DNA of 64,000 nucleotides from Chloranthus sessilifolius (lineage: Eukaryota > Streptophyta > Magnoliopsida > Chloranthales > Chloranthaceae): positions 141,233,725 to 141,297,724 of the forward strand of contig CM037588.1 in NCBI GenBank assembly GCA_021018995.1, given 5' to 3'. Under the pieces are notes generated by a model, which was not told the origin of the DNA, did not search any database, and saw only the letters and a program-made list of their open reading frames with translations. Shown here in pieces: positions 1 through 64,000 of the stretch. A program made the translations under genes and the position numbers. Numbering within the stretch: the first letter of the stretch is position 1; the number at the start of each line of letters is the position of its first letter.

Positions 1-59
1 AAGCCTTCCATAAGGAGTAAGCTTGGAACATCTCCTCCATCATGGTCATAGAGGGAGGG

Positions 60-800
60 TTGGATGGAGATGAGGGATTTAGGGGATGATAGGATATAGA
101 TGGGATGGAGGTGGCGAAAAAATTGGGCATGGCCCCGGTATAATCAGGCATGGCCACGGTAGGCGGGGAGGTATGGGGTGGATGAGGGGATGTATTGGGT
201 ATGTTTTGGGATGATGGGGGGCATGATGAGGAGGGATGAGGAAAGTTGGGCATGGCCCTGGTAAAAATGGGCATGACCCGGATGGATGGGAGATTTTGCG
301 GGGGTTTGGATAGGGCGGAAGTGGTGTATGTGAATGTGGGTGGATCGGGTCTATAGGGGGATGATGGGAATTGGGCCATGGATGTGGATTGGGAAAATGG
401 GTTTGGCATGGAAGTGGATGGACTATGGGGTAAGTTTAGCCTGGATATGGGATGGAAAACGGGCATTGTTTGGGCGAAGGATGGGGAGTTGGGGATTGGA
501 TTTTGGATATTTTGGGGGTAATGGTTGGGAATATGGGGGCGCCGAATGGGCCGGTGACGGTAAAGGGAGGTTGGGTGAGGGGGATGGTAGAAAAAACTTC
601 TCCCGAATGGGAGTGGATTGGAGAATGTGGCGGGGATGAGTCGGGATCGGCGTAAGTCGGGTCCACTACCCACGACATTCTTCGGGAGCGGGTCCGGTAA
701 GGATGCCTTGGATGAGGCCCAAAATATTTCCTCCTTCCCCTACGGGATGGCGGAGGGCCAGATGATGCCGTTGTGCCGGCACCACAAACTATCTATTTTT
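60..800 (-). pseudogene. Decayed proline/histidine-rich reading frame, antisense to X
   Basis: The plus strand is strongly G-rich, so the minus strand reads as proline-, histidine- and serine-rich peptide over about 700 bp. One frame (436-about 800) is open without stops and starts with a basic RRGRRKYFG-like stretch. Further downstream the coding character continues in other frames as repeated PGPCP- and GHAQ-like words, broken by stops. Some Tat elements carry an accessory ORF antisense to pol, which would fit here, but a gag N-terminus is an alternative. I recognise no domain. Confidence 0.3.
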
Positions 801-1167
801 TGAGTTTTTGATTATATATTTTTTAAATTTTATAATTTTTTTTTTTTTTTTTTAAACAAAGGTTTCGAGGCCCTGAAATTCTCTTTTCGGGTGGCTCTCG
901 TACCTTAATTCAAGACCCGCGGCGATGATTCTGATGCACTTCAGAAGAATCGAAGGAGACCCTTAGATCTATTGAATGAACGGAAATCGAGGCAAACAAC
1001 CCGATCCCCTGGAATGAGCCAAAAGGAAGTTGCCCTCTTTTGACCGGCAGGGGCGTATTGGGTGTCGGAGATGGCGGGGCCCAAACAAGGCACTAAGCAC
1101 ACTAATCGGGGAACTTGGGAGGTGAAGAAGGCCACAGATTCAGGCTACTTAAACCCAGTTTATACTG

Positions 1168-1283
1168 GGCGTATGTATTATATACGCCTGACCAAAACTA
1201 AGCAGATTTGGCTGGGCGTATATATTATATACGCCTGAGTATTTCTGGGGACTTTTTGGCTAGGTGTATTTAATATATACGCC
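1168..1283. repeat. Cluster of 21-bp palindromes GGCGTAT...ATACGCC (3 copies)
   Basis: Near-perfect inverted repeats lie at 1168-1188, 1215-1235 and about 1263-1283, each GGCGTAT arms around an A/T core. Several are followed by TGACCAAA or TGAG. The same word recurs at 2915-3130. Confidence 0.85.
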
Positions 1284-1793
1284 TGGCAAAACTATTCTTT
1301 CAGCTTGGTTTGATAGTGTGCACAGCAAGCCCAAAATGAGTCTCTTTTTTTTTGTTTTTGTGGAAGCTAGGCTTCCGGGAACTGAGCAGTTTTTTTTGTT
1401 TATGATCAATTCTCTCCTCACCGCACCTAAGGGTTTGAGTCTGGCATAACTCGCTAGCACGCTCCCCAAGGGTTTTAAGCTTTTTGGAATGGGAACCCAC
1501 TCGATATACCTCCGACGCGAGCGCCTTCTCAGATACTAGGTGGGTTGGGACTTTTCTGGATCATCACCACTAGGGCTGCCGCCATACTAAGACCCGGGTG
1601 TTTGTATGTGTGCCTAAACCCAACCCTTTGAAAATCTACCCCGTAAAAAAAATAAATTAATTAAGCTCCCTAACTTGGTTCAATTTTAATTTTTTTCAAA
1701 GTTTTATTTTTTGGAAGTTTTCTTTAGTTCAAAGACCGGGGGTGATGATCCCGTGCCGCCACTACGGGCCGGCGTCCACTGGTGGAATATGAG

Positions 1794-2000
1794 TGCTCAA
1801 GTAGGCTCGCCAATCGGCTAAGGCACTTTAAATGATGGAAATTTAAAGGAATTGAAAGACAATGCTCAAGTAGGCCCGCCAATCAGCTAAGACACTTAAA
1901 ATGACGGAAAAGTAAAGAAATTAAGAGACGATGCGCATGTAGGCCCGCCAATCGGCTAAGGCATGTAAATGACGGAAAAGTAGGGGTGAGAAAAATGACT
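1794..2000. repeat. 69-bp tandem repeat, three copies
   Basis: Copies start at 1794, 1863 and 1932 with an exact period of 69 bp. Each opens with TGCTCAAGTAGG or TGCGCATGTAGG, then CCCGCCAATCGGCTAAG, and ends in an AATGACGGAAA stretch. They lie inside the X fragment and have no coding potential. Confidence 0.85.
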
Positions 2001-2914
2001 TAATCGGAGGGGTGAGTAAAAAAAAATAGCAAAAATAAGACAAAAAAAAAAAAGCAATAAATGTTAGGAAAAATAAACAAATAAAAAGGCCTAGTTCAAG
2101 GGGAAGCTCTACTAGCTAGTCCCCAGCAGAGTCGTCATATGTGCAACCGTGGGAATCGAGACGATCCCGTCGTGACGATGCGCTCTCTAACAAAAAATAT
2201 AGAGTCGCCACCCGGAGCTTTCAGTGTCCTGGGATACCTAGTTCATTTTTATGAGTACCTAAGTGCTAAAAATATGACTCTGAATCCGGTCCACACCAAA
2301 GTCTCTTGGGTAGGGGCTTCGGTTATCGATCGGGAAGGTGTTAGGCACCCGATCAACCCGCTTAACGCGGTCTCTACTAATGGCCAAAAATAAAATAAAG
2401 TAAAAGAAAAGAAAATAGCTTCCTCTTGCTCGAAAGGGCTTAGAATCCTATTTGTGCCCCTCCGTTCCTACCAAAAATTCGGCGGCGTAACGGCACAAAT
2501 GGGAGGATGGAGGGAGGTAGAAAGAGATAAGAGAAGAAAGGAGAGAGCCGAAGCCCTCGAGTCCTTGTAGCACCGTAGAGGAGCCTTGCGTGGCTTGCTT
2601 TGATAAGCTTTTGAAGGCCTTGTATAGTGAAAAATGAGGTTCTAACTCCTAAGGCTTGAAGCTAAGAGGTAGGGAAGGGAGGCTAGGGGATCACACACAC
2701 CTAACCTAAGGGTTTTCTATGAAATGCTAAGGTCTAAAGGAGTGTTGTGAATTCTGGAATTTGTATGGGGGGAGTGCACCAAAGGGAGAAAGATCTTCTC
2801 ACTTTAAGCTCTTTCTCTCTTAGGTAGAAATTCTCAACCCTTAAGGGATGGTCAAAGGGTCAAACCAGATGGAGGAAATTCGAGCATTTGATGACAGATA
2901 CTATAGCTAAGCTG

Positions 2915-3130
2915 GGCGTATATATTACATACGCCCAGCTTATGCGCAGTAAAATTTATGAAAACCAGGGGAAATCTGAGAAGATGGGTGCCCATGTTGG
3001 TGGCCACCTATGCTGAAGTAATGTATTATATACGCCCGACCAAATTTGGCCCAAAAATGCCGGGCGTATATAATATATACGCCTGACCAAACTGGGGCCA
3101 AATTTGCTGGGCGTATGTAATACATACGCC
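2915..3130. repeat. Second cluster of GGCGTAT...ATACGCC palindromes (3-4 copies)
   Basis: Copies are at 2915-2935 (extended by flanking AGCTG/CAGCT arms to 2910-2940), about 3018-3038 (left arm degraded), 3063-3083 and 3110-3130. The last is a perfect inverted repeat around one central base. The linkers keep the phrase CTGACCAAA. The cluster sits 380-600 bp before the LTR end at 3507. Confidence 0.85.
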
Positions 3131-3507
3131 TGACCAAAAGTCATGATTTTATATGAACTTTCAATCGGCCATAACGTTTGAATCATAACTCCAAATTGGG
3201 TGATCTTTGGCTCGTTGGAAAGCTGGAGAAGTTCTCTTTCCAATGGTATATAATTTGATATCAGTAGAAGAACTCAGCTAGTCTTGGTGCACCATTCTTT
3301 ATCCATTGCCCGGGAAGGTTAGGTTTAGGGTTTGGAATGGGTTCTAAGGGTCAAGGATGGTTTCTAAAGGTTTGGGATAGGTTCCTAAGGGATCTAGGGT
3401 GAGTTTAGGGTGATTCTTAAAGGTTTCATACATGCCATTAAAAGCTCAAAAATGCGCCTCTCGAAATGTGTTTCGATCGGGACTTGGGCCAAATTTGGGT
3501 GTCTACA

Positions 3508-3584
3508 TGGAGGATGTAGCGGATCCTACTAGTCCGACGGATCCTACTGCAGCGGGTGGAGGAGCTACTGTTGAGGGATCATGA
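3508..3584 (+). pseudogene. C-terminal tail of the accessory ORF of gypsy A
   Basis: A frame of about 25 codons, rich in Asp, Pro, Thr and Gly (EDVADPTSPTDP), ends at TGA 3582-3584. The position just before a 3' spacer and PPT, and the acidic composition, match the tail of the accessory ORF in gypsy B. The rest is missing because X is inserted at 3507. Confidence 0.45.
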
Positions 3585-4520
3585 GCTTGAGAGTGTTTCT
3601 TTTCAAAAATTTCAATTTTTGGACAATGTGTATAATTTTTTAACTATTGTGGCATGGTTTCCACTTTTGTTTTTACTTGTTAGAACTATAGTGGCATGGC
3701 TGCCACGATGATCTCTTAACATTATCATGCAAACCTTTCATTGATGATGTGCCTAAATTTAATCTATTAGAATTTATTGTGTGAAGACTATGCGTCTATG
3801 TTTGTGTCATGCGATCTTATAGCGACATGGACTGTTTAGCCATGTGTGGCACCTTACAAGGTAACCCTTCCTATGTCGTGCCGCGCACTAGGACAATTTT
3901 CGAAGACGAAAATTCCTAAGGTGGGGAGGATGTAATGTCCCAAACATTTAAAAACCTTGATCTGTGTGCCTCGATATGTGTGCCCGATGATCCGCATGTC
4001 GGGGACGGTATCGATACTCGATGTAATGTATATCGACCAAATCCAACGGATGGGATTTGACTTTTGTAAGCTAGGTTGAGGGTGGGTTAGTGCACTCCCG
4101 TACACCCTATGTTAGTGCAGCTGTTTTATGCCTAAGTTTAGGACTCAAGTATAAGAGAGGAATTAAATGCCTCATTTAGGTTTTACATTCAACACGTTAG
4201 TAATTGCTGATAATAGGGAGTTAAGAGGAAAGAGGGAGAGATTCGAGATTTAAACGCTGATTGCATGCGAGAACAATCTGTTCTCGAAGCTTGTGGTTAC
4301 GTAATTAGAGCGAGGAACGAGCCGTTGTTCTTTTGGTGAACCCGAGTCAGATCTAGAGGCTAGGATTAGAGATTCGGAGGAAATCAAGGTATAAAAATTT
4401 GATCGAGATTATGAAATTATGTTGTTAACTGTTTTTACATAAATTTAGATCACGGGAGCGTAAGAAATCGAGTTTAACTTGATATAGAGGAGGAAAACCC
4501 TTAAACGGGTGATTTCTGTT

Positions 4521-4977
4521 CATTTCGACCGTTCAAAATTGAGTTCGATCAATCGAAATGGACTTGAAATGTGGAAAGTTCGAAGTATAAGGAAATTCGT
4601 TTGATCGAAGTCAAACTCGATCGAGCGAAATGGGTTCGATCGATTGAATCTCACACTCAATCGATCGAAACGTATATAAACAGGAACATGGAAAAACCCT
4701 CTGTGAGAACTCTATCGATTGAAATTATATTCGATCAATCGAATTAGAGTTTTCGACCGATCGAAGTAAAATTTTGTTTGATCGAACTATGTGATAGCTA
4801 AATTGCTTTTGGAGGATTCGACCGATCGAATTATAAGTTTTCGATCGACCAAAAGGGGATTCGTTCGATCGAACTATGTTGATTTTTGGCTTCCATCAGA
4901 GCTCGACCGATCGAATTTAGCTCGATCGATTGAAACATGACTTCGATAGATTGAAATTGGGATCCGAATGATCAAAT
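4521..4977. repeat. Dyad array of LTR A (TTCGA-N4-TCGAA, core CCGA/TCAA/TCGA)
   Basis: About a dozen copies such as TTCGACCGATCGAA and TTCGATCAATCGAA, many degraded by one base, are spread over 450 bp of the LTR at +590 to +1046. Confidence 0.85.
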
Positions 4978-5562
4978 TTCCCAGATTCAGAATTTTGGTA
5001 AGTTTTGACTGCGAGATTTTGAAGGGAGTTATCCTAACTTGTTTTGCACTGTTCTAATGAGTGAACATTGGATCTTATATTTTAGGTGACTTAGTATCGT
5101 GTGTTGAGGGGGGCTAACCCAAACGGCGGCGTGAGCTAGTGCGGGTTAAGATCTCGAGGTAAGGAACACTTGACACCATGTGCATTGTTACGTTAACATG
5201 TGTGCGCTATGACGTGATTATTTCTTTGATTTGATTATATGTGTGGTTACGAATAAAATTTGGAAGGACATGTGCATCCATACATTTTCGATTCATGCAT
5301 GAGTTGTGGAATCTTTTGAGGTTCAATCTATTGTGTTGTGCAAGTATCTTCACACTTCTCTCTGACCTTTGATCTAAATTATAATTATCACTTTACATGG
5401 CGATAAGCTATATGTACGCACTTTGATTTAAGGTTTTATGTGAATACCCGACCGGTACGGCGGCTAATCCATACACCTTTGTGCTATGTATTTTGTGACT
5501 CCTACCGCATGACGGTAAATATATTTGGCCAAGCGTCCAACTTTATGGGACCTTGGATATAT

Positions 5563-5841
5563 GTGAAAATGGTTCATAAGAGCGACGATGGTGGGTATTC
5601 CATCAGGGGCTTGAGGCTATAGTTCTTCATTCTATTACTTTAAGCATACCACTTTAAGTTTTTCTTTTCTTATGTTGGAAGAAGATGTGGACCTATCTCT
5701 TGTGAAAATGGTTCATAAGAGCGACGATGGTGGATATTCCATTGGGAGCTTGAGGCTATAGTTCCTCATTCTATTACTTTAAGCATACCACTTTAAGTTT
5801 TCTTATGCTGGAAGAAGATGTGGACCTATCTCTTGTGAAAT
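5563..5841. repeat. 139-bp tandem duplication in LTR A
   Basis: Copies start at 5563 and 5702 with GTGAAAATGGTTCATAAG and run through CATTCTATTACTTTAAGC to CTATCTCTTGTGAAA. They differ by a few substitutions and short indels. A separate 27-bp duplication (CCTTACTGAGCTTAGATG...) lies at 5966-6019. Confidence 0.85.
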
Positions 5842-6038
5842 TTCGAGCAAGCTTTGTACCTACGTTTCATGCCATGACCATACACTGTGCATACGTCCCG
5901 ATTATTCTGTTTCATTATGCCATAAGATCTATGTTGCCGTTACAATATGCATGCTATGAGTTTTTCCTTACTGAGCTTAGATGAAGTTCATTCCTTACTG
6001 AGCTTAGATGAAGTTCATTCCTTGACTATATGTCACAG

Positions 6039-6157
6039 GTTCAGGTGAAGATGTTGATACCAGGATTTTCGAGAGGGAGGTTTCTGAGCTAGCTTCGGGG
6101 GAGGACTTGGAGGAGATTCACCTTGAGAGCTGCTTTCTTTGTACTAGGCTAGAGTAG
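6039..6157 (+). other. Acidic reading frame near the 3' end of LTR A
   Basis: After the putative acceptor GTCACAG|GT the frame beginning TCA GGT GAA GAT is open for about 37 codons to TAG 6155-6157. It is Glu/Asp-rich but lacks the EEFF ending seen in B, E and G. It occupies the same place in the LTR as those frames, so I treat it as a diverged copy. Confidence 0.4.
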
Positions 6158-6481
6158 GTCCGGCCCTAGGATTCAGGATGTGTTGGTCTAACTTTGGTTG
6201 TAAAGGATGTAAATTTTGCAAATGATTATACTTCTTTTAGTGAACTATGTTTCGATAAGGTACGGCCCTTACCGGTGGTTCTTGTCGATTCTTTTTCCAT
6301 AAGGAATCATATGGAATTAAAACCATTATTTTGAGCTTTTGAAGAATAGTTCTAGTTCTCCTTTTTGCTATGATGATTCATTGGACATGGTTCTGCTTTG
6401 TTTTCCAGTAATCAGACATTGCATTCGTGCTCGGTCTCGGTCTTAGCACCAAATTTCACCGACAGACCCGGGTGTCGAAAC

Positions 6482-6692
6482 TTCATCCATTGAACCACTT
6501 TGAGCACCCTTAATGCCAAGATTATCATTCAGCCATGGCATCGCTCTCTTGAAATCACTCTTTATTTCAAACTCATCATCTATAAAGCAACTCCTATGGA
6601 CTCTTTAAATAATACAGTTTTTAGGGATGACATCAGAAGATTCAAAAATAATAGTTAGTTAGAAAAACTAAAATCATGAATGTTCAAAGGGG
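6482..6692 (-). other. Short non-TE stretch with a possible host exon
   Basis: It lies between the truncated LTR A and solo LTR E. On the minus strand a splice-acceptor-like TTTATAG ends at 6580 and is followed by an open frame to 6482 encoding an ordinary mixed peptide (KRAMPWLNDNLGIKG near its middle). I do not recognise the protein. It could be an exon of an interrupted host gene or an old transposon piece. Confidence 0.3.
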
Positions 6693-7042
6693 AAAGTTGT
6701 GATGACCTAACTTTTCCAATCCTCTAGGTATAGGAAAGGCCGGCTCAACAACCTATCGATTAAACGATAAGCCGGACGAAATACAAGCAAATATCAGAGT
6801 AAACGTGCAATTAACTCCATTTCTATCAGGAAAGCAGAAAACAAAAGTAATGATTCTAACCCCAGGCAAAACAATGGGCAGAAGAATCGAAAAGAACCAC
6901 CGGTGATGGCCAAGCATCACCGAAACATGGTTCACAAAAAGAATAAGTATAAATACATGAATCCAAAATTAGACAAAACATAATAGGCTGCACATACCAA
7001 GCCCAAGTCTTAACCCACAAAAAGTGCACAACAAGAAAGATC

Positions 7043-7143
7043 TTAAATAGAGAAGAATTCCTCAGGAGGAACCTCAGACTCTTCCTCAGGAACGTAGTCC
7101 GGATCGCTCTCGTATCCCAGAGCAGCAGTGGCTAAATCAGTAC
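7043..7143 (-). other. Acidic reading frame of LTR E
   Basis: Directly after the acceptor-like GTCACAG|G the minus strand is open to TAA at 7043-7045. The C-terminal part reads DYVPEEESEVPPEEFFSI, closely like G and B. The conserved protein pattern despite diverged DNA suggests that it is or was translated, probably spliced to an upstream exon. Confidence 0.5.
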
Positions 7144-8240
7144 CTGTGACGTATAGTCAGAGTGAGCTAACAACAAAGCTTAGTAGAAGAGACTCATATC
7201 AATCACTTTATATCTCAATAAACATGGTTTTCAAAACATACAGAATAGATGATTTTCAAAGTAGATATTCAAAATAAAATAGATAACTGGATGTCAAATG
7301 CTATGGTCAAATGCAGTTTCATATGCGAAGTCTTAAAGCAAATTCTTAAATTAGATTCAAAACAGGTAAAAGAGTTCAGATGTTCATTATTTCTTAGTCC
7401 ATATATGCAAAGCTTATCGAATTCATGACTTAAAGTCTCAACTTAATCTATCTCTCAAATTAATACATCATGAGAGCAAGAGTAATATCGATGGAAAACC
7501 CTACTAACCATTGTCATTCAATGAATCCTTTTTCTGAAATTGCAACAAGCCCCTGCCTTATGAGGGAAACTTGCGCTAGGTAGATTTATCGTCATCACGG
7601 TTCATGGAATTTAGAGTTTCATTCTAATTAACCTCAAATCAAGTGCAGATTCTAATACATAATTCATATACAAATTATAATACATAATTCAGAGTTTTAG
7701 ATTCAGAGTAGATTCGGATTTTTAGAGTTTTTATTTCGGATTCAAGGTTCTTAATCAGGTTCAAGTTTACAGATGCAAAGTTCAAATATCAGATGCGGAG
7801 TTCAAAAAAATATAACATAAAATATCCATGTGAATTAAAATAGAATGCAAGTGATGATGAGATTCTCCTACCTTAGTTCAGAGTTGAGTGTATCAGAGGC
7901 AAAGCAAATGCCCACTCAATGATCTCCAATCCTTAATCTACATTACAAGCATTTGTATATATACATGTTACTGACTAATTATCATATAAGCTAAAGTTCC
8001 TAAATTTTTCTCAAAACTACGCAAAATAGACAAGTTTAAGGTAATGTTGGATCATGTGAAAACTTGTCCCTACTTCACCCTATATTTTGACCTTCATAAC
8101 ATTTGATTCATGAATTTGTCAATTTATAAAAGTTATAGGGCTTGTTATCTTCTTTCCAATGCCTCAAAAATCGCATTAATATGAGTTCGGAATAAAATAT
8201 TATGGCCGAAATACCAAACATGTGTCAGCACATCAGACCA

Positions 8241-8490
8241 AATTCGAACTTCGAATTCAAATTCGAAGTTCGATTTTCTCGAATTCGAATGTTCGATTTT
8301 TAATTCGACGTTCGATTTTCTCGGGAATCAGCACCTCTATTGTAAAAAATCGAACTTTGATTTCAATTTTTGAACATCGATTTTAAATTCGAACTTCGAT
8401 TTCCAAATCGAAGTTCGAATTCTTCATAAATAAATCTGTCAGAATAGAGCCAAATTCGAACTTCGATTTCCAATTTGACGTTCGATTTTC
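8241..8490. repeat. Dyad array of LTR E (TTCGA-N3-TCGAA, core ACT and variants)
   Basis: Repeated AATTCGAACTTCGAATT, TTCGAAGTTCGA and TTCGACGTTCGA words fill 250 bp. The same core is used in solo LTR G. In element coordinates the array is about 0.87-1.1 kb from the LTR start, comparable to the other gypsy LTRs. Confidence 0.85.
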
Positions 8491-8499
8491 TCGGGTTCA

Positions 8500-9165
8500 T
8501 GAAATTTGGGAATTATTAACAATACAAATAACAAACAAATTAACACTAATTACACACAATCAGCACACAACCATAAATTAAACACAAATCATTTTTAACG
8601 TGGAAAACCTATCACAGGTAAAAAACCACGAGATCTATCTTAGATCCAAAAGAATAATCCACTATGAATAAATAACCTTACAGTGCTTTAGAATGATATG
8701 CCCTATCACTCTTCTCACCTACAATGACAGCCTCTCAACATCATCCGATCCATAGTGAAGAATTCCAACAACCGTCGCATCCAACGAAAGTCCACTCGTC
8801 TCACACGAGCCACATACTCTCAAACACAAATTCAAGAATTAGACAACATCTTTGAGACTAGGATTTAAAGATCAAAATCAAAGTAATCTCAAGGACAAAA
8901 TTTTGGACTAGAGGAAAATAATTTTGGATCTTAGAGAAAATTTTTGCTCAAAAAGATAACCACCCGAACCAACTTTGTGTTTAAATACTATCAGTTCACA
9001 GACGTCCGTGATTCACTCACGGTCGTCCGTGACCACGGATGTCCGTGAGGTCCATCACAGACGTCCGTAAATCTGATAGTGTAAAATGCAAATTCATCAT
9101 CTTTTACTTGGCAATTAGGGAGTAATTTTTTAAATTAAGTCATGATTATGATAAAAAAACTTACA
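8500..9165 (-). repeat. 3' LTR of copia D
   Basis: It runs TGAAATTT...AACTTACA on the plus strand, 666 bp, closely matching 32959-33624. Four ACGGACGTCCGT-type dyads lie at 8996-9071, just upstream (element orientation) of a TATA-like TATTTAAAC near 8985. Confidence 0.95.
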
Positions 9166-9824
9166 ATCTCCCCCTTTGTCACAATCATGGCAAAATCTAA
9201 TTTACAAGGACTCATTAAAAAAAATTACATCAAATATTCTCTCATCTAAGTCCTATACATCAATCTATCATGCAATGTAAAAAAAAATTACAACACGATT
9301 TGCTCCCCCTAAAACTATTTGCCAAGTAAAATAAAATAACCTAAATACTATCTTTTCAGATAACTAAATCTTTGATATGATGTTACCTGAAACAATACAA
9401 TAGAAAAAGATCAAGTGTAATAGGTTATATATATAAATTTCTCTCCCATTTGGTCATAATGTGACAAGGGAAAAGGATAAAACAAAATTTGAACGACTTT
9501 ATATGAATCATTTGATACAAATTAGAGATCAAATCATGAAGCAATATATAAACATTCAGAAATAAACATTTATCATAAAAAATAAAAAAAACATCTACAG
9601 TAAACAGTTAAATAGCTTGAAATAGATCGTTCTTTAAGTACAAAACATTCTAGCTATCACAAAAAGTCATTCAAAAAGCAAGAACAATTACATAAACATT
9701 TACATCAGTTAACATGTCTAGAAAAATAATAATCGTCAGCTGGCGGAAATTGAGATCCAGGAGGAGGAAAGACATTGTCAAAATGGTGCAGCAACGTACT
9801 AAATCCTCCAACCAAATAATTTAA
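9166..9824 (-). other. 3' untranslated region and polypurine tract of copia D
   Basis: The minus strand has a purine tract AAAGGGGGAGAT at 9166-9177, directly before the LTR, as expected for plus-strand priming. The remaining 650 bp to the accessory ORF stop are A/T-rich and I see no gene in them. Confidence 0.75.
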
Positions 9825-10926
9825 CTACTCCCCATATAGGTTGAAACCAGTTTCAACCCGATTAGCCAAATTTTGAACCTCAGAGTCAAGCTGATCAAAG
9901 CGTTGATCATAGTAATGCTGATCATGACCTTGAAATGGGGGAATTGGAATATCACCAACTTGGCCTTGAAAAGGAGGAGGATTTGGAATAGCACCACCAC
10001 CAACTTCTCCTTCATCATATCTTTCAACATTCATTGCTCCTTTATCTTCTTCAGAGCTATTGCTAATCCATTCAACATCATCTACATCAATTCTAACTAT
10101 TTTTCCAATTTTCTTCAATTTTCTAAGAGGGGCCATCAATCTAGATGTCGCTAAATTTGGTGGAAGCGACATTTGAGATGCAACCACTCGTCTTATGATG
10201 ATTGGAAAGGGAAGAGACATTTTGGTTGTCTCATCACGCATACGATGAGCAATCATTAGAAATAAGATAGTAGAGATGCAAAGTGGACGACCTGTTTCTA
10301 GAAGAAACATCAGATATATCAAATCCCACCTAACTTGATCTTTATTACCTGCTCTAGGAGTTAGAGTGGCAAAAAGAACATGACAAAACCACTGAAAGCG
10401 ACTCTTAAGGGCAGAGTAATGTACAACGGTGTTAGTAGGATGATTAGGTCGTTCACAAACAAAGTCATAAACAACAGAGGATTGATGTAGAGAATACATC
10501 TCATTCTATTCAACAGGGTATCTATATCCTTCAAAATTCAAAGGAATGCCAATGACTTCGGAAATAATAGGAGAGAGTCTAATTTTTTTTACCATAAACA
10601 TAGAAAATGAGAAAACTCTCTGACCGATCCTCGACAATATTACTTTTGATCAAATTGGAGTAGAAACACCGGACGACATCCGTATACACTGGACCCGAAA
10701 TAGATAGAAAAGAAACCCATCCGCATTCTTGAAACAGAGCAAAAAGATTATGATCGTGAAGAAATTGCTCGAGAACTACCCGTTCGACAATTAAGGATCT
10801 TGTTGCAAAAAGATGATTAAACCGTTCTTCAATTGTCGGTGTAGGAAATCGTTGAACAATTTGAAATTGAGGCGGCGTAGAAGAGGAATGGACATTTTTT
10901 CTTGAATTTTTCCTATTTAACGGCAT
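9825..10926 (-). pseudogene. Accessory ORF of copia D ('putative plant transposon protein' family)
   Basis: The frame begins at ATG 10924-10926 with a basic, Ser-rich start (MPLNRKNSRKN) and contains ISGPVYTDVVRCFYSNL. One frameshift near 10580 and a stop near 10502 separate it from the longer 3' part (9825-10499). The shifted link holds GKKIRLSPIISEVIGIP, which matches the pattern GK-x-I...ELLGIP of the domain I know as 'putative plant transposon protein'. The C-terminus has a Pro/Gly-rich linker and a short predicted coiled coil (FDQLDSEVQNLANRVE). It lies after pol in the sense direction, where Sire elements carry an env-like ORF. Counterparts occur in gypsy C (23335) and B (50417). Function unknown. 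Confidence 0.7.
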
Positions 10927-11040
10927 TTTGATATGAATTTTTCAAAAAAAAAATAATTTGGAGGATGAAGTGAAAAGTTAAAAAAAAATTCGGTAAAAGT
11001 GAGTAGAAACAAAAAAATGACCGTATTTGAGTTAAAATTT

Positions 11041-11418
11041 TGACAGACGTCTGTGAGGTTGTTCACGGACGTTCGTGAGGAAGTAATCCGCGTGATCAGT
11101 TAAAAGCAACCATTGAAAAGAAACACAATAAAATCATAACCGTTTAATTTAAATTACGGACGTCCGTTCTGCATTTACGGATGTTTGTGAAAAGTGGTTG
11201 ATATATTTAAATGCAGTTGGAAAAACTGTACGGCAGTTGAAACAATAGGCATACGGACGTCCATAGTGCTACACGGACATCCGTAATTTTGAAGACAGTT
11301 AACGTATTTAAACACGGACATCCGTAATGCCACATGGACGTCCGTTAAAATCTGTGCACAAAAGAACAGAGAAGGATTGTCTTGACGGACGTCCGTGAAT
11401 TTTTACGGACGTTCGTGA
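11041..11418. repeat. ACGGACGTCCGT dyad array upstream of the D accessory ORF
   Basis: Ten dyads of the form TCACGGACGTCCGTGA, some with one or two changes, occur as five pairs with about 8-15 bp between partners: near 11043/11064, 11155/11178, 11251/11274, 11315/11336 and 11383/11404. The array ends about 115 bp before the accessory ORF start. The same word occurs four times in each D LTR. Confidence 0.9.
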
Positions 11419-12430
11419 AAAGATAGATTTTTAAAATTATGAAATTTTCATGATATTTCAAATTCTAAGCTCTTCATAAAAGAAAATCACGGAATCCCTA
11501 AAAATTTAAAAATTCAAGATTCAACACAACAAATCCACATGTTGAAGAAACAATCTAAACATCCTGAAATGTAAGCAATTAGTCGTTGAGTTGGTCAAAA
11601 TTAAATAACATCAATTATATCGTAGGCAACATTTAAGATTTCTCATAGTGAATAAAGAAAACCTCTTGAAGATCTTGGTCAATTGCAACAATAGTGAATT
11701 TTACACAAAACTATATTGAATGTGTGAAGTAACAATTTATATTTTGATATATTTGTTAACAAAAATGATTTACACTCCAACCTTTTTATGCTTTCTAAAA
11801 GACCCTTTTAACGAGCTTTAAAACATTGACTCCCAACTAGATAGTTTAGGGCAATAGATCTTAAGAAATCTCAATGGTTTTACTTGCTTGAGTCAATTAG
11901 AAAACAAGGTAGAGCATAACACTTATTGTAGAACAAATGCTCAAGCTTACTTGCTTTCTATTCGACTCATGTAGCGAGTGTTTGGCCAATGACTCCTAAT
12001 CCAGTTGGCTCAGGGCATTGAGTATAAAATACTCCAACGGGCTTAATAACTTGAGTCGAAAAGGCAAAGTGTAAGAAGCATTATTCAAATTAATATAGAA
12101 AGGCACAAACTTCATTAATGATTCAACAATGTTGCAATGACCCTAAATAAAAGATTTCTTTATATACTAACTAGTAATGAAAAAGGTTAACCATGATAAA
12201 ACTGAATTATAGCCAATTAAGAGTAGCTCATGATTAAAGAGATTTGATCTGAGGAAATTTGATCAAAAGTACAATATAGAAATTTAAAGTGTATCAACTA
12301 AAATCCTTAAATGTTCAAGAAGACAATAATTTCTTTGATCAAAAAACAATTAAAAAAAATATATTTACAAATATCATATATACAAAATTTGATGAAATTA
12401 TTAATTAATGAAGCATAAACCAATGGATTT
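11419..12430 (-). other. Non-coding spacer of copia D after pol
   Basis: About 1 kb of A/T-rich sequence without a recognisable gene, between the pol stop and the dyad array. Confidence 0.6.
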
Positions 12431-13149
12431 TCAAAGAAATTCAAATCGAACAAAATCCAACGATTTTATAAAAATATCAGCCAATTGTAATTGAGTGTCT
12501 ATGTGCTCAAGGAGAATAATGTTATCTTCTATCAAATCATATATAAAATGGTGTCGGATATCAATGTGTTTAGTCCTAGAGTGTTGTAAAGGAGTTTCAG
12601 AAATACAAATTACACTGGTGTATCACAAAATAAGGTCATAACACCTTGAGTAATCCAATAATCAGACAATATTTGTTTCATCCATAAAAGTTGAGTACAA
12701 CCATTTCCAGTAAAAATATATTCTGCTTTAGCAGTGGATAAGAAAATAGATGCTTGTTTCTTACTGAGCCAAGATACAAGATAATTACCGATATAAAAGT
12801 AACCACCACTGGTAGTTTTACGATCATCAGAATTACTAGCCCAATCAGAATCAGAGAATCCTATGATATGAGAAGTAGTATCAAAAGGATACCAGAGACC
12901 TAACTCTAATATTCTGTTAGCATAACGGAGGACACATTTAAGTACAGTTATATGAGATTCTTTAAGGGCTACCTGGAACCTAGCACACATACCTACACTA
13001 TAGGCTATATCCGGTCTACTAGCAGTTAGGTAGAGAAGGCTACCTATCATGCTTTTATATAAAGTCTCTCCAACAGATCTACTTGATACATCTTTTGACA
13101 ACTTCACATATGTACTCATTAGAGTGCGAGCAGGCTTACTGGATTTCAA
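12431..13149 (-). pseudogene. RNase H region of copia D
   Basis: The main frame (12610-13149) shows the copia hallmarks SLLYLTASRPDIAYSVG, FSDSDWASN and STAKAEYI. These give the RT connection, the first catalytic Asp and the Glu of the RNase H fold. After a frameshift near 12610 the C-terminus continues (HSRTKHIDIRHHF, QLADIFIKSL) to TGA at 12431-12433. The H-x-R-T-K-H-I-D-I motif is typical for copia elements. Confidence 0.9.
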
Positions 13150-13862
13150 ACCAAATTTTTTAACAAGTTCTTTGGCATATTAGATTGAGTAATGAAAATG
13201 CCAGAGGAACACTACTTAATCTGAAGACCTAAGAAACAGTTTAACTCACAAAATAGACTCATTTCAAATTTAGTGCTCATTAGATTTTGAAATTGATGAG
13301 CATTTAAATCAAATGTGGAACCAAAAATAATATCATCAATGTAGATTTGAGCAACAGTCAAAAGGGACGATTCTTGTTTTACAAATAAGGTTTTATCCAC
13401 ACTGCTACGTTTGAATCCGTTATTGATTAAAATTTTTGTTAGTCCATCATACCAAGCACGAGATGTTTGCTTCAAACCAAGTAATACTTTTTTAAGTCGA
13501 AAAATATCAAGAGGATGATGTGGATCTTCAAACCCTTTAGGTTGTTCCACATACACTTCCTCAGAAAGAAAACCATTAAAAAAATACTTTTTACATCCAT
13601 TTGATATCATTTAAATTTTAAATGGCATGCCATGGTCAAAATGATACGAATGGACTCAAGTCTAGCCACAGGTGCAAATGTTTCATGAAAATCAATGCCT
13701 TCAACCTGTGTGTAGCCTTGAGCCACCAATCTTTCTTTGTTTCTAATGATTTTACCTTTTTTATTTGTTTTATTTTTAAAAATCTATTTTGTACCAATTA
13801 TTCTAATATTTGAAGGTCTAGAAACAAGTTCTCACACAATATTTTTTTTTTAAATTGAGTGA
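13150..13862 (-). pseudogene. Reverse transcriptase of copia D
   Basis: The catalytic box is YIDDIIFG within the frame 13212-13610, which also holds EEVYVEQPKGFEDP and LLGLKQTSRAWY. The N-terminal part ([20 protein letters not shown]) is visible in another frame over 13622-13760. Several frameshifts and stops separate the blocks. Order and motifs are standard for Pseudoviridae RT. Confidence 0.92.
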
Positions 13863-14598
13863 GCTCTTCTTGCATGGCCATAACCCAATGCTCATCAAGA
13901 AGAGCCTCTTTAACATTTTTAGGTTCAATAGAGGATGTGTAACACACATGATATAGAAGATTTGAAAGATTTTTAAATTTTCTCCTAGTCATCAATTTGG
14001 TGGAGGCATCACCAATGATTGCACTAGGAGGATGGCTTCTCATATCATGAGCATAGGTAGGTCTATTTTGAGATTTATTTTCAGAGATATTGTTAGTTGT
14101 ATCTTCTACACTTAAGTCTTCTGTGATATCAGGAGTAGTGTACGGAGAATTGACATTGTCAGATGAAGAATTAATGTTATCAAGTCTATATTTTTCATGA
14201 ATAACAAGAACAACAAAAGTTTCATCATCAATATCTCTATTTACAACATTAGAAGAATCAGATTTTTGATCTTCTACAACACCATTTATTGATTCAATCA
14301 CAGTAAGAGTCCTTAGATTAAAGACCCTATAAGCCCAACTATTTAAAGAGTAACCAAGAAAGATTCCTATGTTAGTTTTAGCATCAAATTTACCAAGAGA
14401 TTCTCAATCCCGTAGTATATGACAAGCACTTCTAAAGACACGAAAGTAACTAACTTGAGGCTTTTTACCATTCCATATTTCCTATAGAGTTTTAGTAGTG
14501 TTGGGTCTAAGGTACACACGATTTGATATATAACATGCAGTACTAATGACCTTAGCCCACAGAACTTTAGCCACATTATTAGCATTTATCATAACTCT
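13863..14598 (-). pseudogene. Integrase C-terminal part and INT-RT linker of copia D
   Basis: The frame 13798-14301 gives a Ser/Asp-rich linker followed by VKEALLDEHWVMAMQEEL, the usual entry to copia RT. The stretch 14302-14598 holds the integrase C-terminal GKFDAKTNIGIFLGYS block in one frame. Gypsy C entered at 14603/14604; removing C and one TSD copy rejoins this frame with the integrase core at 27625, confirming a simple insertion. Confidence 0.88.
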
Positions 14599-15195
14599 AG
14601 TTATGTAATATCCCAAAAAATCACGTTAAACAGTGACCTTAGGATCCGTGCCCGACTGGTCATAGGTTTGACCAAATAGGAGTTCAATAGTTGGCATAGA
14701 GTGCGATGAACGGATGAGATGCGAAAATTCGAGTGAATATGTAGAGTGTGATGTAAATCTGAAGTCACATACACTTATTACGGTGCATGTGCTCAACACA
14801 CAAACTAGAGGAGAGATAAAAGGGTTTAAGAACCCTAAAATAGAGGTTTTGGTTGTTGAGAGAGAAGTAAAGAAGAGAGAGAGAGGAGTAAAGAAGGTGG
14901 TTAAGCAAGGAGTTATTGTGAGTGTTTGGAAGGGGGATTCAAGCATTTAAAAGGCTGATTCGACACAAGGGATCTGCTAGAAGCAAAGCTGGAAACCCTA
15001 GCCTTTCCAACCACTTGACCTAATCAATTGGAGATTGATTGAAGGTAAAATTCTTGTAAATTAAATACATAGATTGAAGGGTTTAATTGTAGTTAGAAAT
15101 AGCTAAAATCATAGGATAATGGCTTAGAAAAGAAAGAAAAAATCATTTGAAAAAAGATTGGGAAGAACAGCCAAAAGGGAGCTGAATTTGACCAT

Positions 15196-15672
15196 TTCGA
15201 TTAATTGAAAGTGAGATTCGATTAATCGATTTTAGCCAAGAAGTTGAAAAGTCAAAAGACACGATTTCGATTAATCGAACTGAGTTTCAATTAATTGATT
15301 TTGATTTTCGATTAATCGATTTTGGTATCGATTAATTGACTGGGAACCTCCAGTGAACTCCAGTGGAGGGAAGAAAAAGGACTTGGAAAAATCGACTAAT
15401 CAAAATAGGATTTCGATTAATCGATTTAGAATTTCGATTAATCGATTTGGGATCGATTAATCAATTTGGGAATTCGATTACTCGAATTGAGAATCGAATG
15501 GATAGAGTGGAGAATTTTGATTAATCGAATTGGGATTCGATTAATCGAATGGGAATCTCGATTAATCGATTTGAGAATCGATTAATCGATTTTGAATTTC
15601 GATTAATCGATTTTGGAAATTGATTAATCGAATCAGATTCGATTAATCGATTTTGGAGTTCGATTAATCGAC
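15196..15672. repeat. TTCGATTAATCGAA array of the 5' LTR of C (about 19 units)
   Basis: Counted by eye: 19 units, many perfect palindromes and others with one or two changes, separated by 8-25 bp. The 3' LTR (25768-26145) has about 14 units. Confidence 0.9.
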
Positions 15673-16680
15673 TGTGCCAGGTTTTGTTGACTTTTGAGTT
15701 TGACTTTAAGATTCTTGGACCTTCTTGGTTACATCTTTAATGATGTATTTCATATGTTATGTGGTACCATAGGTGGTACGTGTGAACTTGGGCACAAGGA
15801 GCCACGTGGGACCTTGATGCATGATCAAATAGAGACTTGAGGTAGGGAACACCTTGAACATGTACTTTATTTTGCAAGCATGTATGTAGTGATATAGAAT
15901 TCAATTCAAACTGTTTTTGTTTCTTAAGAGTTTGTGAAAAGTGTGCGTGTGTGACATCTAAAAGAGTAATCATAATGAGCCATCCCCAGGGGATGAGGAA
16001 GTAAAGAAATAAGAGCATCAGGTGTTATGCAAGTGAATGGATGCATCCCAGGGATGTATCCAAGATTGAATTATGTCTGATAAGGCCTAACGGATATAAG
16101 ATAGCACACTTACACGGTGAATAACTATATGTAAAGCACCTGATATTTTTGTTATTTGAGGTTTGATAGGGAACCCCACCGGGATACCCACGACCGACGC
16201 GGCAGGATATCCATGACCGATATGGCGGCGAAACCGTAGGCCAGTGCGGAGTCTTATCCGTACATAGTAAGAATACCCCAGGGGTGTTGAGTTGAGATAA
16301 GTGAAACCCCGCCACCGATCCCCAGGGGAAAGGGGCTTGGGTACTAATTGTATTCCCAGGGAATACGTTTAAAACTGTCTATATAGATGACGATGATGGG
16401 TATCTCATCGAGGCTCGATGCTATATTGCTCGAGGATTACTTAAGTTGAAAGGTTAAGTTTTGCTTTAGGCCTATTCAGCATCATTCATGAATAATCAAA
16501 AGACATGAGTAAACTACTAGTAAAATATGATTCTTTTCAACTATTTTTCATCAGTAATTGCATAGACACATCATGCATGACATATCATGGAATATATGTG
16601 AGTTGTAATTTATATGTTCAATTGTGTTCTGTTCCCTATTGAGCTAGGATGTAGCTCACCCTTTAGACTATACATCGCAG

Positions 16681-16883
16681 GTCCACTATTAGCAGCTGTC
16701 GAGGCTTCAGGGGACGTTGATCCTGGTGAGTCAGACCCGGCACCTGGAGACGAGTTGGAGCCACCTCCTGAGGACTTCTTCTTGAGGACTCCGTTGTGCA
16801 GCTTTGAGAGTTTTTGTGAGCGTGTTTTATGCGGCTTGGTATGTCAAGCCTTATTTTCATTAAACAATGTAATTAAGTCATGA
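16681..16883 (+). other. Acidic reading frame of the 5' LTR of C
   Basis: Following GACTATACATCGCAG|GT the frame reads through an Asp/Glu/Pro-rich peptide (ESDPAPGDELEPPPEDFF) and on to a stop at 16883. Solo LTR F has the same peptide with changes. The EDFF box corresponds to EEFF in E and G. The 3' LTR of C has lost the frame by deletion near 27220. Confidence 0.5.
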
Positions 16884-17146
16884 GATTATTCTTTTGGGGC
16901 GAACCATCATTTATGATCAGCGATCATCGATGGTTCGGATCGGTTCTCCATTCATGCAGAGGCATGAAGGTAGAACTGTCTTTGGAGAAATATTTAAATG
17001 ATAATTTAATTCCGCAGCTTTATTCATTATTTCAGTGCAGTTCATTGTTTGATATACCAATGTTCCGTGGATAGCTAAGGGGCACGGTCAAGATGATCGT
17101 GCTGATGGCACGGGCTTCGGGGTGCCGAAATTTGGGCTGTCACAGT

Positions 17147-17159
17147 TGATATCAAAGCC
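17147..17159 (+). other. Primer binding site of gypsy C, degraded
   Basis: TGATATCAAAGCC follows the LTR after two bases. It differs from the initiator-Met type site TGGTATCAGAGCC by two G-to-A changes. Confidence 0.85.
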
Positions 17160-17236
17160 ATTTCTTTTAGAAATTTCCGACAATCATCCTTTTTGTCAGA
17201 ACATAGGGACTTCTGCTAACGAAACTTTAGTTTCAA

Positions 17237-18676
17237 ATGCAGCCGTCAATGTCGTTTAGAGGAAGAGGTCGACCCAGGGGAGGCCAATAGAGAAGGTTGC
17301 GTAGTGGAGATGAATACATCTCTCCTACCAATCGCTGCACTTTAGGAGGCGTGAGGCCCTGTGGGGCAACAAAGAGTGACAAAGAAGATGATGAGGATCG
17401 AGATCGTCAGGATCGAGATCAACGGGGACAGGAGAGAGTTAGAGAAAGACAAGAGGATAGAGAGGAGTGACAAAGGATGATGCATACCATGGAGACCATG
17501 GCAGCTGCCATGGCACAACAAGCCGCATCCCTTGCAGCTCATGTAGCTAGAGAGCAGCAGCCACCTACACCACCTATAGGACCCGCACTGCCTGTGCCTT
17601 CATCCTTCACGGAGTTTAGGAGGATGAGACCTCCCTCATTTTCTGGGCAGGCAGACACGATGGCAGTAGAAAATTGGTTGATGGAAATGGAGAAGATTTT
17701 TAGCGTGCTGACATGCACAGAGGATGAGAGTGTTAGATGGGCAGCCTACATGCTAGATGGGGAGGTTGGGCCTTAGTGGAAGTCCGTGATACAGACTAGG
17801 GCTCAGGAGACCCTGGAGTTGCCCTGGACTTAGGAGGAGTTTGTTGAGGAGTTCAACAAACAATATTTTCCAGAAGTGATAAGGAATCAGCTTGAAATCC
17901 AATTTCTACAATTGGCGCAAGGGTGGATGACCATGAGGGAATATGGAGTGGAGTTTCTACGACTTGCCCATTTTGCTCTGGATTACGTCGCTACCGACGT
18001 GATGAAGTCCAAGAGGTTTCAGCAAGGTTTGAAGCCTGAGGTTAGGGGAGGAGTAGCTCCATTTCAGCTAAGGACCTATGAGGAGGTCATGAGCAAGGCA
18101 CTAGTTGTGGAAGAAGAGAACAATAATAGATACAAACAGAGAGAGCAACAAAGAGGAAATAATGATCAAGGAAGATCAGGGAACTACGAACCGGTGAATA
18201 AAAAGCCAAGGTCCGTGGCCCAAAATCAGAGACCACAGTTCCAAGGGAGTTTCGGAAGGCCGGCGCAACAGCAAAACCAACAGAGATTTCCACTACTTGC
18301 GTCGGGGAGACCGTTACGCTATGAGAGCCCTGCCATGTCTACTGGCGCTACTGTCACCCAAGGTTCTCGTACAGTTTCTTCCGCACCTCGAGAGACTTGT
18401 GCCAAGTGTGACAAGCCTCATAGGACAATGGATTGCAGAGCAGGGACTAGGGGTTGTTTCCGATGTGGCAAGGTAGGCCACTTGATCAAAGATTACCCCG
18501 TGGTTGATAAAGGAAAGACGGCTTCAGTTGCAGCGCCACGACCCATTCAAGCACGAAAGCCGGTCGTTCATGGGAGAGCCTATGCAGTCACTGCTCAGGA
18601 AGCAGGAAATGTGCATGACATCATTCAAGGTGAGATTCTTTTAAATAAAGAAATTCCAATTTCATTAAAATTTTAG
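17237..18676 (+). pseudogene. gag: gag of gypsy C
   Basis: One reading frame from ATG 17237 to 18676 (about 480 codons), with four in-frame stops at 17288, about 17468, 17774 and about 17831. The first 80 codons are Arg/Asp/Gln-rich. The retrotransposon gag core follows (PPSFSGQADTMAVENWL, TMREYGVEFLRLA). Near the end is a zinc knuckle CFRCGKVGHLIKDY whose last Cys is Tyr, preceded by a partial CAKCDKPHRTMDC finger. Stops such as TGG-to-TAG suggest deamination decay. Confidence 0.92.
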
Positions 18677-18755
18677 ATAGAGAAGGTGCATTCATTAGGA
18701 GTTGTGTAGATTCTTAGTCTAGACACTAAATTTATATGTGAATTAGGGGTGTAAA

Positions 18756-19250
18756 TTGATGTGTAAATTATTGTATGCATGTATGTATACTATAGGTACT
18801 TTAACTGTATATGAGAAAGGATGCTTCGTTGGATATGACGCTAGAGTGTTGATAGACCTAGGGTCTACCCACTCATTCGTCACTCCACGTTTTGCCAAGA
18901 GGATGAAGATTGTTTCAGAGGCGTTGGACTTCGTCCTATCTGTGTCTATTCCGACTGGAGAGTTAGTGGACACGGAGTTAGCTTGCAAATCCGTCATCGT
19001 AGTAATTCGAGACCTAGATGTGCATGAATTGGAGGCAAAGTTGATACTACTGGACATGCAAAGGTTTGATGTGATCCTTGGCATGGACTGGTTGGCACAA
19101 CATTATGCAACTGTCGATTGTAAGAACAAGGTTGTCATCTTCAGACCTAACACAAGAAGATCATTTCGGTTTCAAGGAGTGAGGTCATTACCTATGCCAC
19201 TGATTTCAGCAGTAAGGGCCGAGCGGATGATCAAGATGGGGCTTTCTTAA
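18756..19250 (+). pseudogene. Aspartic protease of gypsy C
   Basis: The retropepsin domain has DLGSTHSF at the active site, where DSGATHSF is usual; the catalytic Asp is kept and the Ser is Leu. The second hallmark is FDVILGMDWL, followed by VDCKNKVVIF. The frame is shifted by one relative to gag. Confidence 0.92.
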
Positions 19251-19294
19251 AGGAGGACAAAGAAGAAAAGAATGTCATCTCTGAGATAGCAGTT

Positions 19295-20632
19295 GTGCGA
19301 GAGTTCGCCGACGTGTTTCCAGAAGAGTTGTCTAGATTACCTCCAGAGAGAGAAGTAGAGTTTGCTATTGACTTAGCACCGGGAACGGAGCCTGTTTCAA
19401 AAGTACCATATAGAATGGCTCCGGCTGAGTTGAAGGAGTTGAAAGAACAACTGCAAGAACTCATGGACAAGGGGTTTGTCCGATCGAGTGTGTCTCCATG
19501 GGGAGCACCGGTCTTATTTGTCAAGAAGAAAGATGGGTCAATGCGGCTATGCATTGACTATCGACAACTGAACAAACTCACTGCCAAGAACCGTTACCCT
19601 TTGCCTAGAATCAACGATCTGTTTGATCAACTGCAAGGAGCAAGGTACTTTTCCAAGATCGACCTGAGATCTGGATACCATTAGTTGAGAGTTAAGGCAG
19701 AGGACATTCAGAAGACAGCTTTCAGGACACGGTATGGACACTATGAGTTCCTTGTGATGCCGTTTGGGTTGACGAATGCTCCAGCGTCATTTATGGATCT
19801 GATGAATCGAGTGTTTAAACCACACTTGGACTCCTGCGTCGTAGTGTTCGTTGATGATATCTTGATATAATCCAAATCCAAGACGGAACACGAAGAACAT
19901 TTGAGGATTGCTCTACAGACGCTACGTGAACACCAATTGTACGCCAAACTCAGCAAATGTGAGTTTTGGTTGGAAGAGGTTAGCTTTTTGAGACATGTTG
20001 TCTCAAAGCACGGTGTCACTGTAGATCCAGCAAAGATAGAAGCAGTGGTTAAATGGGAGCAGCCAAAGACAGTGACCGATGTCTAAGGTTTTCTTGGGTT
20101 AGCAGGCTACTATCGACGTTTCGTCAAGGTGTTTTCAAAGATATCGGGACCTCTCACGAAGCTGACACGAAAGGATTCAAGATTCGAGTGGAGTGAGGCA
20201 TGCGAGAAGAGTTTTCAAAAACTCAAGACGAGACTCACTTTCTCCGATTAGCAATTCCTTCAGCAAAGGAGGATACGCAGTACAAATGCGGCAATGGTTT
20301 AGGTTGTGTGCTCAACCAACACAAGAAGGTGATAGCTTACGGATCAAGACAGCTAAAAAAACACGAGAAAAATTACCCGACTCATGACTTGGAGCTAGCA
20401 GCAGTCATTTTTGCGCTGAAATTTTGGAGACATTACTTGTATGGTGAGACGTTTGAAATTTTCACCGATCATAAGAGCCTCCGATACCTGTTTACACAGA
20501 AAGAGCTCAACATGAGACAACGCAGATGGATGGAGTTCCTCAAGGACTATGATTGTTCTATACAGTACCATCCAGGCAAGGTGAACGTAGTAGCCGATGC
20601 CTTGAGTCGAAAGAGTTCAGCTCAGTTAGCTT
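19295..20632 (+). pseudogene. Reverse transcriptase and RNase H of gypsy C
   Basis: RT starts at [14 protein letters not shown] and includes [39 protein letters not shown] and the catalytic FVDDIL. Stops interrupt it at 19682, 19868 and 20084, two of them one change from the expected Gln or Arg codon. The RNase H part (frame from 20200) carries [22 protein letters not shown] and the usual end, ADALSRK. Frameshifts near 20200 and about 20320 separate RT from RNase H. Confidence 0.93.
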
Positions 20633-21934
20633 GTTTGATTTTGGGTATGCACCGGTGGAAATTATTGGAAGACCTGGCACTTTATGATGCGAACATTGTG
20701 TCAAAAGCTACAGGATCCTTTTTGGCTAACATATCAGTGAAACCAGTAATATTTAAGCATATCCACGATCTACAGATGAAAGATCCGACATTAACAAAGA
20801 TTCATCAAGACGTGATTGAGGGCATCAGGTCGGACTTCTCAGTCAAAGAAGATGGTTCTTTATTGTTCAAGGGCCGTCTCTGCATTCTGGACAATGCCGA
20901 CCTAAGACGAACAATTCTTGATGAAGCCCACAAGTCAAATTACGCTATCCACCCTGGCAGCACCAAAATGTACCAAGACTTGAGAAAGAACTATTGGTGG
21001 AGAGGTTTGAAGCAAGACGTGGCCGAACACGTGTCACGGTGTTTGACCTGTCAGCAGGTGAAGATTGATCATAGGCATCCTGCTGGACTATTGCAGCCTT
21101 TACCAATACCAGAATGGAAGTGGAAATCGATCTCGATGGATTTCATTATTGGATTACCGCGTACAGCCAAGAGACACAATGCCATTTGGGTAATCGTAGA
21201 CCGATTGACCAAATCAGCACACTTTTTGCCGTACAATACGATGTATATAGCAAGAAAACTGGCAGACTTGTACATGAAGGAGATCGTAAGATTACACGGG
21301 ATTCTGAGCAAAGATAGTTTTCATCGCGACCCAATCAGATACCAAGTTTTGGAAGAAATTTCAAGAAGGAATGGGAACGCGACTAGATTTTAGTTTAGCT
21401 TTCCATCCTCAAACTGATGGGCAGACAGAGCTAGTGAACCAAGTGATAGAAGACATGCTCAGAGCGTACATGCTGGATATGCCAGGATATTGGGATGAGT
21501 ATCTACTGTTGATCAAATTCGCATACAACAACAGTTTCCAAACGAGCATTGGCATGGCACCGTATGAAGCTTTGTATGGACGACGATGTAAATCACCCCT
21601 AAATTGGGAACAAACAGGTGAGAAGTTTATTTTAGGGCTAGAACTACTTGAAGACAACGCCACCGTGCATTTAATAATCGAGAAAGGTTGAAAGTCGACC
21701 TGAGAAGACGAAAGTTCTACGACATCAATGACATCAAAAGTGGGTGAACACGTGTTTGTGAAAGTGTCGCCTATGAAAGGTGTAATGAGGTTTGGTAAAA
21801 GAGGGAAGTTAAGTCCCCGTTATGTTGGACCATTTGAAATTTTGAGACGCGTAGGTGAAGTTGCTTATCGCATTGGATTACCACCGTTATACGATCGGGT
21901 ACATAACGTTTTTCACATATCAATGGTCTGAAAG
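20633..21934 (+). pseudogene. Integrase of gypsy C
   Basis: It contains the HHCC zinc finger (H-x3-H around [16 protein letters not shown]), the first catalytic Asp in SMDFIIGLP, a damaged second Asp region near 21300-21340 (a frameshift where SDRDPRF is expected) and the Glu in TDGQTELVNQ. ALYGRRCKSPLNWE and a [15 protein letters not shown] box follow in shifted frames. Frameshifts are near 21370 and 21690. Confidence 0.92.
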
Positions 21935-21937
21935 TAT

Positions 21938-22165
21938 GTGAACGATCCATCTCATGTGTTAGAAAGTCAACCTTTGGAGATGTGTGAAAACATGAGCATG
22001 ATAGAAGAACCGGTGGAGATCTTGGATCGAAAGGAACAAGTACTGCGCACTAAAGTGATTCCCTTAGTGCTTGTTCGATGGAAAAATCATCCGAATGAAG
22101 AAGCTACATGGGAACGAGAGGCCGATGTGAGAGAACAATATCCATCCTTGTTTCCGACCACTTGA
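21938..22165 (+). pseudogene. Chromodomain-like C-terminus of gypsy C integrase
   Basis: After a stop at 21929-21931 the frame continues with PVEILDRKEQVLRTK, LVLVRWKNHPNEEATWE and a short acidic end. Spacing and the W-x(n)-EATWE pattern match the chromodomain of chromovirus integrases, which is thought to direct insertion into heterochromatin by binding histone H3 marks. Confidence 0.88.
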
Positions 22166-22376
22166 GAGTCAAATGTAAACCGCAAGCATGTTTGTGGATT
22201 CTAAAGACACTTGTAATTCAATGGAAATTTTGATCAAAGTATGATAAAGAAGCAAAAATTTTATGCACACATGATCTTGAGGATGTGTTTCGTAGACCTA
22301 AGGATCAATTGGTATCATAAACCACTAAGATAAATCAAATAAATAGGGAAACTTGAAAATCTACAGAAATTGAGCA

Positions 22377-23074
22377 AAACCGATTAATCGATTTCAAATC
22401 GATTAATCGATTTGGAAATTCGATTAATCGATTTTGTTCGATTAGTCGACTGGCATGTGCCAGTGACTGGGAAGGTGAATAAGGATTAGAAAAATGACAG
22501 AGTGAAATTTTGATTAATCGATCTTGGTTTCGATTAATCGATTTAGGTTTTCGATTAATCGAATTGAAGGTTCGATTAATCGAACAAATTGAGAATTTTA
22601 GAACTTAGAAGAATTTTGTGAAAAATTCGATTAATCGAGGAGGAATTCGATTAATCGAAATGGATTCGATTAATCGAACTGGAAGTTCAAATAAATCGAT
22701 TAACTTAAGGAAATTAGAAAAATTTGAAGTATGAGGAACGATTTCGATTAATCGATTTTAGATTTCAATTAATCGAATCATAGTTCGACTAATCGAATAA
22801 CTTAAAGAATCCTGAAAATTTTGGAAAGGACTGCACGATTTCGATTAATCGAAGTGAATTTCGATTAATCGATTTTTAAATTTCGATTAATCGATATGGA
22901 TTCGATTAATCGACTGGCTCGCGCCAGTGAGCTCAAAAACTTGAAATTTTAAACGGATACGATTTCGATTAATCGAAATGGTTTCGATTAATCGATTTTG
23001 ACCTTCGATTAATCGATTTCGCGTGACTTAACCTAATTTTGAACCTTGATTAATCAAATTTGAATTTCAATTAA
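22377..23074. repeat. TTCGATTAATCGAA array between pol and accessory ORF of C (about 24 units)
   Basis: By eye 24 units in about 700 bp, the same word as in both LTRs of this element. Linkers resemble LTR linkers (for example CTGG...GCCAGTGA after a unit) but the stretch is not a simple copy of the LTR. It ends about 12 bp before a TATA box. Confidence 0.92.
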
Positions 23075-23086
23075 TCGAAGCCAGTC

Positions 23087-23095
23087 TATATATAT
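23087..23095 (+). promoter_or_regulatory. Candidate internal TATA box for the C accessory ORF
   Basis: TCTATATATATTAG lies directly after the dyad array and 240 bp before the ORF start. Pyrimidine-rich sequence (TTTCCCTTTCTTCTTCC) follows about 50 bp downstream, as in plant 5' leaders. This suggests separate transcription of the accessory ORF. Inference only. Confidence 0.45.
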
Positions 23096-23334
23096 TAGAA
23101 TTGGGGTTTTTGGTGCCCATTCGAAATTGTCAACCTTGGGCGCCATTTCCCTTTCTTCTTCCTCTTCTCCAACCGATCGAGATAGCTAGGGTTTTGGGGC
23201 ATTTCGAATCGATCTCGAACCATGATCACCTATTTTGGATCGAAACTCTACGGTAAACCCTAGATTTGTACTCTTTCTTTTCATTTGAACTATATAAACC
23301 CTAGTCTAGTGATTTTCCAAAAAAAAAAAAAAAA

Positions 23335-24771
23335 ATGCCACCCAAGACTAGGTTGTCTTCGAAGAAGGCAACGTCTAAACTCCCCGTTCGGCGTAAGAAC
23401 GCCGCACCACCTCCACCTACCCCATCGCCGGTGAGGACTCCATCACCGTCGGCATCGGAGACCACCTCCGGTTCGACGAGCGCACCCTCGCGCTAGTCTT
23501 CACCCGAATCTACCCCCATGCCGCCGCCACCCACTAACGTAATACAACCCAATGAGTGGTGGTAGGCGAAAACCTTTGAGGTCGAGTACATCATCGACCC
23601 AACCCTATTTACAAATCCCGATGTGTCGGGCGAGACCCAATGGGCTCGTAACTACCTTACCAATGCTGGTCTCGGAAACCTTCTCAAACCAATCTGGGGT
23701 TCCTACTACCCTAAGTTGGTGAGATTGTTTTATCAGGGCCTTACCGATGGCCCTACCGACGACGTGGTCTTGACCACGATAGAGGGTCGAGACTACGCCA
23801 TTACCCATTGCCACATACACGAGGTACTCGAGTGTTACCTCGATTTCACGCCAGAGACCACCCTCTTCCCACCCTTTGAAGAGGAAGTTAGATTTGAAGA
23901 GATCATGACCCGCATGACAAACGGGAAAAAGGGGTCGGGATCCTCCATCAAGAGGGTCGACCTTCCCCACTATATGTGGATGCTTGATTCAATAATCAAG
24001 TGCAACCTATATCCACTGCGCCATGACACAGAGCGCGTAGAAAAAGTGCAACAGGCACTTTATGCGGCCTTTTATGGCCGATGGTTCGATGCTACCATGA
24101 TCATCCTAGAGGGGATGAAGTACATCAAAGGGAAATTGATGAAGGGCAACTTGAGGCCCTAGGAGAGGATGTCATATGCTCGGCTCATATCAAGTATCTT
24201 GGAGTGCTACTCCAACGCTCCCGAGTATATGGTGTCGCCCCACGAGGTGAGGGCAACGGACCGAGTGAAGACGTTTTTGAAGTCTTCATGGAGCCATAGC
24301 TACAACTTGTTAAAGCGGACCCTACTGGCTCCGGGTCCAGTTCCAGCAGCAGCAGTAGCACCACCCCCACCCCCACCACGCTCAGACCCACCCGTGGGTG
24401 CGCACCAGCGAGCCTTCTGAGAGGCACCCTCTCATACCACTACTTCACCGACACCGCCAGCCCATTCTGCGCCAGCTACTCCCACATCATCCTACCGCCG
24501 GCGCACAGCTCACTCCGGTCCTACCATCGAGGAGGTGTTGGCACGCATGGAGGCCAACAACGAGCAGATTAACCGGAGGATGGACTTCCTCATGTTCCAT
24601 ACCCTCTGCTACATCTACCCGTTAAACTACCAGAGGTACCTCGCTCAGGAGGAGGAGTGGACCGTCGGACGGACTGCCTTCCATAGGGGTCCCGTCTTCC
24701 ATCCGACCACCATGACTCAAGGCTGGTACTTCCACTGCACCATTCCGCTTGACAGAAGCCACAGCCACTGA
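23335..24771 (+). pseudogene. Accessory ORF of gypsy C ('putative plant transposon protein' family)
   Basis: One frame of 479 codons runs from ATG 23335 to TGA 24769-24771, interrupted by TAG at 23494, TAG at 23563, TAG at 24160 and TGA at 24418. Order: basic N-terminus (MPPKTRLSSKKATSK), Pro/Ser linker, QPNEWW box, core with YYPKLVRLFYQ, IEGRDYAI, MWMLDSIIKCNLYP and ARLISSILECY, Pro-rich linker, short coiled coil (EEVLARMEANNEQINRRM). Gypsy B has the same order with matching boxes (QPNEFW, LVHLFYQ, MWIFDMIFKATLYP, ARLISVMIENY), so the two are homologous. The frame has been kept to the end despite four point stops. Biochemical role unknown. Confidence 0.8.
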
Positions 24772-25178
24772 CCCGCTACCTCCGATCACCCACCAGCCTC
24801 GACTTCACATCCACAGACTAGCCACAGACCTCACCCCATATCTCATGACTCGGAAGGCGAGCCTGCTCCACCACCCGACCAGTCTAGCGAGGGGACAGCA
24901 TGAGACTTTCACAGCTATATTTTGTGTTGTATTTTGGTTGTATAGAGAAAATTTTGATTATATTGTGGGGTACAATGATGTAAACATTTTGTAATAGTTC
25001 TGTTAATTAATATAAGGTTTTTCTAACATTTTACGTGCAATTATTTTATGCTATGTGTTGTGTTTATGCTCTGTTGTGTTAAATAACTGGTCTACCTCAC
25101 CCAAGAGTGGGGGGGGAGACCCAGACCTACGCACCTTTGGGTTATTTTCGAGGAAGAAAATTCCCAAGGTGGGGAGGA
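24772..25178 (+). other. 3' untranslated region and PPT of gypsy C
   Basis: Non-coding, ending with the purine tract AAGGTGGGGAGGA (25166-25178) directly before the 3' LTR. The phrase GAGGAAGAAAATTCCCAAGG just upstream is shared with A and B. Confidence 0.8.
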
Positions 25179-27619
25179 TGTAATATCCCGAAAAATCATG
25201 TTAAACAGTGACCTCGGGAACCATGCCCGACTGGTCATAGGTTTGACCAAATAAGAGTTCAATAGTTAGCATAGGGTGCAATGAACGGATGAGATACAAA
25301 AATTCGAGTGAATATGTGGAGTGTGATCTAAATCTGAAGTCACATACACCTATTACGGTGCATGTGCTCAACACACAAACTAGAGGAGAGATAAAAGGGT
25401 TTAAGAACCCTAAAATAGAGGTTTTGGTTGTTGAGAGAGAAGTAAAGAAGAGAGAGAGAGGAGTAAAGAAGGTGGTTAAACAAGGAGTTATTGTGAGTGT
25501 TTGGAAGGGGGATTTAAGCATTTAAAAGGCTGATTCGACACAAGGGATCCGCTAGAAGCAAACTTGGAAACCCTAGCCTTTTCAACCACTTGACCTAATC
25601 AATTAGAGATTGATTGAAGGTAAAATTCTTGTAAATTAAATGCATAGATTGAAGGGTTTAATCGTAGTTAGAAATAGCTAAAATCATAGGATAATGGCTT
25701 AGAAAATAAAAAAAAAATCATTTGAAAAAAGATTGGGAAGAACAGCCAAAAGGGAGCTGAATCTGACCATTTCGATTAATCGAAAGTGAGATTCGATTAA
25801 TCGATTTTAGCTAAGAAGTTGAAAAGTCAAAAGACACGATTTCGATTAATCGAACTGAGTTTCAATTAATCGATTTTGGTATCGATTAATCGACTGGGAA
25901 CCTCCAGTGAACTCCAGTGGAGGGAAGAAAAAGGACTTGGAAAAATCGACTAATCAAAATGGGATTTCGATTAATCGATTTAGAATTTTGATTAATCGAT
26001 TTGGGATCGATTAATCAATTTTGGGAATTCGATTACTCGAATTGAGAATCGAATGGATAGAGTGGAGAATTTTGATTAATCGAATTGGGATTCAATTAAT
26101 CGAATGGGAATCTCGATTAATCGATTTTGGAGTTCGATTAATCGACTGTGCCAGTTTTTGTTGACTTTTGAGTTTGACTTTAAGATTATTGGAGGGTCTT
26201 GGACCTTCTTGGTTACATCTTTAGTGATGTATTTCATATGTTATGTGGTACCATAGGTGGTACGTGTGAACTTGGGCACAAGGAGCCACGTGGGACCTTG
26301 ATGCATGATCAAACAGAGACTTGAGGTAGGGAACACCTTGAACATGTACTTTATTTTGCAAGAGCATGTATGTAGTGATATAGAATTCAATTCAAACTGT
26401 TTTTGTTTCTTAAGAGTTTGTGAAAAGTGTGCGTGTGTGACATCTAAAAGAGTAATCATAATGAGCCATCCCCAAGGGATAAGGAAGTAAAGAAATAAGA
26501 GCATCAGGTGTGATGCAAGTGAATGGATACATCCTAGGGATGTATCCAAGATTGAATTATGTCTAATAAGGCCTAACGGATATAAGATATCACACTTACA
26601 CGGTGAATAACTATATGTCAAGCACCTGATATTTTTATTATTTGAGGTTTGATAAGGTACCCCACCGACGTGGCGGGATACCCACGACTGACGCGGCAGG
26701 ATATCCGTGACCGATACGGCGGTGAAATCGTAGGCCAGTGCGGAGGCTTATCCGTATACAGTAAGCACACCCCAGGGGTGTTGAGTTGAGATAAGTGAAA
26801 CCCCGCCACCGATCCCCAGGGGAAAGGGGCTTGGGTACTAATTGTATTCTCAGGGAATATGTTTAAAACTGTCTATATAGATGACGATGATGGGTATCTC
26901 ATCGGGGCTCGATACTATATTGCTCGGGGATTACTTAAGTTGAAAGGTTAAGTTTTGCTTTAGGCCTATTCAGCGTCATTCATGAATAATCAAAAGACAT
27001 GAGTAAACTACTAGTAAAATATGATTTTTTTCAACTATTTTTCATCAGTAATTGCATAGACACATCATGCATGGCATATCATGGAATATATGTGAGTTGT
27101 AATTTATATGTTCAATTGTGTTCTATTCCCTATTGAGCTAGGATGTAGCTCACCCTTTAGACTATACGTCGCAGGTCCACTATTAGCAGCTGCCGAGGCT
27201 TCAGGGGACATTGACCTGTGAGTCGGACCATGGAGCCACCTCCTGAGGACTTCTTCTAGAGGACTCCGTTGTGCAGCTTTGAGAGTTTTTGTGAGCGTGT
27301 TTTGTACGGCTTGGTATGTCAAGCCTTATTTTCATTAAACAATGTAATTAAGTCATGAGATTATTCTTTTGGGGCGAACCATCATTTATGATCAGCGATC
27401 ATCGATGGTTCGGATCGGTTCTCCATTCATGCAGAGGCATGAAGGTAGAACTGTCTTTTGAGAAATATTTAAATGATAATTTAATTCCGCAGCTTTATTC
27501 ATTATTTCAGTGCAGTTCATTGTTTGATATACCAATATTCCGTGCATAGCTAAGGGGCACGGTCAAGATGATCGTGGTGATGGCACGGGTTTCGGGGTGT
27601 CGAAATCCGGGCTGTCACA
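25179..27619 (+). repeat. 3' LTR of gypsy C
   Basis: 2441 bp, closely similar to 14604-17144. It has about 14 dyad units at 25768-26145, a possible intron 26326-27174, and a small deletion at about 27220 that breaks the acidic frame. Confidence 0.95.
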
Positions 27620-27624
27620 AGTTA

Positions 27625-28430
27625 TTTCTTGAAGAACCTTATTTTTCCTCTCAACCACACCATTTTGTTGAGGTGTGTGAGGAGCAGAAAAATCATGTTT
27701 TATCCCACTTAAAGAGCAATATTTAGCAAAAGATGAATTTTCAAATTCTTTACCATGATCACTACGAATTCAAGCAATAGAAAGATTCTTTTCAACTTGA
27801 GTTCTTTTGGAAATTATAGCAAATTCATCAAAAGCTTGAGATTTCTCTCTAAGAAAAGTAACCCAAGTATACCTAGAAAAATCATCAACTAATACAAACA
27901 CATATTTCTTTCCCCCTAAACTACTTGTTCTCATAGGACCTACAAGGTCAAAATGAATTAACTCAAGTATCCTAGAAGAAGTAGGAACATTAACTTTCTT
28001 GTAAGGAACAGGGGTCTATTTACCCATTTGACAAGCACTACAAATAGATCCATCTGGTTTACTTAATTTTGATAAACCTTTAACAAGTTGATCAGAGGCT
28101 AATTTATAAAGATCATTTTTGTTCATGTGCCCAAGCCTCTGATGTAAAATATTGATCTCATTTGTTTTAGTGATAAGACAATTGTTTTTGAAGGAATCAC
28201 AAAAAGTATAACAATTATCAGATCATCTAATCCCTTCAAGGACAATTTGACCAGTAGAACCAACTACAGTGCACAAATTTTTGATAAAATTTATATTCAT
28301 CCCATCATCACATCAATGGCTAATACTAATGAGATTAACCTTAAGTTATTCAACATAAAGAACTTCATTAAGTTTAGGACATTTAGGTGCTTCAATTGTT
28401 CCTTTACCAATAATTTTACATGAACTTCCA
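27625..28430 (-). pseudogene. GAG-pre-integrase and integrase core of copia D
   Basis: Minus-strand motifs in order: HQRLGHMNKNDLYKL and CSACQMGK (zinc finger of the GAG-pre-integrase domain), FDLVGPMRT (first catalytic Asp region), IRSDHGKEFEN (second Asp) and FSAPHTPQQNGVVERKN (Glu). In-frame stops occur near 28016 and 27768. The domain continues at 14598 beyond gypsy C. Confidence 0.92.
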
Positions 28431-28526
28431 TTTCCGAAGGTCACATTTCCCTCCGAGCATGGACTTAGATGAGAGAAGAATGATTTATCACCAGTCATAT
28501 GCCTGGAACAATCACTATCAAGGAAC
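28431..28526 (-). pseudogene. Protease of copia D, active-site half
   Basis: The minus strand reads WFLDSDCSRHMTGDKSFF. Copia proteases have DSGCSRHMTG here, so the catalytic Asp is kept but Gly is Asp. Solo LTR F is inserted directly before the Trp-Phe. Confidence 0.88.
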
Positions 28527-28883
28527 CATTTTGTGACAGCCCGGATTTCGGCACCCCGAAACCCGTGCCATCAGCACGATCATCTTGACCGTGCCCCTTA
28601 GCTAAGCACGGAACATTGGCATATCAAGCATAAAATGAAATAATAAATGAGCTGCGGAATTTAAATCTATATTAACTAATTCTCCAAAAGACAGTTCTAC
28701 CCTCATGCCTCTGCATAAATGGAGAACCGACCCGACCCATCGATGATAGCAATCAACACGGATGGTTCGCCCCAACAGAATAATCTCAAACTCAATATAT
28801 ACATGGTTTAACCAAACAAGGCTTGACATACCAAGTCGTACAAATCTCTCTCAAAAGCCCTCAAAGTGGCACAACGGAGTCCT

Positions 28884-28987
28884 CTAGAAGAAGTCCTCAG
28901 GAGGTGGCTCCAACTCGTCTCCGGCCGCAAGGTCCGACTCACCGGGGTCAGCGTCTCCTGAAGCCTCGGCCGCTGCTAGTAGTGGAC
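28884..28987 (-). other. Acidic reading frame of LTR F
   Basis: Following GTCGTAG|GT the minus strand encodes an Asp/Glu/Pro-rich peptide ending ELEPPPEDFF and a stop at 28884. It has several amino acid changes from C but no frameshift. Confidence 0.5.
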
Positions 28988-30010
28988 CTACGACGTATAG
29001 TCTATAGGGTGAGCTACATCCTAGCTCAATAGGGAACAAACACAGTTGAACATATAAATTATTACTCACATATATTCCATGATATGCCATGCATGATGTG
29101 TCTATGCAATTACTGATGAAACAGTTAAAAAGTATTATATTTTACTGGTAGTTTACTCGTATCTTTTATTTACTCATGAATAATGCTGAAAAGGCCTAAA
29201 GCACAACTTAAACTTTCAACTTAAGTAATCCCCGAGCAATATAGCATCGAGCCCCAATGAGATACCCTTCATCGTCATTTATATAGACACTTTTAACGTA
29301 TTCCCTGGGAATACAATTAGTACCTAAGCCCCTTTCCCCTGGGGATTGGTGGCGGGGTTTCACTTGTCTTAAATCAACACCCATGGGGTGTGCTTACTAT
29401 GTGCGGATAAGCCTCCACATTGGCTTATGGTTTCGCCGCCGTATCGGTCACGGATATCCTGCCGTGTTAGTCGTGGATATCCCGCCACGTTAGTGGGGTA
29501 CCCTATCAAACCTCAAATAACAAAAATATCGGTGCCTTACATATAGTTATTCACCGTGTAAATGTGCTATCTTATATCAGTTAGGCCCTATCAAACATGA
29601 TTCAATCTTGGATACATCCCTGGGATGTATCCATTCACTTGTATCACACCTAATGCTCTTATTTCTTTTCTTCCTCATCCCCTGGGGATGGCTCATTATT
29701 ATTACTCTTATAGATGTCACACACACACACTTTTCACAAACTCTTAAGCAATAAAAATAGTTTGAATTGAATTCTATATTACTACATACATGCTCTTGTA
29801 AAATAAAGTACATGTTCAAGGTGTTCCCTACCTCAAGTCTTGGTTTGATCAACGCATCAAGGTCCCACGTGGCTCCTTGTGCATTAGTTCACACGTACCA
29901 CCTATGGTACCACATAACATGTGAAACACATCACTAAGGATGCAATAAAGAAGGTCCAAGACCTTCCAAGAATCTTAAAGTCAAACTCAAAAGTTAACAT
30001 AAATTAGCTC

Positions 30011-30489
30011 AGTCAATTAATCGAACTCCAAAATCGATTAATCGAATCTGATTCGATTAATCGATTTCCAAAATCGTTTAATCGAAAGTCAATATCGATT
30101 AATCGATTCTCAAATCGATTAATCGAGATTTTCATTCGATTAATCGAATCCTAATTCGATTAATCGAAATTCTCTGTTTAGCCAAGTCGATTCTCAATTC
30201 GAGTAATCCAGTTCCTAAAATCGATTAATCGATCCCAAATCGATTAATCGAAGATTGAAATCAATTAATCGAAATCCCATTTCGATTAGTCGATTTTCCT
30301 CAAGTCATTTCCTCCAGCCCCTGGGGTCCACTGGAGGTTCCCAGTCGATTAATCGATACCCAAATCGATTAATCGAAATCCAAAGTCGATTAATCGAACT
30401 CCAATTCGATTAATCGAAATCGGGGTCCTCTGACTTTTCAACTTCTTGACCAATTTCGATTAATCGAAACCCAATTTCGATTAATCAAA
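30011..30489. repeat. TTCGATTAATCGAA array of LTR F
   Basis: About 18 units with the C-family word. In element orientation they lie at +570 to +1050, as in LTR C. Confidence 0.9.
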
Positions 30490-31067
30490 TTTCTTCGAAA
30501 TGGGTCTTCCCAACCTTTTTCCACTCTTTTTCCTCTATTTTTCTAAACCATTATCCTGCTATCTAAATCATTTTTCAACCACAATTAACCTCTACAATCT
30601 ATGCCTTTTATTCACAAAAATTTTACCTTGAATCAATCTCAAATTGATTTCAAATCAAGTGGTTGGAAGGCTAGGGTCCAGCTTTGCTTCTAGCGGATCC
30701 CTCGCGTCGAATCCGACGTTTATTGCTCGAATCTCCCTTCCTCAACTAGCATTTACTCCTTGCATTAACTATGCTCTCCTTCTCTCTCTCTTCTTTACTT
30801 CTCTCTCAACAACCAAAGCTATTGGTTTTAGGGTTATTAAACCCTTTTATCTTTCCCCCAGCTTGTGTGTTAAGCACATGCACCTCGATAGGTGTATGTG
30901 ACTTCAGATTTACAATACACCCCACATAGCTACGCAACCTATCACATCACATCCGCTCATTACTCTCTATGCTAACTATTGAACTTCTATTTGGTCAAAC
31001 CTATGACCGATCGGGCACGGATCTCGAGGTCATAGTTTAGCGTGATTTTTTGGGCTATTACACATTT

Positions 31068-31250
31068 AGACGATTCACTAGCCTTAAGTGACATATGAGC
31101 AACCTGAACAATCAAATCAGATTTTTTAATCCAAACACGTTTGTATTTAAGAGTTGATTGATTTTGATCATATGTTTGTTGATGTTTTGTTTGAACTAAT
31201 CAAAGAGATGAATTTATTTTTAAGTTTGACATTGTTTCGTTTCTTCAAAT
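31068..31250 (-). pseudogene. Linker and N-terminal part of protease of copia D
   Basis: The minus strand encodes VWIKKSDLIVQVAHMSLKAS just before the protease active site, a segment typical of Sire-like elements. It is separated from 28526 by solo LTR F and rejoins in frame when F and one TSD copy are removed. Confidence 0.75.
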
Positions 31251-31251
31251 T

Positions 31252-32906
31252 TCAAAAGTTAGGAACATAGTAAGAAGAGTATTCAAAGGCGAATGGACAA
31301 TACACAAAAGTATGCCCTTCCCACCCACAACCCACAAGTATAACAGAATTCGTAGAAGAAGCAATGATTTCCTTAACAAATTTTGGGGCATGAGTTATTT
31401 CAGGTTTAGAATTTTTGGTTAATGAATGAATGTATCCAATACCTGATTTGTCTGTAGTTCTTTGACCAGATCTTAGTAATTTTTTCATTTTCTCATTAGC
31501 CTTATAAAAATTTGAATATTTTATAGAAATGGAACCAAGTTCACTTTTTAAATTTTCATTAATTAAAGTGAGAGAATTTGATTTCTTTTCTTGTTCATAA
31601 ATTTAGAGTTTAAACAATTCATTTTTTCTTGAAGTGTAATCTTTTCTTGAGATTGAGTTTTAAGTTGAGACTTAAGATTACTTATAGTGTTTGTTAACTC
31701 ATTCACTTCTCTGATCAATTTTACATTTTCTTTGGTGAGATGTAAAGATTCTTGATATAATTCATTATAAGCATTAGTCACATCCAATACATCACCATTA
31801 GTTTCAGTGTCATTTATAGACATTGTTTGAGATTGTGATTTATCTGATTCTACAATCGAGGCCACAAAGGCTCTAAACCCATACAATACAGGTTCAGATT
31901 CATCAGATGATGACTCATTTTGACATTCAACCTCATGAGTGGCAGTGAAAACTTTAGATTTTCCTTTATCCTTCTTGTTTGTGCATTGAGCAGCATAATG
32001 CTCATAGCCATGACACTTAAAACATTGATTAGTGTCAGTGAGTTCTTTTTGAGGTTTTTTCTCAAAAGAATTGAATTTACTTATTTTCAAAATTTTGAAA
32101 GGATTATTTTTTATTTTTATAAAACTTTTTAAATTTTTTAACAAATAAAGCAAGTTCTTCTGATTGATCAGAATCACTGCTAGGATCAGACTCTTCCTTA
32201 GATGATTTGAAAGCAACACTCTTAGACACATTATTGCCTTGTATTTCATATTCATAAGTTTATAAAGATCCAACTAATTCATCTAAGTTTAAATTGTTAA
32301 CATCTTTAGATTCCACTATAGCATTACTTTATATCAGAATCGTTTAGGTTGAGACCTTAGTATTTTTCGCACAATTTTTGTATTCGAAATAGGCTCACCT
32401 AAATTTAAAGAGCCATTCACAATATCATTCAAATGAATATAGAAATCAAAGAACTTTTCATCTTCATCCATGTGAAAATTTTCAAACTGAGATGTAAGCA
32501 CTTGGAGTTTGGATATCTTCACTTGAGGAGTCCCTTTATATGTAGTTTCAAGTAATTTTCAGGCATCCTTGACTACAGTGCAAGTACTAATGCGACGAAA
32601 TACTGAAGCAGTAACTACTCCAAATAACACATCAAGAGAGTTAAAATTATAGCCAAGGTTGTCATAATCGTGATCAGTCCATAAAGATTTAGGTTTGACA
32701 GTGGTATGTGATATATTATCGACAACAGAGGTCATAGTTGGTGGCGACCATCCATCCTCAATAGAGTACCAAATGTGTGGATCCATAAAACTTAAAAATG
32801 CTTTCATTCTTACCTTCCAGTAAGGATACTTAGAGCCATCAAATAAAAAAGGTCTAGCAGTAGACGCACCTTCTCTCGGAAGATCGTAATATCCCAAATT
32901 AGACAT
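31252..32906 (-). pseudogene. gag: gag of copia D
   Basis: It starts at ATG 32904-32906 and reads PFLFDGSKYPYWKVRMKAFL, the UBN2-type capsid start. A middle part (FHMDEDEKFFDFYIHLNDIV) follows after a frameshift. The 3' part (31563-32273) has the zinc knuckle CFKCHGYEHYAAQC and a predicted coiled-coil stretch. A last frame (31252-31488) holds a Cys/Gly-rich end. At least three frameshifts or stops break it. Confidence 0.9.
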
Positions 32907-32944
32907 TACACACTTAATTCGTTAGAATTTACTAAGTGTCCTAT

Positions 32945-32957
32945 GCTCTGATACTAA
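32945..32957 (-). other. Primer binding site of copia D
   Basis: The minus strand reads TTAGTATCAGAGC one base after the 5' LTR, a slightly changed initiator-Met type site. Confidence 0.85.
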
Positions 32958-32958
32958 T

Positions 32959-33624
32959 TGAAATTTAGGAATTATTAACAATACAAATAACAAACAAATT
33001 AACACTAATTACACACAATCATCACACAACCATAAATTGAACACAAATCATTTTTAACGTAGAAAAGCTATCACAGGTAAAAAACTACGGGATCTATCTC
33101 AGATTCAAAAGAATAATCCACTATGAATAAATAACCTTACAATGTTTTAGAATGATATGCCGTATCACTCCTCTCACTAACAATGACAGCCTTTAACCAT
33201 CATCCGATCCATAGTGAAGAATTCCAACAACCGTCGCATCCAATGAAGGTCCACTCGTCTCACACGAGCCACACACTCTCAAACACAAATTCAAAAATTA
33301 CACAACATCTTTAAGGCTAAGATTTAAAAGATCACAATCAAAGTAATCTCAAGGACAGAATTTTGGACCAGAAGAAAAAAAATTTGGATCTTAGAGAAAA
33401 TTTTCGCTGAAAAAGATAACCACCCAAACTAACTTTGCATTTAAATACTGTCAGTTCACGGATGTCCGTGATTCACTCATGGTCGTCTGTGACCATGGAT
33501 GCCCGTGAGGTCCATCACGGACGTCCGTAGATCTGATAGTGTAAAACGCAAATTCATCATCTTTTACTTGGCAATTAGAGAGTAATTTTTTAATTAAGTC
33601 ATGATTATGACAAAAAAACTTACA
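32959..33624 (-). repeat. 5' LTR of copia D
   Basis: 666 bp, a match to 8500-9165 with scattered substitutions. Four ACGGACGTCCGT-type dyads lie at 33456-33532. The element-side end adjoins the PBS and the outer side adjoins TSD GTTCA. Confidence 0.95.
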
Positions 33625-34480
33625 GTTCAGAACCCTTCGGGTTGCTTCCTTGGTCTATTTTGCCCTTCAAATCTTATCGGATTCGCCATATTTTTGCACA
33701 CACACATATACTAAACTAAAACAAAGATTTATTGTACAATCTAAACTATTAAAATCAAAGGGAAACTAACCTTTTGCCGATCGATGCCACGGCTTTAAAA
33801 ATATTGCCGAAGAGGGTTTCGAAGCGAAACCATCGGAATTCTACGGTGATTCCACAACGATTGATCACAATGAGGCACAAGATTGAATCGTCTACAATCA
33901 CAGATCGAATTCAATCTCTTCAAAGCACAATTTTAACAATCGTGGGAATGGAACGTCATGAACAAGGATTTAAACGGCTTGAGATTTTACAACGGCGGAG
34001 CACCATCGATACCGACATCTCGTTTTCCGTGAAACTGCAGATATTGCTTGCGATCACACGGTCGAAATACCACAAGGGTTTCAAAGGTGACGGTTTCCAA
34101 ATGGCTTCCGGTTCTCTTCAAACCCTCACTCTCTTTCTCTCTTTCTCAATGCTTGCAAAACAAGGGTGATGGCTTACCCGAGAAGCCTCCCTTTCTTATA
34201 ACTCAAAAACCCAAAAGCAAATATCTAGATATTTGCAACCCACATTCTATCCAAATCCCAATGGGTTGGTTTCGGTGTTGAACGGCACACGGTGAATCGG
34301 TGCACGGCTCATCCATTAAAGGCCCAAACAATATTTAAACCTTAATCCGTTCCACACAAAGCTACCCAAATATTATTTAATGACTTGTTATTCAATAAAA
34401 ACCATGCTGACATCGATCACCGTGCCAGACTTGCACACGGGGTCAGTCACACTTGGGATCGAAAATATCAGGATATTACA
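33625..34480 (-). mobile_element. Ty3/gypsy solo LTR E, proximal segment
   Basis: This completes the LTR begun at 6698. On the minus strand it starts TGTAATATCCTG at 34480, with TATA-like TATAAGAAAG near 34200 (+282). TSD AAAGT is at 34481-34485. Confidence 0.9.
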
Positions 34481-34485
34481 AAAGT

Positions 34486-34744
34486 GCAAAAGAAATAATG
34501 AGCTATTGATAAACTACAAATTTTATAGACCAAATGTATGGCTCATAACAACAAAATTCATTCCATCAGGAGGAAAAAGATGGAGAAAAATATCAGTAGA
34601 AATAGATAATCTCACTTTATGATATCAAACATAGTATACCTGGCATCCCAGATTGTCTAGGAAACTTGGGTTTGAAAAATGGGGGAGGACATATATAGAA
34701 AGGAGTTGCCACAGGCTCTACTTCCCAAAGAGAAACACGGTTCT
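34486..34744. other. Unannotated flank between LTR E and the CACTA element
   Basis: About 260 bp of A/T-rich sequence with no recognised gene. It continues the DNA of 6482-6692 before insertion of E, and ends with TCT, the CACTA target duplication. Confidence 0.5.
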
Positions 34745-37700
34745 CACTACAAAAAATATAGCATACGCCGACGGCCGAAAGTTAGAAGCCGTCGGTGTAG
34801 GAGAAGATTTGGGCCATACCCTGAGAGCCAACCCGGCCAGTCCACTTAACGCCCATGACCCACTTAGTCGGGCCATATATAAATCAATTTCTTTTCCTTA
34901 CAAGACCTCCCTTCTCACTAACTCAAACCCTTCTCCCCTTTTCCCGAACTCCCCTCTGAAACCCTAGCTAGCTTCTCTCCTCCTCCGCCGCTCCCATTGA
35001 TACCCCCAAACTAAACCCTAATCCTGCCAGGACCAGAGTTTATGTAATCTCCAGGCGATTCAAGTACATGCCGGCGCAAATTCAGCTCGCTAGGGTTCCT
35101 TGATTATCATGCTGGCCACAATCAATTCTGATGATGAGGTTTCATTTTTTGTGCTTATTTTCAGCTTTTGATCTGAATGATCTTTGTTTTGGGGTTTTAT
35201 TTTGATATGGGATTAGATATCTGTGTTTTGGTTATGGATTTATTGCAGATGGTGAAAAGAAGTGATGAAACTGATAGATCGAATAGTTGCAGAGAATGAA
35301 GTTGCTTTTAGAGCTGGATTCTCTGGTTGCTGCTTCTTCCGCCGATCGAGCGCTCCAATCCTCTAAAATATCTCCCTAATCTCATCCTCGTTAGTATCTT
35401 TTAATAATTTTTTTGGTTACTAAGAAAATATACGATTGCGACGGAGAATTAAAACTACTCGTTTAGTCTTAGATCTGAGAATTAAAACCATCATTTTTTA
35501 CTTAAAGAGGTCAAGATATATTTTTGTATATTTTAATAATTTTTTTTTGGTTACTATGCTTGGGAGGAAGTTGAGTGGAATGTGATTTATTTTGGTTTTT
35601 GTTTTTTTTTTTAAATTGTAGCATTTAGAAAAGAAACTGTTGTTTTTATTCAGTTGAATTGGTTTCGTTTTGTTTATAAAGCGGGAGATGTAAAAGCTTG
35701 AGCGGGTTGCCAGCAAAGTGATATCATTAACTAAAGCGGTCAGTTTGCTACTTTCCCTTCTTTTTTTTTGGGTAAATTCAAAGAAATAATTTGATTCTGT
35801 GGTAATGCTAATTAACACTGACTACGTAACCTTCAACAAGACTGATAGGAATTTAAGGTTTTTTCAATTTTTGGTTTCTATTTCTGTTGCAAATAGTGCT
35901 TTCTTCGTGTTGGACACTAAGCAGTTGATTACAAGTCGTCAAGAATTCACGAGAGAGGCATCGGAGGACGCTTCTATGTGCTGTAAGTTTTGTTATGAAT
36001 ATATTAAGAAATGCATATTCTTTGTTAAGTTCAATGCATTACTAGAACTGCATTAAAGGATTCATAAAAATAAGGTTCCCAAAAATCTGTTATTTTCTTT
36101 TTTGGGAATGAGGGCCAAGTTTCTCTACGTTCCCAAAAAAGTGAAAAAAAGCTTCCATGAAGCAAGGAATGTCAGATCTCATCAAACTGCAGACCATGGG
36201 GGTTGATTTTGGTTCAAGAATGCCAAAGGAAAGAATCGCCCCTCCGGGCATGTGAAGGGTGTAAAGATAAAGTTCAACAACTAGAAGAATGATCCGTCGC
36301 CACAAAGACAATGGATCCGCAAACTGAAATCTGGAAAACTTGTGTTTTGCATAAAGTTCTGATTATCTTTTTCTCCCCTTTACTCATAAATTTGCTTTTC
36401 ATTGTATTCATCACTATGTAACATGTGAGAAAGCGACGGTGGTGCTCGGGTGTACTTCGATGGCGGAGCTCATAGGAGATTGGTGTGCATCTGATTGAAG
36501 GCCACCAATTAGGGGTTAAAGAGGGAGGAGGTAAGTTTCCTAACGCATAGCATTGCATGGATTCGGATGAGGTAATGAAAATGATGATGGTGATAAGTGG
36601 TGAAGATGGTGGGGTGGATCGGTAGTTGATAAGTCAAGATGGTGGGGAGGAGTTTTCAGCAATTCCACCTCTAAAGAGTGAAGCCAAAGCCTTAGCTGCA
36701 ATAGATTTGATAAATTTTCTTTTAGGCCCACCAAGTTGAAACTAGATTGGTAAGCAAGAGTGTAGGTTCGGGTCCGTTGAATGGTCCCATACCTCCTTGA
36801 GGCCACCCTAGGATTTATAATTTTATATCTGTCTGACCGGAATGTGCTAATTTGGGATTAGGCGGGCCCGAGAGGGCGGATACCCAGTTATTAAAAAAAA
36901 AGGTTCCATTGTTCTTTAGTTTTGACATTTCTCTCTAATGCATATTCTCTAGTATGAGTTCTTTCCTTGATTTGTCTACCACCGAACTGTGGTTTTCCTT
37001 GTCTATTATATGCTCCTTTTCAATTATCTTCTACCGAACTTTGCCTTTTGATTTATCTGAAAGCCTTCAACCCTATTTACTTTGTTGGTAAATTTTCGTA
37101 TTCAATGATCTGGTCCTCTTCTCTAACGTCTACGATGTTTGAGGAGAATCCTCCAAATGCGAATTATTCTATTTCCGAACCTTTGTTGTCTCAATCATTG
37201 AAGTTATTACATCCGGCCTTCATTTTCTCATTGAATATCTCCTTCTAACTCATTCTTCTCCTTATCAATGCCTAGGGGTGCCTTCATTTCGTGAACCTCC
37301 TAACTTCTCTTAAACTAGGGCCCATTTTTCAATGTTGCTTGATAGATTTATGGGTTTGAGAACCTTCTCAACAATAGTCTTCATGTTCTGCTTTAGCACA
37401 TATCCTCTATTCTTTATGCTTAAATTGATTTTCTTATCGGAGTGAGCGGTGATTGAACAACCATAGGAGACCACAATTTTGTGTTAATCTGTTATTATTT
37501 TAGAGTTGAATGAGATCGATCTTCTTTAGGCGAGGGTATTTGGGATGTGGATATTATGGAATCGTCATTTTCATCTTGCTTGTGAGAGATGGAAATGTTA
37601 TGATCCAACCTTAAAACTCTCGTAACCCCTTGCTAATCATTATTCTGCCAAAAGCTCTCATCCGAAGTTCTTGATTCAAGGTTCATTCAAATGTCATGGT

Positions 37701-38580
37701 TTGCTTGCTAATCACCAAAGCAGAATCATGAGATATGCCCGGTTTTGCGATAATTCACTAAATTAGTTTGCTTGGATCAATTTGCATTTAGGGATGGGAT
37801 GGTGAATTTCGTAATTATGCTTCACGAATTGGCGCTTCCTGCTATTGCGCATTTCTTTGTGGAGGTTACGATAGTGATATCCGATTGACTCACAAGTTTA
37901 ATTTACAATCGGTTGGTTCGTGAACCATGGCCTTTGACTTCTACTAGATAGTGATTGATGGTCAATTTCTTTGAATTATTTCTTGCGCACTCTCTTGCTC
38001 TATTAATGTCGTAGCTAATTTGGAGTAAGTAGGATAACTTTGGACTTGCTCGAGTTGATTTTTAGTTTGCGGGAGTTGATATTTAGCTTAAGGACAATTT
38101 TTTCAATCTTGCTTTGTCGATAAAATAGAGGACTTCTTTTTTACGTTCCAAAAGGGGCTTTGCTACATCTTGCTAGATTCAGTGTTAACTCACGCACAAC
38201 CTAGTTGCCAAGTCTTTCATCTTGTTTTCTAATGTTTAAAACTAGAAAAAGGAGGAGCCCTACATTTGTCTTTGCCACTTAGAGACTCTGCGGCCTAGTA
38301 GCAGAAATCTTCTACTTAGTGTGCCGCTCGACTTGAATCCCGCTCACTTCCAACCATAAAATAGTGTGATTTCAAGCTTTTGATGATGCTCCGTGCCAAT
38401 GTATCAGATGCTTCCGGTAATTAAGTCCATTTCATGGACATAATTTCCAATTATGTTCTGTTCTTCCGATGTAAATAGAGATCTGGTATTAAGATCATAG
38501 ATTAGGTTTATTACGATCAGTCAAGACCATTAAACACTCTAACTTTTTCAATTATATATGTGCTATGTTTTTTTTAATAG

Positions 38581-38664
38581 AATTGGCACCAGGAATTTCA
38601 AGAACTGAGGACCAACCTTCAACAACAACAAGAGGATGTTACAACAAGTCTAAAGAACTTAGGG
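38581..38664 (+). pseudogene. Possible captured exon inside the CACTA element
   Basis: A pyrimidine-rich tract and TTAATAG precede an 84-bp segment that is open for exactly 28 codons and is followed by GTAATC. The peptide is Gln-rich and helix-like (WHQEFQELRTNLQQQQEDV). I do not recognise the source gene. A second acceptor-like site (TTATTGCAG|ATGG) is at 35249/35250. Confidence 0.35.
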
Positions 38665-38876
38665 GTAATCTCTACATTCACCTTCTCACATATCGGGATA
38701 TTTTTTCACATGGGTCCTGTTTTATTTTGACACATTAATTGCTATGCTAAAGCATTGTGACCAAATACTTGTTGGTCAGGTATTTGCTTTGTGCACTTGT
38801 TACATCAAATGGTTTTTTTTGTAAACTTCTGTGAACGGAAAACTGGGTTTTGATTTTAATGTTGGTGAATGCTCTT

Positions 38877-38878
<2 letters not shown>

Positions 38879-38908
<30 letters not shown>
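38879..38908. repeat. (CT)n microsatellite
   Basis: About 15 CT units inside the CACTA element. Confidence 0.95.
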
Positions 38909-38911
<3 letters not shown>

Positions 38912-39282
38912 GAAAGCCCCTGTATCCGGAATGCAGTCCGAGCAGTGAGTGGGTCCTCTTATCAAAAGCTAGTGGCTGCTTTTGGGTTAGGAGCAGTTCT
39001 TTTTCCTTTTAGCTTTGGGGGAGAAGGGTTAGCTCTTATCACGGCTTTAAGTGGCCACATGAACCCAATTATCGAGATTTATAATCTCAAATAATTTGAT
39101 CACATGATCACTTTAGTGATCAGATTCTCGTGAATCTCCAAGAAAAAAAAATCTGAATTTTAATTAGATTGGGAAACCTGTAGAGATAATTAGGAATTGC
39201 TTTCTTTCTTTCGCATCAGTTGATTGTTACCATTCAACTTCTATAATCTCTAGTATATCAGTCCAGATTTTGAATCGAATGC

Positions 39283-39286
<4 letters not shown>

Positions 39287-39365
<79 letters not shown>
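39287..39365. repeat. (AT)n microsatellite
   Basis: About 39 uninterrupted AT units inside the CACTA element. Confidence 0.97.
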
Positions 39366-39368
<3 letters not shown>

Positions 39369-40014
39369 ACTCTTGCTAGATTAAGGTGTGGTGTTTGTTT
39401 TATCTATTAGATATTCATCTAAAAATATTCAGTTTTCTATACAATGACCTTTGAGATATAGTAATCAGGCTGTCTTTGTGTATTTACATAAATATTGAGC
39501 AGATTTATTGTTATTATAAGAGTGATGATTACTGTGACTTATCTGAGAGACCTGTAGGGTTCTCAATGGGCTGGGCTGAGGTTCAATCCGGCCCTAGCCT
39601 ATCTGGCGATCCCAAAATTTTCAGCCTGGCCCTAACCAAGACTACGATGTACTCACAAGCCCTAGCCTAGCCTCGACCTGTATATACTTGTTAGCCTTGT
39701 GCATGATTGTTGACTTCATACTGTCTTGCACAAAAGGAATGCTGCTATGGCTGTCCCTGCTATTTTAAAATAGGGTAGTTTTGTTAACACCCACACAAAC
39801 TTGGAGGGCACCTACGCCAAAAATCATCGATTTCTTTGAATCATATGATACACATTATGTTCAAACTTGAATTTGGGCCATATTTTTAATGATTTGTGAC
39901 ATGAATTAAAAACATGGAGTGATAGGTGTGTTGATCTAAAGATTTATTGTGTGGATGATTTGGGTGAAAAATGATCTATCGTCTAATTTGTGTTTTGATT
40001 AGCTCTTATAAGAG

Positions 40015-40016
<2 letters not shown>

Positions 40017-40069
<53 letters not shown>
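40017..40069. repeat. (TA)n microsatellite
   Basis: About 26 TA units, followed by homopolymer C and A runs, close to the CACTA subterminal region. Confidence 0.95.
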
Positions 40070-40073
<4 letters not shown>

Positions 40074-40140
40074 GTGCCCAACAAAAAAGGAAACCCCCCC
40101 CCCCACAAAAAATTTGTAAAAAAAAAAGGGGGGCCTGCTG

Positions 40141-40476
40141 ATCTGCCGCCGTCGGCATAGAGTATTTAAAATATTTTTTAAAACAACTATGCCGACGGCA
40201 TGAGCCATCGGCGTAGGCGTATATATTTAAAATTTATATAAATTTTAAAAAAATTTTAATAACCCTACGCCAACGGCATCCGCCGTCGGCGTAGATTTAT
40301 GGCTTACGCCGACGGCTGAAAACCGTCGGTGGTTAGATTCCCCGACGAGAATAGTACCGACGGTGTGTCGGCGCCGGCGTAGATATTACAGCCGTCGGCG
40401 ATTCGTTTTGCCGACGCCGTTGATACTCTACGCCGACGGCTGGGAGCCGTCGGCGTAGGTTACTATTTTTGTAGTG
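40141..40476. repeat. Subterminal GCCGACGGC repeats of the CACTA element
   Basis: At least eight direct or inverted copies of (TA)CGCCGACGGC and GCCGTCGGCGTA lie in the last 340 bp. One or two occur just inside the left end at 34766-34800. CACTA transposases bind such subterminal words in characterised elements. Confidence 0.85.
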
Positions 40477-40717
40477 TCTGTCGTTCACTAGCTGTCGATT
40501 CATCCTAGCCAACCTGTCCAGTAAAGAAATCAATGAATGACTGGGACGAGGGAACATGAATATGATTATTAGAGTCTTCGAAGATCAATTGTGGCTCTTT
40601 AATATAAACTTCCATTCACACCTCCCAGTAGCCTCAGGTTTTGACAGAATATATTTTTCTAGTCATAGTTTTTGCTGAAATTCTGTAAGATTATATATTC
40701 TCCTACCTAATTTATAG

Positions 40718-40924
40718 GTCACTGTGAGTTCCAAGGATGTGATGGAAATCAAGGAATCAGAACATAGAGCTCAGACACAGACTGAAATTTTGAGAGCTGC
40801 TCTAGATGAACACAGTCTAGAGTTGCGAGTTAAAGCTGCTAATGAGGCTGAAGCAGTTTGTCAACAATGGCTTTCTGCTGCTGAAGCTGAAATTGTTGTT
40901 GGCAGTAGTTGTTTGAGTCATTAA
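40718..40924 (+). pseudogene. BRE1/HUB-type E3 ubiquitin ligase exon fragment
   Basis: After an acceptor-like TTTATAG the frame VTVSSKDVMEIKESEHRAQ leads to LDEHSLELRVKAANEAEA and LSAAEAEI, which matches the central coiled coil of plant HUB1/HUB2 (histone H2B mono-ubiquitin ligases). The match stops after AAEAEI and the frame ends at TAA 40922-40924 after nine unrelated residues. No RING domain or other exon is nearby. It is best read as a gene fragment, left by capture or as the edge of a disrupted paralogue. Confidence 0.7.
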
Positions 40925-42902
40925 ACTTGTATTTTGGACTTCACGAGCCTAGTTTGAAGGACCTGTCCATGAAGGGAATAAGAGGATCAATATATGGGAC
41001 ACTTTCACTTAGCAGCCAGGTTCAAATTCTGATCAGATGGTTGAAATTTGCGTAATGTGGGTCGATGATTTTCGAGATACGGGTTTCATTTATTAACCAA
41101 GTTTACATGTTTTAGCAGGGAGGATATTGGATTTCAGCAATGCGGACTTGACCGCGACCAGTATCATCTATTTAAGGTTGACGTTTCAGCAATGCGGACT
41201 TGACTGCGACCAGCATCATCTATTTAAGGTTGACGTTTACTAAGATTAAAACCCAGGTTATAGTCAATTATGTGTTTCTGATAAGCTTGTGGATCAAATG
41301 CATGTTTAGAGAATCTTTCCTCGAGCAAATCAGAAAGAAATAAATATGCAGGGGCTAGTTAGAACACATGTTGGGGCTGGACCTGTAGCCCAATGGAAGG
41401 TTCACAATATTGGAACCTCTGGGAGAATGGGTAACAGGTTCCCAGATTACCCATCCAAATAAAAAGTTGGGACACATTTTAAACGAGTTATTAATGTATT
41501 ATATACTATTAATCACATATAGTGGATATAAAACAAAACTAGCTCATCCGCTGCTATATGGTACAGATTTTAATCTTTCATTAATTTCTCTGTTATTAAA
41601 AGAAGTACAATTTCAGGCGATTCTAGATGTGCCTAGAGAAGTAAATATTTGTTCTCACTAAGTTTGTTACCCTAAGTCGTCTTCTCCTCTAAACCTAAAT
41701 TCATAAACGTTAAACATAAAAGGTACCAAACTTATGCACCAAAGGCGATCCAAGGATTAATCTCCCTCGGCCAAATTGGTCAAACACTTAGAGATGCAAA
41801 GATATTTATGAGTGTCAAAGCACTGAGAGATTGACCAGTTTGATGGAAGGAGATTGACATGTGCACCGGCCTTGACGCATGCTCGACCACCTAATACAAC
41901 TTCTATCTAAATCAAACTTGTAAAATCACAATGACTACTTTACCATATAAATATGTAAAAGGAAATTTATAGACAACTAAATGGAAATTTACCTGATAAT
42001 CAAATAAATAAATTTAAAATCTTCTATACTCATTCCTCGGTTTACTTTGCAAGGGGCCAAACATCACCACTGTCACAAGGATAAACAAAATTTTATTCTC
42101 ACAAAAATGACACATAAATCCAACTATATACACAAAATTCAGTATTGTATAGTAGTATAACTGAGAAGATAAAACGTGTACATGTGATTATTAACCAAGG
42201 ACAAAATTAGCAGTAAAAGTTACAAGCTCATGCCATTTACTCTTTCTACCAAAGAATGGGATATAGGGGATCAATGAAACTAAGAATCCATTTCATTGGC
42301 ATCTCTATAGTTAAATGTCGAGTAGCCATAAGTACCGATTGAAAAAATAAAGTGGTCATAGGATATAATAGTACGAGAACCAAATCATACAAAAATTATA
42401 CAAACAGCGATGAAGTTTTCTGTCTGCAGATCCTGTTATTGTAGTGGTGTAAGATCTGAACCATAACAGATATTCCCAGAATTTGTAGTTCAAAATTGCC
42501 GCAGAATATTCACCATTCACAGATTATTAGCATATAATTTAGTGGCAGCAATATTATTCCATATCTGGTCTCCCATGATAACAGATCACAGTTCATTACC
42601 CAGTCTAAGAAGATTAAAATAAAATCAGCAGCTTACCTGGTCTAAAGAAACTCACGACAGCAGAAGGGGCTGAGATGCCTGCCCAGAAATAACAATAAAA
42701 GGAAAATGGGCCACAATCTGTGAAAGACAATGGAATCCATAATTCACATATAAAGGCGATCTTCAATATTGATTTGGCATGCAATATACTATCATTAATA
42801 TAAATCAGTTTCATGCATCAATTATTGGATGGTAATCAATAGATAAGAACAATGAAAATGACGATGAAACTCATTCTGAGACATGCTATTACAGCTCATA
42901 AG
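40925..42902. other. Intergenic stretch without recognised gene
   Basis: A/T-rich DNA. It includes a 52-bp tandem duplication at 41132-41235 (unit starts TTTCAGCAATGCGGACTTG). I see no conserved coding motif. Confidence 0.6.
41132..41235. repeat. 52-bp tandem duplication
   Basis: Copies begin at 41132 and 41184 and differ at two positions (CGCGACCAGT versus TGCGACCAGC). Confidence 0.9.
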
Positions 42903-42962
42903 TGCATTTTGAAGTTGTCCAAAGCTATTTATTGCATTTTGAAGCTGTCCAAAGCTATTTTT
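42903..42962. repeat. 30-bp tandem duplication
   Basis: TGCATTTTGAAG(T/C)TGTCC... is repeated at 42903 and 42933, just upstream of remnant J. Confidence 0.9.
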
Positions 42963-43135
42963 TCGGTTTTTTTCACTTTTTTCGGTTTACTCGACCTATG
43001 ACGGGGACGCCGAATATGTGGACATCGGTTTTGGACCACATAGCTTCTACCGGCATTGAAAGAAACGAAGAGAGAGCCTGAGTAGCCCGAGTACTACAGC
43101 TTCAAGGGAGAAAAGGAGGCTGAAAATGTCATCAG

Positions 43136-43545
43136 GTGACGGACGTTCGTGAACTCAGGATGAACGTCTGTGAAATCATGTGCTCACTATTTTTTGAGCA
43201 CGGACATCTGTGATGGTCACAGACGTACGTGGCTCAGAGAGTCCGTAGGCGACGGACGTCCGTGACCCCAGTACGGTCTTCTGTGGAGACGTTCTGCCTC
43301 GCGACGGAAACTACTATTTTTATAAAAACTTACCTTTTTTCAGTATTTTATTATTTTAAGACTCTTTAATTCAAATTATTTTTGGTTGCTTATATAAAGA
43401 AGCTTGTAAACAAACTTTAATCAATTTTTGAATATTATTGAATGAGCTTTTGCTTAGTGGAGAGAGATTCTTCTTTTTCGTGATGGGTTTAGTGTGAGGC
43501 CAATGGAGTGATTCCCATATATCTTTTCGTTTATATCATGTTTTA
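43136..43545 (+). mobile_element. Copia-like LTR remnant J, left part
   Basis: Six to eight ACGGACGTCCGT-type dyads at 43136-43287, the word of copia D, are followed at about +100 bp by GCTTATATAAAGAAGC, a good TATA box (43390-43405). The outer boundary to the left is unresolved. Gypsy B is inserted at 43546, and J continues at 54811 with no coding sequence recognised. Outside the dyads it is not a close match to LTR D. Confidence 0.5.
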
Positions 43546-44298
43546 TGTAATATCCCAGATATTTTGGACCAGATTTTATTTACCTCGGTAAGCGTGTCCG
43601 AAAATTATTACGGAAATTTTCTGGATTTTTGTTTAGTTTTGGATATGATAAGAATAATGGCCAAAGGATTTTGTTTCGTGACGTGTGGAAGTCATGTAAA
43701 CGATGACTTACACAATAAGTTGAATGTTTGTGTTTCACGTCGGATTTAATTTCAAGTTAAGTAGATAGGATTGCAAATAGAAAAATCTAGATATTTTAGC
43801 TTTGTTTTTATGTTATAAGAGAGAGTTTGAAAGAGAAGTGTAACTTCTCTCTCTCTCTCGTTGGATTTAAGAACTTGCAAGCTCTGCCTCACCTTTGATT
43901 TTAGATCTAGTGAGTTTGTAAACCCCTCTCCCCATCTCAATCGTTGAAAAGACTTGTCATGTGGTGATGATCGGTTAGATGCATTGAAAAGGAAGACTAG
44001 GGGAGAGTGGACGGTTTGGTGAAGGATCTGGGCTAACCTTTGCCCTGGTAGCAACGTGAAGATGTACTGATTTTGGGGTCCAAATTGGAACTTGCGGCTT
44101 AATTCGGTGCTTAAGAATAGATCCACGGAAGCTAGGTGCAGACCTTGAAAGGTAGGCTCTTTAAACACCTTTGATTAAAATTATTTATGCTTAGAATAGT
44201 TTAGATAAAGGGTACGTCTGAAAAAGATAGATGGATTGGTGTTTTGGAATGAAAAATCAAGTCGGAAGAATAAATCTGGAACACACAGATCTGGAGAA

Positions 44299-44439
44299 AT
44301 TCGAGGGTCGAATTTCAATTCGATGGTCGAATTTGAAATTCGACCATCGAAAATAAATTCGATGGTCGAATTTGGGTTTTTAAGCCTGATGCATTTTTGG
44401 AAAATTCGATGGTCGAATTTCAATTCGATGGTCGAATTT
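44299..44439. repeat. Dyad array of the 5' LTR of B (TTCGA-TGG-TCGAA, 6 units)
   Basis: Six units of ATTCGATGGTCGAATTT or its complement; the first has core GGG. Copied at 53114-53255 in the 3' LTR. Confidence 0.92.
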
Positions 44440-45560
44440 GGTCCGATACTGCTTTGGTATTTCAGTCATAACTTTTTATCCCGAACTCGGATTAATGCGA
44501 TTTTTGAGGCGTTGGAAACAAGACAACGAGCCCTATAACTTTCATGAATTGACCAATTTGTGAATCGAATGTTATAAAGGTCAAAAATTAGGGTGAAGTA
44601 GAGACAAGTTTTTACATGAGTCAATGTTACTTTAAACTTGCCTGTTTTGCCTAACTGTGAGAAAATTTTAGAAACTTTGGCTTATATGATAATTAGTCGG
44701 TAATATGTGTATACATGAATGTTTGTAATGTAGATTAAAGATTGGAGATCGTCGAGTGAGCTTTTACTTTGCCTCTGACATGCTCGACTCTAAACTAAGG
44801 TAGGGAAAACTTGATATCATGTGCATTATTTCATAAACATGTGTGTTATGTTATGATACGTTCTTCGATTCTATTTTGTGATTTCCGTTTATGATTTTGA
44901 AGAAATGAGGCATGTGTTTATGTATGACTTAAAAACATGTGAGACTTATGGAATCTTCGAGATTCATTTGATATGGGTATAAGAGACTTTCACACTTTGT
45001 TCCGACTTCTGATATAAATTATAATTATTACTTCACACGGCGATAAGCTATATGTATGCACTTTTGGATTTAAGGTTATGTGAATACCCGACCGACGCGG
45101 CGGTATAACCGCGATTGACGCGGCAGGATATCCGTGACCGGTACGGCGGCCAATCCGTACACCCTTTGTGATATGTACTTTGTGATTCCTACCGTATAAC
45201 GGTAATTATGTTCGGCCAAGTGTCCAACTCTACGGGACCTTGGATTTATGTGCAAATGACTCATGTGAGTGACGATGGTGGGTATTCCATCGGGGGCTTG
45301 AGGCTATAGTTCCTCATTCTAGTACTTTAAGTAAACACTTTTAAGATTTTCTTTCTTATGTCGGAATAGAAATGTGAGCATGTTCATGATTCCATTAGCA
45401 TTGCATATGTATGTTAAGGTTATGAAATCACCTCTCTGCATGTGTTCAAAACAACTTTGTGTACGTTATGCCATAAGATATGTGTTTGATGTTATGATAA
45501 GCATGTTATTAGTTTTTTTTTTCTACTGAGCTTGGATGAAGCTCATACTATCGTCCACAG

Positions 45561-45662
45561 TCTTGACATTGCCTTAGGATCGACGATGATCGTGATTTGG
45601 AGAACTCGACTACATTCTTTGAGGAGGAGTTGGAGACCCCAGCAGAGGAGTTCCTTCCTTGA
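45561..45662 (+). other. Acidic reading frame of the 5' LTR of B
   Basis: The frame following the acceptor-like site is open to TGA 45660-45662 and ends FEEELETPAEEFLP. The 3' LTR copy (54370-54468) ends DYIAEEELETPAEEFLP in the same frame, although small indels separate the two LTRs here. Confidence 0.5.
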
Positions 45663-46001
45663 TCGAGATAGGTCATTTTGGTACTTTTGGATTAGAATTT
45701 TTTTGAATATTGGGCCCTAGGCCATTGTTTTGTCTTTTGGATATCACTTGAGGAACCATCAATAGGAACCATTGTTTAGGTGTTTGGATTGGCCAACACT
45801 GGTGGTTCTTTCTGGTTCCTCTTGGTGATATTTTTTGTTAAAGCTTTTAAGCTTTTGTTCTTGTTTTATTAGCTTTACTTCTATTTAGATCTATGCTTAT
45901 GCTGCCGACTTTGTTTGAAATACGGCTTATTGAGAAATCAATAAGATGATGAACCGGCCTTTCCTATACCTTAAGGATTGGAAAAGTCGGGTCGTCACAG
46001 T

Positions 46002-46013
46002 TGGTATCAGAGC
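46002..46013 (+). other. Primer binding site of gypsy B
   Basis: TGGTATCAGAGC starts two bases after the 5' LTR and is complementary to the 3' end of initiator tRNA-Met. Confidence 0.95.
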
Positions 46014-46167
46014 CTAGGCTTTAAGTCTTATGGGAGACTGTGAGCCATAGCTCTAAGTAGGAAATGACATTAGGTCTGTCTAAACATAGGCTATGAGTGT
46101 TAGAGTTCTGTCAAGACATCGAGACCATCTGTTAATTGAAACCTTTGTTTCATTTTGACAGATCGAT

Positions 46168-46737
46168 ATGGCGCCTCGCAAAAGAGCCAAAACTGTACGC
46201 ACTGACAATAATGATCGCGAGCAAACTAAGCAGCTGCTGGAGACAATGGTGAAAATGATGGCCCAACAAACTGCTCTACTCACGACGTTATTGCGAGACA
46301 CTGCGCACACCTCTCCATCCACACAGGTTGAGTTATGCTCGTGGTGTGGTAAGCAGCACAAGACAGAGATGTGTAGAAGGATCACAGGTGCGTGTTTTAG
46401 GTGTGGACGCATTGGACATCTGATAAGAGACTGTCTTGAATTGGAGAGAGAGACGACAACATCGGCAACAACTAGAGCATCCGTAGTACGACAAGCCTTA
46501 CGTATCTCTTCATTTGTACCGATTGATATGTGCGCAAGATGCGGAAAGAAGCATAGGATGGAGAAATGCAGGCTCGCCTTGGGGGCATGCTTTAGATGTG
46601 GTCAGAAGGGACATCTGGTGAAGGATTGCCCAGAGCCGGATCAAAGGAATATGGCTTCAACATCTATTCCGGGACCATCAACATCACACGATGCTCAACC
46701 AATGAATGAAGTCATCCAAGGTATAATCCATTATTGA
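46168..46737 (+). CDS. gag: Truncated gag of gypsy B with duplicated zinc knuckles
   Basis: An open frame of 189 codons starts MAPRKRAKTV. After about 50 residues with a short helical, Met/Gln-rich stretch it has two tandem knuckle modules, each a CxxC-x-H-type finger followed by a full CCHC (CFRCGRIGHLIRDC and CFRCGQKGHLVKDC). The gag capsid core seen in gypsy C is absent. The frame has no stop, unlike the rest of pol. It may bind RNA but cannot form a normal capsid alone. Confidence 0.88.
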   Translation: MAPRKRAKTVRTDNNDREQTKQLLETMVKMMAQQTALLTTLLRDTAHTSPSTQVELCSWCGKQHKTEMCRRITGACFRCGRIGHLIRDCLELERETTTSATTRASVVRQALRISSFVPIDMCARCGKKHRMEKCRLALGACFRCGQKGHLVKDCPEPDQRNMASTSIPGPSTSHDAQPMNEVIQGIIHY

Positions 46738-46921
46738 TTGTCGAGAGTTTACCTTATTCTCATGTGATGAATGTTCTTAGAAGTTATATGCTATTGTGAC
46801 ATTTTGGGTAATATCATAATCCTATCTTATATACACTTAAATGAAAATATAGGCATAAAACCTTAATACTTTACACTTGTATTAGAGTGTTGGCATATGT
46901 GAAACTGAGGCATGAGTCTTA

Positions 46922-47300
46922 AACGACCCTGGGTCTACTCACTCCTTTTTTATCCCGATGTTCTCAACACGTTTGGGCATTACGCCTGAGACGTTAGACT
47001 TTATATTAGTGGTGACAATTCCTACGGGTAGTTTAGTGAAGACCGACACCGTGAACAAATCAGTCATCATTCACGTGGAGGATCTTGAGACTAGGGCAGA
47101 TGTGATATTATTGAATACGGTGGGTTTTGACGTGACGTGATACTGGGAATGGATTGGCTATCCGCTTACCATGCAAGCGTTGATTGCCTGAGGAAAGTGG
47201 TAACTTTTCGTCCTCCTATGGGAAAGTCATTTCAATTTTACAAAGTGAAGACTAGGGTAGCACCTTTTATATCAGCTATTAGAGTTGAATCTCTGATAAA
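46922..47300 (+). pseudogene. Aspartic protease of gypsy B
   Basis: The active-site region reads NDPGSTHSF (usual LDSGATHSF), followed by VTIPTGSLV, VGFDV and ILGMDWLSAYHASVDC. A frameshift at about 47138 splits it. The catalytic Asp is kept. Confidence 0.9.
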
Positions 47301-47699
47301 GATTTTGGGCTTGCAATATATAATTCTAGTTCATATACAAATTTTGGAAAATTGTACCTACATGTTTGTGTTTACTTTAGCTAAATGACATGAGATCAAT
47401 CGGGCCATGTCTAGCTTGGTTGATGACTTATAATAGCAGATTATAGGTGTTACCCCTACGGCTGAGCCTGGGATTAGCATTAAATATGTTCGGGCTTTGA
47501 AAAGGTCGATATGGAATAAAGACCAACTTTAAAAAAAAAAAAAATTAATTTTGGAAAAATTTTGAAGTACGATTCTTTGCAAAATTTGAACCTCAATTAA
47601 CATTCAAGGTCAAATTTTGTATGGTCACCGATAGGGTTTTAAGGTTTCTTTGGATTTTCTTCCTTCTTGGCAAAATCAAGGGATTAGGTGTGCTTAATC
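47301..47699 (+). other. Deletion scar where reverse transcriptase should be
   Basis: Between protease and RNase H there are only about 400 bp. A short remnant (VTPTAEPGISIK) resembles the RT entry; the rest is A/T-rich and has no RT motif. In gypsy C the same interval is about 1 kb. Confidence 0.7.
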
Positions 47700-47999
47700 A
47701 AAATGAGTGAGTCATTGCTTATGGTTCTAGGCAATTGAAAGACCATGAGAGAAATTATCTGACACATGATCTCGAGTTAGCAGCAGTTATATTCGCCTTG
47801 AAGATCTGGAGACATTACCTCTACGGTGAGATATTTGATATATTCACCAATCACAAAAGTCTCAAGTACCTATTCACTTAGAAGGACTTGAATATGAGGC
47901 AGCGACGATGGATGGAATTCTTGAAGGACTACGATTGATTCAAGACCATCCGGAAAGGCAAACGAAGCGTTTCTTGATGCTCTTAGTAAGAAGTCTTCA
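47700..47999 (+). pseudogene. RNase H remnant of gypsy B
   Basis: [29 protein letters not shown] and [12 protein letters not shown] (usual FTDHKSL, so a catalytic Asp is Asn), then a TAG and [14 protein letters not shown]. Stops and frameshifts lead into the integrase. Confidence 0.88.
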
Positions 48000-49136
48000 G
48001 TGCAGTTATCACATCTTGTCAGCCGAATACAGAGATGGAAGCTTTTGGAAGATACGGCTTTGGGCAGCTCATGGTTTGATGTGAAAGGCTCAGGAGCATT
48101 GATGGCTACACTTGTACTACGTCCTACGCTCTTCGAGAATATAAGGAAGCTTCAGATGACCGATAATGAGCTGATGGCAATCAGACAAGATATCGAGAAT
48201 GGCAGCAAGAAGGATTTCTCCATCCGAGCAGATGGGACCTTGTTGTTTCACGACCGTGTATGTGTACCGTCGAGTATAGAGCTTCGGGACACCATTCTGG
48301 AAGAGGCTCACAAATCCATGTATGCCATACATCCTGGTAGTACCAAGATGTATCAGGACTTGATGAAGAGTGTTTGGTGGCTAGGTTTGAAATGCGATGT
48401 TGCTGAGCACGTATCGCGGTGCTTGGTTTGTCAACAGGTTAAGGTTGATCATCAGAATCCTGCAAGCCTATTGCAGCCTTTACCTGTGCCTGAGTGGAAA
48501 TGGGAAGCCATTTCGATGGATTTCATACTCGGATTGCCAAAAACACTGAGGAAGAACAATGCCATATGGGTCATTGTCGATCGGCTAACCAAGTCTGCTC
48601 ATTTCTTGCCATACAATACCACGTATACAACCAATAGACTTGCAGAGTTATACCTGAAGGAAATTGTTAGACTGCATGGGATACCGGCTAGTATTGTGTC
48701 GGATCGAGACCCATTGTTTACTTCACATTTTTGGCAGAGATTTCAGGAGGGCATGGGTTCTCGTCTTAACTTTAGTTCGGCGTTTCACCCACAGACGGAT
48801 GGCCAGACTGAGCGCGTGAACCAGATCATTGAGGACATGTTGAGAGCATGTATGTTAGATTTTTACGGGTCATGGGACCAACACTTGCCTTTGATCGAGT
48901 TCGCCTACAACAATAGCTTTCAGGTTAGCATTGGTATGGCTCCGTTCAAGGCTTTATATGGACGGCGGTGTCGATCACCGTTGAACTGGGAAGAAGTGGG
49001 TGAGGAGCTCATTATTGGACCTGAGATAGTTGAGCGCACTACCAAGACGGTTCGGTTGATACGTGAGCGACTACAAGTAGCTCAGAGTCATCAGAAGAGC
49101 TACGCCGATCTCAAACGGAGACACGTGGATTTTCAG
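48000..49136 (+). CDS. Integrase of gypsy B, exon 1
   Basis: The frame is uninterrupted for 379 codons. It has the HHCC finger ([16 protein letters not shown]) and the full DDE set: SMDFILGLP, SDRDPLF and TDGQTERVNQ. It then reads ALYGRRCRSPLNWEEVGEE and ends RRHVDFQ. The reading frame continues after an 82-bp intron. This is the best preserved pol domain in the window. Confidence 0.9.
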
Positions 49137-49218
49137 GTAGCTTTTGATATGTCAATGTGTATTTCTTCACTTGGTATAAATTCCATGTGAAATCGGGCAC
49201 TAATAATTGATTTTTCAG
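49137..49218 (+). other. Short intron in the integrase of gypsy B
   Basis: GTAGCTTTTG...TTGATTTTTCAG, 82 bp, splits HVDFQ and VGENVFV. Removing it restores the standard integrase C-terminal reading frame. The intron contains an in-frame stop, so unspliced RNA would give a protein lacking the chromodomain. Confidence 0.75.
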
Positions 49219-49638
49219 GTTGGCGAGAATGTCTTTGTTCGGATTTCGCCTACGAAGGGCGTTATGCGGTTCAGAAAATGAGGGAAACTGAGTCCTCGGT
49301 ACGTTGGGCCTTTTGAGATATTAGGCCGAGTCGGAGAGGTTGCATACAGAGTGGCGCTACCACCGCAATTGTCGAGCATGCACAACGTCTTCCATGTGTC
49401 CATGCTGCACAGATACATACGCGACCCGACTCACGTGCTTGATTACCAACCCATCGAGCTTCGGGATGGTTTGACGGTGATTGAGGACCCGGTTTAGATC
49501 TTGGATCGCAAGGAACAGATCCTACGCACTAAGAGGATTCCTTTGGTTCTCGTCAGATTGAGGAATCATACACTAGAGGAAGCCACCTGGGAGCACGAAG
49601 CTGAGCTCCGAGAACAATTTCCGCACCTTTTTGATTGA
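49219..49638 (+). pseudogene. Integrase C-terminus and chromodomain of gypsy B
   Basis: [76 protein letters not shown]. Two in-frame stops (TGA near 49278, TAG near 49495) break it. It ends at TGA 49636-49638. Confidence 0.88.
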
Positions 49639-50416
49639 TTTTATTTAAACAATGCATAAGGGAAGTCTTGTATTTAGACTTTTGTAATGTACTTACTTGC
49701 TTTATATATATATAAAATTTTGGCGAGTAATTTTGGCGGTCCAATGCATATTAAATTTGTGCCTGTTTAAACATACCTACTTTATGGAAAATCGAAAAAA
49801 TTTTGGGCCTTTGACCAAAACCAGGGATGTTACTCCCTAAATTGCTGGTGGAATTAATAGGGCCTTTTATAGTTAATTCATTTAATTGTTTTTCTAAGTT
49901 AAAATTGGCTCTATTTGATGCCAGAGATGTCGCATTCCATAATTGCACTAAACTGGGCTCTAAGGAGGTCGATTTGGACCCAAAGAATGGACCCTCATTT
50001 TAAAATTTTTGAATTTTGGAGGAAAATAGAACTTGAGAAAATCGAGGGTCGAAAATGCAATTCGAGGGTCGATTTTACATGAACAGTGCACACTCTGTTT
50101 AAGGCCAAAATATAGCCTGAGAAATTTTTTAGGAAATTAAGGGTCGAATTTTTTTTTCGACTTAAGTGGGGTCTGTTTTGGGGTTTGGCATTTCGGGTGT
50201 TTGCAAACAGAGTAAAGGCTCGGGGTTTTCGAGTTTTGGGCCTTTTCTTGATGTTCTTGGCTAGATTCAAGGGGATTTCACTCTGATTGCACAAGGGGCT
50301 TGGATTTCTTGCATTTGAGACCACATTGGAGGCATTTCAAGAGGTAAAACCCTCATTATTTTGTGTTTTGGTGCCTCATTTTCTTGCATAGTTTCGGTTT
50401 TTGTCTTCTTTGATTT
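49639..50416 (+). repeat. Spacer with dyads between pol and accessory ORF of B
   Basis: It contains TATATATATATAAAA at 49705-49719. Two units with core GGG (TCGAGGGTCGA and TTCGAGGGTCGA) lie at 50040-50077, and a weaker pair (GGGTCGAATTTTTTTTTCGAC) at 50140-50163. The TTCGA/TCGAA arms match the LTRs of B, whose first unit also has core GGG. No gene is visible. Confidence 0.65.
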
Positions 50417-51639
50417 GTGGGACCTAAGAAACAAACGACCACACGGGTTCCTACATCCAAAAGACCGGCTTCTAGAGATGGCTCTTCACGCCAACCTTCA
50501 TAGTCACCAACCACTCCAACCCCTCGCTCACCGCTGCACAACCTATACCCCCTCAAATTCGGGAGCAACCGAATGAGTTTTGGAGTATTAAAGGCTTTGC
50601 TACTGAGTGGGTTTTTCACCCTGAACTGTTTGATCAACAGCCGACCACTCAGTCGGCATCGAAGTATTCAAAGAAAGCCCAATTAACCTCGTTATGTACC
50701 GCCTTTAGTGACCACTTCTACCCCCATCTTGTGCATTTGTTTTATCAGCGCATGTGTAAGGACGATGAAAAAAAAAAAAAAAGAAGTTATACCTCAATTG
50801 ATGGGCGTGACTACGCCTTCGACCTAGAGGACATTGCCTTCGCAATGCGTTGCCCACTTACACATTCACCGAATATGGGTTTGGGTCCTCCTTTCCCTAA
50901 ATCTGTTCCTGTTAAAGAGGTTATCAAGCAAATGACCCAAGGTCGTCATGGGTCTGGTCATTCTATCACCCTTTCACACATGCCCAACTCCATGTGGATC
51001 TTCGACATGATTTTCAAAGCAACCCTTTACCCATTCGGACACCGATCTGAGCGTCGGGGTCCCATCCAACAACTTTTATTCACTGCTTTTAAGGAGCGTT
51101 GGTTCAGTGCCCCCACAATCATATTTAAGGGGATTATTAAAGCTCGTGAAAAGATGGGCAAGCAAGTGAAGAAACTGAAAAAGGGCATTCCATATGCTCG
51201 TTTGATTTCAGTTATGATCGAAAATTATTGTGCGGGCCCAGCTTATGAGATTCCCCCTACTGAGCTGAAGTCCATGGATGGTCTAAAATTGTATAAACTC
51301 GTTAATTGGGATCCAACGCACGTTGCCCGAACCGATGTTCTGCACCGATCACCGTGAGAGCGTACTCACGCCGAGTTTACTCAAGATGACTTCTATGAGC
51401 CACCGATTCAAGAGCTCACACATCATACCAGCTCCATGCGCGCCGGGAGTTGGAGGTTCATGGCGGGCTCCGGCGTATCTCATGCGGCATGTATTCCCTA
51501 CGATTATACCACGACATGGCCGACATTGACGTCCGTGCTCACCACCGTCGACATCAGCGCAGTCCCAGATGCCCTCGATGAGGGTGTTGTTGGGTTGGAT
51601 GATGCCGACGCTGATGATGGGGACGATGACCAGGAATAG
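50417..51639 (+). pseudogene. Accessory ORF of gypsy B ('putative plant transposon protein' family)
   Basis: The start is GTG at 50417, where ATG is expected (GPKKQTTTRVPTSKRP, basic like C). A TAG near 50495 and a frameshift follow. The main frame has QPNEFWSIKGFATEWV, HFYPHLVHLFYQRM, IDGRDYAF, MWIFDMIFKATLYP, ERWFSAPTIIFKGI and ARLISVMIENY, then TGA at 51355-51357. It continues in the same frame to an Asp-rich tail (DDADADDGDDDQE) and TAG at 51637-51639. All core boxes align with gypsy C; the C-terminal coiled coil of C is not obvious. Function unknown. Confidence 0.8.
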
Positions 51640-52359
51640 GCTGATCAGACTGCTGCGGGGGAGGACTAGACCAGCCTATGTGTTGTTATGTTGTTTTTAT
51701 TGTCTTGTTCATAGATTGCATTTATTTTTATGGATGCTCTAGAACCTTATGGTTCTATCTTTTGCTATTTCTTATACACTTTTGTTTTGTGGTATGGAGC
51801 GCTAAGCTCCATTTTGTTTCGTTGTGTACTCTTCGATCTATGGATGCTCATGTAGTTTATAGCCATCTTTGTTTGGTTGTGAACTTATGGACTTTGATAT
51901 CTGAGCATGTGCTTTCATCCATGGTTGTTCTTTTTCTTCACTTATGGTTGTGCCTTTGGTTCTTTTGCATTCTGTTTTGGTATTTATCTGGTTTTGTGAT
52001 TCGATTTACCGATTCTATCACTTAAATCAATTTTGTGTCCTTTCTGTTTTGATTTGTACACCATGAGTCACGGTGAGGTTATTTTCCGGCACGTGACACT
52101 CGGGGTGTAGGCATCCATGTACGGATGCAATCCACTATGGCACTTTGGGTGCCACATGAAGTACATCCAGGTTACTACGGATCCCACCCCTTGACTTGCG
52201 TGCCCTGTGAGGCTATCGCACTGTGGCCCATGTATTTTTTTGTTTTAAATTTGTATTTTCGGTTCCGTTTCGCCTGACAGGTTTGGATGGGTTTCTTTCG
52301 CGCTTTGTTTCGTTTGTCTTCTCCATTTTCGATGACGAAAATTTCTAAGGAGGGGAGAA
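51640..52359 (+). other. 3' untranslated region and PPT of gypsy B
   Basis: T-rich non-coding DNA ending GACGAAAATTTCTAAGG and the purine tract AGGAGGGGAGAA at 52348-52359, immediately before the 3' LTR. Confidence 0.8.
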
Positions 52360-54805
52360 TGTAATATCCCAGATATTTTGGACCAGATTTTATTTACCTC
52401 GGTAAGCGTGTCCAAAAATTATTACGGAAATTTTCTGGATTTTTGTTTAGTTTTGGATATGATAAGAATAATGGCCAAAGGATTTTGTTTCGTGACGTGT
52501 GGAAGTCATGTAAACGATGACTTACACAATAAGTTGAATGTTTGTGTTTCACGTCGGATTTAATTTCAAGTTAAGTAGATAGGATTGCAAATAGAAAAAT
52601 CTAGATATTTTAGCTTTGTTTTTATGTTATAAGAGAGAGTTTGAAAGAGAAGTGTAACTTCTCTCTCTCTCTCTCGTTGGATTTAAGAACTTGCAAGCTC
52701 TGCCTCACCTTTGATTTTAGATCTAGTGAGTTTGTAAACCCCTCTCCCCATCTCAATCGTTGAAAAGACTTGTCATGTGGTGATGATCGGTTAGATGCAT
52801 TGAAAAGGAAGACTAGGGGAGAGTGGACGGTTTGGTGAAGGATCTGGGCTAACCTTTGCCCTGGTAGCAAGGTGAAGATGTACTGATTTTGGGGTCCAAA
52901 TTGGAACTTGCGGCTTAATTCGGTGCTTAAGAATAGATCCACGGAAGCTAGGTGTAGACCTTGAAAGGTAGGCTCTTTAAACACCTTTGATTAAAATTAT
53001 TTATGCTTAGAATAGTTTAGATAAAGGGTACGTCTGAAAAAGATAGATGGATTGGTGTTTTGGAATGAAAAATCAAGTCGGAAGAATAAATCTGGAACAC
53101 ACAGATCTGGAGAAATTCGAGGGTCGAATTTCAATTCGATGGTCGAATTTGAAATTCGACCATCGAAAATAAATTCGATGGTCGAATTTGGGTTTTTAAG
53201 CCTGATGCATTTTTGGAAAATTCGATGGTCGAATTTCAATTCGATGGTCGAATTTGGTCCAATACTGCTTTGGTATTTCAGTCATAACTTTTATTCCGAA
53301 CTCGGATTAATGCGATTTTTGAGGCGTTGGAAAGAAGACAACGAGCCCTATAACTTTCATGAATTGACCAATTTGTGAATCGAATGTTATAAAGGTTAAA
53401 AAGTAGGGTGAAGTAGGGACAAGTTTTTACATGAGTCAATGTTACCTTAAACTTGCCTGTTTCGCCTAACTGTGAGAAAATTTTAGAAACTTTGGCTTAT
53501 ATGATAATTAGTCGGTAACATGTGTATACATGAATGTTTGTAATGTAGATTAAAGATTGGAGATCGTCGAGTGAGCTTTTACTTTGCCTCTGATATGCTC
53601 GACTCTAAACTAAGGTAGGGAAAACTTGATATCATGTGCATTATTTCATAAACATGTGTGTTATGTTATGATACGTTCTTCGATTCTATTTTGTGATTTC
53701 CGTTTATGATTTTGAAGAAATGAGGCATGTGTTTATGTATGACTTAAAAACATGTGAGACTTATGGAATCTTCGAGATTCATTTGATATGGGTATAAGAG
53801 ACTTTCACACTTTGTTCCGACTTCTGATATAAATTATAATTATCACTTCACACGGCGATAAGCTATATGTATGCACTTTTGGATTTAAGGTTATGTGAAT
53901 ACCCGACCGACGCGGCGGTATAACCGTGACTGACGCGGCAGGATATCCGTGACCGGTACGGCGGCCAATCCGTACACCCTTTGTGATTCCTACCGTATAA
54001 CGGTAATTATGTTCGGCCAAGTGTCCAACTCTACGGGACCTTGGATTTATGTGCAAATGACTCATGTGAGTGACGATGGTGGGTATTCCATCGGGGGCTT
54101 GAGGCTATAGTTCCTCATTCTAGTACTTTAAGTAAACACTTTTAAGTTTTTCTTCTTTCTTATGTCGGAATAGAAATGTGAGCATGTTCATGATTCCATT
54201 AGCATTGCATATGTATGTTAAGGTTATGAAATCACCTCTCTGCATGTGTTCAAAACAACTTTGTGTACGTTATGCCATAAGATATGTGTTTGATGTTATG
54301 ATAAGCATGTTATTAGTTTTTTTTTCCTACTGAGCTTGGATGAAGCTCATACCCTAAATATAATACCAGTCCGACATTGCCTTAGGATCTGACGATCGTG
54401 ATTTGGAGAACTCTGACTACATTGCTGAGGAGGAGTTGGAGACCCCAGCAGAGGAGTTCCTTCCTTGATCGAGATAGGTCATTTTGGTACTTTTGGATTA
54501 GAATTTTTTTGAATATTGGGCCCTAGGCCATTGTTTTGTCTTTTGGATATCACTTGAGGAACCATCAATAGGAACCATTGTTTAGGTGTTTGGATTGGCC
54601 AACACTGGTGGTTCTTTCTGGTTCCTCTTGGTGATATTTTTTGTTAAAGCTTTTAAGCTTTTGTTCTTGTTTTATTAGCTTTACTTCTATTTAGATCTAT
54701 GCTTATGCTGCCGACTTTGTTTGAAATACGGCTTATTGAGAAATCAATAAGATGATGAACCGGCCTTTCCTATACCTTAAGGATTGGAAAAGTCGGGTCG
54801 TCACA
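52360..54805 (+). repeat. 3' LTR of gypsy B
   Basis: 2446 bp, almost identical to 43546-45999. Differences include a 14-bp deletion near 53983 and a rearranged 20-30 bp stretch before the acidic frame (54350-54370). Dyads are at 53114-53255, the possible intron at 53615-54369. Confidence 0.96.
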
Positions 54806-54810
54806 TTTTA

Positions 54811-55708
54811 TATTTTCTTATCTTTGCTATTCTATATCCTTGTCTTGTTTTCTAAACCCTAATCTATTTTGCTCATCAATCCCAAAACCCTAATTCTACC
54901 CAAAACCCTAGTTTTCATCTGAGCCATCAAACCTACCCAATTTCCACAGCCCTAGTGAGAACTAGTAAATCTACATCGGATCAATGACGAATGCCTAAGC
55001 CTAGAAAAGCTAGAGTTCTATCTCTAGGCTCGATCCCATCTTAAAGCTAACGACTTGCGCATCGGACTGGACCCTACTAGGATCTCGCGTGATCTGCCTC
55101 TCTGAATTCTCAGAACCCTAAGGTATTGAGGTAGTTTTGCGAATAAGTTTGTTTTAATCCTTTTAATTTTGGCAAATTAATTTAAAATCATTATTCACAC
55201 ATTTTAGGGTTACCGTCCTGCGTCAACCTACCCCCTCGATTTTCGGTTTCAAGCCACCCAAACCGAAATCGAACTGAATTGGGGTTTGGTTCAGTTTGTG
55301 TTGGATTTCAGTCCGGTTCGCCTCAATTTTCAATTCGATTTCGGTGTTCGGTTCAAAACTTGCATCCCTAACAACAGGGAATGAAACACAAACTATCATA
55401 CAATAGACTCTTTTACAGGCATTTCTCACAAACATTTAATCAAACATAGCATGAGCACTGAGTCTTTAAATTTTTTATAAACAAATCTGTCAATGCAGTC
55501 TTGAATAGACAAAATTCACTCCACTATATATGTGTAAGGGCTTTGGAATTTAAAATGTAAAATAAGGGAACAATTTAAGAAATAAATAAAAAATTATGCA
55601 AACGGAGAAACACAGTAAATAAAAAACAAAACATACCGAACAAGAAGACGGAGAGAGAATGCATACTTCTTCAAACGTAGGCTTAGACAAGAGCCCCGCA
55701 ATACTTCT
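54811..55708. other. Right part of remnant J and unannotated flank
   Basis: It continues J directly after the B target duplication. There are several CCCTAA-type words and a GGTTCGG/CCGAA-rich stretch at 55235-55370. No protein motif is recognised. Confidence 0.45.
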
Positions 55709-56490
55709 TGTAATATCCTGGATATTTTGGAACCGTTTTTTATTACCTCGATAAGCATTCCCAGAAAAGTTACGAGATGGATTAGGATTATTTGGGTAAG
55801 TTAACGTAAGGGAAGGAAATTGGTCAAAGGAATTTGGGTTTGGACTTGAGGAAGTCTTATTTTTGGTAACTTATATACTAAGGTGTATGTATGTGCTCAA
55901 CATTGAAAATAATTTCAAGTTAAGTGGATAGAGTTTGTAAATAAAAGATCATGATATTTTGAAAAAATATCATGATATTTTGGTGTGATAGTTTTGTATT
56001 ATAAAGAGAGAAGAGTAAAAGAGAAGTTTCATTCTCCTCCCTCTCATGAGAACCAAGTTTGAGCTCTTGTAAAACTCCTCTCTCCTTCACTTAGATCCTT
56101 AGTGATTGCACTCACTCGCCCCATCTCAACCGTAGAAATAGATTGTGTTTAGCCTCTGATTTGCTTTGATATATTGAGAAAGAAGGATAGGGGAGAGTGG
56201 TACTTTTGTGTATGAATCTGGGTGGACTGTGGCTCTAGCAACAATGGTAGAGATGTACTGAATCTGAAGTCCGATTGATTAAGGCTTGGTTAATTGATCC
56301 GGTGCTTGGAAATTGGATCAACGGAAGTCGAAGGAATCGACATTAAAAGGAAAGCTTTTAAATTCTTTTAATAAAGTTATTTGTACCTAGATTAGATTAG
56401 ATAAACTGTGAGTATAGAATTGATGTTAGTTTTGTTTTTGGGAAGAAATCAAGTTATGAAGAGAAAATTTCTAACAGCTATGACCTGGAG

Positions 56491-56636
56491 AAATTTGAAG
56501 TTCGAATTCAAATTTGAACTTCGAATTCAAAACTCGAACATCGAAATGGAATTCAATGATCAAATTTTGGGGCTGCTGTCTGATGCACTTCTGAAGGAAT
56601 TCAATGTTTGAATTCAAATTCGAACATCGAATTTTG
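56491..56636. repeat. Dyad array of LTR G (TTCGA-N3-TCGAA, cores ACT/ACA/AGT)
   Basis: About six units such as GAAGTTCGAATTC, GAACTTCGAATTC and TTCGAACATCGAA; position +780 to +930. Confidence 0.85.
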
Positions 56637-57517
56637 TCCTATTTCTGGCCTTCAAAATTTTCTTGGAAAATTTGTGGGGAGCTTTCGTCTGACCTCGTAG
56701 ACTTCATTAACACTTCTTGGTGTTAATCTTTGTAGGTTCTATAGAGAATAGGTCCACTGTGAGGACCTTTGTATGAGCTTAGACCGACTCAAAGTCAAAG
56801 GTAGGGGAACCTTAAAACTTATGGCATTTTATCTAAGCATTTGTTAATCTGTTTTCAAGCATAGATCCTAAAATTTTTTAATATAAACATGATGCTGAGT
56901 AGCATTACTTTGACTTAAGAAATCCTGAATAAACTTTGCAATAAATATGAACTTCGAAATTTTGGAACTTCCGAACCTCACCTTTGAATTTGAAATAAGT
57001 ATCAGAACTCTAAAATTTGGAAATGTATTAATTACATAAAATCCGATATGTCTAGTATCCGCATTTGATTTAAGGTTAATTAGAACGAAACCCTAAATTC
57101 TATGAACTGTGTTGATGGTAAATCAGCTTAGCGCAAGCTTCCCTCATGACGCAGGGGCTTGTTAAACTTTCAGAAAAAGGTTTCATTGAACAATGATGGT
57201 TAGTAGGGTTTCGCATCGGTAATACTTTCGCTCTCATGATATATTAATTTGAGAGATAATTTTAAGTTATAAATTTAAGACATTTAACTATAGAAGCATG
57301 CATGAAATCAGAATCTGAAAACATAAGAACTTTAGACCTGTTAACTTCTCATTTGGCATACTGTTTTAGAATTGGAAGCTAGTAAATCAAGGCATGTTTT
57401 GAAAACCATATCTGATTCGATTATAGTCTTTGAAAACCATTGCTTATGATAAAATGTGAATATATGAGTTTCCTCTACTAAGCTTCGATGTTAGCTCACC
57501 CCGACTATACATCATAG

Positions 57518-57618
57518 GTGCTAAGACTGACTTAGGCTTCGACGACCTTGATCTTAAGGACTGACTACATCCCTGAGGAGGAGCCAGAGATCCTAGCAGA
57601 GGAGTTCTTTCCCTGATC
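57518..57618 (+). other. Acidic reading frame of LTR G, frameshifted
   Basis: The second part reads DYIPEEEPEILAEEFFP and ends at TGA 57616-57618, close to E. A one-base shift near 57560 separates it from the first part after the acceptor. Confidence 0.5.
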
Positions 57619-57951
57619 TAGGTTTACTTGTTTGGTATACTTTTGTCTTAGAATCTTTTTGAATTATGGGCCCAAGGCCTTGTTTGGATATATTTAGATA
57701 TCCTTTTGAGGAGCCATCATTAGGAACCATTGTTTAGGTGATTGGATTGGCCATCACCGATAGTTCTTCCTGGTTCCTTTTTTAGATATATTTTGTATGA
57801 GCTATTGCTCTAGTCTTAGTAGTTTTGCTTTTATTTTAGAATTATGCATATGTTGCCAGCTTTAGTCTGACATTCGGCTTATTGAGAAATCAATAAGTTG
57901 GCGAACTGACCTTTCCTATACCATGAGGATTGGAAAAGTTAGGTCGTCACA

Positions 57952-58360
57952 CTTCCCATACAACGAATCATTGAGAGGAGGCCGCCGATCTTCCAAACTA
58001 GATGTAAGTAAACACCGACCGTCGAGGCCATCAAAGCAACACCTAGCGACAGATAAACCTACCAAAAAAGATTCATTAAAATAAAATATTACAATCTCCA
58101 TTAGAACAACAAACAGAGAATTGTACATCAGATTTTTTATTTTTTTTTTAAGATTAGGTCACACAAGAGATATAGCTCAAGCATAATGAAAAAAAAAATC
58201 TATTTCCAACCGAGAGGACTATTTTGGGCCATCATTTTTCAAAAATAAGACTGCTTTAGACTGCCCTTTTTCTTCTATTTTGACGTAGTGATCTGGATCT
58301 AGATTTCATTGATTGGAACCATCTACTCTAAGAAAGATGGTGAATACTGGTAATAAATGA
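57952..58360. other. Unannotated sequence right of LTR G
   Basis: No recognised gene. A minus-strand frame up to 58128 crosses the G insertion point but shows no family motif. Confidence 0.4.
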
Positions 58361-58518
58361 GATTTGAAGAAGGAGAAGAAGAAGGTCGAGCAACCTTGAT
58401 TTCTGGTGAGCTAGGTTTTCCATGGATTCGTCTTGAAGAGATTTGAAGAAGGAGACAAAGCAGATTGAGCAACCTCGATTTCCGGCGAGCTAGGGTTTCC
58501 ATGGAGTCGTCTTGCAGA
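58361..58518. repeat. 79-bp tandem duplication
   Basis: Copies start at 58361 and 58440 with GATTTGAAGAAGGAGA and contain GAGCTAGG(G/T)TTTCCATGGA. They differ at about ten positions. Confidence 0.88.
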
Positions 58519-58908
58519 GCTTTAAAGAATGAGAAGAAGAAGATCTGGAGATTGGGGCTCGGAATTCACCAATCTGAGATTGGGAATCACTTCGTCGGTC
58601 TGCAATTGGTAGTCGGCGATAGTTAGGGTTGTTGGCGAGGGATGAAAAACGAGAGAAAAATAAGAATGAGAGAAAAAAATTTGTGCGACTGAAAAGTTTG
58701 CGAAAGCTTTTATATACGCATGCATCAGTAAGTGTTGTTTTAGGTTGAATTGCTCTTTTTTACTAATAAAATGATAAAGGTATGGCAGCAATAAAGAATA
58801 GCCAAAATAAGAATAAAAAGGGTATGAAAATCGATTGAACACAACAGCAAAACAAATACACAATCCTGTAAGATCCAGGGCTATTGTAGCAAGTTTTGAT
58901 AAGTAAAA

Positions 58909-58997
58909 GTTTGTCCCACAGGGAATGATGATCTAAAAACTATAGTAAACTATAGAGTTTGTCCCACGGGGAGTGATGATCTAAAAACTATAGTAAA
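58909..58997. repeat. 48-bp tandem duplication
   Basis: GTTTGTCCCAC(A/G)GGGA(A/G)TG... is repeated at 58909 and 58957. Confidence 0.9.
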
Positions 58998-59197
58998 TCT
59001 CCATATCTGCTAAAGATCTCGGAACACTAAACCTAAACTAGAAAGCAAGGTAAAGAGAGGGTGTTTTTGGGTTGTCACAAACTAAACTAAAAACTAGATA
59101 TAAAGAAAGAGAGTGAAGATGGGTTGGTAAAATAAAATAGAAAATATGGGAAAGTAGACAATTATGGGCTAATCTTCACTGCAAAACAGATCAAGAG

Positions 59198-59985
59198 TTG
59201 GATCTGCAGCAGTCCTTCACTTGGCTACAAGCACAAGTGCAAGGTAGAAGAATCCAGCTCAACCCTGTGATCTACACTAATCTTAGGGTAATATCTTGTC
59301 CACTCAAATGGTTACAGGAAATCCCAGGGATGTGATCTAATCATAGGTGCTAAGGTTGAAACAGGAACACCATTACAGACACTATATTTGTAAGGCTACA
59401 AGCTCATGCATCCATAAGAGCAAACAATCCATGAAGATCTAGTAAAAATCACAAGATATCACAAATTGAATGGGGCATTGAAATCAGTTAGTCATTTCTA
59501 CAAAGAAGCTTGTAATGACCAAGCTCTCAAGTCTGCAATCTCTACAAGACTCCAGATCTCATCACTGAAAATGGTATTATAAAAATAAAGGAGGGGATTG
59601 GATCAGCAACAATCCTTCACGTGGCTATAAGCACAAGTATAAGGAAAAAGAATCCAACTCAACCTTAACATCTAGACTAATCCTAGGGTTATATTCTGTC
59701 CACTTAAATGGTCATAGAATATCCCATAGATATGATCCAGTCAAGGGGTTAAAGCTAGAACAATAAACTCACTGCAACTACTTTGTTTGCAAGGCTACAA
59801 GATCATGCAACCATAAGAGCATAAAACCCATACAAATCTTAATGAAAAACTACAAGAAAAACAAATTATATGAATCAATAAAACCAGTTGTTCATTGATA
59901 AAAAAAAACTTACAATGACTTGACTCTCAAGGCTGCAGTCTCTGCAAGATTCCAATCTCCTTACAATGTCATGACAATAATAGAT
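59198..59985. repeat. About 400-bp diverged direct repeat
   Basis: The blocks 59198-59575 and 59598-59985 align over their length at an offset of about 400 bp, with shared phrases such as ATCCTTCAC or GTCCTTCAC, TATAAGCACAAG and CAAGGCTGCAGTCTCTGCAAG. Both are A-rich and non-coding. Confidence 0.75.
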
Positions 59986-60339
59986 TACAGCTCAAAATAA
60001 GCCTAGCTACTACAAAGATTTAGCCCAACATTATTGTTGAGATAAGAAAAGAAGAAGAAAATGAAAAAAAAGGAAAATCCTAACCCTAAAATGAGCACAG
60101 GTTGAAAATATCATGGCTGCCTTTTACAAAACAGCTTACATCTATTTATACAACCCATAAAACAATAAAGTGTTTTGGATAATAAGAAAAAAGGAAAAAT
60201 CAAAACAATGGGAGATACTGTTGTGGCTCATTCTCAGTCAAGTGTTGCCCCTAGTCGTGAGGAAAAGCACAGCACACTTGGACGGGTGTCCCAGGTGCTA
60301 TGGAGTTCCAAAAATACCCTTGAAGTTTGAATATAAATG

Positions 60340-60870
60340 CTGGAGCTCGAGCCTCAAGTGGATGGGATGCATTCTGAAGGTTCCTCAAGTGGTTGGGGTG
60401 CTTCAGCAGTTCAACTCAACAGGTTCTAGTGCTTCAGGCAGCAACTCGACTGGATAGTTTCATAAGTGCTCGACAGGTTAAATGGCTTCAAAATACAACT
60501 CGACAGGATGCTTCAGAACTGCTCGAGTGGATGGTTTTGAAGCTGGTCGACAAGTACAATGCAGCATCCACTCGACAGGTTCAATGCTTTAACTATAAAG
60601 TGCTCGAGAACTACTCAAGATTGAAGTTCTGAAGGTGCATCTACTTAAGAACTACTCGAGTAGATGTTGTTTGAAAGCCTAGATCCTCTCGAGAGCTGCT
60701 CAACATTCGATTTCTGGAGGTGCATTCTACTTGAGCTTCTTGATAGGTTGATTGTGAAGACACAGAGCTGCTCGACAGCTGCTGGAGCTAAAGGTTCTGA
60801 AGGGTGCATTTACTCGACAGCTGCTCGAGCTGAGATTGCTAAAGGTGTTTAACTGCTCGAGGTGTATGTT
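60340..60870. repeat. CTCGAG/CTCGACAG word array
   Basis: More than 15 words of the types (T/A)CTCGAG, CTCGACAG and TCGACAGG, many preceded by GCTTCAG or AACTG, fill about 530 bp. It resembles the dyad arrays of the gypsy LTRs in density, but I see no LTR boundary around it. Confidence 0.75.
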
Positions 60871-61810
60871 ATGCATCTCTGTTGTTTTGTATAGCCTGCT
60901 GCAGCACTCCATTATGCTTGGGCCCCACTTTCTTTCATTGTAGGACTTCTAGGGGTCCAAGGCATGCTAAATAGCCCCTATGGTGTGGGCCACCATGGTT
61001 CAATCACAGTAATTCCCATTAGCTCTACAGCTTGATTCTAATTTCTTTCTTCTTGGCTCTCATTAAATGGATTGCTGCACTATTATGCAGTTTATTGCTA
61101 GCTATAAAAACACACTGAAAAATCAGTTACTAAACAGCTCAAAGGTCTATTTAAGGCTAGGTTAGGAGGTGGAAAGTGGCATAATTCAGAGATGAACAGT
61201 ATGTAGTCAATTTTTTTAAAGAATCGATTGTTTTAAGCATTCAATTTTTTTACCACTGGTGGTAGCAGTCGTTCTTGTTTTACTACTACTATCATTTTTT
61301 CCTTATTTTCATATAGTGAATGATAGGCCCATGGTCTCAAGATCCATTTTGTAAAAGATTAAAATAAAAAATAGTCTCGATCTGTCTGATTGAAAGAAGT
61401 GAACAACTTAAGCACATGAAGCCCTACAAAGAAGAATCTTGGGTTGAAAATAATGAAACAATAATTACAACACCTAAATGACTGCTGTAGGCAGTTGATT
61501 TATGTATCACTCCTTCCAGTCGTCGTTCTTTTCACTACTAATTTTTTTTCTCATGTTTGCGTAGCGAAAAATGATTGGTTTCTTGTATTTAAACTATTGA
61601 CTTGGACTGTCGATTTTTGTCCGACTAATTGTGTCTGTCATTTTCTTCTCACTACTAGTGTAATTTTTTCTTCATTTTCACATAGTGTGGTAACGGGGTC
61701 GTGCACCTACACACAAAATAAATTTTCCATAACGGTTGCCTTCTTTCATAAGGGCAAAAGAGATGTTTGGATAGCATTCGGTGCTCTCATTTTGCACATC
61801 AAAGTTTGTG
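60871..61810. other. Intergenic stretch without recognised gene
   Basis: T-rich sequence with three loosely similar segments (TTCTTTTCACTACTA...ATTTTC..ATAG) at about 61270, 61520 and 61640. No gene seen. Confidence 0.5.
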
Positions 61811-61857
61811 TTATATATATATATATATATATATATATCTGTGTGTGTGTGTGTGTT
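61811..61857. repeat. (TA)n-(GT)n compound microsatellite
   Basis: About 14 TA units followed by about 8 GT units. Confidence 0.95.
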
Positions 61858-62039
61858 GTGTCTCATAAATGGAAGAGAGGCTTACGGCTTAGGGCTCGTT
61901 ATTTTGATGGAGGTGGAGAATGAGCACATGTCGCGATTGTGCACATGAAAGTCCTTCCATGGAGAAAAGCAAGAGGTTGTGCAAGCTTTAGAATAAGAGG
62001 GTCATGAAAGGTTGAGCATGGCATGAAATTTGATGTTCA

Positions 62040-62361
62040 TCATCTTCATCACATATTTCTTTAAAAGAGGTAGGGATTTGCAAGGTTATCAGTAAAGAGG
62101 ATTCACACTACTAAGGTTTTGTATTTTGAACTCACACAATTCCTGTTCATGCTTTGTATATTTATACAACCCGAGAGGCCTAATTTTAGGCATTCAAAAA
62201 TATGTAACTGAAAAGCAAATTTACAATCACAATTAATAGCAATATTTACAAAGATAAGAAATGGATCCTATAATCATGGGAGGCACAAAATCTGGTGATG
62301 TTCATGGTAACAACTAGGCTTGAGTTGGCACTTGTCTGAAATCATTAGTTTCCTTGATACA
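62040..62361 (-). repeat. Probable 3' LTR of copia H
   Basis: On the minus strand a purine-rich CTTGCAGGGG precedes TGTATCAAGG at 62361. The following 300 bp contain GTATAAATATAC (TATA-like) at about 62155-62170, as expected for an LTR. The distal boundary near 62040 is a guess, since no second LTR is in the window. Confidence 0.45.
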
Positions 62362-62409
62362 CCCCTGCAAGAACAAGCTACCATAAGATAGGTCGATCTT
62401 GTTTCGTGG

Positions 62410-62955
62410 CTAGTCTGTCCTTTGTCTTGAAAGTGGCTTGGTGAGTAAATCTGTGAGCTGGTCGTTAGTGTGAACATGCCGAACATTAAGAATTTTTTTC
62501 TCAACCAAATCTTGCATAAAGTGAATGTCTACATGGATATGCTTCATCCTTGAATGCTGGACAGGATTAAAACTCAGTTGGATTGAGCCCAAATTATCAC
62601 ACAAGAGTAAGGGTGGTTGTGATAATTTAAACTTTATTTCTTGAAATAGAGATAGTAGCCACATGGACTCTACTGCAGCCGTTGCTAAATCCATATATTC
62701 AGCTTCAGTTGATGACCGTGCAATGGCATGTTGCTTTTTAGAGCTCCATGAAATGGGTGTGTGACCAGCGAAGAGGAGATAATCTGAAGTTGATCTTCTG
62801 TCATCCAAACTACCAGCACAATCAGCATCCGAGAAGCATGTGAGTGTTGGGCTTGATGTTTTTCTGATATTCATGCCATGAAAAATGGTGTTCTTCAAGT
62901 ATCGCAATAGTCTTTTAGTGGCTGTCTAGTGGATCTGTGTGGGGCGATGCATAAA
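62410..62955 (-). pseudogene. RNase H of copia H
   Basis: MRYLKNTIFHGM, FSDADCAGSLDDRRST (usual FSDADWAG), RSSTEAEYMDLA, LLLCDNLGSIQL, HSRMKHIHVDIHF and VHTNDQLTDLLTKPL, then TAG. The frame is intact from 62410 to 62907, with one stop near 62928 linking to RT. Typical copia RNase H. Confidence 0.93.
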
Positions 62956-63780
62956 CTATGAGAGTTTATTCACGGTGAAGCTTATATCATGTCGAGTTAA
63001 GGACAAGTATTGCAATGCTCCAATCACTCTATGATATTCGGTTGAATTAATGGATGGCGAACCATCTGCCAGCTTTAGAGAAACCGATGTAGAGAGAGGA
63101 GTTGTGACATCCTTGGCTCCAGCCATACTTGTCTTAGCAAGTATATCTCGGATATACTTATGTTGAGTTAGAAACAAGTTGTCTTTGGTAAGAATTACCT
63201 CAACACTGAGGAAAAAATGTAAGGACCCCAAATCTTTGATGGAGAATTTTTGTCCAAGTTGATCAATAATGCTTGTAACAAATCTTCAATTGCTTCCAAT
63301 GAGAATCAAATCATCGACATAAACTAGGCAATAGGCAAGTATAGAACCATCATAAAACACAAATAGAGAAGAGTCGGATTTAGCATTGATGAAACCAAAT
63401 TCTAACAGTGCCTATTTGAGAGCAGAGTACTAAGCACGAGGTGATTGTTTTAGCCCATATATTGCCTTTGTAAGACAACAAACATGATCTGGTTTTTTTG
63501 GACTCCTAAAACCAGGTGGCTGCTTCATATACACCTTTTCTATGAGATGCCCATGAAGAAAGGCATTATTGATGTCTAATTGGTTTAGAGAACCTTGCAT
63601 AATAGCAAGGGTTAAGATAGTGCATATGGTGACCGGTTTGATGGCAGGATTGAATGTCTCTTTGTAATCTAGTCCTGGTCTCTGATTAAACCCTTTGGCC
63701 ACAAGTTCGGCCTTGAATCGATCAATAGATCCATTATCATGCCTCTTAATCCGAAACACCCACTTACAGCCAACAATATT
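62956..63780 (-). pseudogene. Reverse transcriptase of copia H
   Basis: The N-terminal part (63430-63780) reads NIVGCKWVFRIKRHDNGSID, VAKGFNQRPGLDYKETFNP and LDINNAFLHGHL. The catalytic YVDDLI is at about 63308-63325. The C-terminal part (62956-63231) reads HFFLSVEVILTKDNLFLTQ and ALQYLSLTRHDISFTVNKL. Frameshifts lie near 63235 and 63425. The frame is cut at 63781 by LTR I. H is a different copia lineage from D. Confidence 0.93.
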
Positions 63781-64000
63781 TGTAACATCCCTGAATTTTG
63801 GGCGTTGAACAGTGTCCTCGGGATGCGTGCCCAACTGGTCATAGGTTTGACCAAGTGAAAGTCAATTTGATGACTGTGATTTCAACTTAGGTTGATGCTA
63901 TAAGTAAGTGTGTGTAGTTTAAAACTAAGTAAGAGATAGCATACACCTATCTTGGGTGTATATGCTTTACGCCAAGCAATAGAGAGAGTTAAGAGGGTTT
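63781..64000 (+). mobile_element. Start of Ty3/gypsy LTR I (C family)
   Basis: TGTAACATCCC starts directly inside the RT of copia H and is followed by GCCCAACTGGTCATAGG, matching the C and F LTR starts. It runs off the window. The 5 bp before it are ATATT, the expected TSD. Confidence 0.9.

Follow-up and report, generated by a model that had tools for sequence, protein, structure and literature searches.

In the 64,000 nt stretch of Chloranthus sessilifolius DNA analysed here (the window), three LTR retrotransposons, the gypsy elements C and B and the copia element D, each repeat a palindromic word of their own at two places, in the LTR and in the spacer between pol and an accessory ORF, and the accessory ORFs of all three match a single protein family, PF20167 (Transposase_32). 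With slightly less than even confidence, these arrays are read from the sequence as a family-specific operator common to the LTR and the accessory gene, the accessory protein being its most likely candidate binder. What the envelope-like accessory genes of plant retrotransposons do is not settled; should the reading be true, one scheme would join the palindromes of Sireviruses with the accessory genes of gypsies and with anti-silencing.

The features of the window are listed in Table 1. A re-scan reproduced the coordinates given for the C, D and B arrays in a preliminary description, and confirmed its claim that the dyad word of each element's LTR returns in its pol-accessory spacer. The C-family solo LTR was absent from that description.

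Table 1. Retroelement parts and dyad arrays in the window
Feature	Positions	Strand	Remarks
Word E array, TTCGATCGATCGAA	4524-4976	.	Adjoins B-related LTR sequence 5157-5997
Word F array, TTCGAACTTCGAA	8241-8486	.	In B-related minus-strand stretch 6698-8499
D (copia) 3' LTR, aligned part	8500-9165	-	92% identity to 32959-33624
TATTTAAA	8987	-	After D 3' LTR array
D word array, ACGGACGTCCGT	8996-9071	.	4 dyads; in D 3' LTR
D accessory ORF, later piece	9828-10505	-	Broken frame; PF20167, E=3.5e-06
D accessory ORF, first piece	10582-10941	-	N terminus basic (translation); PF20167, E=0.056
D word array, spacer	11041-11418	.	10 dyads; upstream of D accessory ORF
D pol pieces	12613-14403	-	RVT_2 13215-13610; SH3_retrovirus 13801-14403
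C (chromovirus-type gypsy) 5' LTR	14603-17144	+	91% to 25178-27619
C word array, TTCGATTAATCGAA	15196-15672	.	In C 5' LTR
C gag piece	17834-18673	+	Retrotrans_gag
C pol pieces	20197-22162	+	RNase H, integrase zinc-binding domain, chromodomain 21932-22162
C word array, spacer	22377-23079	.	24 dyads
TATATAT	23087		After C spacer array
C accessory ORF	23335-24903	+	In-frame stops; PF20167 match within 23566-24159
C 3' LTR	25178-27619	+	Contains array 25771-26146
C-family solo LTR	28531-31070	-	Array 30012-30489; 85% to C 5' LTR
D 5' LTR	32959-33624	-	Contains array 33456-33532
D-type word array	43139-43284	.	Directly left of B; surroundings without a match of at least 70 bp to D
B (gypsy, kin of C) 5' LTR	43545-46002	+	97.6% to 52359-54808
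B word array, TTCGA-N3-TCGAA	44299-44439		In B 5' LTR
B gag and pol pieces	46159-49635	+	Zinc knuckle, integrase, weak chromodomain 49498-49635
B spacer dyads	50040-50148	.	3, decayed
B accessory ORF	50476-51354	+	PF20167 match; basic N terminus in another frame
B 3' LTR	52359-54808	+	Contains array 53115-53255
G dyads, TTYGAACTTCGAA / TTCGAACATCGAA	56491-56631	.	In B-related LTR 55709-57954

Element D carries a Ty1/copia reverse transcriptase (RVT_2, E=1.2e-24) and the Sirevirus polypurine tract AGGGGGAG, as defined in the available text of Bousios 2010, on the minus strand at 9168-9175, with the octamer start 10 bp away from, and upstream of, the LTR edge (9165). Its word is a palindrome of the Sirevirus type with a CGG-CCG core, arrayed in both LTRs and before the accessory ORF, a putative envelope-like gene. 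As for the gypsies, AGTTA flanks C on both sides and TTTTA does so for B. The chromodomain ending the C pol scored 30.1 bits against a cut-off of 25.1, while that of B, whose pol is related to the C pol, remained below the cut-off with 18.6 bits.

The preliminary description had spoken of three unrelated elements, which does not hold. B and C share about 67% DNA identity in pol and 38% identity between their accessory proteins; given this kinship and the single accessory family, the independence of the three elements is unsupported, and convergence of unrelated elements was rejected as an explanation. In the window, the decayed main accessory pieces reached 23.8-32 bits, below the PF20167 cut-off of 45. 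In the genome the curated cut-off was exceeded at all 150 scored places (of 13,856 candidates), and each of 30 aligned members matched the family at E<=1.

Allowing at most two mismatches, the C word was counted 15 and 12 times in the C LTRs, 18 times in the solo LTR and 21 times in the spacer; the D word 4 and 2 times in the LTRs and 9 times in the spacer; the B word 6 and 6 times in the LTRs and twice in the spacer. The spacer counts of C, D and B were equalled by none of 200 dinucleotide shuffles in each case. At the same threshold, gag-pol, accessory and flanking regions held no match, except one D match in the B accessory region. Beyond their own elements, the words matched other LTR-like stretches (three C matches in E, one or two B matches in F and G, four D matches left of B). 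The words E and F, similar in sequence, cross-match C and B.

Related loci were collected as best-scoring matches rather than at random: 30 copia-type loci (the top 30 of 150 scored, from 13,856 candidates), 30 B-type loci (the top 30 of 134 scored, from 47,441 candidates, the window's own B included) and twelve more, hand-picked from the 150 for their differing match ranges. Loci were typed from the accessory protein rather than from pol, an integrase being seen for family H only. Among the best 30 copia-type loci, at least two D dyads were found upstream of the ORF in 29 and downstream in 26. The B spacer copies, described earlier as weaker, are indeed weak in the window's B; its 29 relatives within the best 30 retain at least two B dyads upstream of the ORF in 26 cases and at least one in 28. 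On one contig, the exact B word lay 1.83-2.05 kb downstream of all three scored B accessory matches within the listed range, a distance close to the position of the B LTR array in the window. The C family was sampled from the window and four fetched C-word loci, all four of which match C LTR sequence and one of which also matches accessory sequence.

Two further groups came from the hand-picked loci, their words having been chosen after the data were seen. In family H, both loci show one and the same mixture of TCGATTAATCGA and TCGATGCATCGA before as well as after the ORF, the downstream array being the presumed LTR one. One of them (L073) has an rve integrase domain (E=2.4e-13) and the other (L075) reads similarly; both are presumably Athila-type gypsies. 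Group N (five loci) has a word of its own, GCCTCGCGAGGC, which upstream of the ORF exceeded all of 50 shuffles in four loci; in the fifth, L076, its count was not above the shuffles. Downstream of the ORF, the fetched stretches of group N held no site of this word.

Taken across families, the expectation that the spacer word follows the LTR word stands in D, B, C and H, the four families readable at both places, where the two words are the same; at the D and H loci, the sequence that follows the ORF was taken as the LTR side, whatever the exact LTR borders. A strict rule of one protein and one word is at odds with H and C, which have the core TCGATTAATCGA in common at about 30% identity between their accessory proteins. 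Also counted against such a rule is the D-type array at 43139-43284, outside D-like sequence. Within a family, common descent alone can suffice for the coupling of word and protein.

In most families the dyads recur with a period of 19-22 bp, whether the word is 12, 13 or 14 bp long. The share of spacings of 18-22 bp, a class chosen after the data were seen, was 73-83% for the C arrays (four), 71% for the B spacers and 48% for the D spacers, against 12-25% under random placement. The F and G arrays, with overlapping half sites, and three loci (L055, L068 and L005) were set apart from this count; in L055, 6 of 11 spacings measure 22 bp, whereas none of the three in L068 falls into the 18-22 bp class. 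A 20 bp period was not found in group N, where just 3 of 22 spacings were 18-22 bp.

Column conservation was higher in dyads than in linkers, at 0.866 vs. 0.649 in the copia set (without L005, which has no array) and 0.804 vs. 0.728 in the B set (without L035, the window's own B, and L055); since repeated words serve the aligner as anchors, the difference may be overstated. The arrays are also rich in CpG, with observed/expected ratios of 1.7-3.0 vs. 0.64-0.89 in LTR or ORF sequence used for comparison (copia set again without L005). A TATA-like box precedes the accessory start in the single C case and in both H loci; D has one in 6 of 29 loci (4.6 expected) and B in 0 of 30, and a TATA box right after every spacer array was rejected as a general rule.

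Concerning the accessory protein, dN/dS was 0.18 over 105 pairs of copia ORFs, indicating purifying selection in the 15 intact 394 aa ORFs of the copia set. Among 11 proteins checked for charge, the seven copia and B proteins reaching the start codon all have a basic N terminus and a C-terminal third more acidic than basic; neither feature is seen in L073, L075 and L072, the H and N proteins, as they were delimited. A DNA-binding fold could not be demonstrated by structure prediction (AlphaFold mean pLDDT 34 and 45; Foldseek best E 0.21). No solved relative was found, the one structure match being at chance level (E 0.97), a large protein collection returned nothing at E<=0.001, and scans of viral contigs gave no match.

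A possible mechanism can be outlined. The densely arrayed word of each family, once in the LTR and once before the PF20167 gene, would provide double-stranded DNA binding sites, on which the accessory protein might assemble as an oligomer, the sites being about two helical turns apart. Through the protein, the LTR promoter and the accessory gene itself would be boosted or released from silencing at the same time, in a self-reinforcing loop. Foamy viruses offer a parallel in their transactivator, a single protein that acts both on the LTR promoter and on a second promoter ahead of the accessory genes; the likeness to the two-place arrays is an analogy only. More tentatively still, PF20167 proteins might be sequence-specific self-recognition factors of copia, chromovirus-type and Athila-like elements, binding family-specific dyad arrays that mostly keep a helical phase of 20 bp, both in the LTR and ahead of their own gene, with protein and word co-diversifying as in the VANC proteins, here in a retroelement. 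Placement, own-word matching, the 18-22 bp spacings, dyad conservation, CpG content, dN/dS and the charge pattern were counted for the operator reading, and the failed structure prediction, patchy TATA boxes, words shared across lineages, H and N proteins that do not show the charge pattern, and group N without a 20 bp period against it.

Host transcription factors might bind the arrays instead, the elements having captured and multiplied a host site in the LTR and in an internal promoter, with the accessory protein acting otherwise. The D word does carry GACGTC, which we take to be a bZIP-type core, and words are partly common across lineages, as seen in the H/C core and the D-type array left of B. 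Moreover, when the Sirevirus motifs were compared with a database of plant regulatory sites, mainly stress-related sites were recovered, according to the available part of Bousios 2010 (PMC2829016). However, constant arms with a shifting core or gap in related gypsies are easier to reconcile with an element factor that diversifies than with a single host factor, and we regard this explanation as unlikely.

A role at the level of RNA or silencing, in which the palindromes fold into hairpins or give rise to small-RNA hot spots, or methylation targets the CpG-rich arrays, the second copy being a by-product, appears improbable, although the CpG content agrees with it and the LTR palindromes of maize Sireviruses are described as hot spots of small-RNA mapping in the accessible text of a 2017 paper. 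A period held over words of three lengths would suit DNA sites and not RNA hairpins; group N does not show this period. A second silencing target would presumably bring the element no gain. Equally small is the probability we give to neutral tandem repeats, made by slippage in non-coding parts, with the spacer array a chance LTR copy devoid of any role. In C, the spacer array can be aligned with the LTR array at about 71%, and about half of the Retand elements in one survey, as far as its available text goes, have tandem repeats between pol and the 3' LTR; on the other side, the same two places are occupied in copia, chromovirus-type and Athila-like elements, and the dyads seem more conserved than the linkers despite their CpG content. 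The recurrence within families (29 of 30 and 26 of 29, at best-scoring loci) may simply reflect inheritance.

Several published systems resemble the arrangement described here in part. In copia elements the layout is already published: according to the available text of Bousios 2010 (PMC2829016), Sireviruses repeat their motifs within the LTR and again ahead of the envelope-like gene, the palindromic motif with a CGG-CCG core lies near a TATA box in the LTR, and an internal promoter is proposed. Element D, a copia with palindromes in the LTR and before the accessory gene, fits this layout, which was given as Sirevirus-specific from a set of Ty1/copia elements; that text describes neither such a layout in gypsies nor a PF20167 family common to the elements, nor a dyad period of 19-22 bp. 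What appears to be new is that chromovirus-type and Athila-like gypsies follow this layout, that the elements have one accessory family in common, and that most families keep a common period.

VANDAL elements, in the portion of Hosaka 2017 available (PMC5735166), likewise have an element-specific short motif, dense in non-coding parts and varying in its targets between related elements, and an extra element-encoded protein, VANC21, whose binding was demonstrated by ChIP-seq and EMSA. They are DNA transposons, so that the LTR retrotransposons studied here fall outside the Mu-like VANDAL group; their motifs are single-oriented, whereas the words here are palindromic and their binding by the accessory protein is hypothetical.

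Grande (gene23) and Retand (TRP28) are further gypsies whose accessory ORF lies between pol and the 3' LTR. In the accessible parts of PMC7264820 and PMC11963269, the Grande gene has a nuclear product and its own promoter, while for Retand DNA binding is predicted and the tandem repeats are specific to the family; unlike the ORFs here, theirs are antisense, the Retand ones with TRP28, and LTR-matching palindromes are not described there. A sense ORF of sunflower Athila shares partial PF20167 similarity with the ORFs here and has a predicted nuclear signal, while the sunflower Tekay ORF lies on the 5' side and matched no known domain, palindrome arrays not being mentioned in the available text (PMC11728184).

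Finally, each word is far more frequent genome-wide than its reversed, non-complemented control: 60,765 vs. 5 for C, 9,483 vs. 14 for D, and 1,965+1,815 (3,780) vs. 26+12 (38) for the B word TTCGAGGGTCGAA. With one word present more than 60,000 times in a 2.17 Gb genome, a factor reading the element's own array would therefore have many thousands of potential sites. In the related gypsy families the arms TTCGA...TCGAA are constant, and the core or gap between them varies (TTAA, TCGA, GGG/TGG and ACT).

Self-comparison and profile searches delimited three elements in the window, one copia (D) and two gypsies (C and B), the chromodomain match of B reaching 18.6 bits in the profile search, which is below the curated cut-off.

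Positions of the elements and of related LTR sequence in the window
Feature	Class	Position	Strand	Remark
D	Ty1/copia	LTRs 8500-9165, 32959-33624	minus	interrupted by C
C	Ty3/gypsy with chromodomain	LTRs 14603-17144, 25178-27619		AGTTA flanks on both sides
B	gypsy, kin of C	LTRs 43545-46002, 52359-54808		TTTTA flanks
Solo LTR	C family	28531-31070
More B-related LTR sequence		within 5157-8499; 55709-57954

Each element has its own word, a short palindrome (dyad) arrayed in the LTR and in the spacer between pol and the accessory ORF, and the positions at which the preliminary description placed these arrays proved correct when rechecked in the window. At a tolerance of two mismatches, each word was found in the element's own LTRs and own spacer, while the gag-pol, accessory and flank regions had no match except for a single D match in the accessory region of B; the other matches fall in further LTR-like stretches with related words. 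For every spacer, the observed count was reached by none of 200 dinucleotide shuffles. Across the genome (2.17 Gb), there are 60,765 occurrences of the C word vs. 5 of its reversed control; the corresponding counts are 9,483 vs. 14 for the D word and, with both strands included, 3,780 vs. 38 for the B word with a GGG core. Also, a D-type dyad array lies at 43139-43284, directly left of the B insertion, where no match of at least 70 bp to D was found, and is followed by TATA-like boxes at 43321 and 43391. Another word, TTCGATCGATCGAA, forms an array of 13 matches at 4524-4976, adjoining B-related LTR sequence. As for C, its spacer contains two copies of a second palindrome, ACTGGC-N4-GCCAGT (22440-22475 and 22905-22930), and a looser ACTGG...CCAGT block is present in its LTR near 15341.

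The agreement between LTR-side and spacer words, family by family, was then examined among relatives. For the copia type, a de novo dyad search of the flanks of the best 30 of 150 scored matches to Pfam PF20167 ("putative plant transposon protein") gave the CGGAC-GTCCG dyad as top upstream word in 29 loci, including L031, where it is in the register ACGGA-N2-TCCGT. At least two copies of the D word were found upstream in 29 and downstream in 26 of these best 30 loci. Among the 29 B-type relatives (best 30 of 134 scored matches, less the window copy), 26 have at least two B dyads upstream of the accessory ORF and 28 at least one. In 27 of the 30 B loci, window copy included, a polypurine tract and LTR start, searched with up to two substitutions, follow at 1.0-1.2 kb on the downstream side. 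On contig C1, all three scored B accessory matches among the matches listed are followed by an exact B word at a distance of 1.83-2.05 kb. Some exact B words on this contig come in threes, at intervals of about 3.1 and 6.8 kb (e.g. 52263371 / 52266430-52266574 / 52273324), the geometry expected for LTR, spacer and LTR.

Twelve more PF20167 loci were selected for differing match ranges. The copia pattern was found again upstream in four of them (L065, L066, L067 and L069), and L070 combines a copia-type accessory protein with two D dyads downstream and a different word far upstream. Two gypsy loci (L073 and L075, hereafter H) match the rve integrase domain, which we take to be of Athila type, and carry TCGATTAATCGA and TCGATGCATCGA mixed on both sides of the ORF. 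The word on the LTR side is thus identical to that of the spacer in four out of four families (D, B, C and H). A fifth group (N), compared on the upstream side and outside this count, has its own word upstream of the ORF, GCCTCGCGAGGC. When as many as three mismatches are allowed, L068, L071, L072, L074 and L076 have 7, 5, 5, 8 and 2 such sites, respectively, vs. shuffle maxima of 3, 3, 4, 3 and 3, which are exceeded in four of the five; none was found downstream of the ORF in the stretch fetched for these loci. Further arrays, TTGATCGATCAA (13-14 copies in L070, 139-486) and CGCTCGAGCG (12 copies in the upstream part of L055), probably belong to neighbouring elements.

Dyad centres are mainly 19-22 bp apart. 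Spacings of 18-22 bp account for 73-83% in the four C arrays (20-25% under random placement), 80% in the B LTR (n = 5; random 23%), 71% in B spacers (n = 104; 15%), 69% on the D LTR side (n = 65; 29%), 48% in the D spacers of the loci (n = 208; 12%) and 50% in the window D spacer (n = 8; 11%). The H arrays gave 38% (n = 26; 11%) and 58% (n = 12; 19%), array E, the window array at 4524-4976, 67% (n = 15; 23%), L070 54% (n = 13; 20%) and the array left of B 33% (n = 3; 12%). The extra peaks of D spacers at 39-42 and 61 bp are expected from multiples of one period or from lost dyads. A period of about two helical turns, common to 12-, 13- and 14-bp words, suggests proteins bound along a single face of the DNA. 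Among the related gypsies, the arms TTCGA...TCGAA are constant, while core and gap vary: TTAA in C, TCGA in E, GGG or TGG in B, and ACT in the further window arrays F and G.

The accessory ORFs of D, C and B all match PF20167. The main pieces in the window, which are decayed copies, score 23.8-32 bits, below the cut-off of 45, which all 150 scored genome places pass; all 30 aligned accessory proteins match the profile at E ≤ 1. Compared directly, B and C match at E of about 1e-41, H and C at 2e-13, D and B at 9e-05 and D and N at 4e-05; no significant match was obtained between D and C (E 0.46). Since the accessory gene is common to all three elements, and C and B are kin, the earlier view that common descent could not account for this layout in a copia and two gypsies was too strong.

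The best-supported reading is that of DNA-level regulatory arrays common to the LTR and the accessory gene. Conservation is higher in dyad than in linker columns, both in copia spacers (0.866 vs. 0.649) and in B spacers (0.804 vs. 0.728), a difference that anchoring of the aligner on the words may inflate. The CpG observed/expected ratio is 1.7-3.0 in the arrays vs. 0.64-0.89 in the LTR or ORF stretches used for comparison; CpG is lost quickly in methylated elements. Copia accessory ORFs have a dN/dS of 0.18 (15 intact ORFs, 105 pairs, two of them at 1 or above). Among the 11 proteins examined for make-up, all seven copia and B proteins that extend to a start codon begin with a basic stretch, and acidic residues outnumber basic ones in their last third; the H and N proteins, as cut, have neither the basic start nor the acidic end. 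A membrane segment is not a general feature, because the 19-residue hydropathy peak exceeds 1.8 in only two of the 11 (L066 and L073).

Co-location, palindrome symmetry, period and protein make-up together suggest that the accessory protein may itself bind the arrays. Coupling of word and protein inside one family is, for its part, expected from inheritance alone, and three observations count against the accessory protein as binder: words and accessory tree do not strictly agree (C and H have a common core, yet H groups with N, a grouping with modest support and long branches), a D-type array is found to the left of B, within sequence that does not match D, and the period is absent in group N (3 of 22 spacings at 18-22 bp). 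The predicted accessory structures were too low in confidence (mean pLDDT 34 and 45) to decide the matter, and a fold search found nothing.

Passages of Bousios 2010 (PMC2829016) describe palindromic repeated motifs, built on a CGG-CCG core, from the LTRs of Sireviruses; where an envelope-like gene is present, the motifs also precede that gene (77 of 79 linker copies). These passages term the motifs Sirevirus-specific, argue from them for an internal promoter and report that no shared site for one binding factor emerged. D conforms to this published pattern, as those passages set it out; as for gypsy elements, no description of the layout was found in literature searched by title or abstract opening, with subscription papers mostly outside the search. 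Part of a 2024 paper (PMC11728184) gives a sunflower Athila accessory ORF partial PF20167 similarity and a predicted nuclear signal, and part of a 2026 paper says that whether such ORFs help to shape the epigenetic landscape has still to be investigated.

An internal promoter, shown for no family here, is plausible for some only, because TATA-like boxes follow the spacer array in C and at both H loci, none follows it in B, and those in D are no more frequent than by chance. In the Athila-like spacer of L073 (about 1540-1640), TATTTAAA lies about 40 bp past the last dyad, with an ATG about 90 bp further.
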